From positions 124,001 through 188,000 of the forward strand of contig JAANDG010000111.1 of NCBI GenBank assembly GCA_036852015.1: DNA of 64,000 bases. The letters run 5' to 3'. A program made the position numbers and the translations under genes. Below are positions 1 through 64,000 of the stretch, one piece after another. The stretch comes from Pelodera strongyloides. Its lineage: Eukaryota > Nematoda > Chromadorea > Rhabditida > Rhabditidae. Position 1 is the first letter of the stretch, and every line of letters starts with the position of its first letter. The notes beneath the pieces were generated by a model that saw nothing but the letters and a program-made list of their open reading frames with translations, ran no database searches and was not told the origin of the DNA.

Positions 1-129
1 AAGCTTACCTCTTTGATTTTCGATTACGAGAGCTCAGCTCTCACAATTGGGTGCAAATAGCGGAAGGCGCTGTCCACGAGAATTGTTGACCATATTCATT
101 CCTTTCATTAAAATCAATCGGGTTTTTAG

Positions 130-1245
130 GAAACGAAAGAGAATTGAACTGCTGGAAGGAAAAACGAATGACGAAGTGAAGTGAGTGGTCATTTTTTTTG
201 TTGTTGCTGCTTACGTCAAGTTTTCTAGGTGTCTAGGTGCACAAATATTTCTAGGTGTCTAGGTACCGTAATTACAGTAATACCGTAGGCCGTTCTTATG
301 AGTGCCTGAGTGCCCGTTGTTTATCGGTCGGCCGTTTTTGCAAACGGTAAGCATTGTTTGCATGTGCTTCATGGAGATCAAAATATATAATTCGATTCGA
401 TTAGTTACTTCATTTTGTCTGCGTGATAGTTGAAGCGCGTCTGGATTCCGTCTGGATTTCTTTTCTGAACACTTTTGTTTCTAGATTGGAGCCACTGGAC
501 GTGGACCAAGAAGGCGATGAACTTTTCAGAGAAACCAGGGAAAACATGCAAGTTTTGCAACATTCGAATTAGGCCTTCAATCCACGCCTGGTGATAACAT
601 AGTTAGATCCTCAGACTTTTTTTGAATAATGGAAACGTCTACAGAGAATCAGTAAAATAAATTTGTGTTATCTAATGATCCCGTATCCGTAGTCGTTCGT
701 ATATGGCTACACATATACTGGTTGTGTTGGTTAAATGAAAACCTGAGACAAATTGACAAATTAATGAACCTTTAATCGATGGACATTCTCTATCGTAACT
801 TACTTTTTCTTTGTTTAGTGTCCGAGCCCGTCTTTTGAAGGAAGAGGAAGTTGAGAAAGTGGAAGATGATGAGCAGAAGCCTCCTTGTTTGGATCCCGAG
901 TGAGTGTTTATTCATTTGTTTCTTGTATGTATTATGTCCTGTTGGTTCCTTGTGCCGTCAAGTTTAAAAGTCGGTTTATCGCAAGAATCTCTAAAGTGCT
1001 GCTCTTTTTATTCCTTTTTAGTTGCTTTGTGTTGAGATATTGTTATTATATATGTACTTACGCTAGGTCAGTTGTGTATATTAGGTTAGGTGTATTGTTA
1101 TGCTGGTTTCTTTGAGTTTTTGATTTGGATGCTCAAATGTGTATGTTTGTATTGACACTTCAGAAGCATGGCTTTGCCCATTTACGCGCAGCGCAAACGG
1201 AGAACGGAGCAACGAAAAAAAAGAGCGCAAATTGAAAGCCGCTGA
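130..1245 (+). CDS. Gene 1: 3' part of a macro-family gene (5' end outside window)
   Basis: The window opens inside the intron that follows macro exon F: bases 1-100 resemble the same intron at about 6055-6140 and 14745-14790. Exons seen: 130-180 (basic, KRKRIELLEGK), 485-547 (EPLDVDQEGDELF, with a GC donor at 548), 819-899 (acidic, KEEEVEKVEDDEQ) and 1164-1245, which ends at TGA. All junctions are phase 2. The terminal stretch is homologous to the gene 4 exon 24027-24134, but a one-base frame difference brings in an early stop, so the original C-terminus is lost or replaced by a short basic tail. A further old exon homologue lies at 1510-1544. No domain other than basic and acidic segments is visible here. 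It may be a live truncated gene or a decaying copy. Confidence 0.55.
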
Positions 1246-2122
1246 AAACCAGAGGAAGCTGAACGAGCGTCCGAGACAACAGAAGCCTCGTGATCTTAAG
1301 TGAATCGTGAGTGAATATGTTCAAGTTAAACTTGCTTGTGGATAGGGCCTCCAGTTAGTTCAACGTATACTTTGCCTGATGGGAATGTGCATACAATGTT
1401 GAGCAACTGATCTAGGTGGATAATATGGTGAATGCCACTTGTGGCAGAAAACTTGAAGGCTGAAGCATCCGGTCCACGTCCACAATGTCCCATTCCTTTA
1501 TCTGTTTAGGAAGCGAAAAAAACAGAAAAAAGACGAGAAGCTATGTAAGGATATTGTGGTAACTGGACCACTGAACGACGTGATTGTAAGAGGCATCTAA
1601 GATTGCTAAGTCTCTTACAACTCGCGTAGATTCCAGTTCAGAGCACTGACACTTTGTTTAGCAAATTGGAACTGTTCTTGTTCCTGTTGTTGTTGGTTAC
1701 GTCCTAAGATTAGACGTAATTAACCGTTTAGTTTCATTAGTCTGTTTCTTTTATAGAATGTTAAGCGTGTATGTATTGTTGGATTTTATTCGATTTCCAT
1801 TGTTAGTTTGTATATGTTTTGTTTCATTGTTTATAAATGCGTCGTTTTTTACTGTTTGCATATTTACTGGAAAGTATTGTTAGTGGGTTGTCTACCTTTT
1901 CCTATTTTGAATTTTATACAGTATCCCCTATTTGCTTATTGTTTCCTGTGCAGACCGTTTTTTGCGTCTTTCGAATTCTTTTTTTTGTTTCCTGTGCTGT
2001 AGACCTTTTTTGCGTCTTTCGAATTCGGTTTTTTATTACTTTGTTTGCTGCTATCTTTTTACCTATCGCTAATATTGGGAACGTAAATGCAACCAACGTT
2101 TCCTAATCTATTCTACATTCAG
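1246..2122. other. Spacer between genes 1 and 2
   Basis: Holds a homologue of the terminal basic exon of gene 4 at 1510-1544 (acceptor TTTAG, donor GTAAGG) and 3'-UTR-like sequence around 1560-1600 that is also recognisable after genes 2, 3 and 4. About 1760-1850 is closely copied at 8120-8210. A TATAAA-like word at about 1832 is followed some 50 bases later by the conserved TGGGTTGTCT element (1884-1910). The only open frames are T-rich and unsupported. Confidence 0.5.
1884..1910 (+). promoter_or_regulatory. Conserved spacer element, copy 1
   Basis: The core TGGGTTGTCTACCTTTT recurs with few changes in each spacer before a THAP-bearing gene: 8251-8280, 15893-15910 and 25050-25077. Each time a polyA-signal-like word lies nearby upstream. 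It could be the GU-rich 3'-processing element of the upstream gene, a promoter or 5' element of the next gene, or simply sequence kept from duplication. Confidence 0.35.
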
Positions 2123-2374
2123 ATGGAGGGGGTCTGCATTCAGATGGAGACCCCGAAAGAGCACAACAGAACGAAACAACGCGTCAGAACCTGCCAGGTG
2201 GATTTCTGTCGGGCAAAAAGTGTGAAATGGACGCGCATATATTCGATGACGAAAACAAAGGAGCTGGACCACTGGCTGGAATTGAAAACTGATGGATTCG
2301 AACAAGCACTGAGACGAAGTGGAAAATTTATCTATGTTTGCTCAAAACACTTTGATGAGGCTGAGAGGGTTCAG
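2123..2374 (+). other. THAP-like C2CH zinc-finger exon (gene 2, first)
   Basis: A symmetrical phase-0 exon. It reads RTCQVDFC, then W, then DHWLELK, and ends VCSKHFDEAE. Zinc ligands C-x4-C and C-x2-H are 43 residues apart, inside the THAP range, and the W in DHW sits where THAP domains have their invariant W. The AVPTIF box that closes classical THAP domains is missing, so the match is called THAP-like. The exon starts with ATG directly after CATTCAG. Confidence 0.7.
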
Positions 2375-5300
2375 GTAATTCTTAAAGATTCCGAGTGTAG
2401 ATCCCGAAAGTGTCACGAGTTTAAATTATGTAAAGTAGGTTTGTTTACTTTGCGTTTTATTAGTCTATACAAGTAATTTCAGCAGAGCTGTGTGGGTTTT
2501 CTACGACTAGTAGAGGGAGAAGTCGCCGAGTTTTGTGGTGATGCTATCGTCAGCGATTGTCTTCCACATGCACAAGGTATGTTTATAGAAATCTGTACTA
2601 TGACATTGAACGAACATACAAACGAAAACATTTCACCAAAGTAATAAAGAGAGACACAGAGGCGGGTCCCGAGCAAGATGGGCGCTTTCTTTGTGAACCT
2701 GAGACTCGTCATACCTTACGGTAATCGATACATTGTCAATATTTAATAATATTTGGACCAGCCAGTGGTGTCGACCAGCCCCAGTCGGTGTGTAGTGACG
2801 AGCGCTGCTACTCACCACGCACTTGACGAGTGTTCAATCCCCGCAAGCGGCTGATTCTGATTGCACCGACCGTGTGGCAAAAAACGCTACAAGGTGAAAA
2901 CTTGGGAAGGGTTCTTGGATCAGGGCTGGCCACCCATTCCGTATCCAAATATGGAATTCATCTCTGGAGTGCGCTACTGCAGGGACCCCATTAGGAAAGT
3001 CCCAGCTTTAGCTTTTAACATCAACAATTATTCTTATGAATACCACTTTATTCAAACATACATTCATCACACATAGACTTAATGTAGAATCCACGGTCCC
3101 ATTTTCTCAGAAGTCGCGGCTCTTTTGCACTTGATGCACATAAAAACGATTTTTTTTTGCATCGTAAGTTGTTTCCGTTTAGCTGGAACTAGCTTCCCCG
3201 AAGATGTTAAACTAAATCAGTTGATACCTGAAGCCCGAGATAGGACAGTTGCACCCGCATCGAAAAGGGACATGAATACGAATGAACACGAACATATCGT
3301 AGGTGGAAACCTTCCTTTCTCCCTCCAGTTCAAGTCACATATTTCATTTTGAATCTCTTCGAATCTGAATTGTCCTTTGTGAATCTTGATGCGCCACGAA
3401 AGCAATAAATTATTTGTTTTACCCTGCATGCAGATGGAGACCGCGGAAGATGATGCCACAAGGAAACGACGAACCTGCCAGATGGATTTCTGTCGAGCAA
3501 AAAGTGCGAGATGGAGACGCATATACTCCGTCGAGAAAGCCATTCAACTGGACCACTGGCTGGATTTGAAAAGTGGTGGTTTCGAACAAACACTAAAGAT
3601 GACTGGACATTTTATCTATGTTTGCGCAAAACACGTTGAGGAGGCTGAGCTCAGGAAGCAGGTAAACCAGAACAGTTATTCTTATGAATACCAGAAATAT
3701 CGCGAATGTTTCACAGACGATTATTATGACGAAAAGCTTACATCCAATGGTATTACGAAAAATACTAATTTTAGCAGCGTATTGCCAGTTTGTTGCAAGT
3801 AGGTGGAGAGATCGCGGAGTTTCCTGAACCATGCAGTGTTGTTGTAAACGATCTTCAAGGCATGTTTTACCATTTTGAGTTTGGTCGTAGCCTTAGACTG
3901 TGTGGCCAGCCAACTATCTGTCGGAACAACCTTTCACATTTTCACATTAGCATATTGCACTGGTTTGCAGGGCTAACACCATAGCACCTTCTCGATTGGG
4001 GTAAACTTGAAGAATATGACCCCACTGAAGAATACTACCCCAAATGTTACTATCCCAAATGTTTGGGGGGGGGGGGGGTAGCATTTTGTAGAGTTAGCGT
4101 GCAAAGTACTACCGCACCATTGAACAACACTACCCCGTTTGACATTTTATCATCCCGTCAAGGGGTAGTAAATTGCAAGAAAGGGTAGTGTTCTTCAATG
4201 GGGATGGTGTTCTTCTATATGGGGGGTAGTGCACTTCAGTGGAGGGGTAGTGATCTTCAAACCCTAGGTAATCTTGAATTACGCTACCACCTACATCCCT
4301 ACATGTGAAAATACTACCTTTTATTTTACAAAATATTACATATATTGACCCATAACTTTTACTACCCCGTGGGAAAATTACAAAATACCACCCCTACCAA
4401 TTAAATATGACTACCACACAATTGAGTATCATTACCCACCATTGAATATCACTATCCCACCAATTGACTATCACTACCCCACGATTTGAATATCACTACC
4501 CCACCAATTGAATATCACTACCCCACTGTAGTGTTTTGTAAAGACAGGGGGTAATATTTTATAAAATGGGTATTATTTTGCATGGGTTAATGTTCTTCAA
4601 AAAGTGGTAATGTTCTTCAATCCAAGGGTTAAGCATATCAAAATTCGGAATAGTATCAATATATTTCGGGAAATCAATCAACACACGAGATATATGCCCA
4701 GACGAGGAGAGTGTCTATGCCTAGTCATGCTTATTTTCTTTAACGGGACAGGAAAAAGCCTTTCTCAACTTAACCGGACATTCAGTCGGGAATATTACTG
4801 CGAGGATGTCATTCCTTAACATCAAGAACTTGCTGAGTTTCCGTTGTTCCCCTTAAAAATGTTCCATAGTCAGGTAAGAAACGTCAAAAGACATCCAAAA
4901 TGATTCTGGAACAGTTTGCCGGGGAATAACTGCTCTGTAACGGAGACAGATAAAAAGAAAAATGGTGTGGTTACAGTGCCTTTGGCTCAACCTTTAATCG
5001 TTTAGTTACCGGTAGTTGACAGCTGAGTGGACATCCAGCTCTTCCTTTCTTTTCTATGAACCACCTAATCAGTTGGACATTTCGAATGAAGACAACTACC
5101 CTTCTGTTTCAGCACTGAGCTGCTCCAACCGTAATTCTTTTTTTCGTGTCCTTTTCACCATTTCACCTTGTAGATATGGTGATCTTACGAACTAGTGGTC
5201 CGAGATGTGAAACACGTGGCGTTCCGACAAGAACTGAAGAAATTGCATTGCGATTGTGTTACTGGAAATGCTTGAAAAGCGCGGTGGATCGGGGACTGCT

Positions 5301-7468
5301 ACAAATTGTGAGTCAGAGACCGATTTTGGACTAAAGAATTATTACGTTATATCGGTGAAACGTATAATAAAATATTAAGACACTATTTTGGACGAGTGTG
5401 CATTCTCAAATGTTGTGTATTTCTAGGTTACTTCGGTGTGTAAAGTGATAATTTACATTTACTTGATCTTCCCTTTCTAGGGTTTCCCACTTATTGGCAC
5501 TGGTCTGGGCGGATACCCGCGCAGTGAAGCGCTTACGGTTGCATTGGATACTATTCTTGCGTTTTTTGAGGCGAACCCAGTTAAGGTACTGTATTTGTCT
5601 GTTATTGCTTTTTAATGTTGTCGTCGTGGTTCCAGATCACCGGCTTGTTTAGAAACAATATAATTACTGTATTGAAAATTGAAAATCTAAGGCGACTATA
5701 TTTTTTGGGTCGGGAAACGAAGAAAACTCGTATTTAGGGCTTGAATGTCTCAATTTGTGTGTGTGGAGCGGGCGCGCGAGATGTATTGGAATTCGGAGCA
5801 ATTTTGATGGGAAATGAACTGACGTTTAAAATGGAAACGGGCACAGTTCATTGCATGCGCAGCACAATGGAAAACACTTACATGACACTGCTGGGATTGA
5901 GTCAGAAACCAAGGACAGCATACGAATTACCCACCACCAAAATCCGGTTCCCTTCTTATGTCAAATACTGGACCAAGGAGGAACAAGCCGTTCTAGGAAG
6001 TGATTACCGGTAAGCAAACGCTTGTATCCTTTTATTTTTACAGTTGTTGTTGGACTTCGGTTTTCGATTACTTACGCACTCGCAATTGGGTGCACAAGCA
6101 GAATTAATGGAAGACGCTGTCCACGAGTTTTGTTGATCTTGAATTCTTGATACGATTCTTTCCTTTTAAAGGATCGCAGTCACTACAAATTCGTATTTTT
6201 TATTCGCTTTTCATTAAATATTCAAATATGTGAAGGAAACTACGATTCCAGCACCAAAGTACGGCAAAACGAACTCAGGGAGAGGAATCCCTGTGTATGA
6301 GTTTTACTAGTATACCGTAGTTATAATTGCCCGTATAGGGTTACATAATAAATACCCTGCAGTGATAAACCACGCGCCAGGTGTAACACTGCAGGCTGTT
6401 CACTCTCCAAGTACCGCTGGCAATTGCATATATGCACCGGCGACGGTCATTTACCAAAAACCCATTTTCATTGATTTCTCTCCCTGAGTTCGCTTTTATG
6501 TGGTTTTTTACTGACTGCATGTTGTTTTATAAATCATCTTGCATCTAATAAATACCGAATAAAAAAGTTGAATTTGAAGTGACTGCCTTCCTTTAATGAG
6601 AATAAATCGTTTTTTTTTTAGAAAACGGAAGAGAATTAGACTTCTGGAGCGAAAAGCCAGTGCTGAATTGAAGTGAGTTGTTATTTTTTTGCTTAAGTTA
6701 GGTTTTCTAGGTACAAGAATTGTACAATAATTAGTAATACAGCAGGTCTTTCTTATGAGCGTCCCTTTGCTTGACAATCCGGTGACTTTTTGCAAACAAT
6801 ACTCCGCACTTTGGTGACTTTGGTACATTTTGCACGAGTTCCCTGGAGATCAAAAAATATATTCCATTCTGTTAGTCACTTGGTATTGTCTGTTGGATGG
6901 TTGGGGGAAGCGCGTCTGTATTTTTTCTGGATACGTTTTTTTTTAGAATAGAGCCGCTTGATGAGGACCAGATACAGGGCGCTGAACTTTTCAGAGAAAA
7001 CACGTTAGTTTTACAACATTCGTATGTGTTTTACCCTAAACATTTGAGAAGGAGCCTAGCATAATTATAGTTAGTCCCTCACAGACTTTCTTTGAACATT
7101 GGAAAAGTTGTTTTGAAAAAAGCAGAGTTTTTGGACTTGACAAAATGATGAATCCTCTCCGTAGGCGTTCCTATGATGGCTACCTACACGTTGAATGATT
7201 GTGCTTTTAAACCAAAACCTGAGATAAATCGATTTAGTGTCCGTCTCCTCAAAGAAGAAGATGTGGAGAAAGTGGAAGATGATGAACAAATGATTCCTTG
7301 TTTGGATACAGAGTGAGTGCCTATTTATTCAATTGTTTTTTATTTGCTTATATTATGTCATGTTGGTTGCTTGTTCTTATACAAGATCATTTCCGTTTAT
7401 TAGGTGTGTTCTTATGTTGGTGTTTTAGATTTGATGGCCAAAGGCGTAATGACGCTGCCGAAGCATAG
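2123..7468 (+). CDS. Gene 2: THAP-like x2 / macro-like protein, 502 aa
   Basis: Exons: 2123-2374 (THAP-like), 2483-2576 (macro B), 3183-3298 (linker C), 3434-3661 (THAP-like), 3775-3859 (B, GC donor), 5174-5307 (D), 5481-5585 (E), 5738-6009 (F), 6622-6672 (basic KRKRIRLLERK), 6947-7003, 7238-7312 (acidic) and 7429-7468 (tail, stop TAG). They sum to 1509 nt with compatible phases. The zinc fingers read C-x4-C-x43-C-x2-H with CSKHF or CAKHV at the end. The macro core reads GDAIVSD, SGPRCETRG, YWKCLKSAVD and GFPLIGTGLGGYPR. The first B exon lacks the two codons (VN) present in gene 3. ATG 2144, behind a second CAG, is an alternative start. The intron at 3860-5173 carries a minisatellite. Likely nuclear; its ligand is unknown. 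The short tail resembles those of genes 1 and 3 and may reflect decay. Confidence 0.62.
4000..4632. repeat. Degenerate minisatellite (ACTACCCC / ATTGAATATCACTACCCC)
   Basis: Degenerate units of roughly 20 bases built around CTACCCC and CAATTGAATATCAC are repeated in both orientations (TTCTTCAA/TTGAAGAA boundaries), with a G10 run near 4065. It fills the intron between gene 2 macro exons B and D. No coding signal is seen. Confidence 0.75.
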
Positions 7469-8424
7469 CCTTGCACATGTGGACCACCGAAAGGATTGGC
7501 GCATATTGTAAGCCACTGAACAACAGAGGAAGCTACACGAGCGTCTGAGAAACAAGAAGCCGCGTGTTCCTAAATCGTGGTGCGTAGAACTTATGTTGCT
7601 CAAGCTGAGCTTGCTTGCACCGTAGTGTTATGTAACTTTTGCTCTTGCCTCTTATACCGCGACGGGAGTGTACAGTTGGATATTGGATACTTGGATCACT
7701 GATATAGTCGAGACAATATGAATTCACTTTCGGTGGAAAATCCGGAAGGCACCAACATTCGGCCCCTCTGGGCCTTTAACAAGTCTCAAGCCAGTTCTGT
7801 TTAGGAGGATTAAGAAACAGCTAAGGATGGAGATTACGGTGACACGGTGACGTCAAGATATGTTAAGAGGCAGTCGGCAGCAACTGAATCAACTAATGAA
7901 CCCAAATATACGAGCCAGCCGAAGGGTGAAAACAAGTAGGCGCGTTTTTGTGTGAAGGGGTGTTGCAGAAAGTTTAGGTATACCTTCTGCTTCCAGTGTT
8001 GAGTTGTTTTGATTAGGACGACTGAGTATTTCTGATTGTAAAATAGGCATAGTATAGTTTAGGGATTAGTACGACGGATGTATTGTGAATATGTTCGGAT
8101 GTTTTAGTCTGTTTCTTTATAAATGTTAAGCGTGTATGTATGGTTGGATTTTATAGGATTTCCATTGTTAGTTTGTATATGTTTTGTTTCATTGTTTATA
8201 AATGCGTCGTTGTTTTACTGTTTGCCTAACCATTTACACTATTTTGTAATTGGGTTGTCTGCCCTTTTGTATTTTGTATTTTGTTGCAGTTCCACTTACT
8301 TTGCTTATATGTAGGACTTTGGCCGAATTCGGTGTTTCGTTTCTTTGTTTGGTGTTTTTTTTGCCATTCGCTAATCTTGGGAACTTAAAAGCAACCAAAG
8401 TTTTATAATTTTTGCTGCATTCAG
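7469..8424. other. Spacer between genes 2 and 3
   Basis: Contains a decayed homologue of gene 4 exon 24027-24134 at about 7455-7580, a homologue of the terminal basic exon at 7805 on, 3'-UTR-like sequence to 7930, and at 8120-8210 a near copy of 1760-1850. The conserved TGGGTTGTCTGCCCTTTT element is at 8251-8280. No further gene is seen. Confidence 0.5.
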
Positions 8425-8984
8425 ATGGAGACCCAGGAGACCCCGAACAAGCACCACAAGATGAAAAAGCGCGTCGCCATCTGCCAGGTGGATTTCTGCC
8501 GTGCAAAAAGTGTGAAATGGGCACGCTTGTATTCCATGAAGAAAGCAAAAGAACTGGATTACTGGCTGGGGCTGAAAACTGATGGATTCGAACAGGCACT
8601 GTGGGAAAAAGGAGATCATATATATATTTGCACAAAGCACTTTGAGGAGGCTGAGCGGGTTCAGGTAATTCTTTTCTGCCTATGGCTAACCTTGGAAACT
8701 TAGATGCAACAGTGTTTTCTTATTTATTCTTCATTCAGATGGAGGGACTCTGCATTGATACGGAGGAAGAGCACTTGAGGATAAAAAATTGCGTCAGAAC
8801 TTGCGAGATGGATTTCTGTCGAGCAAGAACCGTGCAATGGATGAGCTTGTCCTCCATGACGAAAGCAAAGCAACTGGATCACTGGCTGGGATTGAAAACT
8901 GATGGATTCGAACAAACACTGAAGAGAAATGGACATGCTGTCTGTATTTGCGCAAGGCACTTTAAGGAGGCTGAGAGGGTTCAG
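8425..8984 (+). other. Two adjacent THAP-like exons (gene 3)
   Basis: Two phase-0 exons, 8425-8664 and 8739-8984, are separated by a 74-base intron. Both read C-x4-C (ICQVDFC; TCEMDFC) and C-x2-H (ICTKHF; ICARHF), and both begin with ATG after an ATTCAG acceptor. They can be joined in frame, or the second ATG could be an alternative start. Confidence 0.68.
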
Positions 8985-11900
8985 GTAATTCTGAAGATTC
9001 CCGAACGAATATATATCCCTCAAAAAGGTGCACCCTCAAATTGTTACTTTTAAATCATAACAAGTAAACTGTATTCTGGACGAAAGATCATTGAGGACGT
9101 CCTTCATCCCATTTTCTATTTCATTAACATGGTAGTTGGGAGCTTGTCATAAGACCACCACATACACCTTTTTGAGCATTAGTGAGCCAAGCCTTACACA
9201 ATTATGATTACGCCGTGCCCCTTCAAGTAAACCGGTGGAGAAAAGATTTGAAACAAGAAACAAGTTGCACCCAATTTGTCGACCGCTGAAAGCCGACAAG
9301 AAAAGGGACCTTTGAGCCCCACAACAACAACAACAGTCGCAAAACCCCTGATTTCTACATGCTATTTCGTTTGGAGCGTGCCCGCGCACTCCCAAATAAA
9401 ATCGAAAACAGGCTCTGAGGTAAAGTGTGTCTAATTGCGAACCGCGTGCAAGAGCTTGCTGTACGACGACTTTGTCGACCTCCGACATGGACCAGGTCGT
9501 CGACCAGCCGCTGTGATAAGGAATCGAAAACCGGCTCTGGAGTATGGGACTACTTGCGAACCGCTGTAAGAGTAAGCAAAATGCGAACTGTCACTTAAAA
9601 TACAAGAAGGCGAAAATTTATGCAGAAGACAACAGTGACGTGCTCCAGAGCCTGTTTTCGATTCCTTGTCACAGCGGCTGGTACCTGGTCCATGTCGGAG
9701 GTCGACGAAGTCGTCGTATAGCAAACTCTTACAGCGGTTCGTAAGTAGTCCCATCTCCAGAGCCGCTTTTCGATTCCTTATCACAGCGGCTGGTCGACGA
9801 CCTGGTCCATGTCGGAGGTCGACGAAGTCGTCGTACAGCAAGCTCTTGCAGGCGGTTCGCAATTAGGCACACTTTACTCCAGAGCCTGTTTTCGATTCCT
9901 TGTCACATCGGCTGGTCGGCGACCTGGTCCATGTCGGTGGTCGACGAAGTCGTCGTATAGCCTGTTGCAGGACGGTTCCCAAGTACTCACACTTTAGTTT
10001 TGTTTGGACACACCCCCTTTATAAAAAAGCATTTTGAAATAAGCAGTTTTGCCATGTTTGTGCGTTCAAATGGCCTTTTTCTTGTCGTGGACTCTCCGTG
10101 ATCCACAACATAGATTGGGTGAAACTGCTTCAAATCGAATTTCTCCCTAAGTTTATTTCCCCGCCCGTGGGTTGCACTAGCGGTAATTATGTATGGTTTG
10201 GCTCACTATCTCCTCAAGAAAGTAGTTTTTTTTCACGCGGTGGACCTATACTAATGGCTGGCTCGCCAACCACCATGTTTAGGACATTGGTTGCTAATGG
10301 GGTAAAGTGACATCGATGTTTTGCATGCTGCATGATATTTTCAACATGAAGTCAGCTATGTACTTCGTCTGTTACGATTCTAAAAAAATCGTTCGAAATT
10401 AACAATTCGAGGATGAACCTTTACTTATGACACGCACTGTATGTGTGAATTTGAGAAAGTAGCTGAATGTATTTTGTGTTTTTCTCAATCAAATCAATGG
10501 GCAACTTTGGCCGGTCGCGGCCGTTATATGGCGGGTGCCATATGAATATGACTACAAAAATTACACACGGCGTCCCACCCATTTCGGGCGCAGTGTAGGC
10601 CAGGTGCCGGGGTGGGGTGCGCCTTGTGCCCATTTCGGGCGCAGTGTAGGCCAGGCGGTGCCGGCGTGAGTTGCGCCTGGTGTAGGTGGCCCACACTTTT
10701 CGGGCCCAGTGTAGGCCGCGCACCGGCCAAGTTTTCTCAGTGAATGCCGTCCATTAAGAATGTTCGTTTTTGTATTCTTTTTGTGTTCATTGTTATTGCG
10801 AAAACCAGTATTTTCAGCAGAGCCTTGTGGGTTTTCTACGAGTAGTAGAGGGAGACGTCGTCGATTTTTGTGGTGATGCTATCGTGAGCGATGTGAACGA
10901 TTGTCTTCCTGAATCACAAGGTATGACAGAAATCGGTCTATATAGCAATGGACAATTACATACAAATGAAAACATTAAACCAAAGTAATGAAGAGAAAGA
11001 CGCACGTGCGGGCCCTTAACAATAGGACCTTCTGTCAAAGTGAGCCTCAGTGTTGTTTATGGTACATCGATACTTGGCAAATATGTGATATTACACGTCA
11101 GCTAAGTGGCACTTGAAAATTGATTTTTTTTTGTAGCTGGTTCATAAAATAATCCCGTTTAGCAGAGGATAGACGCCCTGAAGCTATGAACCCGTTTGTA
11201 ACGGAAATGAATCAGTTGTCGCACGAAGACTTCGATAGGACAGTCGGACCTGCATCGAAAATGAGCAAGGTAAGAATGACACAAGGTGCAAACTTTCTTT
11301 TCGACGTCCCCGGACTAACAGGAACTTCGGGATTCAACCACTATCTCGCGCATCCGCACTATTCGCTATTCACGATTATGAAAGGAATATCCTGAAACGG
11401 GGACACTGAAAAGGCAAAAGCGAAAAGGTAGTTGATGCATGATACTATCGTCATACATCATGCATCAATTAATGCCATACGTAAAAGTGTTTCAATAACC
11501 GTTTAAATTGCGGTCTCCCGATCTCGGAAGGTCTAAAGAAAGTATTTGAATAGGCACACACATAACCACATGAAACCCACAAAATGTCCCTCGCTATACA
11601 GGAACGATGTCAAAGAACCTTTCGTTTTTATAAGGTAGTTATAGCGAGGCTGCATATATTGAATGTGAGTGGAGTAACAGTCAGGCGAGCCCAAACAAGG
11701 TTGACTTACTGACATTCACGCAATCTATCTTTATTTTGGGTGGAACTGTGGTATGTCATTTTTGTTGCGCGGGAAACGTGCTGGATGAAAACAAGCATTC
11801 CATTTAAAAGCACCTAACGTTTTTTATTTTACTGCATTCAGATGGAGACCCCGAACAAGCACCACAAGATGAAAAAGCGCGTCGTTACCTGCCAGATGGA

Positions 11901-14900
11901 TTTCTGCCGTGCAAAAAGTGTGAAATGGGCGCGCTTGTACTCCATGAAGAAAGCGAGGCAATTGGATCACTGGCTGGGACTGCAAACAGATGGATTCGAA
12001 CAGAAAATGAGGAGCAGGAGTGCAGGCCATGTCTATATTTGCACAAAACACATTGCGGAGGCTGAGAAAAGAAAACAGGTAAATCAGAACAAATTCGTTG
12101 TGAAATACGTGCATATATCCCGAAACAATTGGTGTGCATGTGCGTTTTTTCTCTATTTTGAAATGTAAAGGCGTCCGTTAAACTATATATTTAATTTTCT
12201 TTAATATTTACATTGAATGGATTTACGAATCGTATATATTTCAGCAGAGCATTGTCAGTTTTCTGCAGGGCGGTGCAGCTATCACCGTGTTTCCCGAGTC
12301 AGGCAGTGATGTAAACGATCGTCTTCTACAAGGCATGGTTTACCTTATAGCCTAAGTATTTTCTTGTACAGATGTTGTGAGCATGAATCCCAACCAAAAT
12401 TGGAAACGCGGATCATATACGTGTTTATTCGTCAACGTTTCGACCGTAGGTCATCATCAGGATATTACCTACAAAACATAACATAATCACAGAGTTATCA
12501 CAGACACATCAATCATAACAACAACACGATCACGTCAGGCTATAAATTTATGCGTAAAATTACGCATCAACCATCTCCGGATTGGCTTTGACCATCTCCG
12601 GAGGCAAATGCAAATATATATATTTGGGTGAAACGTATCAGTGGTATTTTACGGTTCGACTCTCAACTAAGCGACCATCTCCGAAATTACGCACTGAAAT
12701 TATACCCTGGATCACGTTCTAAATAGCCTAAGGTTGTGTAACCTTCCACATTAGGGTTGTGCGTAATACCTTTTTTTTTTTTTAGATATTAAGCATGTCG
12801 CGTAACTGTTAGTTCATTGTAGAATGCACAAAAAAAAAATCTTTTATAGCAATCGATGATAAATAACAATAGGAATGGTTAAATATAAGACGAACGAGGA
12901 ACAGCATTTACATAATGGAAGTTGTGATATAAAGAACGAGGTAACAGAACGGACGAAACAAGTTAAAATCATAAACTAAAAATGGTTAATAAGGGGCGGA
13001 GCTTACCGCTTTACACAAAAGGGCATATAGTTGTGAATCACTGGGGACAGAGATCCGTTGTAACACACAAAAGCTAATGCAACAAGTCAATCGAGCTGAA
13101 ATTTTGAACATATTGATTGTAGAAGAGTATTAGGATTAATGTTAGTAAGTCAGAATAAAAGTCACGAACAAGGTTCCGTGACAAAGCATTCCAAACTTCA
13201 GACATTCAGACACGTAGCACAACAGATAGAATCTAAATCTCGGAAATCCAACTCCGGGTTTTCCGACGAGATATATGCCATGTCAGACGAGAACAGGAAG
13301 AGTCTATGCCTGTTCTTAAACCGTAGCAATTAGTTTCCTTAATTATTTTTGAAAAATTTCCTCTTTTTAGATGATAATAGCAGCTCTGAAGACGTTAAAC
13401 CATCTGTAGCGGAACTAAATCAATTGTCGTCACAAGGGGCCTTAGATGGAACAGTTGGCCATTCATCGGAAAGGGAGAGAAATGGTGTAGGTGCGTCAGC
13501 GTTGGGTCTGTTGGGTAGAAAGGCTATAGCTTTAACCTTTAATTTTCCAATTACCCTCAGTTGACAGATGACGACCGCGGGCGCTTTCTGTACCAGGTTG
13601 GCTCTATTGTAGAATTATGTCATATGGAAATCTAAACGTCCCATATACAAGACAACCGTCCCTTGGAGTCACGTTCACCATTTAAAGCGAAATACCGGCC
13701 GGTTTTTGAAACGCATCGTGGACAACTGAGTTCTTAGGTACTTATGCTAATTTACTCGAATTTTTTCTAATTAATGATCGTTTGCATAAACTGCGTAAGA
13801 ATGCTGTTGTACTCGTACCCGATGCGTTTCAAAAATCGGCCAGTATTTCGCTTTAACCTTGCAGGTATGGTGATATTACGAACTAGCGGTCCGAGATGTG
13901 AAACATATGGCGTTCCGACAAGAACTGAAGAAATTGCCTTGCGATTGTGTTACTGGAAGTGCTTGAAAAGCGCGGTGGATCGGGGACTGCTACAAATTGT
14001 GAGTCAGCCTTATGTACTATCGGCGACACATGTTAAGAAACTATGCCGACGACATTTTCTGAAAAGCCCATAACACATAAATACAGTAATCGCTCTTGCC
14101 TTTTCAGTGTTTCCCTCTTATTGGCACTGGTCTGGGCGGGTACCCGCGTAGTGAAGGCCTAATGGTTGCATTGGGTACGATTCTCGCCTTTTTTGAGGCG
14201 AACCCGGTGAAGGTACTGTACTTTTTTCTGTTATCGCTTTGTCCGCCTTGTCGTTTTAAAGTTTGTTTTTTGAACTGTGAGTCAGTCTATTTACTCAGGT
14301 TTTGGCGCTCTTGAAACTTGAAACCTTCAAGCTCTCTGCCCTCAACTCATTATCAGAATGAAAATAAATTTCGAGGTGTAATTTACAAAGGCTTTCAGGG
14401 CTTGAATGTGTCAATTTGTGTCAGTGGAGCTGGTGCTCGGGATGTATTGGACTTTGGAGCAATTTTGATGGGGAATGAACTGATGTTTAAAATGGAAAAA
14501 GACACAGTACGTGACATGCGTAACACTTTGGAACAGAATTTCGCGAAACTGATGGGGTTGAGTGATAAACACGGAACATATGAACTACCCACCACCAAAA
14601 TCCGGTTCCCTTCTTATGTCAAATACTGGACCAAGGAGGAACACGCCGTTCTAGGAAATGAATACCGGTAAGCGAAGGCTTATATCCTTTTACTTTTACA
14701 GTTGTTGGAGCGTACAAAGCTTAGACACTTAGACTTCGATTTTCGATTACATGCGCACTAACAATTAAGTGCAAGCGCAGAAGTAAGTTTTGATCTGTTT
14801 ATTCCTTTTCAGTTGCATTGTGTTATAATATGCCAGATTATTTTAGTTCTTATTCTAGGATAGTAGGATAATTGTTTAAGATTTGGTTTGTTCGAATTTG

Positions 14901-14982
14901 TACTGTAGAGTGTTGACGCTTCAGAAGCACAGCCTTGCGCAAACTGAGCACGGAGCAACGAGAGAAGGATGGCGAATTCTAA
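8425..14982 (+). CDS. Gene 3: THAP-like x3 / macro-like protein, 566 aa
   Basis: Exons: 8425-8664 and 8739-8984 (THAP-like), 10818-10920 (macro B), 11163-11269 (C), 11842-12078 (THAP-like), 12245-12332 (B, GC donor), 13371-13484 (C), 13865-13998 (D), 14108-14212 (E), 14399-14667 (F) and 14925-14982 (tail, TAA). They sum to 1701 nt in frame. All three fingers keep C-x4-C and C-x2-H. The N-terminal THAP-B-C block is present twice, as in gene 2, but the second B exon is eroded (no GDAIV). The macro part reads VEGDVVDFCGDAIVSDVN, SGPRCETYG, CFPLIGTGLGGYPR and VSICVSGAGARDVLDFG. The basic and acidic exons of gene 2 are absent; F joins in frame to a short tail, STALRKLSTEQREKDGEF. A nuclear DNA-binding role is inferred from the fingers only. 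Confidence 0.62.
9396..9995. repeat. Inverted and direct repeat cluster, about 120-base unit
   Basis: One unit containing CTGGTCCATGTCGGAGGTCG and CGACGAAGTCGTCGTA occurs about 1.3 times in reverse (9421-9570) and three times forward (about 9650-9740, 9760-9870, 9890-9990). It ends in CTTTTCGATTCCTT-like sequence. It lies in the intron before gene 3 exon B. Open frames across it in both directions are repeat artefacts. Confidence 0.75.
10573..10728. repeat. GC-rich tandem repeat, about 2.6 units of ~57 bases
   Basis: Units contain TTTCGGGCGCAGTGTAGGCC followed by a GGTGCCGG-type spacer. It is markedly more G+C-rich than its surroundings and lies in the same intron as the repeat cluster at 9396-9995. 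Confidence 0.7.
12537..12707. mobile_element. MITE family B copy (CAGGCTATAA termini)
   Basis: About 170 bases with CAGGCTATAA at one end and TATACCCTG at the other, internal GCGTAAAATTACGC, and repeated ACCATCTCCG words. The same sequence in reverse lies at 63081-63254, and a shorter relative at 59823-59957. No coding capacity. It lies in the intron between gene 3 exons B and C. Confidence 0.7.
13682..13856. mobile_element. MITE family A copy (TTAAAGCGAAATACCGGCC termini)
   Basis: About 175 bases with long terminal inverted repeats: TTAAAGCGAAATACCGGCCG at the left, and CGGCCAGTATTTCGCTTTAA at the right. Its right end is 8 bases from the D exon of gene 3 and abuts the TTGCAG acceptor. Relatives: 18404-18574, 28370-28572, 29027-29209, 42826-43008, 44470-44653 and half a copy at 57539-57610. 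Confidence 0.78.
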
Positions 14983-16234
14983 GCCGCTGAAATGCAGAGG
15001 GAGCTGAACGGGAGACAATAGTATCGTCTTGGTCTCAACCTAAATCGCGGTAAGTACTAAGTCTTATGCTACTTGTACGGTAGGGGGCAGGGGCTAGTTG
15101 AACGTTTGTTTTTGCCTGTTTTGGAGTGTGCAATTCTGAGCAAATAGAGATAATATTATGAAATTCAGGATGAAAATTTCGTTGATAGGACGACGTGAAC
15201 GATATGCTAAGAGGCATGCTGCAGCAAATGAATCAAATTTGAATCGATCGGTAAGAGCTAAGAGCCAGTAGAAGATTGAAAAGTAGGCGAGTTTATGTAT
15301 AAAGATATGTTATGTATAGTTCTACTTTTAGTTTTTTTTGAATGAATATTTCACACCGCGGGGATTGGAACAGATAGCGTAGTGATTATAAATTGTGTAC
15401 GGGTCCGTTTTTTTACCGCAACCTATGGACCTTCTCCCTACCCTATTATGCATGGTATATTCGTGTTTTCTTTCTTGAATTTATTCACTTATATCTTTCC
15501 AATTTGATTCCTCTTTTATCTATGTATATATAGGTGGCTAAATCTTTTACAACTCACGAAGGTGTCACTTTATTATAAGAGTCTCGTGATTCCGGTTTGT
15601 GACCAAGACTTTTTTTTATTGATTTAGATCACTAACTTTTCGTTGAGCAAATTAGATATGATATTGCTGTTGTTGAGCTTTACGTCATAGCATGAGAGGT
15701 AGTTGTTTAGCTTTTTTTTTAGATTTTTTTAGATACTGTATTTTTTTTATAGATTTTTTAGATACTGTATTTTAGTGACTTTTGCCAAATCCATTGTTAA
15801 TTCGTATTCGAAGCGTGGATCTTCTTTTCTATGTAGATAAAGTTGTTGTTATATTCGTTGCCACTATACGTACAGTATTATTATTGGGTTGTCTGCCCTT
15901 TACTATTTTGTATTGTGTTACTGTGCTCCTTAGTTTTGGATTGAATGCCAGTAAATCCTCTGTTTTCTTGAATGTGTGTAGCTGACATATTATGCGTTTC
16001 GCCTTTACTTGTTTTATTTATTTGCCAAACGGCTTTATTACTATCATCGCTGACAAATTAATGGCCTCTCCATACAAGGCAAGGGCCATTGCCAGCGTGT
16101 CTTATTGTTAGCCCGCCCGCTTCTATTTCAACTCACGTATATTGCTTTTTTTACGTATCTGTACCTGATTTGTTTTCCGGAATCGTAACACGCCAAGAAA
16201 GTAAACAATGCCTTCTTATTTATTATGCATTCAG
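14983..16234. other. Spacer between genes 3 and 4
   Basis: Begins with the rest of the decayed homologue of gene 4 exon 24027-24134 (to about 15055). 3'-UTR-like sequence (GACGTGAACGATATGCTAAG) shared with the end of gene 4 follows near 15190. A T-rich tract spans 15600-15800. The conserved spacer element TTGGGTTGTCTGCCCTTT is at 15893-15910. No gene seen. Confidence 0.5.
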
Positions 16235-16315
16235 ATGGAGACCCCTGAAGACGAAAACGTGGCGAATAGCGGTACGAGACTTCTCAGAGGGTGCCACAGA
16301 AAAGTTGAGGCGCAG
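16235..16315 (+). other. THAP exon remnant without zinc ligands
   Basis: This 81-base phase-0 exon starts with the family ATGGAGACC after TTCAG and ends with the family AEKRKxEAQ-type border (RKVEAQ). About 50 codons including both CxxxxC and CxxH are missing, with the frame kept. Gene 4 therefore enters the macro domain almost at once. Confidence 0.7.
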
Positions 16316-19300
16316 GTAAAAACAGATATACCTTTTTCTATATGTGGATCAGAAAGAAGTTGTGTGGATTATTATTTTCTGCATTTTTCTTAATCGCTAT
16401 ATAATTTTTAGTTTCTGTTATATTGCGAGAATCAATATTTTCAGCAGAGCGCTGTCTCGTCGAGTTTTCTACGGCTAATGGAAGGAGATGTCGCACAATT
16501 TCGCGGTGACGCTATCATCAATGATGTTAACGATTGCCTACCACAAGGTAATTTTGTACCATTATGAACGATTCAACATTGAAGCTCAGTTGATTCGTTG
16601 ATTGGAATTTATACTTATAGAATTGTGAATTTGTGGGCGTATGAATGCGAATGTTGAAACCTTTTAGATGATGATAGCAGCTCCGAAGACGTTAAACCAT
16701 CTATAGTGGAACTGAGTCAATTGTCACGTGGAGCCTTAGATGGGACAGTTAGGCAAACATCGGAAAAGGACAACAACAAGAATGTAGACGGCGTAGGTGC
16801 GTTATCTCTTACAAAACATCTTCACTCTATCACGGTGGTTAGTATATTCCAACTTCGCTTCTGCCGAGGCTCCGAGGCGCTGATTTTGAGTTGGTAGTTG
16901 TTGTCTTTTTCATAGTTTTCATTGCAGAGATCTTACGCACGAAGGGTCCGAGATGTGCCACACATGGTGTTGCAACAAGAACTGAAGAAATTGCCTTGCG
17001 AGGCTGTTACTGGAAATGCTTGAAAACCGCTGTGGATCGGGGACTGCTACAAATTGTGAGTCAGTCTCTTTACTCAAGAAGCACAATAAGCTCCGTTTTT
17101 GAAACTTCTGTCTGACACACGTATACATTCACTTAGATGGTGCTTATGCAAATAACTTAATTTCACAGTGTCGCTCACTGCATATAAAACGTGGAAGTGC
17201 AACACGCGCTTCACAACTGAGACTAAAGGTTAAAGCTGGGACTGTGTTTCCCCCTGTAGTTTAATTACTTTAAAGGGAGAGGCTCACGAGGTCTGAGTGT
17301 ATGATTTCTTTGTTCTATCGAAAGATGGTGGTTTTGCTTCCAATAACATGCCTTATAAAGCACAAGCTGTTAATTGGAGGAATGAAACAATATAAAGCTT
17401 TGAATCAAATCTAAATTCTTTATCGTGGTCTCGTAGTCTGTGAGTCCGGAGAGAATCTGGCTCTAATTGTGTTGTTCTAATTGGATTGCACCCCTTATTA
17501 TCTAATTGTGTGCCCAAGGGTATCTGTCTATTTAGGCGAGATAACCTCTGGACATACAATACGATCAAGCCTTATATTGTTGTATGTATTCCTTCTATTT
17601 AAAAGCTTGTGCTTCGTAAGACATACACGATCATCTTTCGATAAAAAGGAGGGAATTGTACGCTTAGAGCTTGCGAGCCTAATCTTTTAATGTTGTTATT
17701 AGTATAACGATACATTTCAGTATTTATTATCCATTTGCAGGGTTTCCCACTTATTGGCACTGGCCTGGGCGGATACCCGCGCAGTGAAGGGCTTATGGTT
17801 GCATTGGATACGGTTCTGGCCTTTTTTGAGGAGAACCCAGTCAAGGTACTTGTTCTGTTACATTATGATACTCCATATGGTTTTAAACGTTTTCTTTATA
17901 TATATTCACACCACCTTCGGTACCTCGGGAACTTGTTGAACTTCACTATGCAATTCTTATGTTGCAATGATGACAACGAGAGTTTTTTTGGACCGATAAA
18001 CGAAGAAAAATCGTATTTAGGGCTTGAATGTGTCAATTTGTGTGAGTGGAGCTGGTGCGCGAAATGTATTGGAATTTGGAGCCCTATTGATTGGAAATGT
18101 TGATCTTTCGTTTAAACTGGGAATGGGAAAGGATACAACGAGAACGGTTCATAGGTTCCGTATGACAATGGAAAAGGCCTTCACGAAACTGATGGGATTG
18201 AGTGAGAAACCAAGAAAAGCATACGATTTACCCATCACGAATATCGCCTTCCGAACTTATGTCAAAACCTGGACCGAGGACGAAAAAAACCTTCGACACA
18301 ACGATTATAGGTACTATCCTTTTTTGTCCCTCTACTTTGATAACTTGAACTGTATTAGCACGTAAGCGTTCGAGATTCCAGATGTTAGGTACTGTACACA
18401 TTGTTAAAGCGAAATGCTAGCCCCTTTGGAAAATTTGCATATGATAAGCAAATCCTATGTATCCTATGCTAATTTTGTACGATTGCCGTGGACGATTGTA
18501 CAATATTAGCATAGGTTACATAGGATTTGCTTATCATATGCAAATTTTCCAAAGGGGCCAGCATTTCGCTTTAGAATCCAGAGACTTAGGCTTTTCGTTT
18601 TAGCCTTTGTCAGTAGGAAATTAAGCTCTGTTTTTGGACATGACGTTCTGGTCTGGTGATGACGTTTGTTCGAGTGCACATTGTTTGTCATTCATGTTTT
18701 CTTACTTACAATCAAGGTGAATGACCCAACTTGTTATTTTGTGATGAATCATTACTCTTTAATTCATCGTTTTTTTGTATAGGAAACGAAAGAGAATGAA
18801 ACAGCGTGAAGGAAAAGCCAAGGGTGAAGTGAAGTGAGTTGTTTTATTTTTTTGTTACTGAAGTTGATTGTATACTTTTGGGGACGGATTCGCATCGTTA
18901 AAATACATATTCTATTCATTAGTTAATTCGTTTCGTGGTAAAACGACCAAACGGATGGTAAAACGGTTGATATCGCTTTAATTCGTTTTTTTTCGTTGGT
19001 AGAGTACACCTATATATTTGTTTGCCGAAAACGTTTGTTTTTAGATCAGAGCCACTGGATGAAATAGAAGCCGATGCATTTTTCGGAGAAACCAGGGAAA
19101 ACATGTAAGTTGGAGTTTTAGCATCTGAGTTGGTCTTTCAGCGTGAATCATTCGCCATGGGTAGGAGTGTCTAGCAGCATCTTAATTAGTTAGTCCCGCA
19201 GTTCCCCATCCTGTCACTCTTTAAATATTGCAAACCGAAACCAGTCGGTCGGATGAGTTGAAATGAAGAGAGGTTTCACTCTGGGCATAACCCCTTTTGT

Positions 19301-22300
19301 GATTTATACCCTGCTTTCACTTATTGTGATTCGTTGTAGTTTCCATTGATAGCAATAATCCCTTTTTTTTGTTTAGGATGCTGCTCGCGAATCCAGTTAC
19401 TCCTGAAGCGGAAGCGGAGTGTTCTACGTCGAACGTCGTTCCCCACGTCGAGGATTTTGTTGCGAATTTCTTTGGGCCTAGTGAAACTGCAGAACGGTAT
19501 GACTTGATTATTGGTTAGCTAAGGCGCGCACAACTTGTAGTACCGTCTGAATGTATGCTTGTAGTAGTATACTGGGCTCATGACATAGATTACGATTACA
19601 ATGTTTACAGTGCTTTAGAGTCAGAAAGATGACACTTGTGTTATTAATAAACCCTAGTATTAGGAATACGCATCATCTGTATGTGAGTTGAGTGAGAACC
19701 TGGGACATTTGCAAACCCTTTTCTGTTTGTTTTAGTGTCCGTCTTTTGAAGGAAGAGCAAGTTGAGAAAGTGGAAAATGATGAGCAGAAGCCTCCTTGTT
19801 TGGATCCCGAGTGAGTTGTTTCTTTGTTTCTTATAAGTATTATGTCCTTTTGGTTGCTTGTTCCATCATGATTTATGTCATGAGAATCACAAGAACCCTG
19901 TCCTTTTGTTTCTTTTTAGATGCAGTGTGTCGAGGTTTGTTGTTATTATGTATGTGCTTCTTTTTTTGTGTCTATATGTATTCTTATGCTGGTAGTTGTG
20001 TCTATAGGTATATTCTTATGCTGGGTTCTTTGCGTGTTATTGATTTGGATGCTCAAATTTGTATGTTTGTATTGACGCTTCAGAGATGTGGCTTTGTCCA
20101 TGTTCTCGCAAGGGACTATGTTTAGTGGAACTGGCAAAGTCACTAATCCGTCGAAAACGGGGACATGTGTCGAAAATAAAAGGAAGAAGCGTTTGTAAGT
20201 TATTTTATTTCTTTCTTCCATGTTTATGTTTATGTTTAAGTTAAGTTATGTTATGTTTAAGTTAAGTTATGTTTAAGTTATGGCTTGAACGCTTTTTTAA
20301 CCAATATTCCTCCTTCCCCAGGGATTGTTGCACGATGAAGGTTTACTGTAAATGCCTTGGGGTGAGGTTTCAATAATCAGTTGATGACTGGCGATCACTG
20401 TCCTAGATTTGTACAATAATAATAATACCTCGGTTCTAACAATAAGATATTCGAAAACCCGAAAGCCGCAAAGCTACTGCGCATTCGCTAAGTGGGAATT
20501 TGGCATGTAGCGACAACGTTATAGTCAATCATGTAAGTTGATGTTCGTAAATGCTGATCAGCCATGAGCCATGGTTCATTTCAGAAAAGAAGAAGAACAA
20601 AAAGAACGGGGATTACGGAGAGAAATTGACGCTGAAGGAAATACGAGAACGTCGACCATTAGACGTTCAGGAATAGGAATACAGTATGTTGGGTTTTGTG
20701 TCATCTAGCTTGCAGTTTTGTATGCGCTTATTTTGTTGGAAGTAGTAGTTCGCCTAGAACTCATACAGTCTTGGTAGTAGCAAGTAGCTTGTTTTCTCGT
20801 TTTTTTTTCTCATTTGTGTGGATTACACATTACCCTGATTCATAGCCTAAGCCCGCTGACTAGCTCACCGGCGAACCACCACCGGAATTAGAATATTGCA
20901 TAAATTTTGAGGGCTCCTCATTGCTGAACCACCTCCGGAATTAGCATATAATGTATGGGAAGCCCGGAGGTGGTACGAGAAATTTATTAGAAACGTATCA
21001 CAAATAGAGAAAATTACGCGAACCACCTCCGGACTCACCGGCGGGGCTTATGCCCTGCGATTACACTCGGTGTAAGTTATTAATGGAAACGAAAATAAAG
21101 TGAAACATTTCAGAACTGAAGCCGAAAAACAACGAAGACGGAGGCTAAGACGTGCAAAGGAAAATATGGACAGAAGGGCAGGAATTGAGTATGTTTGATT
21201 AGTCCATTTATTTGACATTTGGTATAACAAGGGTTGGGTAAATGCTTTTGTATAGGAGTAAAGGCTACATTGACAGTGTTGGCTACATTGACAGTGTTGG
21301 CTACATTGACAGTGTTTCGAACCTCGAATACGGACTATACGCTGTCAGTTTAATTTACGAAAGGTTTCAGATCCAACACAGCGACGCAACGGCAACTAAT
21401 TCGCTTGAGAGAATCGAAAAGACGCTTAGAAGCAGAGTAAGTTCTCTAACTCTATCCGATGTAAATTGTCTTTTGTGTTACTGTAACCCTTATTGTCCTG
21501 ATCCGCCCATTTGCGTATGGTTGCTGATAATTGATAATCAGTTCATTAATTCATTGTTTCAGAGTAGAAGAAGAACATCAACAACGAGTCAGACTGGCCA
21601 GAGAATGTGCGAGCAAGCGTTTACCATCGGAGTATGTTTTTTTATTTTTATTGTTGGATGACTTCCAGTCATGCTGATGATCGACCAATTTTGCTTACGG
21701 AGCCGTGTCTATGTAGCTTCGCATATATGTAAACTGAACAAGATTTTGAATGTTTTTCGTCTAGCAACGTTAATGTATTTTAGAACGCCTGAACAATACG
21801 GACGGCGCTTGGCTCAAGCTATTCAATATATGAAGAAGCTTTTGGCACCAGCACCAGAGGAGTACGTTGCAAAGTTTGTTATTCGAATTAAGTGCGGGAG
21901 CTTATACATAGGAACAAGTAAGCATGATATACGTGGGAAGTGGAACTACATAGACATAATGGTTGTGCATTTGGATTGTTCATTTGATCATTTTGGCATC
22001 TTCTTTCTCTCAATTTGCTTACCATTGAACATCTACAATTAATGAATATTGCACTGCATTACTTTGTTGAAGGGTCGCTCTATGTGGTGTTCTAGTTTAC
22101 AGTTTACATTCTTTCATAATTCTTTAATTAGTTTAGGACTCCAAAGCAGTGCGAACGCAGGTTGGCATTGAGACAAAAGAGGAGATTGTGAGTTTTTGGA
22201 AAATGTGTTCTTCTAAGGATATTAGCTTGCTTATTACGCCTTTTCACTCGGATGTGACTTTCTTCCGGTGCGGTCCCCTTAGATAGTACGATATGTTCAT

Positions 22301-24424
22301 TTTCGGCCAACGGCGATAAGGTTGTCTATAATCAATGTTCAGTTTTCGCTCGTGTACGGTATGTTAGCTTTGCACACCGACATCGCTCAATGCAATGTGC
22401 TGCCGGCTGTGACCCTTACCCGCGTATCCCCTAGTTAAATCATAGTTTTTTTCGTCGTGAATCCAGACCCTTTCGTTTTTTTCAGAATGGGTGAGAAGTG
22501 TCAACGTTTCTTGGCGGAGTATAGGAAGCACAAAAAGAGGAACAGGACGGAAGCAGAATTGTAAGTTTAACAAACTGTTTAAGTGAATTAATATCTATCT
22601 TTCTCAGTAACGGCAATAAGCCGTTATGGAGTTATCAAACAGGGGAATGATGATTTTGTTGTTTTCAACTTCGATATGAATGTGTTGAGAAATTATATGC
22701 GCATATTTTCTTGCTGCTTTTTAAGAGTTCCTGCGGTCAGTGGAAACAAAACGAAGGAGCGAAACGAGGAACCGATTTTTGAAGATAACGAACGCGAAGA
22801 AAAAGAAGAAGAAATCGAGGCAGATGACCCACTGGAGGACCCGGATTGGGCGGAGGATCTGGACGTGGAATACGTGAAGCCTGCGAAGTTTGTGAATAGA
22901 CCAAGGACTTCCTCTGAAACCGACTCTGGAGAGTATATCGTGTTTTCTCATCGTAGAGTCCCATTCGACTATGTGAAGGCTGCAATCAAGCATTATCGGT
23001 CGGCCGCCCAAGGTTATCGTTCGCTTGCGACGATGCGCAGCAGGTTTACTTTCCTTGAAACTGAAACGCATCTGACTAAGCTTCGTAAACTGGAAAAGCA
23101 GCTGAAGCAGGGTGAACCGTGGAAGGTGGAACAACAACCGCGCCGCGAGCAACTGACGCTACTACTGAAGGAGGCTGTCCGTGCGGAGCCGGACGCAGGC
23201 ATTCACCTGCTTGATGTGGATATTCAACGCATGGCGCGTGAAATTAATAAGGAGAAGCGGCTTGTGGATTTTAACGTCTCCCTCAGCTGGATCCAACGTT
23301 TCAAATGGAATGTGTGGTAAGCTCATTTCGCTAATACGCGGATTTTCGAAACACTATTTTTTAGGCTTTAAAGGGATAAGGTCACTAGAAATCACCTCGT
23401 TTTTATGCTTTAGTTTGATTGTACAAAGGTAAACTTATACGCAGAGCATAAAAACTTTTTTTATTGATCATTGAAATTGAAGGTGGGTATTGATCGAATT
23501 TCTCAAAAAAAAGCGTAAAAACAGTGAATTTGTTGTTATTGTTGACTATAACGATGGTTTTTAAGGAAATTGTTTAATTATTTGCAAACAGTTATAGTGA
23601 TTCTTATAGGACGCCACAAGAGCGGCAGCGTCGACAAGCCACCATAAATGAAAGATCGAAGACCTTCCTACTCAAAATGTAAGTTTGAAGTTTTCTTGCC
23701 TAACCATTATTTTAGCGGATATCGATATTCATATGAGTGGTCGTTTGAGATTACCGCATCACAAATATATGTTAGCTCGCGTGCCTAATACGCTTTCGAC
23801 ATTGAGTCAAAAATCTACGACATTTTCATTTGATTTTTGATTCCTGCTCTCGTACGGCGCTCTGTACCAAAACTGCTTTTTCTGAAGGAAACGTGTGGGA
23901 GTCTTCTGCAGTGCGGTAGAGGATAACAGGAACCTCGTGTTAAAGGGTCTGAGTAGTTACAGTAGATACGGTTTCGTTACGGTTACGATAGCTAAAGTAA
24001 TACACTAGAACCGAACAAAATTTTAGGACGCAAGAACGAAAGCAGGAGCGCCAGCGCCAGTTGAAATTGAAAGCCGCGGAAGAGCAGAACGAGAAGCTTC
24101 GAAAACATCAGAAGCCTCGTGATCCTAAATCGCAGTAAGTAAATCTTACTCTACTCAATTTAAACTTGCTCGTAGGGATAGGGGTAGGGCTTAGTTTTAA
24201 TCTTTTTTTTTTTTCTTGAGGGCGTTTTTGATTACGTTTAGTTCAACGAACAACCTGCACTTCCTTGTATTGAAGGTGTTATCTGTGATCTACTATCTCA
24301 TGTTATTTGCAGTCGGAATATCGTCTTATTCGCGTGTCTTTTTAGGATAAAAGTGCCAGTAAAGGACAAAAGGAGCAAGCAGAAGAAAGAAAGGGAAACG
24401 ATGGAAAAGCAATCAAGGACGTAG
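16235..24424 (+). CDS. Gene 4: macro-like / STPR-like / Tc5-type HTH protein, 849 aa
   Basis: Exons: 16235-16315 (gutted THAP), 16445-16547 (B), 16668-16790 (C), 16928-17055 (D), 17741-17845 (E), 18021-18310 (F), 18783-18833 (basic), 19045-19104, 19377-19496, 19736-19810 (acidic), 20126-20194, 20585-20683, 21114-21188, 21371-21436, 21563-21631, 21784-21861, 22137-22187, 22486-22560, 22741-23316 (HTH), 23610-23678, 24027-24134 and 24346-24424 (TAG). They total 2550 nt in frame. The first exon keeps only the N-terminal METPEDEN and a C-terminal KVEAQ, with no zinc ligands. The macro part reads GDAIINDVND, SGPRC-like KGPRCATHG, YWKCLK and GFPLIGTGLGGYPR. The C-terminal half is basic, DNA-binding repeats. 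The C-D junction can be read with a GC donor (16791) or with GT at 16784 plus an acceptor two bases later. The HTH exon may instead start at 22726, in the same frame. Confidence 0.75.
18404..18574. mobile_element. MITE family A relative, near-perfect 170-base palindrome
   Basis: Starts TTAAAGCGAAATGCTAGCCC and ends GGCCAGCATTTCGCTTTAG. The arms (GCATATGATAAGCAAATCCT and its complement) pair almost without mismatch. It is in the F-to-basic-exon intron of gene 4. The outer termini match family A, but the arms differ. Confidence 0.78.
20850..21050. mobile_element. Palindromic element with ACCACCTCCGG words
   Basis: Imperfect inverted repeat: AAGCCCGCTGAC..CTCACCGGCG at the left, and ACTCACCGGCGGGGCTTAT at the right. 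Internal GAACCACCTCCGG appears several times in both directions. It lies in an intron of gene 4. It resembles MITE family B in style (CCATCTCCGG) but is not the same sequence. Confidence 0.55.
21263..21316. repeat. Perfect 3 x 18-base tandem repeat
   Basis: GGCTACATTGACAGTGTT is repeated three times without change in the intron between two STPR-like exons of gene 4. It is open in one frame (GYIDSV x3), but no donor fits the flanking exon phases. Confidence 0.9.
22741..23316 (+). other. CENP-B/Tc5-type transposase HTH exon within gene 4
   Basis: A 192-codon exon, by far the longest of the cluster. It opens with an acidic stretch (EEKEEEIEADDPLED). It then has a segment typical of the N-terminus of Tc4/Tc5/pogo-like transposases: VKAAIKHYRSAAQGY, a Leu/Lys-rich coiled region (TKLRKLEKQLKQ), LLKEAVRAEPDAG, and FNVSLSWIQRFKWNVW, which matches the F-x-x-S-x-x-W-x-x-RFKxR signature of HTH_Tnp_Tc5/CENP-B. 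No DDE catalytic domain follows. The exon joins the STPR-like exons on both sides in phase 2, so it looks domesticated rather than a free transposon. Confidence 0.62.
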
Positions 24425-25603
24425 AATACTGTAACAGGACGTCATGAACGATATGCCAAGAGGCATTCGGCAACTCAGGCATCAAATAAGGATTCCATCA
24501 GATGAGAGCTAGCCGAAGGGTTGAGTTGGAAATGAGTAGACGAGTTTATGTATGAAAAGATGTACAGGTGAGGAAGCGTGCAGCAACTTTGTAGATCAAC
24601 GTTAGTTATTTGTTATTTTGGGTCTTGAGTTATTCATTTAGAGGCATCTTAGTATGGATAGGATTAGTATTGTTAGCCTAGTTTAGATGGTAAATTATTA
24701 AGAGGGGCAGGTTGTGAACGCGAATGTAATTTCATGTTTTAAATGATCACATGTTCTGTTCGAACTTCGAACGTCGAAATATGTAAAGTTTCCATTCGTC
24801 TTGTGTTGTGTAGGCGCCTGGCGCCTGGCGCATAATTTAATATCGCTAGTAATTAGACTTTCTGTTGTTATTGTTGTTTCTAACTGTTTTTTTTATCATT
24901 TTCTTTTTTTTCATGTTAACGTGTATTACTGGATTTATTCGTTTGTAGCAGATAGATACACTAACTTGATTTGTATGGGTATGTTTGTTTTCTTTGTTAA
25001 TAAATCGTTTGTTTTTACTCTTTGTCTCATCACTGTACATCATTGTTATTGGGTTCTTTGCCCTTTTCTATTTTGATTTTATTTTAATATCGAATATAAT
25101 AGTAGTGAGCATCGAGTATAAGCTGTTTGTTTTATTTTACTAATCAAATGTAGATGACCATTCAACAAATGAGTTTAGTTTCCTGTGCTCCAAGGCTTAT
25201 GTTTCAGAGGAATTGTAGTTGCGGAGCCTCAGCGGCATCCTTGCTATTGAATCCGTGGGAGCCGCACACTTCCGTCAGGGGCTGGGTTTTCTAGTAAGTT
25301 TCTGCACATTTCTTTACCTTTACGGCACCAGGTCTTTCTTTTACCGTACACCACTACTTTATTGATAGATTTGCAATATAACTTGCGTAGTGTTTTCGAT
25401 ATTTGTTTTAACTTTTTATTGTCTTGGAGCAGTGCAGCAGTGTCCGGTTGTTGACGTGGATTTTGTGCTAACCATAAGTGAGCTGGACTTTTTGTAGTTT
25501 GCTCATTTGCGCGGAATAGGGACGTCTGGTCATTTGGGGAAAAAACCAGCTGTTACTTCGCTCTAAATGCAGCCTGTTCTTTCTAACCTAATGTTCTTTC
25601 AGG
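24425..25603. other. Spacer between genes 4 and 5
   Basis: The gene 4 3'-UTR runs from 24425, with GACGTCATGAACGATATGCC matching the UTRs of genes 1-3. A polyA signal AATAAA is at 24999-25004 and the conserved spacer element at 25050-25077. The sequence to 25603 shows no gene. Confidence 0.55.
24999..25004 (+). terminator. Candidate polyA signal of gene 4 (AATAAA)
   Basis: AATAAA 575 bases after the gene 4 stop, followed by T/GT-rich sequence and the conserved GGGTTCTTTGCCCTTTT element. The equivalent positions after genes 1 and 2 read TATAAA, also about 50 bases before the element. Confidence 0.4.
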
Positions 25604-26910
25604 ATGGAGCTGCTGACGAAGGAAATCAAACCCGAACCGGAACCGAAAAGAGTCAGACCGCAGGAATGCAGAACATGTCACTTGGAATTCTGTCGTGCAA
25701 AGACTGTGAAGTTTAGCTGTGTGAAATCCTTGAATAGTTGTATTAAACTGGACAAATGGATGGGACCAAAAGGTGGCGGATTCGAACAAGCGATGCGCGG
25801 GAGAGCTGTTATCTATATATGCACAAAACATGTCCAGGAAGCGGAGAGGAGGAAAACTGAGGCTCAGGTAAACTTTGAGTCTTTGACGAGTACTGTAGAG
25901 AAAACGCGGATGTATTCATGGAACTACCACCCTGATGATCAAAGTGACCTATACGGCGGTCGTCAGTCATTTCAGTCTTAGGGCAATAATGAGAGTTACT
26001 TAAGAATAGCTTTTTCGTGAGTGTTGATGTAGACGTTTCCTACGCGTCCTCTCGCCCAGATAAGTATGGTACTAGACTAGGACAGTTGCACGCAATTACA
26101 CACTTTATCTTTACGGATCTTGGCAACATCAACTCAAGTTCGGTAAGTAAAGCTATGTTTTTTTTTGCAAAAACTATTCGTTTCATCATTCAGATGAAGC
26201 TCGATCCAGAGGGAACCAACAAACAGCCGAAAGAAATTATGTTCTGCTATTTGGATTTCTGTCGTGTAAAGACGGCAAATTGGAGGCGCTTGATGTCCTC
26301 CAATATGGTGAACCGAGAGAAGGCAAGGGAACTGGACCATTTGTTGGGACGGAAAGCGAATGGATTCGAACACGCGATGAAGAAATACGAACAGTCTATC
26401 TATGTCTGCGAAAAACACTATTTGGAGGCTGAGAAGCGCAAAATTGAGTCACAGGTAAATATGGATGCTTTAACTTGTATGTAAGCACTCGGTTACGGTG
26501 TTGAATGTACGGCCAAATGAAAATTTTGGCGTCTTATCGGCGTTTTTCCATGAAAGCTAAGTCGCGCGCGCGCTAAGCTGGCGAAGTGTGTGGCGTAAGG
26601 GTGGTGGGCGTATTTGTGCCGCGCATAAATTGTTTTGCGCTATAAACCACTTCTCTTTCAGATTGAGCTTGACAGTGAGGAAACGTCTATGGATGTAGGA
26701 CCACGACCAACAAGGATATGCTGCTTGGCATTTTGTCGTGAAAGGACTACGAAGTTTAGTCGTCTGAAATCCTTGAATAGTTGTATTCGAATGGACGCAT
26801 TGCTGGGACTAAACGATGGCGGCTTCGCGCAAGCGATGCGGGGGAAACGTGTTATCTATATGTGCACAACACATATCCGGGAGGCTGAGAAGAGGAAAAT
26901 TGATGCCCAG
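25604..26910 (+). other. Three THAP-like exons in tandem (gene 5)
   Basis: Phase-0 exons of 88, 87 and 83 codons are joined in frame. The first and third are more alike (KSLNSCI..D, GGFxQAMRG) than either is to the second (ELDHLLGRKANGFEHAM), which suggests duplication after the second type had diverged. All keep four zinc ligands. Confidence 0.7.
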
Positions 26911-29900
26911 GTAGGCTTTGGCACGTACTCTAAAGTAGACGCGATACGTGTGTTGTGCGTGTATGAATATGAATGAATGTGGCCAAATCAAATCAGGGGG
27001 TTTAGGTTGGTGCGTTGAACCACTAAGCAATTCGAAATTTACATGTGGCGAAGCATGTGGTCTTGTGAAAGAGGTCTATCACTAAGCTAAACAAACCACC
27101 TTCATTTACGCACGGAATTTGTACCCTGACGTAGGTGAGATATATATGTGAATGTGTTTCACGAATTTGCTAAAATACTCAATAGGAAAATGTATTACAG
27201 TGTTCTTACTCTCATGCTTGTAGATTCAAAAATATGAGGCTGAAGAAATTGTCGAAACTGAGAAGACAACAGTGGAAGTCCAGGTAAATCTCAGCTTACG
27301 GGCTCAGGCTTACAATTAGAATTAGGCCTTCCGGTATTGAACGAGGAATACGATTTTTAAGAAGTAATTTAATTGGCTTTTTCTTAATCATTTTGTGTAT
27401 TGCTTTGACTCATTGTACTGTCGGTTTCGTTGAACAGATATATGTGAATGTGTGACTAAATATGGAAGAAACTGATCGCTATAACAGTGAAATAGTAAAA
27501 TTGTATAGCAATATGAATACTCTCATGCTTGCAGATTCCAAAATATGAGGCCGAAGAAACTGTCGAAGCCGAGAATACAACAATGGAAGGCGAGGTAAGG
27601 TAAACCTCAACTTACGGGCTTATGATTAGGATTGTCTAGTGAACTAGAAATAATAATATTATTGTCATATTGTCTGTTAAGAAATAATTGAAAGGCATTG
27701 AAAAAGTTGTGTAATCCTTTCTTCTTGCAATGATTCTTGTTTTCTGTTCGCAGTATGCTGTCAGTTTCGTTGAGCGTTATCTATGTAGATGACTCTATTA
27801 CGGAGGCTAACGTTTTCAGAAGTACCTCGGCAACGTTCTACGAGTATTTGAGGGAGATATTAGGGAGTTTTGTGGTGATGCTATCGTTAATGACGTAGGC
27901 AACTATCCTGGACCAGGTACGTTGTAGAGCTTGACATTAGAAGTTTGATTTTTTGATTTTGTAGTGGGCGCTGACTTTCTTTGATACCATTTTTTGTTTA
28001 TCAAGAACCAGAGCCAATACTGAACGCTTAGGGTTGTAGTCCTATTCTATATGCCCATGAAATTAACAGTGTTTTAGATGAGACAGGCAAAATTGCAGAA
28101 ATGTGTGAGTCTCTGATTGGAACATGCCTTGCAGGGCCTTCAACGACCTCGAATAATAATATACAATGTAAGTTAAAGTCACGCACGGTAGCTGGTTTGT
28201 GGAGCGTTCACTTAATTTGCCTGTGTGCGATTTGTGTCGGTATGCCGAAAGGGGCGCACGAATTTGTATATAGTAGGTATTACCGTATTACAGTGCTTTT
28301 AGTCGCATAGAGTTTTTATATTTTTTATTACAATCTGCTACGCAACACTTGCGTGTAGTACAGGTTACAGTAATACCGGCCGGTTTTTGAAACTCATCGT
28401 GGAAAGTTGAATTCTTACGTTTATTTATGCTAATTACGTATACTTATGCTAATTTTCTCGAATTTAGCTCGATTTCTTATTCAAATTTATGTTCATTTGC
28501 ATAAGCTGCATAAGAATGCCGGTCAGCCGGTGTACTCGATGTATTTCAAAAACCGGGCGGTATTTCGCTTAAAGACTAAACTTTCTTTCAGTACAATTGA
28601 ATACGAGCGGCCCAGAGTGTTCCAATACTCGATTTCCGACAGAAAAGGAGGAACGTCTCCTTCGGTTATCTTACTGGAGTTGTCTGCAAATTGCGGTCGA
28701 TTGTAAAGTTCGTAAAATCGTAAGTTGTCCTGTATGATAAAACCTTCGTTGCATGCAAACTCTAAATTTATTATAATAAAGTTATTTGCAAACACTATTG
28801 TTAATACAACAATACCGGCTGTTGTACCACTTTAATATTTTAGTCGAAGCTACCAATTCTAATTGTACGGTACAATCTGTTTAGGGATTCCCTTTGATAG
28901 GCACTGGGTTAGGTGGCTACCCCCGTGGACAAGGATTGATGGTTGCCTTGGATACGGTACTCGCATTTTTTGAGACCTACCCTTCCGATGCTGAGGTACC
29001 CTTTAATAATAATAATGGTACGTTGCTTAAAGCGAAATACCCCGGTCGGTTTTTGAAACGCATCGGTGACAACTGAGTTCTTGCGTATTTATGCGAATTT
29101 ACTCGATTTTGCTCGATTTTTTATTCTAATTTATGCTCATTTGCACAAGCTGCATAAGAATTCTGGTGTACCCGATGCATCTGAAAAACCGGCCGTTATT
29201 TCGCTTTGATAAGCAATACGAAGAAAGAACGTCGACAAAAGGGAACTAGACCTTTTGTGTTTCTCACTCTTATTTCATTAAATATTTTAACGTAAATTTG
29301 GTGTATTGTCCGAAATGGCTATTATTAAACTGCACCTTCGTATTGGTTTTGTGCGTCTGCTTTTTGAGAAAACCACTTTTTATCAACTATTTGTGTCTAG
29401 ACTATTGATGTGTCACTGTGTCTCGCTGGTGAATCCGCCCGTGACATCGTGGAATTTGCTTCATATTTAATGGAAGGAGAGTTGGTGTTTGACACGAGTG
29501 GGGTGGCGGTCTCGGTGAAGCGTATCTCGCTGGAAAATCGCTATGCTTCTGCGGTGCCAATGGAGGAAAAACCCGTGAAGTCTGCATATCGACTGCTATC
29601 ACCGGCACGCTTCTCGTCTTATGTGCCAAAGTGGGCGGATGAGGAATGTCCGGAACCGGAAAAGAACAAAGAGACGACGAATGGAAGAGTTGTGATGCTG
29701 TAAGTTGGCATTTTGTATTTTTTGGACTACTGTGCTCTTGTATGACATACCAGGAGAGCAAACTTCATGTGTAAAACTGTTAATCACTACACGGTTTACA
29801 CACTTTTAGTTTTCCCCATTAGCTGAACTTCTTGAGGATTGTGATGATTTCTAGTTTTGAAATAACGATGATTTACTTTTTTATTTGTGTTATTTTTTTT

Positions 29901-30723
29901 AGGAAAGAAGAGGTTCAAGACGAAGAAGACTGTTTTGAGGCGCTGGATGTCAATTGTAATAGAGTGAGGTAAGTATTTATTGACGAGAAGTTCAGCTAAT
30001 TGAAGTGTGGGTAAGCTAAGCGGTAAAGCTTCGATAACGTTTATGTCATAAGATGAAATTGATTGTGAGACATATATATTACTTCAACGTTCTTGTTTAT
30101 TCTATTGACCATCTCGGGACTCGGGATTGGCTTTAACTTCGACCATCTGAATCTGAATTTAATTTATCCCAAATTTTGTGTGACATGCTCTTTTAACTTG
30201 TGCATGCCTGTCACAAAAAAGCCATAATCATATCACCGTCCATCTGAGCACGGAACCATAATTGAAGATTCATTCTTAGGAATGATGATCTACATGCACA
30301 ATTCGTAGCAAAGCTAGAAGCATGCAAGGAACTGATGCGCAAGCGAAAGGTACTGTAATGCATTACATATTATATATGGGATTATGCGAAAGGTACTGTA
30401 GTTTATTTTGTCCAGACCTAACATCACACTTCGTTCCTATGTATTTATCCCTAAGAGGGTCGATTTTTAGACGTAGAATCCAGTTTTCCGTTTTTAACTC
30501 ACTAGGGAGATGTGGTTTAGGAGGTTAGGGTTTTCTGAGGTTCTAAAGTCTTCACATATTTGTGTTTGTATAAATTTGTATTTTTTTGTTGTTGGAGGAA
30601 ACAACTGAGGTTCTACATGCCGGTATGTCTTATATCGAATTTACTATTTTCTCTTTAATTGTTTGTTCAATTTAGGATCCAGGACCAATTGCGCAGGAAC
30701 TAGCAAAGGGGAAAAGGTATTGA
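25604..30723 (+). CDS. Gene 5: triple THAP-like / macro-like protein, 600 aa
   Basis: Exons: 25604-25867, 26194-26454 and 26662-26910 (three THAP-like), 27224-27283 and 27535-27594 (duplicated acidic 20-mers), 27820-27916 (macro B), 28078-28167 (C), 28592-28719 (D), 28885-28995 (E), 29401-29699 (F), 29903-29968 (acidic), 30280-30349 and 30676-30723 (TGA). They total 1803 nt in frame. The fingers read C-x4-C..C-x2-H (TCHLEFC/ICTKH; FCYLDFC/VCEKH; ICCLAFC/MCTTH); the third lacks the W. Its B exon (RVFEGDIREFCGDAIVNDVGN) is the most macro-like of the cluster, followed by TSGPEC, YWSCLQIAVD and GFPLIGTGLGGYPR. There is no STPR array; the protein ends FVAKLEACKELMRKRK-DPGPIAQELAKGKRY. ATG follows CAGG, close to a splice or trans-splice acceptor. 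Confidence 0.75.
27224..27594 (+). other. Duplicated acidic mini-exons (gene 5)
   Basis: Exons 27224-27283 and 27535-27594 encode IQKYEAEEIVETEKTTVEVQ and IPKYEAEETVEAENTTMEGE. The flanking intron sequence (ACTCTCATGCTTG upstream; CTCAACTTACGGGCT-like downstream) is duplicated too, so this is a recent exon-plus-intron duplication. Confidence 0.72.
28370..28572. mobile_element. MITE family A copy
   Basis: Left TAATACCGGCCGGTTTTTGA, right CCGGGCGGTATTTCGCTTAA, with internal TTTGCATAAGCTGCATAAGAA shared with other copies. It ends 20 bases before the gene 5 D exon. Confidence 0.75.
29027..29209. mobile_element. MITE family A copy
   Basis: Left TTAAAGCGAAATACCCCGGT, right ACCGGCCGTTATTTCGCTTT. 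It lies in the gene 5 intron between macro exons E and F. Confidence 0.75.
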
Positions 30724-31778
30724 GGGAACGGAACAAATTGTAAGTCGATTAAACTACGATGTGTGCTAATTTGTGTACGCTAGTTTGTAAACACTTTGTC
30801 TGCATACTGTAGAGCAGTTTAGAGATGTTTTAGATTAGGATATTTTTATCGTTTACGATGTTTTATATTAGGAAATTTTTATCATTTGTGATGTTCAACA
30901 GGTAAATTATTGTTTTGATCTCATTATGTGATTGTGTGTTCTTATCTACGTATATCATTCGGTAGATTGTGTGTTTTATACTTTCGCCGTTTGCGCATAT
31001 TAACTTGTGGGTATTATTATCTAACCATATAGTTTTATTTATCACTGTAGTTTTGTTTGTTTCCTGTTTTTGAAATGTATGCGTACTGTATTCCCGTGAA
31101 CAATTAAGTCTAATCATTCCCGCTTGCATATGGTGCATGGGAAAGCTGTGATCCAAAGTATGTTTCAAAATCCGATTGTTGTAGTTTGTAGCTTTAGGAG
31201 CGAAAATGCGAAAACATAAAGGATTTATTTTCGTGTCAATGTAGATAAGTTATGAGTTTAGAAACGTTATGTAGATAGATGTAGTTTATGCTGATTCGTT
31301 AATAGTAACCAACTAATTTTTGTTGAATATTCCCCAGGGTTCATAATGAACGGGTTTCTTTTTACGTGTTATTTTTAGTGCCTTATTGTAAGGAGATCTC
31401 ACCTAGTTTGTGTATAGTTCCATGTGTTGTTTTAATAAATCTTTTTTTTTCTGTGGACTGCCTTCTTTGTTCTTCACGCAGTGTTGGGTTATATTACCCT
31501 TCATTTATTATTTTGCCGAGTGAGTTTACGCGCTACAAACGGACCTTATGACCTTTGCTGCCTTGATTTTCCCGTTGTATTTCAAAAAGTGATAATTTGA
31601 TTTTACATTTGCTCAATTGACTGATGGTGATAGGCTGATTTCTCCGACTTTGTTTGTCTCAAATAGTGTGGTTCACTTAATGTAATGTGGCTTTTCCTGT
31701 CCCTACTGTAGTTTTTCCCACTTCTCAATAAACGAGCTAATTTGTTGATTTTTAAATTGTAGCGTTCGCCTTCCCCGC
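30724..31778. other. Spacer between genes 5 and 6
   Basis: A/T-rich with no supported exon. PolyA-like AATAAA words are at 31434-31439 and 31727-31732. The second is only about 30 bases before the TTGTAG acceptor that precedes the gene 6 start. The conserved element of the THAP-gene spacers is not present, in keeping with gene 6 lacking a THAP exon. Confidence 0.5.
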
Positions 31779-34700
31779 ATGAGCGTGCTACGATTGCTGG
31801 AGGGAGATGTTACCGAGTTTTGCGGCGATGCTTTCGTTAATGATGTGAGCAATAGTCTCCAAGCAGGTGGGTATTGAAAGGTATTATGATAAGGAACTCA
31901 AATAGTTTTTGCACTCGAACAGTGTCACTCTAATTGTACCCGGCAGCTCCCGTTAGCGCTACCCACACAGGAAACGTACGTTCGCTACAGTACATTTGAC
32001 CTTTGTCCATCTGGCTACTGTACTCGTCAAAGCTGGTTTGATAATCTTGGGAATTGTGAATCTAATCTGTCCGTTGTTTTAGAAGAAGGATCCGACGGTG
32101 TTTTATTGAATGACAATTTGCGGTCTTCCTTATTGGAATTGAATAGTATCGCCAGTAAGTTGCCGCATACGGATCTGGAAACGACGGTTGTCGTGGCGAC
32201 GACGCCTTCCAATAACCTGGGCAATGTTAAACGCGAGTTTTTTTTACTAAGGTTACGCCCTACGTGCATCGGCAAGTATACTTAGAGAATTGGAAAAGGG
32301 AAGCAGTCTCGATATGTACACTATTGAACTTTTTTTGTGGTCAGTCACGCGATGTAAGGAAAAACGGTTGCTATGAAATGTTTTGATCATTTTAATTTTG
32401 TTTTTAGAAATTGTTCATACAAGTGGTCCACGATGTCCCACTCCGGGAGTTCCCAGAAGAACGGAGGAAATCATTCTACGATTATGCTATTGGAAATGCT
32501 TGAGAACTGCACTGGCGCGGGAAATTCGGCAAATTGTAAGTGTTTAGTAAGTTTGTGATACTCGAGTGGTGTGTGTGGTCTTTACCAGATTTACGGGAAG
32601 GGGTACTCACCATGTCAGCTTCAGTACATTTGCGAGAAGCTTGCGATGGCGAAGTCTGGGCGATGTGTGCGGCGAGATGCAGGCTCATGGCCTAAACTGT
32701 GCAATGTGAACTCGACGATTATGAGTTAGGAAACAGTAGTCGGCGCTTCAAAAGGAAACATTTTCTAGGCGTTCCCTCTGATAAGCACCGGGTTGTGTGG
32801 ATACCCCCGCGTACAGGGACTTCTGGTTGCATTGGATACGATTCTGGCATTCTTTGGGGCTCATAGTCAGGAAGCCGAGGTGATTTGATACTTGGTTTTT
32901 GTTAGTATGGTTCTAAGATTGTCAGATGGGTTCGTTTACTGCGTCAATCTTATTTGTGAAATGAGTTAGCAAATTACGTGTGGCTAACGCATAGTTAGCA
33001 CTCACCGTTTAACTCAAATGTCGACAATGCACCAGCCTCATCGTGAGTGGCCTTGTTCAACATGGGAGTGATTTTTGAGTATTTCTCTTATAAAACTTGT
33101 ATTAATTTATATATTGCATCGTAATATTAATTTATATATTGCATTAACTATTGATTTATTAAATTTAGGCTCTGGACGTCTCTGTCTTTGTGAGTGGGTC
33201 TGATTCGGCTAGCGTCTTGGAATTCGCCTCCAGTCTTATGGGACCGGATCTGGTATTCGACACGAACTTATGTCCAGCACAAGATTTACGAGTTGCGATG
33301 GAAGTGAACTATTGTCGATTGATTCCGAAAGGAGAAAGACCGATCAAGGACTCTTATATGCTCCCCTCCACCCATATCACCTTCTCTTCTTATGTGAGGA
33401 AGTGGGCAGTCGGGGAGAAAAGACTACGACCGTTGGACACGTTTAAACGGAAATTGGCCCCGGTGTAAGTTTAGAACTTTTGGGTTTTAGCTACTGTAGG
33501 TATGAGAGTGATTGTAGGTTTATGGTGTAGGTTTTGATAGGGTAATTAGTCCCTAGTTTATTAGTTCAAAATTGTGTATATGTGACGAAAATTTGTGTGT
33601 GTTTCTTGTAACTTTGTATTTTTTACGCAGTTAGTTAGGGTTTCTGGTTGGATTCGAATTTTTCGAACTCCTTACTTTGTTTTTCGTTTAAAGTCTCCAT
33701 TAGTAATGTACTGTTCTTTTAGTTTGAAGGAGCAGAGGAAGAGAGGTAGGCCACTTAAACTAGATGCGCCTGCGGGAGAAGGTTCAAGTGCAGGTTTAAA
33801 TGGAGTTGAAGATGGGTAAGACATTTGAAATATGTTTAATAGTTTATTTTGCAATAGTTTGCATGATTTTGCTGTTTTTTATATGCCTGGTATTTCTAAG
33901 GTCTTTCAAGACCAGTGGTTTTTTGCTGTTTCGCAATCAAGTCTGGGTAGCTTACTTTTGAAGATTATTCATTAAATTGCGCTGTTTTAGATGGAGAAAC
34001 GCAGACGAATACGATAATAAAGATGCAGAAGCAAGTTTCAAGGAGATGCAGGACTTGTGAGTCTTTTTTAGTTTTGTTGCTTGCTTCATTCTCATTTGTT
34101 TTTGGTATCAGGCAACTTAAGTGTAGTTTACCGTAATTTTTACGCACGCTACGTAAATGTTTGACCCTGGTGGCCGGAAAATGCTTCATTTTAAGAGGTG
34201 TTCAAAAGTAATCAGTAATTTTCCTTGTCAAAATGGAATTTTTTAGCACCATAGAGCCAAAAACGAAGTTTTATATCATGTTCTAAAAAGGTAAACCTCT
34301 CCCTCACAAATGTACATTGCTCGTTTAGTGCTCTATTCTTGATGGAAGGAGCTGGAGAGGGAAACGGCTATGACAATTGTCTACTGGACGACGGAGGACA
34401 GGTTGCCCATGCCAACCTCGAACAAGAGTGAGTTACAGTAACCAATTTGTTCTTTGCACACCATATTTTACCTTTCTTATTGGTGTGTTGGTGGCGCTGC
34501 ATTGAACCTTATGGATCCTTTTGGACTGTTAACTACATGCCGTTGCCGCTAGGGTACTTGTTAATAACGGTTAAAATGTTATAAACTAATTCGTACTGAC
34601 AGCCTTACTGTACCAATGTAGAATGATTATTGTTATGTAGTTTTCTTGCAGTCGTGGAAATTTCGCATTATCTGAGGTTGTATACCTCTAAAGTTCTTAA

Positions 34701-35749
34701 GTTAGTTATTCTAGAACTCAAGAGGAATATGAAATTCGTCTCCAGAAAACATTGGAACGTGCGAGACAGAGGCTGGCTGAGGAGTTAGTTTTTTGTTTTT
34801 CATTTTACAGTACTTACTATATACATAATCATATATCACTCGTAACGTGGAAAAGTTTACATGTGCGTGTTCCGTTTTTCAATTGTAATTGGTGGAATGT
34901 GGAATGAAAATGGATTTAGCATTAATATAAATGCAATAGTATGCAGTAACATGTAATGTACTGTAATTGTATGGTCAGCACAGCAGAAACATGGCTGTAG
35001 CTCGTTCTCACTGCATAATTTTGCGTTGTAGAATAACTCGTCGAAGTATTACACTTTATGTGTTACTTCAGAACGGAAGAGGAAAGACAGCGTCGTTTAT
35101 CCGCAATAAGAGAGACGAACAGGAAAACGTTGGCAAAAGAGTGAGTGGAAAAGTCGTTGTGTTATTTTATCTGACAAGGCGAGCCAGCCGCTGAATCTTA
35201 GGATTACAGAAGTTTGTTCATGCGTTTGTTGCGCCATACACGACTGTTTTGTATACTAGTCACCGAAGTTGTTTACCCGAAATACGCAGGCATAGTTAGT
35301 TGATGTGTGCCGACGGCTGTATTTTGTTAAGCAATCGTGTTTCGGGACGATCACATTTTTTATCAAGAAAACTTTATAAAAAAAAATTAACTTATCGGCG
35401 ATTTCATCCGATCCGAAACAGTTGCTCATCTTGACGTTTATATTTATTACCAGCCGTTCGAAGAGCCCTACGGGCTCTTCTCCGACTGGAGGAACCGGCC
35501 TTCGGCCGATTGTTACCCTATTAAAAAAAAATGAATTTCTACAACGGTAAAATACAACTTTCGTCTTTCCTACTATTTCTTTCTAAGCCCCTCTTTTTCC
35601 CGCTTGTTGGATTGTATGACCTACCACTCCTGCTCCTACTCTCTATCCCTCTCTCTCCCCCTCTCTCTCTCTGTCTCTCACTCTTCTCTATATCGTTCAT
35701 AACATTCAATTTCCTCATCTCCTTTTCACGGTTTCTCAACTCGCGTCCC

Positions 35750-35796
<47 letters not shown>

Positions 35797-36041
35797 ATCT
35801 CTCTCTCTCTCTATCTATCTCTATCTATCTCTATCTCTCTCATTCTTCTCGCTATTCCCACATTGCGTCCGTTCATGTCTTTCTATTTCCTCATCTCTTT
35901 TTCACGCTTTCTCGCATCGCGTCCCTTCTCTCTCTCTAACGCTCTCTCTCTCACACTCTATCTATCTATCTACCTCTCACTCTTCTCTCTATTGTTCATA
36001 ACTTTCTATTTGCTCATCTCTTTTCTTTCTGACATCGCGTC

Positions 36042-36083
<42 letters not shown>

Positions 36084-38261
36084 CCGTGAAACTTATGCCC
36101 TTTACGTTCACACGTCTACAAAGTTATTTATGATTGGGGAAACGTACAAAATGAGTCTGGATTCCATTCGACTAATGGTAGCATGCAAATTTGCCATCGA
36201 AGGTTCTCTATGTGTAGAGCAGATTGTTCCCCTTATGATAAGCTAGCATAGCTCAACCGGTAGAGCGTTGAACTGTGAATGGAGAGATTGTGCGCTGATG
36301 TGGGTTCGAATCTCGCCAGCGGCAAAGATTTTGTATGCTCTTTCGATCGGAGAATTTTCTTTATGAAGGGATTTCGTTGTGCACATAAAAACAAAATCAT
36401 AAACAAAGTCTGTGACAAAGTCATAAACAAACTCTTCTCCTTTATATAATAAGATTTTAGAACCCCGGAGCAGTGCCAACGACGTCTTCAGCGAAGCAGA
36501 GAATTCTATCAGAAGCAGAAGGCGTAAGTAGAGATAGGATCTTTGACATGGGGGGTGGGATGGTGTAATACTGTATTACTTCTTTAATCGGTACTTGTGT
36601 TTGTTATAGTTTGGTTATTTCCAGCTTACCGAGTTCTTGTGCTGTTTGTTTAATATTTATGGTAGTATTTTGTCACGTTGTTTTGTTTTGTTTAACCGAC
36701 TGATTGATGATTACTTTTTAGATCGCCAGAAGAGAATGAAAAACGCAAAGCGTACATGAGAGAATGGAACAAGAGACAACGGAAAACCGAGTAAGTTTTG
36801 TTTTTCGGAAAGAAATGAGTACTGTATCTTGGTCGACTCAGTACTTGATTTGAAATTTCGAATTCCGTATGTTATGTCGGACATTTGTTTTTCAATTCTT
36901 ATCTATTATCTGCGATTATGTGTATTTCGGTATAAGCTGGCGCGTAAATGTTTATGTAATGTAGTGAATCTGTTGTCTATTTGTAATAGAATATAGGAGC
37001 GCGTGTCATAACTCTTTAAACAACTCTTTGTTTAGAACACCGGAACAACGCGAGAGAAGACTGATTAGTGAGCGGGAGCGTCGTCATCGATGGCTTAATA
37101 AGCTGTAAGTTGGCCTTATTTTTTTGTCCGGTTTTTTTGTTTAGGGAAAGCTGTGTCTGAGAACTAGAATTGACAGCAGCTAATGATTACGATACCGTAA
37201 TTACGGTACAGTAATTGCATCGTGGTAATTACCTCAGTAAGTACGCATTGACAGAATCATACAGTACTCTGGACTTCGCTTTAGAAGCCCTGAGGCGTTT
37301 GAAGCGCGCCGCCTGCGACGTGCCGCTCAGAATGCGAGGAGAAGGGAGTGGTGGAAGGAGATGCAGAGACAGAATAATCTTCCCGTTACGTAAGTGGTAT
37401 TTACGAGTTGTCCTGGTTTTTAGATTTCTTTACTGGTTTTGTAGTGTTTTGTACGTAATTATTTGTAAGAATAGTGATGCCACATGTCAGTTAATGATAC
37501 CGATTTTATATTTTTGCTTATCTTATTATATAAAGGAGAAGAGTTTGTCACGGGTTTGTTTTTATGTGCACAACGAAATCCCTTCATAAAGAAAATTCTT
37601 CGATCGAAAGAGCATACAAAATCATTGCCGCTGGCGGGATTCGAACCCACAGCAGCCCACAATATCTCGATTCCCAGTCCAACGCTCTACCTGTTGAGCT
37701 ATGCTAGCTTATGGGAGGAGGATCTTATAGGAGATAGAAGAGCAATTGCAATAGCAAATTTGCAAATTTGCATGAAGTCCAGAACCATATTATACGTTCC
37801 CACATAAACGTAAATGAACATCTTTTTTACGTTTGAAGAAATTCCTTTTTTTAAATAGGGTAACAATCGGCCGAAGGCCGATTCCTCCAGTCGGAGAAGA
37901 GCCCGTAGGGCTCTTCGAACGGCTGGTAGACTATAACATATATTTATGGGCATTTGTCACGTCTTGTTTGGGAAATAGTTTTTATATAACTGAGTCGGTG
38001 TGTAAGTTGCATACAAACACTTTTCGAGTGGATTTGCCCGCCTTCGGAAGCTTCAAAAGTTTGTTTCAGGGAAGCACTATGTTTGTTATATTCTATCATA
38101 AATCTTTTAGTGGCCGGAAAACTCCGAAAAAGAAGAAGAAAAAGTCGGGAGATGTATGGGATGAAAAGTCGAGATTCAGACAGTCGAAGCACAGTGATCC
38201 AACTACTGAAGCTATTGCCAAACTGGTGCAATTTGCCCCCGAAACTGATCAAGCACACTGA
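31779..38261 (+). CDS. Gene 6: macro-like / AT-hook / STPR-like protein, 515 aa
   Basis: Exons: 31779-31866 (B, starts MSVLRLLEGDVTEFCGDAFVNDV), 32083-32154 (C), 32408-32535 (D), 32769-32879 (E), 33169-33464 (F), 33723-33815 (AT-hook, KRGRPLK), 33991-34056, 34329-34427 (acidic), 34715-34783, 35072-35140, 36461-36523, 36722-36790, 37036-37104, 37285-37389 (STPR-like) and 38111-38261 (KKKKKK tail, TGA). They total 1548 nt in frame. The ATG is 16 bases behind an acceptor, so the coding region begins with the macro domain. The glycine loop is altered to AFPLISTGLCGYPR. Likely a nuclear DNA-binding protein. Two copies of a tRNA-like element in opposite orientation flank exons 36461-37389. Confidence 0.78.
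33723..33815 (+). other. AT-hook exon of gene 6
   Basis: Encodes KEQRKRGRPLKLDAP, a canonical R-G-R-P AT-hook flanked by basic residues, which binds the minor groove of AT-rich DNA. It directly follows the macro module, in phase. Confidence 0.75.
35637..36082. repeat. (CT)n microsatellite
   Basis: Three long CTCTCT blocks with TATC variants. The long SLSLSL frame across it is an artefact. Confidence 0.92.
36243..36324 (+). other. tRNA-like sequence (SINE head or tRNA pseudogene)
   Basis: D-arm-like TAGCTCAACCGGTAGAGCG and T-arm-like GGGTTCGAATCTCGCC (A- and B-box matches) are separated by 45 bases without a clear anticodon stem. The acceptor ends CTAGCA/AGCGGCA pair only in part. A second copy on the other strand at 37626-37708 shares flanks well outside the tRNA region, so it is a mobile repeat rather than a functional tRNA. 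Confidence 0.6.
37520..37926 (-). mobile_element. tRNA-derived dispersed element, copy 2 (no CT tract)
   Basis: Reverse-complement copy of 35450-36455 without the microsatellite. It includes the same hairpin head (ending at 37926) and a tRNA-like core at 37626-37708 with B box GGGTTCGAATCCCGCC. Internal similarity covers the head, the core and the 3' tail. Confidence 0.65.
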
Positions 38262-39707
38262 TTGGGATTTGGTGTTATGTGGACTGGGCACGATCTTTTC
38301 TTTCTTTGTGTTTGTTTGGGGTTTCCGTATGGGCCATTTAAGCTAAGGCGTAAGTTCCCCATCGGTATTTTTGTAAATTTGCGTAGTGGTCGTATTGGAT
38401 GATAGGGGTTGAAGAAAGAATTCAATTACGACTACTGGTCTACTAGACTAATTTTGTTTCCATCATATTAGTGCATGAAGAGCTATCAGAACTGGTTTTC
38501 TTCAGATACAGTACCCCTCAGTCATGAGATAAATTGTCCCGCCCCTTTCTCCATAACCAATTAGCAGTCTCCTTTCTACTGTAAATGAGCAATGAGTTCG
38601 CAATGTTCCAATCTAAAAAAAATCGTTTCTATCTATGTATTCCTTATGTTACCAGTGATTGTGTATATTTGTAGGTTATAATAATAATAATTTATTACAT
38701 CAGAGAGATGCGCCAACACAGAGTAAAATGTATGAAAAACAAATGAGATCTATTGAAAGGAGATAAGGACACAAAAGTAGGATTTTTTTTGGGACTTATA
38801 ACAAGGTTGTATGTGTACTTAATCGGAGCTTTGACATCATTTATGAACTTTCTTCTGTTTTCCTTTCTGCTTTCTTGAATTCTTGCCATTTGTTGTTAGA
38901 AAATATGTATGACGGGACAGGTAGAAACTCAAACAATTCAGTTTCTATTGGCTTGTAAACCCTAATTTTTTTCCTGTATAGTTCAGTTTTTGATCGAAGC
39001 AGGAGTTGGTAACGTAGACTTTTCACACATTTTGCCCTCCTCTTTCTTTGAATATGCTTAATCGGTTGACTAGTACTTCTAATAACATTTTTTGCAACTC
39101 CCCTTTGTACCTTTTGCATTGCGTTTCCAAGTCAGTTTACATTCCTGTTTATATATTACTTTAAAATCTCATTATATGTTACGGATATGTTCTGACTTCA
39201 GTTTTATTTTTATCCGCGGTCCTTGTATCTTTCTAATTGTGAATTGTTGGAATAACTAGTTTTAATTGGTTGGTTTGTATCGGAATGAGTACTGTTTTTG
39301 TATGGGCTTTTGTACTTTTGTAGTCATTTTTAGGTGATTAACTTTTTGGAATAATTTGCTGCTGCGCAGTGTTTTTTAAGTCTTTTTTTTGTACTGATTG
39401 TATATTTCTGATAAATATATTGCCTTTTAGTGAAGCTTATTTGTAGTACAGTGGGTTATGGGACCCAGTGAATGTGTCTATTTACTTTTTTTGTGTGTAT
39501 AATTGAGTTTTTATCCTACGTAGAATTTGTGATTCTTTGCTACACGTCAATTATTCTGCGGAAGGTCGCTGACATTTATGTATACTGTATAGCATTTGGA
39601 TTACTGTACGCTGCTAACTGGATTGTCATGATTTTCTACTTTAATAGTAATTTATACTTTTGTAATATTGTAAAGAATCTGCTTTGCTTTCAGGGTTTAA
39701 ATGCACG
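38262..39707. other. Spacer between genes 6 and 7
   Basis: 3'-UTR and intergenic A/T-rich sequence. There is a short (AAT)n run near 38684 and small open frames without splice support or family resemblance. No gene, RNA or repeat family recognised, apart from the acceptor TTTCAG at 39688-39693 before the gene 7 start. Confidence 0.45.
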
Positions 39708-42700
39708 ATGGGCATCATACGGGTTCTCCCAATGGAGATAGACGAATATACGGGTGATGCGATTGTTGCAGAAGCAAGTCACTATTTTGAGCCCGGTAAG
39801 ATTATGTAATAAGACTTTTCAATACACACCTAGTGAACTTACATTACAGAGTACCTTACATAGTTGGGGAGGAACATCACGAATTTTTTTGTCTTTTATA
39901 CTTAGCGAGCTCATATTCACGAGTGTTTCAGTAGAGTATTCAATGCTTATGTAGTATTCCGCAGAGGTGACTAACTGATTTCACCCGAGGCCATATTCAC
40001 CACCACGTTTCTCTCGGGGAATTATTCCCTGCGGACAGAAAATAGCATTCTAGTGTGAGACGCGCAGAGAAAAAGGCGGGGAATTTCCCCGGGGGAAAGG
40101 GTAATTGAGTGGTGAATATGGCCTCAGGAGACAAGTTTAGACTTCCCGGGTGGTCTATTGGAAGGTATCATTGGGACAGGACAGATCTCCTATGCACGAG
40201 ATTTCTACGCCCTGGTTTCTTTCAGAAGTCGGCTGCGATGAAGTAGAGGGTGTTCCCGGTGACGCTGCGGTAACTGATCTGGCCACCTTAGTGGACCAGC
40301 TAACCCATCGTCAACTAGAGGCCGCGGTTAGCGCACATATAAAAGAATCCGAGATGGAGAATGTGAAGTGTGAGTGTTTTTCTTTGGACACTGACTTAAG
40401 ACGACTTTTTGCATGTTCGGCTTTTCAGAAAATTTAATTGGTATTATGACTGGCTCCTTTGCTCCAAATAGTGCATTAACAGCTGTTTGTGTATGTACCA
40501 TGTGGATCATGTTCGTCGTGAGTCTGTGTTATTTATTGGTTTATTATTTATTGGATTGTAGATCGTAATTTCAGATGTTTTGTGTACGAATGCTCCCCAA
40601 TTGAGAGTGCCCTGTGTACCTAGAAGGACTGAAGAAATGCTGCTTCGATTATGTTATTGGAAATGCTTGCAAAAGGCCTTGGAAAACGAATTGCTTGAGA
40701 TTGTAAGTTACCGCTTATCTTACTGTATGTTATGTTACTTACATTAGCTGCGTATCCTACTGTATGTTATGTTACTTGCGTACTTGAGCATTTTATGCAG
40801 TTGCCAAGCTATTTACCTATTATTTTGTTAAACGAGAATTACTGTGCGTGACATCGTGACTAGTTATATTCAAGGCTGTACGTGTGTAGGTGATACGCAA
40901 CATCACAACTTAACTTCAACAACTTTACAACGTAACTTCAGGCGTTCCCTTTGATTGGCACTGGGATATTATGTGGCTACCCCCGCGCACAGGGCTTGAT
41001 GGTTGCAGTCGATACGATACTCGCATTTTTCGAGGCTCATCCGTCTTCGGTAGGTAGTTTATAAACGAGGTACCTTATATTTCCTGCTCTTATTATAGTT
41101 TAGTTTATATAGGAATTGCAGCAGTTTAAGTGATGTTTATGATTATGATTCTCGCAATTACGTAGTTGCATACATTACGCTGAATTTACAGGTGTTGCGA
41201 GTAACTATCTGCATCAGTGGACCATCGGCTAATGATACTATGTGTTTCGCCGGCCACCTGCTTTGGCCCGTTATGTCGCGAGATACGAATGAAGCGCTAG
41301 TTCGTCTGCCTTCCCGTGTGCCTATTCTACCGCCGGCATTTGTGTCTGATACGGCGTGTGGCCAACCAGAAGGAGCACCGGTAACGGAGACCACTCGGCC
41401 AGTATTGGTTCTGGACACGACTTACGAAACGACCGAGGCGCCTTACCGGCAAGCTCTAGAAGATAACTATTGGCGTGCGGCTCCAGAATTGGACAGACCA
41501 GTTCCGAAAGCATACGTTTTGTCGTCGACGACGACCTCCTTTTCGTCGTATGTACAGTATTGGGATGCGGAGGAAGGAAAGAAACGAACGGCCGAGCGGA
41601 TGAACAGATTTCGGGAAAGACTGTGAGTGAGCGAAGTTTTAAGAGTAGAGAGTGAGAGAGAGAGAGTAGAGAGAGAGTAGAGCGAGAGAGAGAGTAGAGA
41701 GAGAGACTAGTTGCCGTGCTTGCCGCAGTCCGTTAAAGAAGCGCCATCGGTGTGCAACTGGAATTTAGCCTGTGACCTGAAAACCATGTCAGCCACACTT
41801 TCATCGCGCGGCGATTGCACGCAATTTCAATAGTATACGAGAATCGGGGACATTTAGCGATTATATTAACGAATGAGAACAGAGCACAGTTTGCATTGAA
41901 TGTGTGGGAGCAACGTTTTCTAGCCTACTCTTCACAGACTTGGTGTCGTACAGTAAGCCTAAGCCTATGCCTTTGAATGCTCGATTTCAGAACTGAAGAG
42001 AAACGGCAAGAAATTTTAGAGAAAGGGCGTGAACGTTCTCGTCGACGGCGAGAACGACTGCGAACGGAAGAGTGAGTTTATAATTGTATGAAATAATTAG
42101 CTAATTGCTTTTAATTAGCAATTAAGCGTTTGTGAGTGTCCATTAATTGTCTTTTCACCTAAAGCAATTATCGATGCGTTGGTAACTTTAGAACACGGTA
42201 ACAAAGTAATTGCATGCTCATTAGGTGTGGCACATGCTTCTGGTTACATATAACAAAATTATATTGGTATATGTAAAGAAGCGAAGTTTTTAGGGTCGAA
42301 CGCGAGAGAGAGCTTAACAGACAAAGGCGCCAAAATTTGTGAGTCACTTTTCCAAACTATCCGTAGGATCCGTAGGAATCACCACTCCAATTCCCTCGGG
42401 GAAATAGTTCCTGGGGACAGAAAATAGCATTCTAAGGTGAGAGACGTAGAGAAATAGACGGGGAATTCCCCATGGGGAATTGAGCGGTGAATATGGCCTC
42501 GTGACACATTAACCAAGAATATAGACTGGCATGCGTTGGGAGTTTTAGGGCAAAGTGATTATAAAGTTAGACTGAAAATGAAAAATTGGGGGTTTTGGTC
42601 GAGCGGGGATCGAACACGAATCTTCGGCCATCATGGCCAATGCATTTAGTTAGTTTAGTACCACTGCGCTACGGGCACCGGGCACCAATTATTATAAAAC

Positions 42701-45700
42701 GGGTATAGTCCAGTCTCCTCCGTTTTCGTTCTGTCAATTTTCTCACGTTTGTGACTGTCTAGGTAGGAGATGTGAATGGAGGCCAGGCTATTGGTAGCTT
42801 CTTCATCACTTCAAACTTCATCTTTTTAAACCGAAATACTGGCCGGTTTTTGAAATGCATCTCAAGTACTTGCATTCATGTGCGTTTATGCAAAGTGGGG
42901 TCGAATTGCGGTCTAGCTTTTATTCTAGTTTACGCTCATTTGCATAAGCTGCGTAAGAAAACAGGTGTACGCGATGCGTTTCAAAAACCGGCAGGTGTTT
43001 CGCTTTAAGTGTTTCGCTTTTTACCTTCTTCATCACTTCAAACTTCATATTTTTATTTTTCTAGATCCCAGGAGCAATATCTAGCAGAAAGAGCAAGAAG
43101 CCGAGAGCATAATCGAATGAGGCGAGAACAGGAGTAAGTTGGCACCGTTAAAGCGGTATAATAACCGTTTTTTTATTTTAATTATGTTTTATATCTGCTT
43201 TCCATCAAGTCACATATAATGCTGATGATATCGAAATGTCTATTGGTTAAAGAGTATTTAGTGCAAACATCGATTATGTCCCAGTAGGTAGCACTGATGA
43301 AAGTTGCGCACAAGGAGGGGCGCGGCGCACCTGCTAATGGGTGCGCGGGACGTTCCCACAATGTGCCACTAGTGTTCAATCCCAGTTGACCCACTTTTTA
43401 CTTGAGGCGCAGCTGGTGCGGCACATGTGGTTCTGCGCATCGTTAGCGGCACGGACCACGCATGCTAGAGTGGTCGCGGCGCTCACGTGCAGACCCTTTT
43501 GTGCGCGTCAATGGCGCGAACTTTTAAGTTGAGAACTGAAATTTGACTTCCAGAACTGAAGAAGAATATGAAATTCGTCTGGCAAAAGCCCGAGAATATG
43601 GTCGAATGAAGCGGCGGCGAATCACAACCGAGTATGTTTTGAAGTTCTCTTCATGTTGACGAATTGCGTAGGATAATAAATCAATCTTTTACGCTTCAAG
43701 AGCGTTCACCTTTATTCAAGGGTGGAAATACAGTTTCAAAGTTTGCTTATGCCATGTTCCGCAGAGGTCCTGAGCAGTAGGCGACGAGTTCCAGATGACA
43801 AATTGCTCGACGTCTTCGGGCTAGGGCCAGGAGGGACGTCGAGCAATTTGTCTAAGCCTTCATAGGATACGTCTATATGTGTGAGACTAGCGCTTTCAGT
43901 CCCAGTACGGAACAATACGAGGCTGAGCTGGAAAAATCGCGAGAAAATTCACAAAGGTATCGGGAACGGGAGTAAGTTGACACTTTTTGTAAGGGGATTT
44001 TTTTAAATTTTCAACTCGCTAACTCGCTTTGCTTGAATTAGAACATGGGCTTACGGCTCAAAGTCATACACTGTTTAGCACAGACCTTTATAGAACAGAG
44101 TCTACATAGTATCGTGTTAATTATTAGTATTCTATGCTGTGCCTTTGGCTATGTGTGTGGCTCATTGCACAGTGAGAAACAAGAATCCGTTACGCTCATA
44201 AAAGCAAAGACCTTGTATGGTCTTCTTCAAAAGACTTTTTAATAACAATAGTCAGTGCGTAGTGTCGTAGCACTAATTGAAAGAAGGGCCAGATTGTCTA
44301 GCCACTTGATAATAAACGGTAATACATTTGTCAACTTTCAGAACTGAAGAAGAACATAAAATTCGTCTGGAGAAGGCTCGAGAATATGCACGAAAGAAGC
44401 GTGAGCAAATCATTGAGTAGGTTTTTACTTCTCTTCTTATTGACGCATCACATTTGCTGTTATTTGCTGTTAAAGCGTAATACCGGCCGGCTTTTGAAAC
44501 GCATCTCTAGTACTTGCGTTCCTATGCATTTATGCGAAGTGGGGCCTAATTGGGGTCTAGTTTTTATTCTAATTTTTGCTCATTTGCATATGCTGCATCA
44601 GAAGGCAGGTGTACGCAATGCGTTTCAAAAACCGGCCGGTATTTTGCTTTAGCAACAGTATCAGTAGGGTTGTCTGTAGCGGTCACCAAATGGTTTCCAC
44701 TTGCAGTGTTTGTACGTGTTGGTGTGTTTCTAGAAACAAAGAGCAATACCAAACTGAATTGACAAAAGCCCCAGAAAGTGAACGCAAGAAGTGGGCGCAA
44801 CTGTAGGTTTGCATGTAAAATAGCAGGTTCTCAGGGCATGCGTATGGTGCCTAATTCTACAATTTGTCGTTTTGAAGATGTAGCACTAAAACGTTCATTT
44901 CTTGTCAAAGCTAACTCTGTACTAGTGGGCATCTAGGCGCCACATTACGGAAGCTATATGATAGGTTCAGTTGTCTGAGAATATCGCTTCATTTTACAGT
45001 ACCCCGGAACAATACGAAGCTGACCTAGCAAGATCTCGAGAAAATTTGCGAAAGAGTCGGGAACGGGAGTAAGTTGATACTTTTGCTGAGGAAATTTTCC
45101 TCCTTTTGAAGACTTTTCCTTGATGAACACGAAAAATGAGGACGCTTTTTCCACTTTTTTTCACAGGACCGGTGTAGAACCGAGTCTAGAATCCTATTCA
45201 TTATCTTTCTTTTCTTCATTCTTACTATTTACTATTCATTATTCATTTCTTCAAAAACTGAGTAATGAGTAATAACTAATAACAATAGTCGTACCACAGA
45301 AGAACGTTGCGGGATAGTCGTACCACACAAGGACCACGTGCCAATAAAACACTAATTTTTTACTAACTTTCAGAACTGAAGAACAATATAAAATTCGGCT
45401 GGAGAAAGCTCGAGAATATGCTAGAAAGAAGCGGGAAATGCAGCGAGCTGCCAAAGAGTACGTCATATAGTATTTATGACGCCCGCAAAGTTGTCGGAAT
45501 TTCGGGCAGTCAGCTTGCATTGTTGGCAACCGGGATAAATGTCTACCAAAGTCTGAAATTCTACGACGCCTAGTTATCAAAATCTTTATTAACAAACATA
45601 GATATTTATTAACAAACAAATATTGCGGAACAAGCGACTAGAATGAATAATTCTCAATAATTCTACTTCACATTTTAGTAAATAATGTTGCCCAGGCCTA

Positions 45701-46708
45701 TAGCCTATAATCGTAATAGCTTATGATTTATTTAATGTAACAATATATGTATATGTATATGCAGAGCCGCCGAACGAGCAACCCCGACTGAGGCACTTCT
45801 TGGAGTGATTGATGCACACCTCGGACAAGGGTTATTTGATTTTTTATTTTATTTTTATTTCGCCTATGTTGTTAAAATAAATTCCTTTGTAGGTCTTTCT
45901 TGTGGTCTTCGAAGACTTTTTAATATTTAATAGGTTTTCTAATAAGTGTATGGCTTGTTCCCTAGAGGTCCTGATTGTGAGTAGAATTAATTAAGAGTTT
46001 CAGGAGACAGATTGCTATACTGTGACCACGCCCTGTGGTGTTATTTAATAAATAAATAAATATACTAGATTAGTCAGGATTTGTATGTGTGGGGATCGCC
46101 CATTTTTCATTTCTGTTTTACAAATAATTCACTTTAGTCCAATTAACGGGAAGGAACGAAGGCCGCGTCAGAAAAAGAAGAGTAATGGGGAACCCGCTCC
46201 TACTGTACCAAAGAGGCGTGGTAGACCGCCGCGAACGAATGGCTCCTCTGACGGACAGAGTGGCGGGAATTTGAATTTGCCGTCCGGCACTGTTGTTCTG
46301 GATCTCAAAGGGGAGGAAATTGAAGAGGGGTAAGTATATTTGCATATAGCTGCAAGGATAGAAAAAAAGGAGTCTGTCATCTTAGAGTTCGGAAAGCCAC
46401 TCTAAAAAAATGTGCGAATTTGCACACATATTCAAAACCCCTGACGCACTCTCCGAGCACCATTTTTTTGTGCGCTAACCGGAGTTTCAGCTGTCAACGT
46501 GAATGGTTCCTCATTTTCGCTATTTGTGAATGTACAACAGCGCTACCTTTTTGAGTATTAGGATTTATGTTGATGAGTAATGACGTCATATATTTCTTGT
46601 CTGCATGCCCAATAGAATTCCAATTTCAATTTATTACAATTTCCGGTGTTTAGGGCGGAAGAATCGTGTGATGCTATGCGTGAAGACACTGAAGTTGAAG
46701 TTTCTTGA
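39708..46708 (+). CDS. Gene 7: macro-like / STPR-like / AT-hook protein, 617 aa
   Basis: Exons: 39708-39795 (B, MGIIRVLPMEIDEYTGDAIV), 40226-40369 (C), 40575-40702 (D), 40942-41049 (E, AFPLIGTGILCGYPR), 41192-41622 (F, enlarged), 41991-42071, 42294-42338, 43065-43133, 43554-43631, 43900-43971, 44342-44416, 44734-44802, 45000-45068, 45374-45457 (STPR-like), 45765-45830, 46138-46329 (AT-hook, KRRGRPPR) and 46654-46708 (acidic tail, TGA). They total 1854 nt in frame. A stop at 46331 would end the protein inside the AT-hook exon if the last intron were retained. F carries about 45 extra codons, rich in Pro/Thr. The AT-hook lies C-terminal to the repeats here, but N-terminal to them in gene 6. Confidence 0.78.
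39986..40126. mobile_element. MITE family C copy (GAGGCCATATTCACCAC termini)
   Basis: Left GAGGCCATATTCACCAC, right GTGGTGAATATGGCCTC: exact inverted termini, with GGGGAATTATTCCC and GGAATTTCCCC inside. A second copy with a worn left end is at 42374-42500. Confidence 0.8.
41648..41708. repeat. (GAGAGTAGA)n short repeat
   Basis: Purine-rich GAGAGAGAGTAGA units directly after the donor of gene 7 exon F. Confidence 0.85.
42374..42500. mobile_element. MITE family C copy
   Basis: Shares GGACAGAAAATAGCATTCTA, the GGGGAATTCCCC interior and the right end GGTGAATATGGCCTC with 39986-40126; the left terminus is diverged. Confidence 0.72.
42596..42687 (-). other. tRNA-like sequence (probable tRNA-derived SINE fragment)
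   Basis: On the minus strand, GCCCGTAGCGCAGTGGTA (A-box/D-arm-like) and GTGTTCGATCCCCGC (B-box/T-arm-like) are about 40 bases apart, with GGCCATGATGGCC between them. Acceptor pairing is poor and the anticodon arm is not credible, so a functional tRNA is unlikely. Confidence 0.5.
42826..43008. mobile_element. MITE family A copy
   Basis: Left TTAAACCGAAATACTGGCCG, right CCGGCAGGTGTTTCGCTTTAA. It lies in an intron of the gene 7 STPR array. Confidence 0.72.
43670..43852. repeat. Dispersed repeat D copy with terminal hairpin
   Basis: About 155 bases (TCTTTTACGCTTCAAGAGCG to GACAAATTGCTCGACG) recur at 52165-52328. Here it ends in an inverted repeat, GACAAATTGCTCGACGTC..GACGTCGAGCAATTTGTC (43797-43852). 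Confidence 0.68.
44470..44653. mobile_element. MITE family A copy
   Basis: Left TTAAAGCGTAATACCGGCCG, right CCGGCCGGTATTTTGCTTTA. It lies in an intron of gene 7. Confidence 0.75.
46138..46329 (+). other. AT-hook exon of gene 7
   Basis: Encodes RRPRQKKK and then VPKRRGRPPRTNGSS, a canonical AT-hook (R-G-R-P) with a second R-R-P-R basic patch, followed by an acidic end (GEEIEEG). The same kind of motif sits in gene 6. Confidence 0.75.
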
Positions 46709-49281
46709 ACGCTGGAAAACAACGGATGTTTGTTTATTTAACCTATCAGTTTTTGTAGGATTTTATTTGATTAACACAGATACTCAGGGATACATTATAA
46801 ATTGTGGCTGATGAGAATAGGAGAATTGCAATCTTTTGTCGAGCAAATTTTAAGGGAGCTTTTGTTCATTAGGTATCGTTTACTGTGGTTATTAGCTACT
46901 TATGAACTTTAGTGTTGGACGGGGGCACGTGTTATTTATTTTACCTAGGTTTAACATTTATTCGTATTTTAGATTTGATGCCCATTAATTGGTTGATATT
47001 GTTTATGTGTGCGAAATTTCGCGTTCCTAATTACGGTTGTTTGTTCCAGTCATCATGTATTTGTTTACTGCGTGTTTGAGTGCTTATGTATGTTAGTGTT
47101 AGTACTATGTAGTACATAAGTATTGCGTATGACAAAGTTGTAGTTTAATTTATTAATGGAGAATAGAGCTGTAGTTTAAGGCTAACAAAAGTGTGAGTTG
47201 GGAATAAAGTAGTTTTTTTTTTGCACTTCTTGTCAGGGTATATTTCCGAAAGAATACATATTAAGGGGAAGGGTTCAAATGGGGTTGTATAGCAGCGTCT
47301 GCTGGAGATAGGGTGCTGTACAAGTACGTACAAGTGAGGTGCTCTAGCCTCTAGCCTAGCTGCAGCAGATGCTGCTACACAACAGGGTACTGTACAAGTA
47401 CGTACAAGTGCGGTGCTCTAGCCTCTAGCCTAGCTGCAGCAGATGCTGCTACACAACCCCATTTGTCCATGTTCAGCACAGTTAGCATGACAAGACAAAG
47501 TGTCAACTGTTTATTAATAACCGAAGTGCATAATTAGTTTTGAATTAGATGCGATCCCAGTCGAAGGTTTGCGGGGGAAGATAGTAGCTCTCACTGAAAT
47601 GGTTTTAAATAAGAAGCCTTTTTGTTAGTGCTAAAAAGTGTATTCCTACTCAAACAAATGTGAGACATTGAAAACGGTACGCGAAACAGTGCCGTAAAGA
47701 AGGCGTGGCACTAGAATAACTTACAGTAGTCGTGGGATGGCGCGGTCGTTAGTCGTTGCGGAGCGGCCGAACCTCAGAAAGTCCTAAAAAGTCAGGATTT
47801 GTGTAGAATCGATGCCAGGACACTGGCTGGAACAGAGAGGAGGCGAACGTGCGCGAGTAGTACGGATCAACCACCTGAACTTACTAGGACTTAGTCTTTT
47901 AGCTTAATTTATTGATTGGGTTCGGTGGTGTACGGTAGTATTTAGAGATAAAGAGACGACGAAAGAAAGATGCTATAATTTGCCCAATAATTGAGATACG
48001 CACAACTTGGTTTGGAATGTGACCATGTTTTTTTCTTTCTTTGGTGATCCTTGTATGGTTTGGTTCAAAAGTAAGGATTAGTGATAGCCTGCAATACGAT
48101 ATCACCCCATGTTAGCACAAGAAAAACTGATATTGCATACCTGTTGTGCGTAACCAGAAAGTGGCGCAGATCGGCCAGCTCTAATTAGCGCTCCTCGCAT
48201 CGCGAAAGCTTCGGGAGCAAGGAGAGCAAGAACTGCAAATAATTGTAATTAATTATCCCGGAAATTATTAATTATTCCCAGCAAGCATTACACTTACCAG
48301 CCCAAACATTGGAAGAGCCTACAGATGTGCCACGGTTGCCAATATATATAAAGAGAGGTAACGGTATTTGAATATACGTGAAGGTAGGTGAAGATAGGTG
48401 TGGGAGCGCCTCACACAATTTTGACTAATTTGACCAAATTGGAATTTTTTAGCAAAACTGCGCTACTGAGAGTATAACTGAGTGCATTGTGTTTAGTGTC
48501 CTTGAATTCTTCTAATTCCACTTTAACCACCACTTATTCATGCTTCACTATTAGGCGTATTTTGTGAGCGCGGACATTCAGAAATGCCTTGTATTTTGTT
48601 TTACTTAAATTGAGCCTAATTGTAAAATCAAGCCTAAATTGTCCGAAGTTGAACGAACATTATTACTCGAAAGGATTTGTAAAGAAAACATACCGAAAGC
48701 TAGAATGCTATAGAAATAAGTGTTCATGGTCGGAGTGTGTGGGTGTATTGTGTCGTTTCCTTACTTCCCTTTTATACCTTCTTTCGACAATAATAAATCA
48801 GCCCACATTCCTTCTACAAACCATTATTTGACACTACAATCAAAACAATCATTCACTTTCGCAATTCTATTACTATTCGGAAATTTGTAAATTGGAAACG
48901 GTGTTATTTATTTTGTTAATTTTGGCGAGCGATAATTCTCGCCGACAACTGAAATTAGGTTTAATTTAACGTGGTGTAGTTTGTACAGTGGTATGCTTAT
49001 GGCTTTGTTGCATGGATGCTCTATTTGCAATCAGTTTTTATTTTCTAAAACATTATTGTATTCTATATCTGACAGACACTGATTAACATTAGCATACTAG
49101 TCTTCTTTTAAAGGAGTTTCGTCAAAAGTTTTAAGCGCACAATTACTACGATAATTCGAGTTGATCCCCGTTTGTTCGGCAATTTATATTCAATTCATAT
49201 TCTTATTGGATGCAATGTCCATTTAAACTACTCGCAATAATACTATTATCACTGATAATTAGTCTACTTACTAGTGGACAA
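46709..49281. other. Long spacer between the macro cluster and gene 8
   Basis: A/T-rich. It contains a tandem and inverted repeat at 47282-47462 and short unsupported open frames. A weakly tRNA-like stretch near 47735-47820 has no credible T arm. No gene is seen. Confidence 0.45.
47282..47462. repeat. Tandem duplication inside inverted ends
   Basis: A unit of roughly 75-80 bases (GTACAAGTACGTACAAGTG, CTCTAGCCTCTAGCCTAGC, TGCAGCAGATGCTGCTACAC) occurs about twice. The block is bounded by AAATGGGGTTGT and ACAACCCCATTT, so it may be a small palindromic transposon with an internal duplication. Confidence 0.7.
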
Positions 49282-52200
49282 ATGTGCTTCTTCGGGAAAA
49301 CGCGACATGCTCCAGCTACGGTAAGCAATTGAGAATTAGCTTGAAGGTACCGCCACGGGGTTAAATGATCCTGTAGTTTCTTATGGGTATGGGGTTTCGG
49401 GTTTCAGTATCCCAAAAATTCGGTAGGATTCTGTCAATACTATCGTACAAGGTACGGTAAATTACCCCACTAGATGATTGACTTGAATTATGTAGCTAAA
49501 CCAGGTGCGAACCATCAAAATGCTAAAGTTGAATGTAACATATAAGACTGACAGTTCCGCGCAGTGTCATCCTATAAAGACCGTCAGCTACGTTTCACAA
49601 AAACTTGAAAAAGGTTTCATTTTGCATTTGGAGCAGTATGTATATTGCAATTACGAGTGTGATAAGCAAATCGAAAGTAATTAAGAACAACAAAAAGTTG
49701 ATTGCAGTGTATTATTTTCCTTTCAGAACTCCTCATCCGGTTCACGAAAAAACGCTGGCCGTAGGTTGAATTGTCCTATATACGCTATCAGAAAACTCGA
49801 ATGGCCATAATCATGACCATCATGGGTTACTTGTGTCCGTATGCACGAACTGTGGGAGCCTCCCCGGGTGGGATAATTAGTCTCTGCGTCTTTCTGATCC
49901 ACGTGATCCCTCCATTTCTTTACCTCCCAGACTGGGAGCATACTCCCAGCGTTCTTGCATATATATATATATATATAGCCACTGTTGAATGTAAAACTGG
50001 CTATCCATCGTGCCTGGGTAACATCTTCGTGAATACTTCTGGACTTGCAAAATATTCTGTTTGGCTTGTTTTGGCGCACCTTCCAAAACAATAGGCAATA
50101 GATAATGAGAATGATAATTTAATGTTCCGTTGCAATAAGAAAGTTGGGGCCAAGAGGGGCAGACAAGCGGTGTTTGTATTGCGCATTATCAATTTTGTAC
50201 CTCCATGTTTAGATACAGAACCCGTCTACTTGAGTGGTTATTCGAAACGAAAAACTTCACATAAATCGAAAAGGAAAGGCGGACGAGGTCCATCTCGGAA
50301 ACCAAGACATCCAATGCTACACAGTGAAAAGAGCATACAGGAAGGGGTACGCAGGAATTATTGTCTCTCTGTGGTTCTTAGGACTAACAAAATATTTTCT
50401 CTAGCGAAACTTTGGTCGGTGCGCGGCCGGCGGCCGGCATATGACCGGTGTGCGGCCTACAAAATATGCCGGCGGTCTGTCGTCGATCGCTCGCCTCCTG
50501 GTGCGCGGCTACACCCACGCGCACAATTTTTTGTGCCGATAGCGCACGTAGCGTATACGTATACTATATAGGTTGCATATGAAAGATTAACGTTTGACAA
50601 GTGTTTACCTCAGTAAAAGAAAGATCGTCTTTTGTGGACTAAAGTCTAAAAGAAACCCACAATGTTTGAGACGCAATGAGTGAAGAGAGCAGTGTTTTTG
50701 AATAAAATATCAATGTTTTATTTTCAGAAAGGTGGTTCAGAATGCACTTCTTTAATGGATAAGATGAATCGATTTAGCAATGATGTAAGAAACATTTTTA
50801 TTACGAGGAGGCTTTTTGAGCAATGAATCTTGTCATTATGAAACGTAAATGTAAATATATAAAGTGTATTTTTCTACCTTGTTTCTGCAAGAGAGGCGCG
50901 GAGATTGAGTATGTATTATGAAACACAGTACCGTAAGGTATTTACGTACGGTAAAAATACTGTACGTAAATGCCGTACGTAAATAACGCACGTAAGTACC
51001 GTACGTAAATACCGTACGTTAATATCGTACTCGATTGCAGCCAAAACCTCAAGTACAGGACGAAAGAAAGAAATTGGACATTGCGTTCATGCCACAATCA
51101 ATAGGAAATGATGCGGTAAGTTCAAAAAATATAGAATGGAAATATAAGTATGACTATAATAGTCAAGGAACTCATTGATAACGTTGGGACAAATGAACCA
51201 ATTAATGGGTTAGCCAATTCCTGAGCGCCTACCACAACAACCCCGCATAAGCGCTGAGATACGTTACATTACCCTGTTTATTTTTATTTACTCGTTCCAT
51301 TATATCTTATTGGATTTACCACGATTTATTTTTCATATACAGTAATTGTCACCTTTTACAAAGTGAAATCATCATGCAAACTGGAAAATGAATTATTATA
51401 TTTTCCCACCTTACCTCGGGCAGAAAAATGACATCTTCAAAATAAGAACAGCTCTATTTTTGTAGTTGGACGACACAATTCTGGAGGATAAGATCCCGTC
51501 TCTAACATCACAAGATTCCAAAACTGGGAGTGCTAGCTCGAGTGTAAAGTAAGACCAATCACAAATTTTGATTTTCCATGCGTTTTCAAGCATTTTCTGA
51601 TTGTGAGCACTCCATCACTTCAAAATAGCTGTATGCATTGTTAGGTCAATAGCATAGTATACACATATAAGTATTCGAATGGAGGAAGCATAATCGCATA
51701 ATAAGCCACATGAAAAAAATCCTGAAAAAGTCAAAGTCATCAATTTTCTTCTTATTCAGACCCGCGCCCGCTAATCCTGGCAATAACGAATTGGGAGAGC
51801 TGACGGAAGCTAATTGGATGTACAATAGACAAGAGATACTGTACGTTCTACATGACATGCTGATCCTTGCGTGTCAGGGAAGCACTTCTCTACAGTCGGA
51901 TAGTGAGGTGGAACAGGTAATTATATTACATTTAGAAGACAATTGTAAGTAAATCCGAACTCCTGAATTATTACACATTCAAAACTCTGCAAAGAAAAGG
52001 AACAGGCAAGCTCGTACGGTGTACAATTCAACGTTAGTGCATTTGTGATGTAGCCGCTGTCCTCAAGAATCCGCCATTGGTGCGCCAGCTAGAGCTTTCG
52101 CGTGTATCTTTTCGCCATCCCATGGACCGCTTCGGCGTGGAATGCTCTCGACTTTTTTTATCGAGATAATAAAAAAATAATAAACAAATCTTTTACGCCT

Positions 52201-54647
52201 CAAAAGCGTGCACCTTTATTCAAGGGTGGAAACACAGTTTTAACGTTTGCTTATGACATGTTCCGCAGAGGTCCTGAGCAGTAGGCGACGAGTTCCAGAT
52301 GACAAATTGCTCGACGGCTAGGGCCATAATGCCCATAATGTGAGGTCTCATCAGTGTTACTTTGACCAAATCTATATTTTAGGATCCGATAGATCCCCTC
52401 GAATCACTGGAAGTTTTAGAAGCAAATCCGCTCTTCAAGTGTAAACCTTTACGACGGTAAGAATTCTTGTTTGCTAACATTTTTTTGACATAACGCTGAT
52501 AATGCATGCTATGCAGTCACATTACTGGTATAACTATCATCCACTAGCTCCAATTTTTAGAAATTCTCTCGTTTCGAATATGTATACAATGCCTACAAAT
52601 GAGGAGAGAACTGCTGTGCAGAAAGTAATGGAGAAAAAGAACAAAAAGAAACCGCAAATTACGAATCCGTAAGTATTTCGCAATTACTTGCCATTGGACA
52701 ATTGCATGATTGCGCTGGTGTGAAATAAGTGATATATCCAGTTGGCGAACATGTTGCACACTCATCGCGCCCTTTCTCTCGAGTCATATCTAGTGCGTCA
52801 CAGGTGCGCCATGTTTGTTCTGCGCACAAACTTTACGAGTTACTTTTACGATTTACCTCGAAACTGTCCCGCAGGCCAGGCTTTATACCAGGGTAGTGGT
52901 TCGCATATGCATCTTCGAAAGGGGTTTATAAAAAAATCCGATCTTCTTCAGTTTACCCTTCTGTCAAACAATGGACTTGGCACAACAGTTCTTACTCACG
53001 GACTCAACAAATGATAATACAAGGTTTATTATTATTTGTTATTATTATTAATGTTAATCTTATTATTAATATATAACCTGTTTGTTACAGTAGGCTTCCC
53101 AAGCCCATAAAGCTCCAAACTAAAATTTCAGTAATGACGCGAAAACAGCCCACACAGCTCGTGCAAAACGTCCGAAACAGCCAAAAACGAAGAGTTTCGA
53201 ATCGCCCAAAACCAATGCCTCCCTTCGTACACAAAAGACAAGTTGTGTTACAGTAAAGGTAAGAACTTCATAATAATATCGAAGAAGAGAGCATGTCTGC
53301 CTATCTTAAAGCCTAGGCGATCAAAGTCAGACCATACTACATCGTAACTCACAACTGAAACTCCGGTTGCGCCGCTCGTCGAAGTCAGAAAAAGGGTGCG
53401 CGGCAAATAAAGGGCGGAATACCTTGAGGTTTTCCAAGTTGCCGATGAGACCTTCCCAAGACCAAAAAGAAAACTAAGGCCATCCTGATTTGGAGCACTA
53501 ATAACCTAACCTATTGTTTAGGGTCAACGTAAAATACACTGCAACTAGTCAAATGTATTTTTTTCAGCAACCACCCAGTCAACATACACAGCGAACGCGA
53601 TCCCTAGAACAAAAACATGTGGGTGATATGAAAGTAAATTATTCTAAATGGCTAGTGGCAGAATGTTTTCCTTTTACGGAGCTGGCAAGGATTTTATGGC
53701 TTTGTAGTTGATTTAATTCATGATAAACTATGTTATTTTATTTCAGAGCCAGCGTACGACGAGAGCCCCGCGATCTGCAAAAACGCCCAGTGTGGGAACA
53801 ACTGTGCGTTCATTTCCTAAAGTCTTCAAACGAGAGCGGCACTTTTTATGCCAGTCGGCGCCGCTACAATTTGGCTCACACTTGGCTCAATCTCAATGCC
53901 ACGTTCTCATATTTACCAATTTACCACACCGCGAAGCTGTAACGAATATTTTTGTTTCAAAGCAAGTAAGAAACTGCTCAATGTGCATTAAAATTTAAAA
54001 AGTTATAATTCAGATATACTTTAGAAAGACAATAGTCAAGTGACGATCAACTCAATACGTCAATCACCACATACGGTAGGTTTATTTTCCTGAAAATAGC
54101 TTTCTCAAAGTTATAAACGGTGAAGACCAAGACGACGCCGAAAGCTTAGTCAGTGGCATATACGCCTATATCTAACTAGCGAGGGATTCTTCTATTCGAT
54201 TTACTCGATAACACAGCATTCGAGAACTAATCAAAAATTATGTTACTTGATCAGGCAACTGCTCAATCATCGAACACCCAAATGCAATCTGGTGACAAGA
54301 AACGGCGAAAACGAGCTCGTCATTTGGACGTGAGAACGATGAAAACTGTCTCTGATGAACTGGTATGGCGCCTTCTTTTCCGCTCACCATCTTGATAAGC
54401 TCCGAAACAAAAACGCAAATGTACTATAATACGGAGTGTCCGGACATTATAGTTGCCGTGTCTAATAGCTATATCTACAACATGGCGCTCCCATGTGTAA
54501 ACTCGAATGAAGAATAGAAATATTCTATTAAAGTATAAAAATATTGTTTATCTCGTGAGCATGACCCTGTGATCATTTCCTTTGTAGGATATCGCTAAAG
54601 AGACAACGCAAGAAGTGGCTGTAGACTTGGTGGATGCTACGGGGTAA
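49282..54647 (+). CDS. Gene 8: basic, low-complexity protein of unknown function, 409 aa
   Basis: Fifteen exons: 49282-49320, 49727-49760, 50213-50346, 50728-50784, 51041-51115, 51466-51548, 51760-51916, 52383-52456, 52561-52668, 53132-53258, 53568-53633, 53747-53803, 54025-54075, 54255-54362 and 54588-54647 (TAA). They sum to 1230 nt with compatible phases. I do not recognise the family. The N-terminus is basic (YSKRKTSHKSKRKGGRGPSR). A short folded-looking stretch follows (ELTEANWMYNRQEILYVLHD), and then Lys/Ser/Thr/Gln-rich segments (KKNKKKPQ, RAKRPKQPKTKS, KKRRKRARHLDVRTMK). Likely nuclear or RNA-associated from composition; this is inference. The start is uncertain, as exon 1 is only 13 codons. 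The gene converges on the helicase gene. Confidence 0.65.
50930..51033. repeat. Tandem ACCGTACGTAAAT-type repeat
   Basis: About eight palindromic GTACGTAAAT(A/G)C units precede exon 5 of gene 8, sitting in the 3' end of its intron. Confidence 0.8.
52165..52328. repeat. Dispersed repeat D, second copy
   Basis: Matches 43670-43830 through TTCCGCAGAGGTCCTGAGCA and GGCGACGAGTTCCAGATGAC. It lacks the hairpin right arm. It is in an intron of gene 8. Confidence 0.7.
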
Positions 54648-56118
54648 TGATAGCTTCTTTTTTTTCTGTATCTATGATTAGTAGCTCAATGTGATTACAT
54701 GGGTGCTGTTAATTATTATCTGGGGGTGGTCTAGTCACAACCAACAGGTCTAGCACCCACACAATATTTTCTTACATTATTCCATAAAAAAAAATTGTGC
54801 ATATAGCATGTCAACATAATGTTAATAAGTAGACAATGAACAAGACCATAAATTTGCAGGAAGTGAGGCAAGGAAGCACAGAATTTACTCAAGGAACTCT
54901 GGTTAAGCCCAAATTAGCAGCTGGTGGCTAGAAAGACCAACCCACCTTAGCATTCCCTTTAAAATTTGTTAAAAGCACATCGCGTATATGTAGTTCATAC
55001 TTCGTCTTCTCATTCACTTACCGTTTCTTCGAATCTTAAAAGGCAATTGTTTTTTTATTCCCATCTTTATGTGAAACATGAGCACGCAGCCGAAAAAAAT
55101 TGTGTCGTTTTACTTGCACGCGTTAAAGAGGTATAACACGTGTGTAGCGAAACGTATGATGGACAGCTGCAATGGGTATACAGTTCTCCAGCAAACTGAG
55201 TACACTTCAAAAAACGCGCCATACCACTTTAATATCTCTACTCTACGTCGTGAATTTATTTCTCAAGAACCAGACTAAGCGAAATAAGATTGCAATTTCG
55301 CTTCTTTGGGTGCATATGAAAATATCTTCAATCTTTTAGCAGCTTAAATTACATACACTCTATTTGACTTCAAAAATAAATGTGTTTTTTAATATGCCAT
55401 TAGAGTCGCTGCTGTTGAAAGAAGGATGTGTAAAGAAAATAATAATCGGGAACTTATCGGGGCACTTTCGTTTCAATATCTGAAGGTGTATTTGGTCAAG
55501 ATACATTTCAAGTTGAAGGTACGGACATGTTGTGAACAGAGTGCCATCATTATAGTTGAGGTGTACGTGTGCGCACTACTGTATTACACAATTAGCCATA
55601 CTCAGAACATGTTCTACTGTACTTTGTTAACTCGGGGAGAGTACCTTTTCTGCATACAAAACTGTTCAGGCGCGCGGTCAAAAAAAAAAAACAAGAAACA
55701 CTTTCCTTTACTCAAAACTCCAAATTTTCCAACAACTGGCAGACAGCGAACCACTAAAAGATTCCGAAAAAGGAGGAAAATCTTCAACAAACAAAAAACG
55801 TTTCTACACTTCTTGGTATACAAAACTGTATTCAAAATCCAATATCAATTTAAAACAAAATCAACAACGAAAGATAACGATAACAACTGACGCAAGGGTC
55901 AATAAGCAACAATAAAAACCAAAAACCTCAAACAACGTAACGTAACTAGTCATTTTTTTTTAATTAATCGACAAAAAAAGTGAGCTAAAATCAACCAATC
56001 TCGTTCAACAATAACAACATTTCTTCATAACAATCAGCAATACATAACAAACAACTACAGGATGGTATTCTAAGTAAATCCGTGGTATGCAGTCTCAGTT
56101 CTGCCTAAATAACAATCG
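54648..56118. other. Convergent 3' spacer between gene 8 and the helicase
   Basis: 3' sequences of both genes; A/T-rich. A 154-codon frame at 55426-55890 is Lys-rich and has no support from splicing or neighbours. No other gene seen. Confidence 0.5.
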
Positions 56119-59100
56119 CTAGTCCTCAATTCTCTTCAGTTCTTTCTGTGACAGTCTTCCGCCCTTCATCTTTGTCATCAACTTGCGATCGGACACCCGC
56201 ACCTGAAAGGGACAAAACATGATCCTAAACACACGGAAAACATAGGAGATTTGCTTATCGGTAGCATAGACCACAGAAAAACCGTCAGCAGCCGTCACCA
56301 AATGGTTTTACTGAAAAAAACATTTGGTGACAGTTGCTACTGTTGCCAGGAACTGGTCAGACACACGGTCACCAAATGTCAGACACGGTCCCCCTATGAC
56401 GATAAAATGCTAGTTTTATTCTGCTAACTTATCCTCTTGGTGCACTAAGATCTTCGTTGTTCAAATCAAACAATCAAACTACATACTCCATCGACTAATT
56501 ACATATTATTGTCCGATTGTACTTGTACGAGAAATAGCATTACTAATTTCCTCTGCCGGAAGTGTAGACAGATTCTTTGATTCTTATATCATGTCAAAAG
56601 TCAAAAACCCAGCATCGCAAACATATATTCTCTAGCAGTCTAGCGTTCAGAGGAAGAAAATAGGCTTACCTCGCTGCGTTTCTTCTCCGCGTCCTTTTGT
56701 TCCTGCTCTTCGCGTTTGTCCGCCTTCAGCTGTAAATGAGGAGCATAATATTAAGTACTACTATTAATGCACAATTTACTAGCAATTCTAGTAATGCTAG
56801 TTACCTTACCCACTAAGAATTTGCTCAAGTCAATAATAAGATAAATACAATTTCTAGCATAATGACGCTGACACGTACGCAGTGAGGCAGCGCGTAAAAT
56901 GGATATGTTTAAATGATAGGGTCCCAAAGAAAGGCTCGGCGCCTGCCTATACCTAGCTACCTACTGTACATGCGTACTACCCATACCCTACGTAGACAGA
57001 CGGATAACTGATAGATTCAGATGTCAGATCGAACCTTATTCCTGAGTTTCCTCTCCTTCCTCAGCTTGGCCTCCTTCTTTCTCTCCAACTTCATCTCGTG
57101 CTTCTTGGGAGCCTCCTCATGACGTCTCTTCTCCTGTTTTGGATCGGAAAACTTGATGGCTGATGTATCCACATCGCTCCTTAAAATGAAAACAATCAAA
57201 CGCTAATTATATTAGGAGCATTAAAGAACGTTTTCAGATTTTGCGCCCCTTTGACATATTTCCCCAAATAACAAAAAAAGACGGGGGAAAAGTTCCAAGT
57301 TCCAAGCCAAAAAAAAAACAGTAAAATCACAGTTCTACAAAAAGTCCTCACCTCTTGAATGTTTCCAAATCAGTTCTGCCTGCCAATTCTCTCATTCTTG
57401 GCAAACGGAGCAGGCCGTAGGCATGGGCAATACCAACAACGTCGAGTTCTGGAATTATACAAGACTTAAACTTAAAGTCGTATTAATTGAAACGCCGTAG
57501 GTCGGACCGTCGGACGTCGTATTCCGCTGTAGTGTATGCATTTGCATATAACATAGGGAATGCAGATGTCTAACGTACTTTTCAAAAACCGGCCGTTCTA
57601 TCGCTTTAACACGTACTCCATACATGATGGTTCATTATAAATATCAAGAATCGCTAGCAACAATGAACATAAAACGACTTATAAGGCCAAGCAAAGGAAC
57701 ATCAAACTACCCCGCTAAACTCACCCTTCAGTTGGCAAACCACCTCACAATCGTGCTTGCTATACGCTTCAATGAAGGAGACAAAGGAGCGAGTACCCAA
57801 GATCAGGGTTTCTCTGAAAAGGGGCGAACGGTTTCATATATCAATTCTAAAACAAATAAAAACACACAACGTTAAAAATAGACTATGTGCAGCACTAGCA
57901 CTCACTAAAATAAACCAAATTGGCAATACAAAGAACAAGGCCTCATAAAATAAAAAAAAAAAAAAGAATTAAAAAAAACTACCTGTCCTCGCTGGCAATC
58001 TTCCTAATCTGTTCCATGAGCTGCTCGCTCTTCAGATCGGTCACAGTGGGTACCTTCACAGTGTCCAGCTTGATCTTCTCGTATCTACAAAATAAAAGTG
58101 ATACTTGATAGACGCATGACAATGACAGCCCATTGGACAGATGCCAAACATGTAATTGTAATTACAATCAATATAGGAAAACAAACCAAAATTAGGCAAA
58201 TATTCTACTTACTGTTGCACAAAATCGACGTATGCAGTCTCTGATGGGGTGAGAATCATTAGACCGGCACCTTCACGACCACAACGTGCTGTTCTTCCGG
58301 CGCGATGCACAAACCAACTGGAAGTAGAGACAATTGGAAATAAATAACGATAGACAATGGCTCCGATGATGCACAAGAAATAGAATGATACAATCATGAA
58401 AGCCTACAAGGAGGTGGCCGCTCCGTTTAGCTAGCTTCAAAACAATGTAACAAGCATACGTTTCACTCCAAATATAAATTTAAAAGAAACCACACGCACA
58501 TACGTACTATAGTATATGAGACAAAGTTAAGTAAAAAAAAAGAAACCATCAAAAATCATAAATTAAAAATAATCATTTTTTATCAAAAAACAAAATATAA
58601 AACCTGCTAGATCTCGGCACGTCGAACTGAATCACCCAATCGATATCTTCAATGTCGATTCCTCTGCTCATTACATCTGTGCAGATCATCACACCATTCG
58701 ATGACTCACGGAACGCCTTGATCTGAAATAAATTTATTATCTAAAATTAAATCAGCAAACCAGAGAATATCTATCCGAGATTTAGTCAATAAATTTTTCA
58801 TCACATCGAAAGATCCACAGAAACAGCGTAAAATCCGGAGGTCATCGTCAGAAAATCACAGAATATTTATCCGGTCATTTAGGCAAATAAATTCATTAAT
58901 GGATATTAAAGCGGCACGACTACGACACATGGTCCTTCAAAGTATATAGGAGAACTCTACGCAGTTTTTATATATTCTCTGAACCGGCACAGCACAGATT
59001 AGATACAATACACGGAAATTTAATTGTGCAAAACCATAACGATCTAGTCGTCACAAAAAAATATACGGAAAGTTAGTTGTGCAAGGGCACAACAATCTAG

Positions 59101-61236
59101 TCATCACAAAAAAAACGGGTTCAAAAAAAAGGCACCAAACCTGAGCCGTGCGTGTTGTCTGTTGTTTACCATGGACCGCAAAAACGGGCCTTTTCCTGAG
59201 TAGCCGTTTGAAGAACTTGTTGAAATAGGCCACACACGAACAAGAAGACAGGAACACGATCACCTAAACGGTTTAACGTATAAGGCATCGCATAAATCCC
59301 TTAATCTTATGAGAACGAGCCTATGTGATTAGAAGTGCCCGGGAATTTTATATTAGGATGTAGGAACATTTAAGCGAAATGACTGGCTTCAGTCAAATAC
59401 AATCTGAATTACAAGTGTGATGATTATGATTGGTGTGCCATTTTAGGCTTACACCCAGGCTAAACATAAAGCGATGTAGAAAAACGCAATTCTAAACCCT
59501 AAACAACTGAAGGTACACAAATAATCAAACAGATAATACAAAAATAATAATATTCAAATTCAAACTAATACCTTTTGCTCAGGTTTGTTACGAATAAATT
59601 CCAACATCGTGAGCATTTTGTCTTTGGCTTCACACACCTAAATTATGGACAATATGTATTATGTTGGCATACTTGAAGCTTGAAGATGAACATAAATAAC
59701 AAACTGGCATGGCAACATAATGCTGCAACAATTGCGCACACCAATATTTGCAAAATAAGCGCTACCTCATACAAAACTATGTAGCATCTAGCATCACCAA
59801 TCTAGTCAATTTAGCGTTCAGCCAGGCTATAATTTCGCGTATTTCGAGATGGTCCTTAGTTGAGAGTCGAGTAAACCACTGATCACTGATACTAAAATCT
59901 AGCATTACAAAAACCGGAGATGGTTGATGCGTAATTTTACGCATAGATTTATAGCCAGAGCCCTAAACTAAGTTACAAAAACCCACCGTATAGTAGTTTT
60001 TGAGGGACCTGGGCACAACTTGATCCTTTTGTTCTTTAATTTTAATCGAAATCGGGGCCCGGAGTTGGAATTGGACAAGATCTGTGCGGTCCTTGGCCTA
60101 AAAACAGGAAATTTGGAAATTAACAAAAGGAAATAAACGAAGAACCAAAAAGACCCTAGATAAGCTGATCTTCAACAGAGTCTTAAAGCAAGAAAAATTA
60201 CGAAAATTAATTTTCTGTGAAAATTAAAAACAAAACTGGTCATTTAATCCTTTACCAATATAAAACAAGAACGACACGTTAATTTGAAAACTAATTTGAA
60301 AAGGGATGAGAAGAGTGGAAAAAAAGGACAAAGAAACCTTTACCGGAATATAAAACAAGTGTAGCCGAAAATAGTCCAGTCCTCCTCTGTTTCGGAAGTA
60401 CCGACATGATTTCGGTCATACTGAATATAAACTAATTATAAAAATATTAACTACGCAAAAATGCAAAATATTACTAAAAAGTTTAAACAGCGTAATATAA
60501 ACCCACACAATAGACAGACTCATTCCAACCTTCAGTTCGTTGAAAAACACATACTTCTTTGTTTTAGTTAAATCTTAAACACCACCATAGCGCACTGTGG
60601 CAGAAGAAAAATAACCGAACACGACACCCAAAAAGCCTACCTTTGAGAAAACGCCTGCTCGTTGAAACGGTCCGCTTCGTCAACGATCAACACCTAGAGA
60701 GAAAGTTTTCATAATTTATAATTTTTCTAAATTGGTCACTAGGTCCCTTATTAGTATGTATGTGTCGTAAGGCACTTCATCTTAGTGTAACCATTTGGTT
60801 TTTGTTATGTACTATATGAATTATTTTATTGTGCACGTTCTTATTTGTATTATTTCATTACCAATTAATTATTATTACATTTACATTTTACATAAAACGC
60901 TTCCTTCGTCTGACACACATACATCCCACATTCACACTAAAAACTGTAAAGCACACAAGTGGCAAGAAAAAAACAATAGACACTGACAAAATAAAATAGA
61001 GCGCGCCCGACAGCACAAAATATAAAAATATACATAACTGAAATAGTGAATAAACCATAAACCAACTTCAATACTTCGCAGCATTCTCTTGAGCACCATT
61101 CGGTCGTCCATGGAAAGCAATTGTTCAAAACGGCGCGGAGTAGCCACGAGGAAGTGACCGCTGAAATATGTTTTCTTGTTGCATTGTCATCTAATGGTGC
61201 GTTCGGGAAATACATGTGTCTACCAAAAGCAAACAC

Positions 61237-61285
<49 letters not shown>

Positions 61286-62581
61286 TACCCCTTCTTGGTC
61301 AAGTTGTCAAAATCATCCTGTGGTTTCTTTTTTCCTCTGATAGAAAGGTGAACAGAGAATCCGAGTTTCTCGGCAAAAGGTTTGGCAACCTAAATGTTTC
61401 GACTACAAGGTAAAGAGGAAACGAACACAAACGACTGATGCCAAAGGATCAACAAAATCATAAACTATATATAAAGGAAAAGAGTTTACTTTTTTGTTTG
61501 TGTGAACAGAACGAAAGTTAGAAAGCAAAAAGGCTATAAAAGGAGAGCCGGAGTCCAGCTTTGAGAAGACAAAATACGAATTTTATTTCATGATTTTTCA
61601 AGATACGTTGCGAACGTTTCACACAAGTGTGCTGGTTCCTGCATTTTAAACTTTGTAAGCCGCCTCAGGCGGCGATAGCCGTCTGGTAAACTACTATCCT
61701 ATTAGAGATTCATTAATTACAAGAAAATCAATGCGACAAATTGAGCTCGCGCAGAGGCTCAGACCATCATAATATACATGACGCATCCCCGAAAAATGCC
61801 AGCCACCAAGCTAACAGCCAAAATTCACACAGAAACGACAAATTAGCATACAATCAATTACCTCTGCAATCTGGATTGCCAATTCCTTCGATGGAGCCAG
61901 GACCAGGGTACCGATTTCGTCCTCTCTCCACTAAATATCACTCACTCATGAATAAGAAAATACGATAACAAAAAGTTGTAAAGTTACCTTTTTCATTTAC
62001 TAAATGTGTTTGTTCGCGCTGTAATATTTAGCTTTTGTTCTTTTTCAGAATAAAGTATTCACTATAAATACACCAAAATGTTATGCGACTGAGAATAAAG
62101 GAATGACACACGACATGTGAATAGAACAGAGAATTCGAATTGGACCATAGCAATACTGCAGCTAGAACTAAAATGTTTGCATTTTCGAACTCTCAAAACC
62201 CATAAGACCAGAATTCTCGTCCTTGCCTACACTTTGTACGTTCAATTCTCGAATCTGGTTCTGTAGTATTCAACCCTTATAAGAAAAGATAAGCTGGCTC
62301 TCGAAAAAGTCCAGCATATGTTTACTAAGCGTATTTTTATGAGATCGTTAAGTTAACGAAACTCCCTCTAGTAGTGTTGCACTAATGTGGTCACAACACT
62401 AAGTCAAGTCCACCAAGATACAAACTACAGACTACTACAAGTATCAAATAAAACATACCGGCTGTCTTCTTCTCTTCATCAAGGTGAGCGTGGGCAGAAC
62501 GAAAGCCAGTGTCTTTCCGGAACCCGTGGGAGATTCGACCACCACATCATTGTACGTGAGCAGTTGGTTGCCAGTTCGAAT
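56119..62581 (-). CDS. DDX55: DEAD-box RNA helicase, DDX55/Spb4 type (5' end not found)
   Basis: Seventeen exons, minus strand, in transcript order: 62581-62459, 61930-61862, 61389-61289, 61160-61067, 60693-60641, 60420-60357, 60097-59987, 59637-59572, 59263-59141, 58722-58604, 58317-58213, 58084-57983, 57813-57725, 57448-57352, 57179-57035, 56729-56670 and 56202-56119. They give 534 codons in frame. Motifs: I PTGSGKT, Ia PSKELAIQI, Ib ATPRRFEQ (R for the usual G), [37 protein letters not shown] and [10 protein letters not shown]. The C-terminus matches the DDX55/Spb4 extension ([24 protein letters not shown], Lys/Glu-rich coil, [16 protein letters not shown]). The family acts in 60S ribosomal subunit assembly in the nucleolus. 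Several donors are unusual (GTTTTA, GTTCGA, GTTGGT). The Q-motif exon upstream of 62581 was not located. Confidence 0.88.
57539..57610. mobile_element. Half copy of MITE family A
   Basis: TTTCAAAAACCGGCCGTTCT followed by ATCGCTTTAA, with no matching left terminus. It lies in a helicase intron. Confidence 0.55.
59823..59957. mobile_element. MITE family B copy, shortened
   Basis: CAGGCTATAATTTCGCG at the left; CGGAGATGGTTGATGCGTAA and TTACGCATAGATTTATAGCC at the right. It lies in a helicase intron. Confidence 0.7.
61237..61284. repeat. (AAT)n microsatellite
   Basis: About 16 AAT/ATA triplets, five bases upstream of the helicase exon 61289-61389; poly-Asn/Ile frames here are artefacts. Confidence 0.95.
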
Positions 62582-63527
62582 CTGAAGCAGGAAATAAGGG
62601 AGTAGGAAATGTCACGATAAAGGGAAGTCGATCAGGCCTCCAGGCATAGAAAATATCTTCATAACTAATTCAATAAAACGCGTAGTGCATAAAATGGGAA
62701 GCAGTAAAACAAAACGTGTTTTGTCATCACATTTTATTGCACAATCTTTACGGAAAAATACGTAGGCAAAATTCTACCTAAAACTTCCGAAAATGTAGTC
62801 TCTTAGTTATGAACTCATGAAACAATGCCATGGAAAGAGAGACACAACTGAAACATACACAAATTATTACTGAACGCGGTAGTGGCATTAAATTTCTAAC
62901 ATGAACGAAACATTGCGTTTTAGACGTGTAGGATTCGAGTCCGCGCCCTCAGATTGTGGGTCCGCGCTAATTATGCTTGCATGTTATTTACGACTAGTTA
63001 AAGCTCTAAGCTAATTACAAGCTTTGATATAAATTCCACATACACAAAAAATGCTCAGAAATCCGATCACACAGTCAGTCCAGGCTATAATTTCCAAGCG
63101 TAATTTCGGAGATGGTCGCTTAGTTGAGAGTCGAACTGTAAATTACCACTGATACGTTTCACCCAAATCTATCTATTTGCATTTGCCTCCGGAGATGGTC
63201 AAAGCCAATCCGGAGATGGTTGATGCGTAATTTTACGCATAGATTTATAGCCTGAGTCAGTCAAGTTGAGAACAAAGTGAAATATTGTGACGAGTAAACA
63301 AGGGGCATAAATTAGTTGAGTATAGTGATAGGAAACGAAAAAAATTGCGTAAAAAATTATTAAGGCCAATGTTAAGGTGAGGATCTCACAAAATCATTCT
63401 AAGTCACAACGTATGACAATACAAGGTCACACAAATAATTCAAACATGAAGTATTGTGACGAGTAAAGAAAAGGGCTTAATTTAGTTGAGTATAGTGAAA
63501 AACAAAGTTGGTAAGTTGGTATTCAAA
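62582..63527. other. Spacer upstream of the known helicase exons
   Basis: Contains a full MITE family B copy (63081-63254) and a direct repeat (63282-63340 and 63452-63507, sharing TATTGTGACGAGTAAA and TTTAGTTGAGTATAGTGA). No MTxVQ-type Q motif was found on the minus strand. Confidence 0.5.
63081..63254. mobile_element. MITE family B copy, reverse orientation
   Basis: CAGGCTATAATTTC at the left and TTTATAGCCTG at the right. The interior is nearly identical, in reverse, to 12537-12707. Confidence 0.8.
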
Positions 63528-63990
63528 TCAATCTTCCCTAATCTTAGGTTTCCAGGGGAAAGTAAATGGGTTGGCGACTTTCGGTTCTCCCCAGTCTCTG
63601 TTCACATATAGTGGATGCTCTTTTATCTTCACTCCGAGCACTTTCGATAGGAACACGACGAGAATGATACATGCGATGACCGTCAGCAAGGCAAACACGT
63701 AGAACGTTTCCTGAAACATTGAAGTTAACCTTTCTTACATTTACTATAGTGCATACATTTGTCGCCAAATAATTAATTAATATATTTTAGCTATGTTAAA
63801 CTATGGCAGTAACAATAATAGAAAATATGCGGAACAAACAAAACACAACAAATACCTCATCAAATAATTCGTTGAATGACGGTATCGATTGATTAAGGTC
63901 ATTGAGTATTTCCAGAGCCCAATTCCTCTTTCCTTTCCGACTTCCTTTGTAATAATAGTCTCCCCATTCGTGAGGGGATTTGCTACTCAT
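63528..63990 (-). CDS. Small single-pass membrane protein, 105 aa
   Basis: Two exons, 63990-63856 and 63710-63528, with phase 0 between them and a stop at 63530-63528. The protein has a soluble N-terminal 45 residues (HEWGDYYYKGSRKGKRNWAL). One strongly hydrophobic helix follows (FALLTVIACIILVVFL). A conserved-looking juxtamembrane tail comes next (DWGEPKVANPFTFPW). No signal peptide. The family is not recognised; a type II or tail-oriented small integral membrane protein is likely. ATG 63990 lies only 10 bases from the window edge and no upstream in-frame stop is visible, so more N-terminal sequence may lie outside. It is on the same strand as and upstream of the helicase. Confidence 0.7.
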
Positions 63991-64000
63991 ATCTACCTGC

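Follow-up and report, generated by a model that had tools for sequence, protein, structure and literature searches.

A tandem nematode gene cluster joining a macro-like core to DNA-binding modules, and copies of its core beside Helitron genes

A 64,000 nt stretch of the Pelodera strongyloides genome (contig JAANDG010000111.1, positions 124,001–188,000; the window) carries a row of plus-strand genes in which one macro-like core is combined with several DNA-binding modules. What kind of family is this, and from where did it come? The genes proved to be real and to belong to a longer array. Copies of their core were also found upstream of Helitron genes, and this puts the likely origin of the cluster in a different light.

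Layout, gene models and selection

Six genes (g1 to g6), each with a macro-like core, lie on the plus strand between nt 2144 and 46,708 (Table 1). N-terminal to the core they specify zero to three THAP-like C2CH fingers, and C-terminal to it STPR repeats, AT-hook-like motifs or a Tc5-like HTH. The cluster extends about 28 kb upstream beyond the window start, giving 10 units in total, nine of which have exons D, E and F. A preliminary description had reported seven adjacent plus-strand genes with a common macro-like core; six of these cores are in the window, and the seventh lies just upstream of it in unit u-1, with D, E and F exons 932 to 61 bases before the first nucleotide.

The exon models of g1–g6 stay open over their whole length, with AG at the acceptors and GT at the donors, and splice in phase; GC donors occur at two exons, after B1b (g1, on the optional path) and after B2c (g2). 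For g2–g6, models from ATG to stop were obtained whose length is a multiple of three, in the case of g2 once its last exon had been added. Divisibility had been claimed for all six complete models and was reproduced for five, because the 3' end of g1 could not be fixed. That the cluster genes are real, beyond chance, is confirmed as previously proposed, but the earlier view had overlooked the units that lie further upstream, the HTH exon of g3 with its likeness to Tc5 and the macro core upstream of Helitron genes. In the 160-Mb genome there are 460 SL1 matches, which mark it as that of a nematode.

Table 1. Features of the cluster in the window (nt positions; bit scores from Pfam)
Feature	Position	Strand	Content	Support
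u-1 tail exons	130-180, 485-547, 819-899 (130..899; possibly more to ~1558)	+	open, phase 2 to phase 2, as in g1/g3 tail exons	
g1	2144..7312 (3' end provisional)	+	THAP-like exon, B, C, optional second THAP-like exon and B, D, E, F, basic/acidic tail exons	Macro 36 bits
A1	2144..2374	+	THAP-like C2CH exon	C2CH ligands
A1b	3434..3661	+	THAP-like C2CH exon	C2CH ligands
g1 macro exons	5174..6009	+	D 5174-5307, E 5481-5585, F 5738-6009	
g2	8425..14982	+	three THAP-like exons, two pairs of B and C, then D, E, F and a short final exon; 569 codons with the stop counted	Macro 31.7, THAP 29.7 bits
A2	8425..8664	+	THAP-like C2CH exon	C2CH ligands
A2b	8739..8984	+	THAP-like C2CH exon	C2CH ligands
A2c	11842..12078	+	THAP-like C2CH exon	C2CH ligands
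g2 macro exons	13865..14667	+	D, E, F	
g3	16235..24424	+	THAP-like exon relic (81 nt), macro core, tail, STPR-like repeats, Tc5-like HTH exon; 870 aa	Macro 32.1 bits
g3 macro exons	16928..18310	+	D, E, F	
g3 HTH exon	22726..23316	+	Tc5-transposase-like DNA-binding HTH	HTH_Tnp_Tc5 (PF03221) 19.5 bits, cut-off 22.2
g4	25604..30723	+	three THAP-like exons and two short linker exons ahead of the macro core, short tail; 600 aa	Macro 36.2 bits
A4	25604..25867	+	THAP-like C2CH exon	C2CH ligands
A4b	26194..26454	+	THAP-like C2CH exon	C2CH ligands
A4c	26662..26910	+	THAP-like C2CH exon	C2CH ligands
g4 macro exons	28592..29699	+	D, E, F	
g5	31779..38261	+	macro core, AT-hook-like motif and STPR repeats with an exon each; lacks THAP-like exons; 515 aa	Macro 41.2, STPRs 36.3 bits
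g5 macro exons	31779..33464	+	B (88 nt from ATG), C, D, E, F	
g5 STPR repeats	34715..37389	+	six exons	STPRs over cut-off; E4 and R9 in 6/6
g6	39708..46708	+	macro core, AT-hook-like motif and seven STPR-like repeats with an exon each (43065-45457); lacks THAP-like exons; 617 aa	Macro 36.8 bits
g6 macro exons	39708..41622	+	B (88 nt from ATG), C, D, E, F	

The core is under purifying selection in g1, g2, g3 and three upstream units, six units that are similar to one another: dN/dS was 0.26–0.56 in the 15 pairs among them, and values of 1 or more were reached in 0–18 per 1000 codon bootstraps. The other 21 of 36 core pairs, all involving g4, g5 or g6, fall outside this result because their dS was 1.5 or more. 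That the cluster is a recent, functionless array of decaying or chance exons was already disfavoured and is highly improbable, given core dN/dS below 1 in every measurable pair and uninterrupted start-to-stop models for five window genes, even though the E exon of upstream unit u-3 is interrupted by about 2 kb and its F exon is missing, g3 retains only a finger relic, GC donors are used at two exons and dN/dS of the finger exons is near 1 in some pairs.

The macro core and its attached modules

Exons B–F had been read as a divergent macro domain, and both Pfam and PDB sequence matches bear this out. Pfam Macro (PF01661) scored above its cut-off of 22 in all six window genes (31.7–41.2 bits), and the g5 core matched MACROD1 (2x47) at E 1e-10. 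The cluster matches begin at profile position 40–58 and lack the first loop region, of the GGG-D type, while the phosphate-loop motif I-x-T-G-x-x-G-Y-P is retained (one residue longer in g6). The cluster cores share a degenerate macro domain with an extension (F). They resemble MACROD1/MACROD2 and bacterial MacroD-type proteins, as does a related core at locus C237 (see below), which matches 5lbp (E 7.3e-13), but differ in lacking the first-loop region and in being joined to DNA-binding modules.

Eight complete finger exons are spread over three of the six window genes, in addition to the g3 relic, and the zinc ligands C-x4-C ... C-x2-H are invariant in all 15 finger exons compared, these eight included. 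The whole g2 protein exceeded the Pfam THAP (PF05485) cut-off of 23.9 bits, whereas single finger exons scored below it (E <= 0.1 in 5 of 15; best E 0.0011, 20.1 bits). In the four rows compared, the match stops at position 60–62 of 87 and leaves the last third of the profile unmatched; the C-terminal part of THAP carries the AVPTIF box. THAP domains have a beta-alpha-beta fold; an AlphaFold model of a THAP-like finger (pLDDT 75.5) has the order strand-helix-helix-strand-helix and no clear PDB match. An assignment to THAP is best narrowed to THAP-like: the invariant ligands and the whole-protein score agree with it, but the single-exon scores and the unmatched part of the profile do not. A Pfam THAP search of the P. 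strongyloides genome gave no matches, which says little because finger exons score weakly and the control was silent as well (signal in 0 of 14 control genomes).

STPR-like repeats, likewise named in that description, are present in g3, g5 and g6, and are backed in g5 by Pfam STPR (PF21107, cut-off 27 bits) and by the E4/R9 pattern. With the register taken from the exon boundary, only 3 of the 7 g6 repeats have both residues. Scores for g3 (16.7 bits) and for the g6 repeats alone (20.2 bits) were below the cut-off, and whole g6 was not listed at E <= 1; a search of the own genome returned no matches, which is little informative because the repeats lie one per exon. In FMBP-1 (Bombyx) and ZNF821 (human), STPRs are 23-residue repeats with E4 and R9 that form a DNA-binding domain and aid nuclear localisation (PMC4821344). 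The cluster shares these E4/R9 repeats but has one per exon together with a macro domain, and the available text of that paper describes no macro for FMBP-1 or ZNF821.

The g3 HTH exon is 48% identical to an ORF on C247 in which HTH_Tnp_Tc5 reaches the cut-off (22.4 bits). It is thus like the DNA-binding domain of Tc5-type transposases, but stands alone, scores below the cut-off and lies inside a spliced, host-like gene. RGRP motifs resembling AT-hooks were read by eye in g5 and g6.

Copies of the core beside Helitron genes

New here is that the macro core of the cluster is also found beside Helitron machinery. The only other copies detected in the genome are at C53 and C237, about 4–6 kb upstream of Helitron Rep/helicase sequence and on the same strand. 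A D-exon query matched 10 places on C111 plus C237 and C53, and F-exon queries matched on C111 only (a union of 9 places). Helitron_like_N (PF14214) scored 50.6 bits at C237, where PIF1 scored 189 bits, and 34.8 bits at C53; the helicase stretch of C237 aligns with C53 at 78.6% nucleotide identity. Because the only other core copies detected adjoin Helitron machinery, the family may have been built from transposon parts.

The exon phases of B, C, D and E are identical between the cluster and both loci. Exon B is 88 nt from ATG at C237 and C53, as in g5 and g6, and D and E are 128 and 105 nt (cluster, 128–134 and 105–111 nt). At C237 and C53 the macro domain scores 64.1 and 51.6 bits, is close to full length (the Helitron-linked matches span profile positions 2–114 and 2–117) and is split by introns; a Pfam macro search of the genome gave three matches (C566, C284), with the cluster, C53 and C237 not among them. 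STPR-like repeat exons follow the core at these loci; among eight Helitron-linked repeats, R9 is present in seven and E4 together with R9 in four. E4 alone (4/8) was not above shuffles (p 0.06), the Pfam STPR search did not list these repeats, and a custom repeat profile missed those of C237 and C53.

In a protein database, 91 of 354 candidates were related to the C53 core, all listed with Pfam Macro, and the stated organisms among the names shown were all bacterial. A bacterial source is one possibility for the Helitron-linked macro. Searches with g5 (0 of 7992 scored candidates) and g2 residues 360–549 (0 of 511) gave none, which is not evidence of absence because the collection seems poor in animals.

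Origin and possible role of the family

Our preferred reading, to which we give a probability of about 0.5, is that the cluster is a tandem nematode host family of nuclear DNA- or chromatin-binding proteins, likely derived from the N-terminal module of a Helitron protein; both direction and function are what we infer. The macro-STPR module would have lost its Rep/helicase part and then been tandemly amplified at one locus, with THAP-like exons gained in units upstream of g5 and the HTH in g3 and two upstream units. Contact with DNA would come from the fingers, hooks and repeats, and the macro domain is predicted to bind ADP-ribose, or a protein, rather than to hydrolyse, because the canonical GGG-D loop region is lost and the phosphate-loop motif kept. 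Of 73 ORFs of C237, only macro and SINE pieces match within 104 kb around the cluster (control: 55 of 73 match C53), and because no Rep or helicase remnant was found there, it is the shared N-terminal module that speaks for Helitron descent.

The lack of such remnants would also be expected under a tentative, somewhat unlikely alternative, in which an old host macro-STPR gene was captured as a copy at the 5' end of a Helitron while the host kept and multiplied the original. Helitron gene capture is described in the available text of PMC5148889, and one of the three Helitron_like_N loci in the genome, C250, showed no macro core within the 9 kb read, the other two lying downstream of the C53 and C237 cores. 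Cluster and Helitron-linked cores form two clades (100/100), and this reciprocal separation accords with capture; as the clades are separate, the tree does not settle the direction. Capture fits less well with the fuller Helitron-linked macro, which starts at profile position 2 as against 40–58 and scores higher than any cluster core, and with the similar STPR-like repeats seen by eye at C250, where the macro core was not.

As a counterpoint to Helitron descent, a host gene next to a Helitron, segmentally duplicated, would also yield two linked loci. That C53 and C237 are one such family gene, with the macro core outside any Helitron protein, is distinctly improbable: flanking tandem repeats are common to both loci, and macro and Rep are joined there by gene order rather than by transcripts, but both carry core, repeats and Rep in collinear order on a single strand, and the core is present at two of the three Helitron_like_N loci.

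Under the preferred reading, the proteins would most likely be transcriptional or chromatin regulators, possibly of transposons. A wider scenario is speculative and unlikely: a nematode Helitron lineage would have an N-terminal transposase macro domain, and the host would have taken the macro-STPR module, fused THAP-like and Tc5-like transposase DNA-binding modules to it and amplified it, producing a rapidly changing array of proteins that read ADP-ribose while bound to DNA and control transposons or germline promoters, with SL trans-splicing directly onto finger-exon start codons giving isoforms with zero to three fingers.

Helitron RepHel proteins are comparable in that the same macro core lies at two loci with Rep, and with PIF1 helicase at C237, but the cluster has no detectable Rep or helicase. 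Extras described for Helitrons are an endonuclease, OTU, RPA-like proteins and a zinc-finger-like motif, with macro not among them in the available text (PMC5148889). A literature search of open-licence papers found neither a THAP+macro+STPR nor a Helitron+macro architecture. To our knowledge, there is no earlier case of an ADP-ribose-type domain tied to both Helitron machinery and a host DNA-binding array. If true, this would be the first, in an array built from several transposon-like modules, and would connect ADP-ribosylation and rolling-circle transposons, in a way open to testing, with the THAP-type regulation of chromatin familiar from worms.

Among nematodes, Caenorhabditis has nuclear proteins with a single THAP domain or several: HIM-17 has six and acts on transposon-derived promoters (PMC9757741), and LIN-15B and LIN-36 co-localise with DREAM (PMC8552245). 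The available text of these papers names no macro or STPR for them, and the cluster fingers differ by the incomplete THAP match. In g2, the Lin-15B profile (PF25375) scored 21.1 bits, below its cut-off of 27.

Gene models and extent of the cluster

The genome searched comprises 159.9 Mb in 1171 contigs, the window being C111:124001-188000. Profiles built from the cluster's own exons and run on 104 kb gave a cluster of ten units on a single strand, and searches of the genome with F-exon queries (F is the extension to the macro domain) returned 8 and 9 matches, with a union of 9, all on C111; these and the other genome-search counts are lower bounds. In the upstream unit u-3 the same profiles found no F exon, and an E exon split by an insert of about 2 kb. 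Exons were placed by inspection of splice sites and reading frames and then joined (see the table). The models of g2 to g6 are full length, from ATG to stop, and that of g1 has an uncertain 3' end. Splice donors are GT, except for two GC donors that follow exons B1b of g1 and B2c of g2.

Over the core exons D, E and F, dN/dS was 0.26-0.56 in 15 of 15 pairs, which are non-independent, among g1, g2, g3 and three upstream units similar to them (six in all). The 21 pairs involving g4, g5 or g6 have dS values of at least 1.5 and were left out of this estimate. The finger exons evolve faster than the core (dN/dS 0.31-1.01 among pairs with dS < 1.2).

The window also carries two tandem repeats, a minus-strand gene with a DEAD-box-type HRAGRTAR motif (by eye) that resembles an ordinary helicase gene, and palindromic stretches ending AAAGCGAAATAC...GTATTTCGCTTT (by eye), which look like small inverted-repeat elements.

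Features of the cluster, the window and related contigs (window positions unless a contig is named; negative, upstream)
Feature	Coordinates	Remarks
g2		1707 nt, ATG to stop with last exon included
g2 last exon	14925-14982	
g3		2613 nt, ATG to stop, joined exons
g4		1803 nt, ATG to stop, joined exons
g5		1548 nt, ATG to stop, joined exons
g6		1854 nt, ATG to stop, joined exons
u-3 E-exon interruption	-19464 to -17300	L045:536-2700
AG acceptor abutting ATG, examples	2144, 3434, 8425, 8739, 11842, 16235, 26194	
Finger exon outside cluster	C100:30103-30315	
g3 HTH exon	22726-23316	
SINE-like repeats, g5 introns	35448-37931	
Rfam tRNA	37626-37708	
SINE-like repeats, C237	near 32816-33270	between F and repeat exons
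Tandem repeats	9643-9996; 47310-47457	units 122-bp and 74-bp
Palindromic stretches	13690-13860; 28370-28575; 29021-29215; 42836-43015; 44470-44650	
Helicase-like gene	~56150-62600	minus strand
Arrays, C53	24-29 kb; 40.6-44 kb	
Arrays, C237	22.2-30.8 kb; from 43.7 kb	
Stretch of C250 read by eye	95501-104500	similar repeats, no macro core seen

The macro domain and the finger exons

Pfam Macro scored above its cut-off in all six window genes, and the best PDB match of g5 was MACROD1 (E = 1e-10). The match lies largely in the second half of the domain, including the I-x-T-G-x-x-G-Y-P loop (one residue longer in g6), and an unlike exon C stands in place of the canonical GGG-D loop segment; this assignment was read from the PDB alignment of g5 and leans partly on the general features of macro domains.

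The finger exons, which we call THAP-like, have invariant C-x4-C and C-x2-H motifs (15/15). Taken singly, the exons match the THAP profile only weakly, with E <= 0.1 for 5 of 15, and its last third is without a match among the rows listed. One finger was modelled with AlphaFold (pLDDT 75.5): its secondary structure runs strand-helix-helix-strand-helix, and comparison of the model with PDB gave no clear match. From upstream to downstream, the units hold 2, 1, 1, 2, 2, 3, 0, 3, 0 and 0 complete finger exons (14 in total), and g3 retains an 81-nt relic that lacks the finger itself. The only finger exon that the genome search found outside the cluster lies within a separate short gene on contig C100.

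In 13 of the 15 cluster finger exons (14 complete, one relic) the acceptor AG directly abuts the start codon. The SL1 sequence gave 460 matches genome-wide at one mismatch or fewer, versus 0 for the reversed pattern, which marks the organism as a nematode. Together these suggest that SL trans-splicing is possible at each finger exon, which would permit putative isoforms differing in finger number.

STPR repeats and a Tc5-like exon

The Pfam STPR profile (cut-off 27) was matched above cut-off in g5 and below it in g3 (16.7) and in the g6 repeats alone (20.2). PMC4821344 attributes stabilisation of the DNA-bound form to residues E4 and R9 in each repeat; the two occur together in 6/6 repeats of g5 and 3/7 of g6. 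The HTH exon of g3 resembles the Tc5 transposase HTH at 19.5 bits, under the cut-off of 22.2, and an ORF on contig C247 that is 48% identical to this exon reaches the cut-off. Relatives of the exon occur in u-3 and u-2, the u-2 copy being broken in two, with a stop in one of the parts. Fingers, STPR repeats, AT-hooks or the HTH would target the proteins to DNA, the macro domain, probably non-catalytic, may bind ADP-ribose or protein, and the cluster proteins might regulate chromatin or transposons.

SINE-like repeats with a tRNA part were seen in g5 introns and on contig C237; the SINE pieces within the window show 75-100% identity at the protein level.

In open-licence PMC (subscription journals mostly outside), nothing was found on THAP with macro domains in nematodes, Helitrons with macro domains or Helitrons with STPR; THAP with macrodomains, irrespective of organism, brought up a single paper, on PARylation, and among the STPR matches listed no title concerned a THAP, macro and STPR architecture.

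Macro cores linked to Helitron sequence

A genome query with exon D found 12 places, ten on C111 and one each on C237 and C53. On the latter two contigs the five exons B to F are consecutive, and B to E have the phases of their cluster counterparts (0-1, 1-1, 1-0, 0-0); the end of F is in phase 2 at C237, as it is in the cluster, and exon B measures 88 nt from the ATG at C237, C53, g5 and g6. Pfam macro scored 64.1 bits at C237 and 51.6 at C53 (profile positions 2-114 and 2-117). Both loci continue downstream, on the same strand, with short exons rich in R and E, each coding for about 23 residues (by eye), and beyond these with Helitron_like_N (Rep), whose distance from F is about 4 kb at C53 and about 6 kb at C237. 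A PIF1 helicase was identified by Pfam at C237; C53 carries a similar ORF, with 78.6% nucleotide identity over this stretch. The two loci are ~70% identical across the macro region and 76-79% across Rep/Hel; related tandem-repeat arrays lie on both sides of each. Helitron_like_N was found at three loci genome-wide, the third being on C250, where similar repeats and no macro core were seen by eye within positions 95501-104500.

The Helitron-linked repeats at C53 and C237 were matched neither by Pfam STPR nor by our own repeat profile. With the register fixed by the exon boundary and p from residue shuffling of these non-independent repeats, R9 is present in 7/8 (p = 0.00025), E4 in 4/8 (p = 0.06) and both in 4/8 (p = 0.0004); one more repeat exon of C237, the ninth overall, contains an in-frame stop and was left out. 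No Rep/Hel was found in the cluster region, where the matches of 73 C237 ORFs were confined to SINE pieces and to the macro exons D and F; as a control, 55 of the 73 match C53.

An unrooted tree of 11 cores, in which the branching order of g4, g5 and g6 is unsettled, splits the cluster (nine) from the Helitron-linked cores (two) at 100/100. Transfer from Helitron to host is favoured by the fuller macro domain at the Helitron loci and by C250, which shows STPR-like repeats although no macro was seen there; alternatively, a Helitron may have captured the macro core from the host. The finger-less g5 and g6 are closest in architecture to the Helitron-linked loci, so the fingers look like a later acquisition in the cluster.
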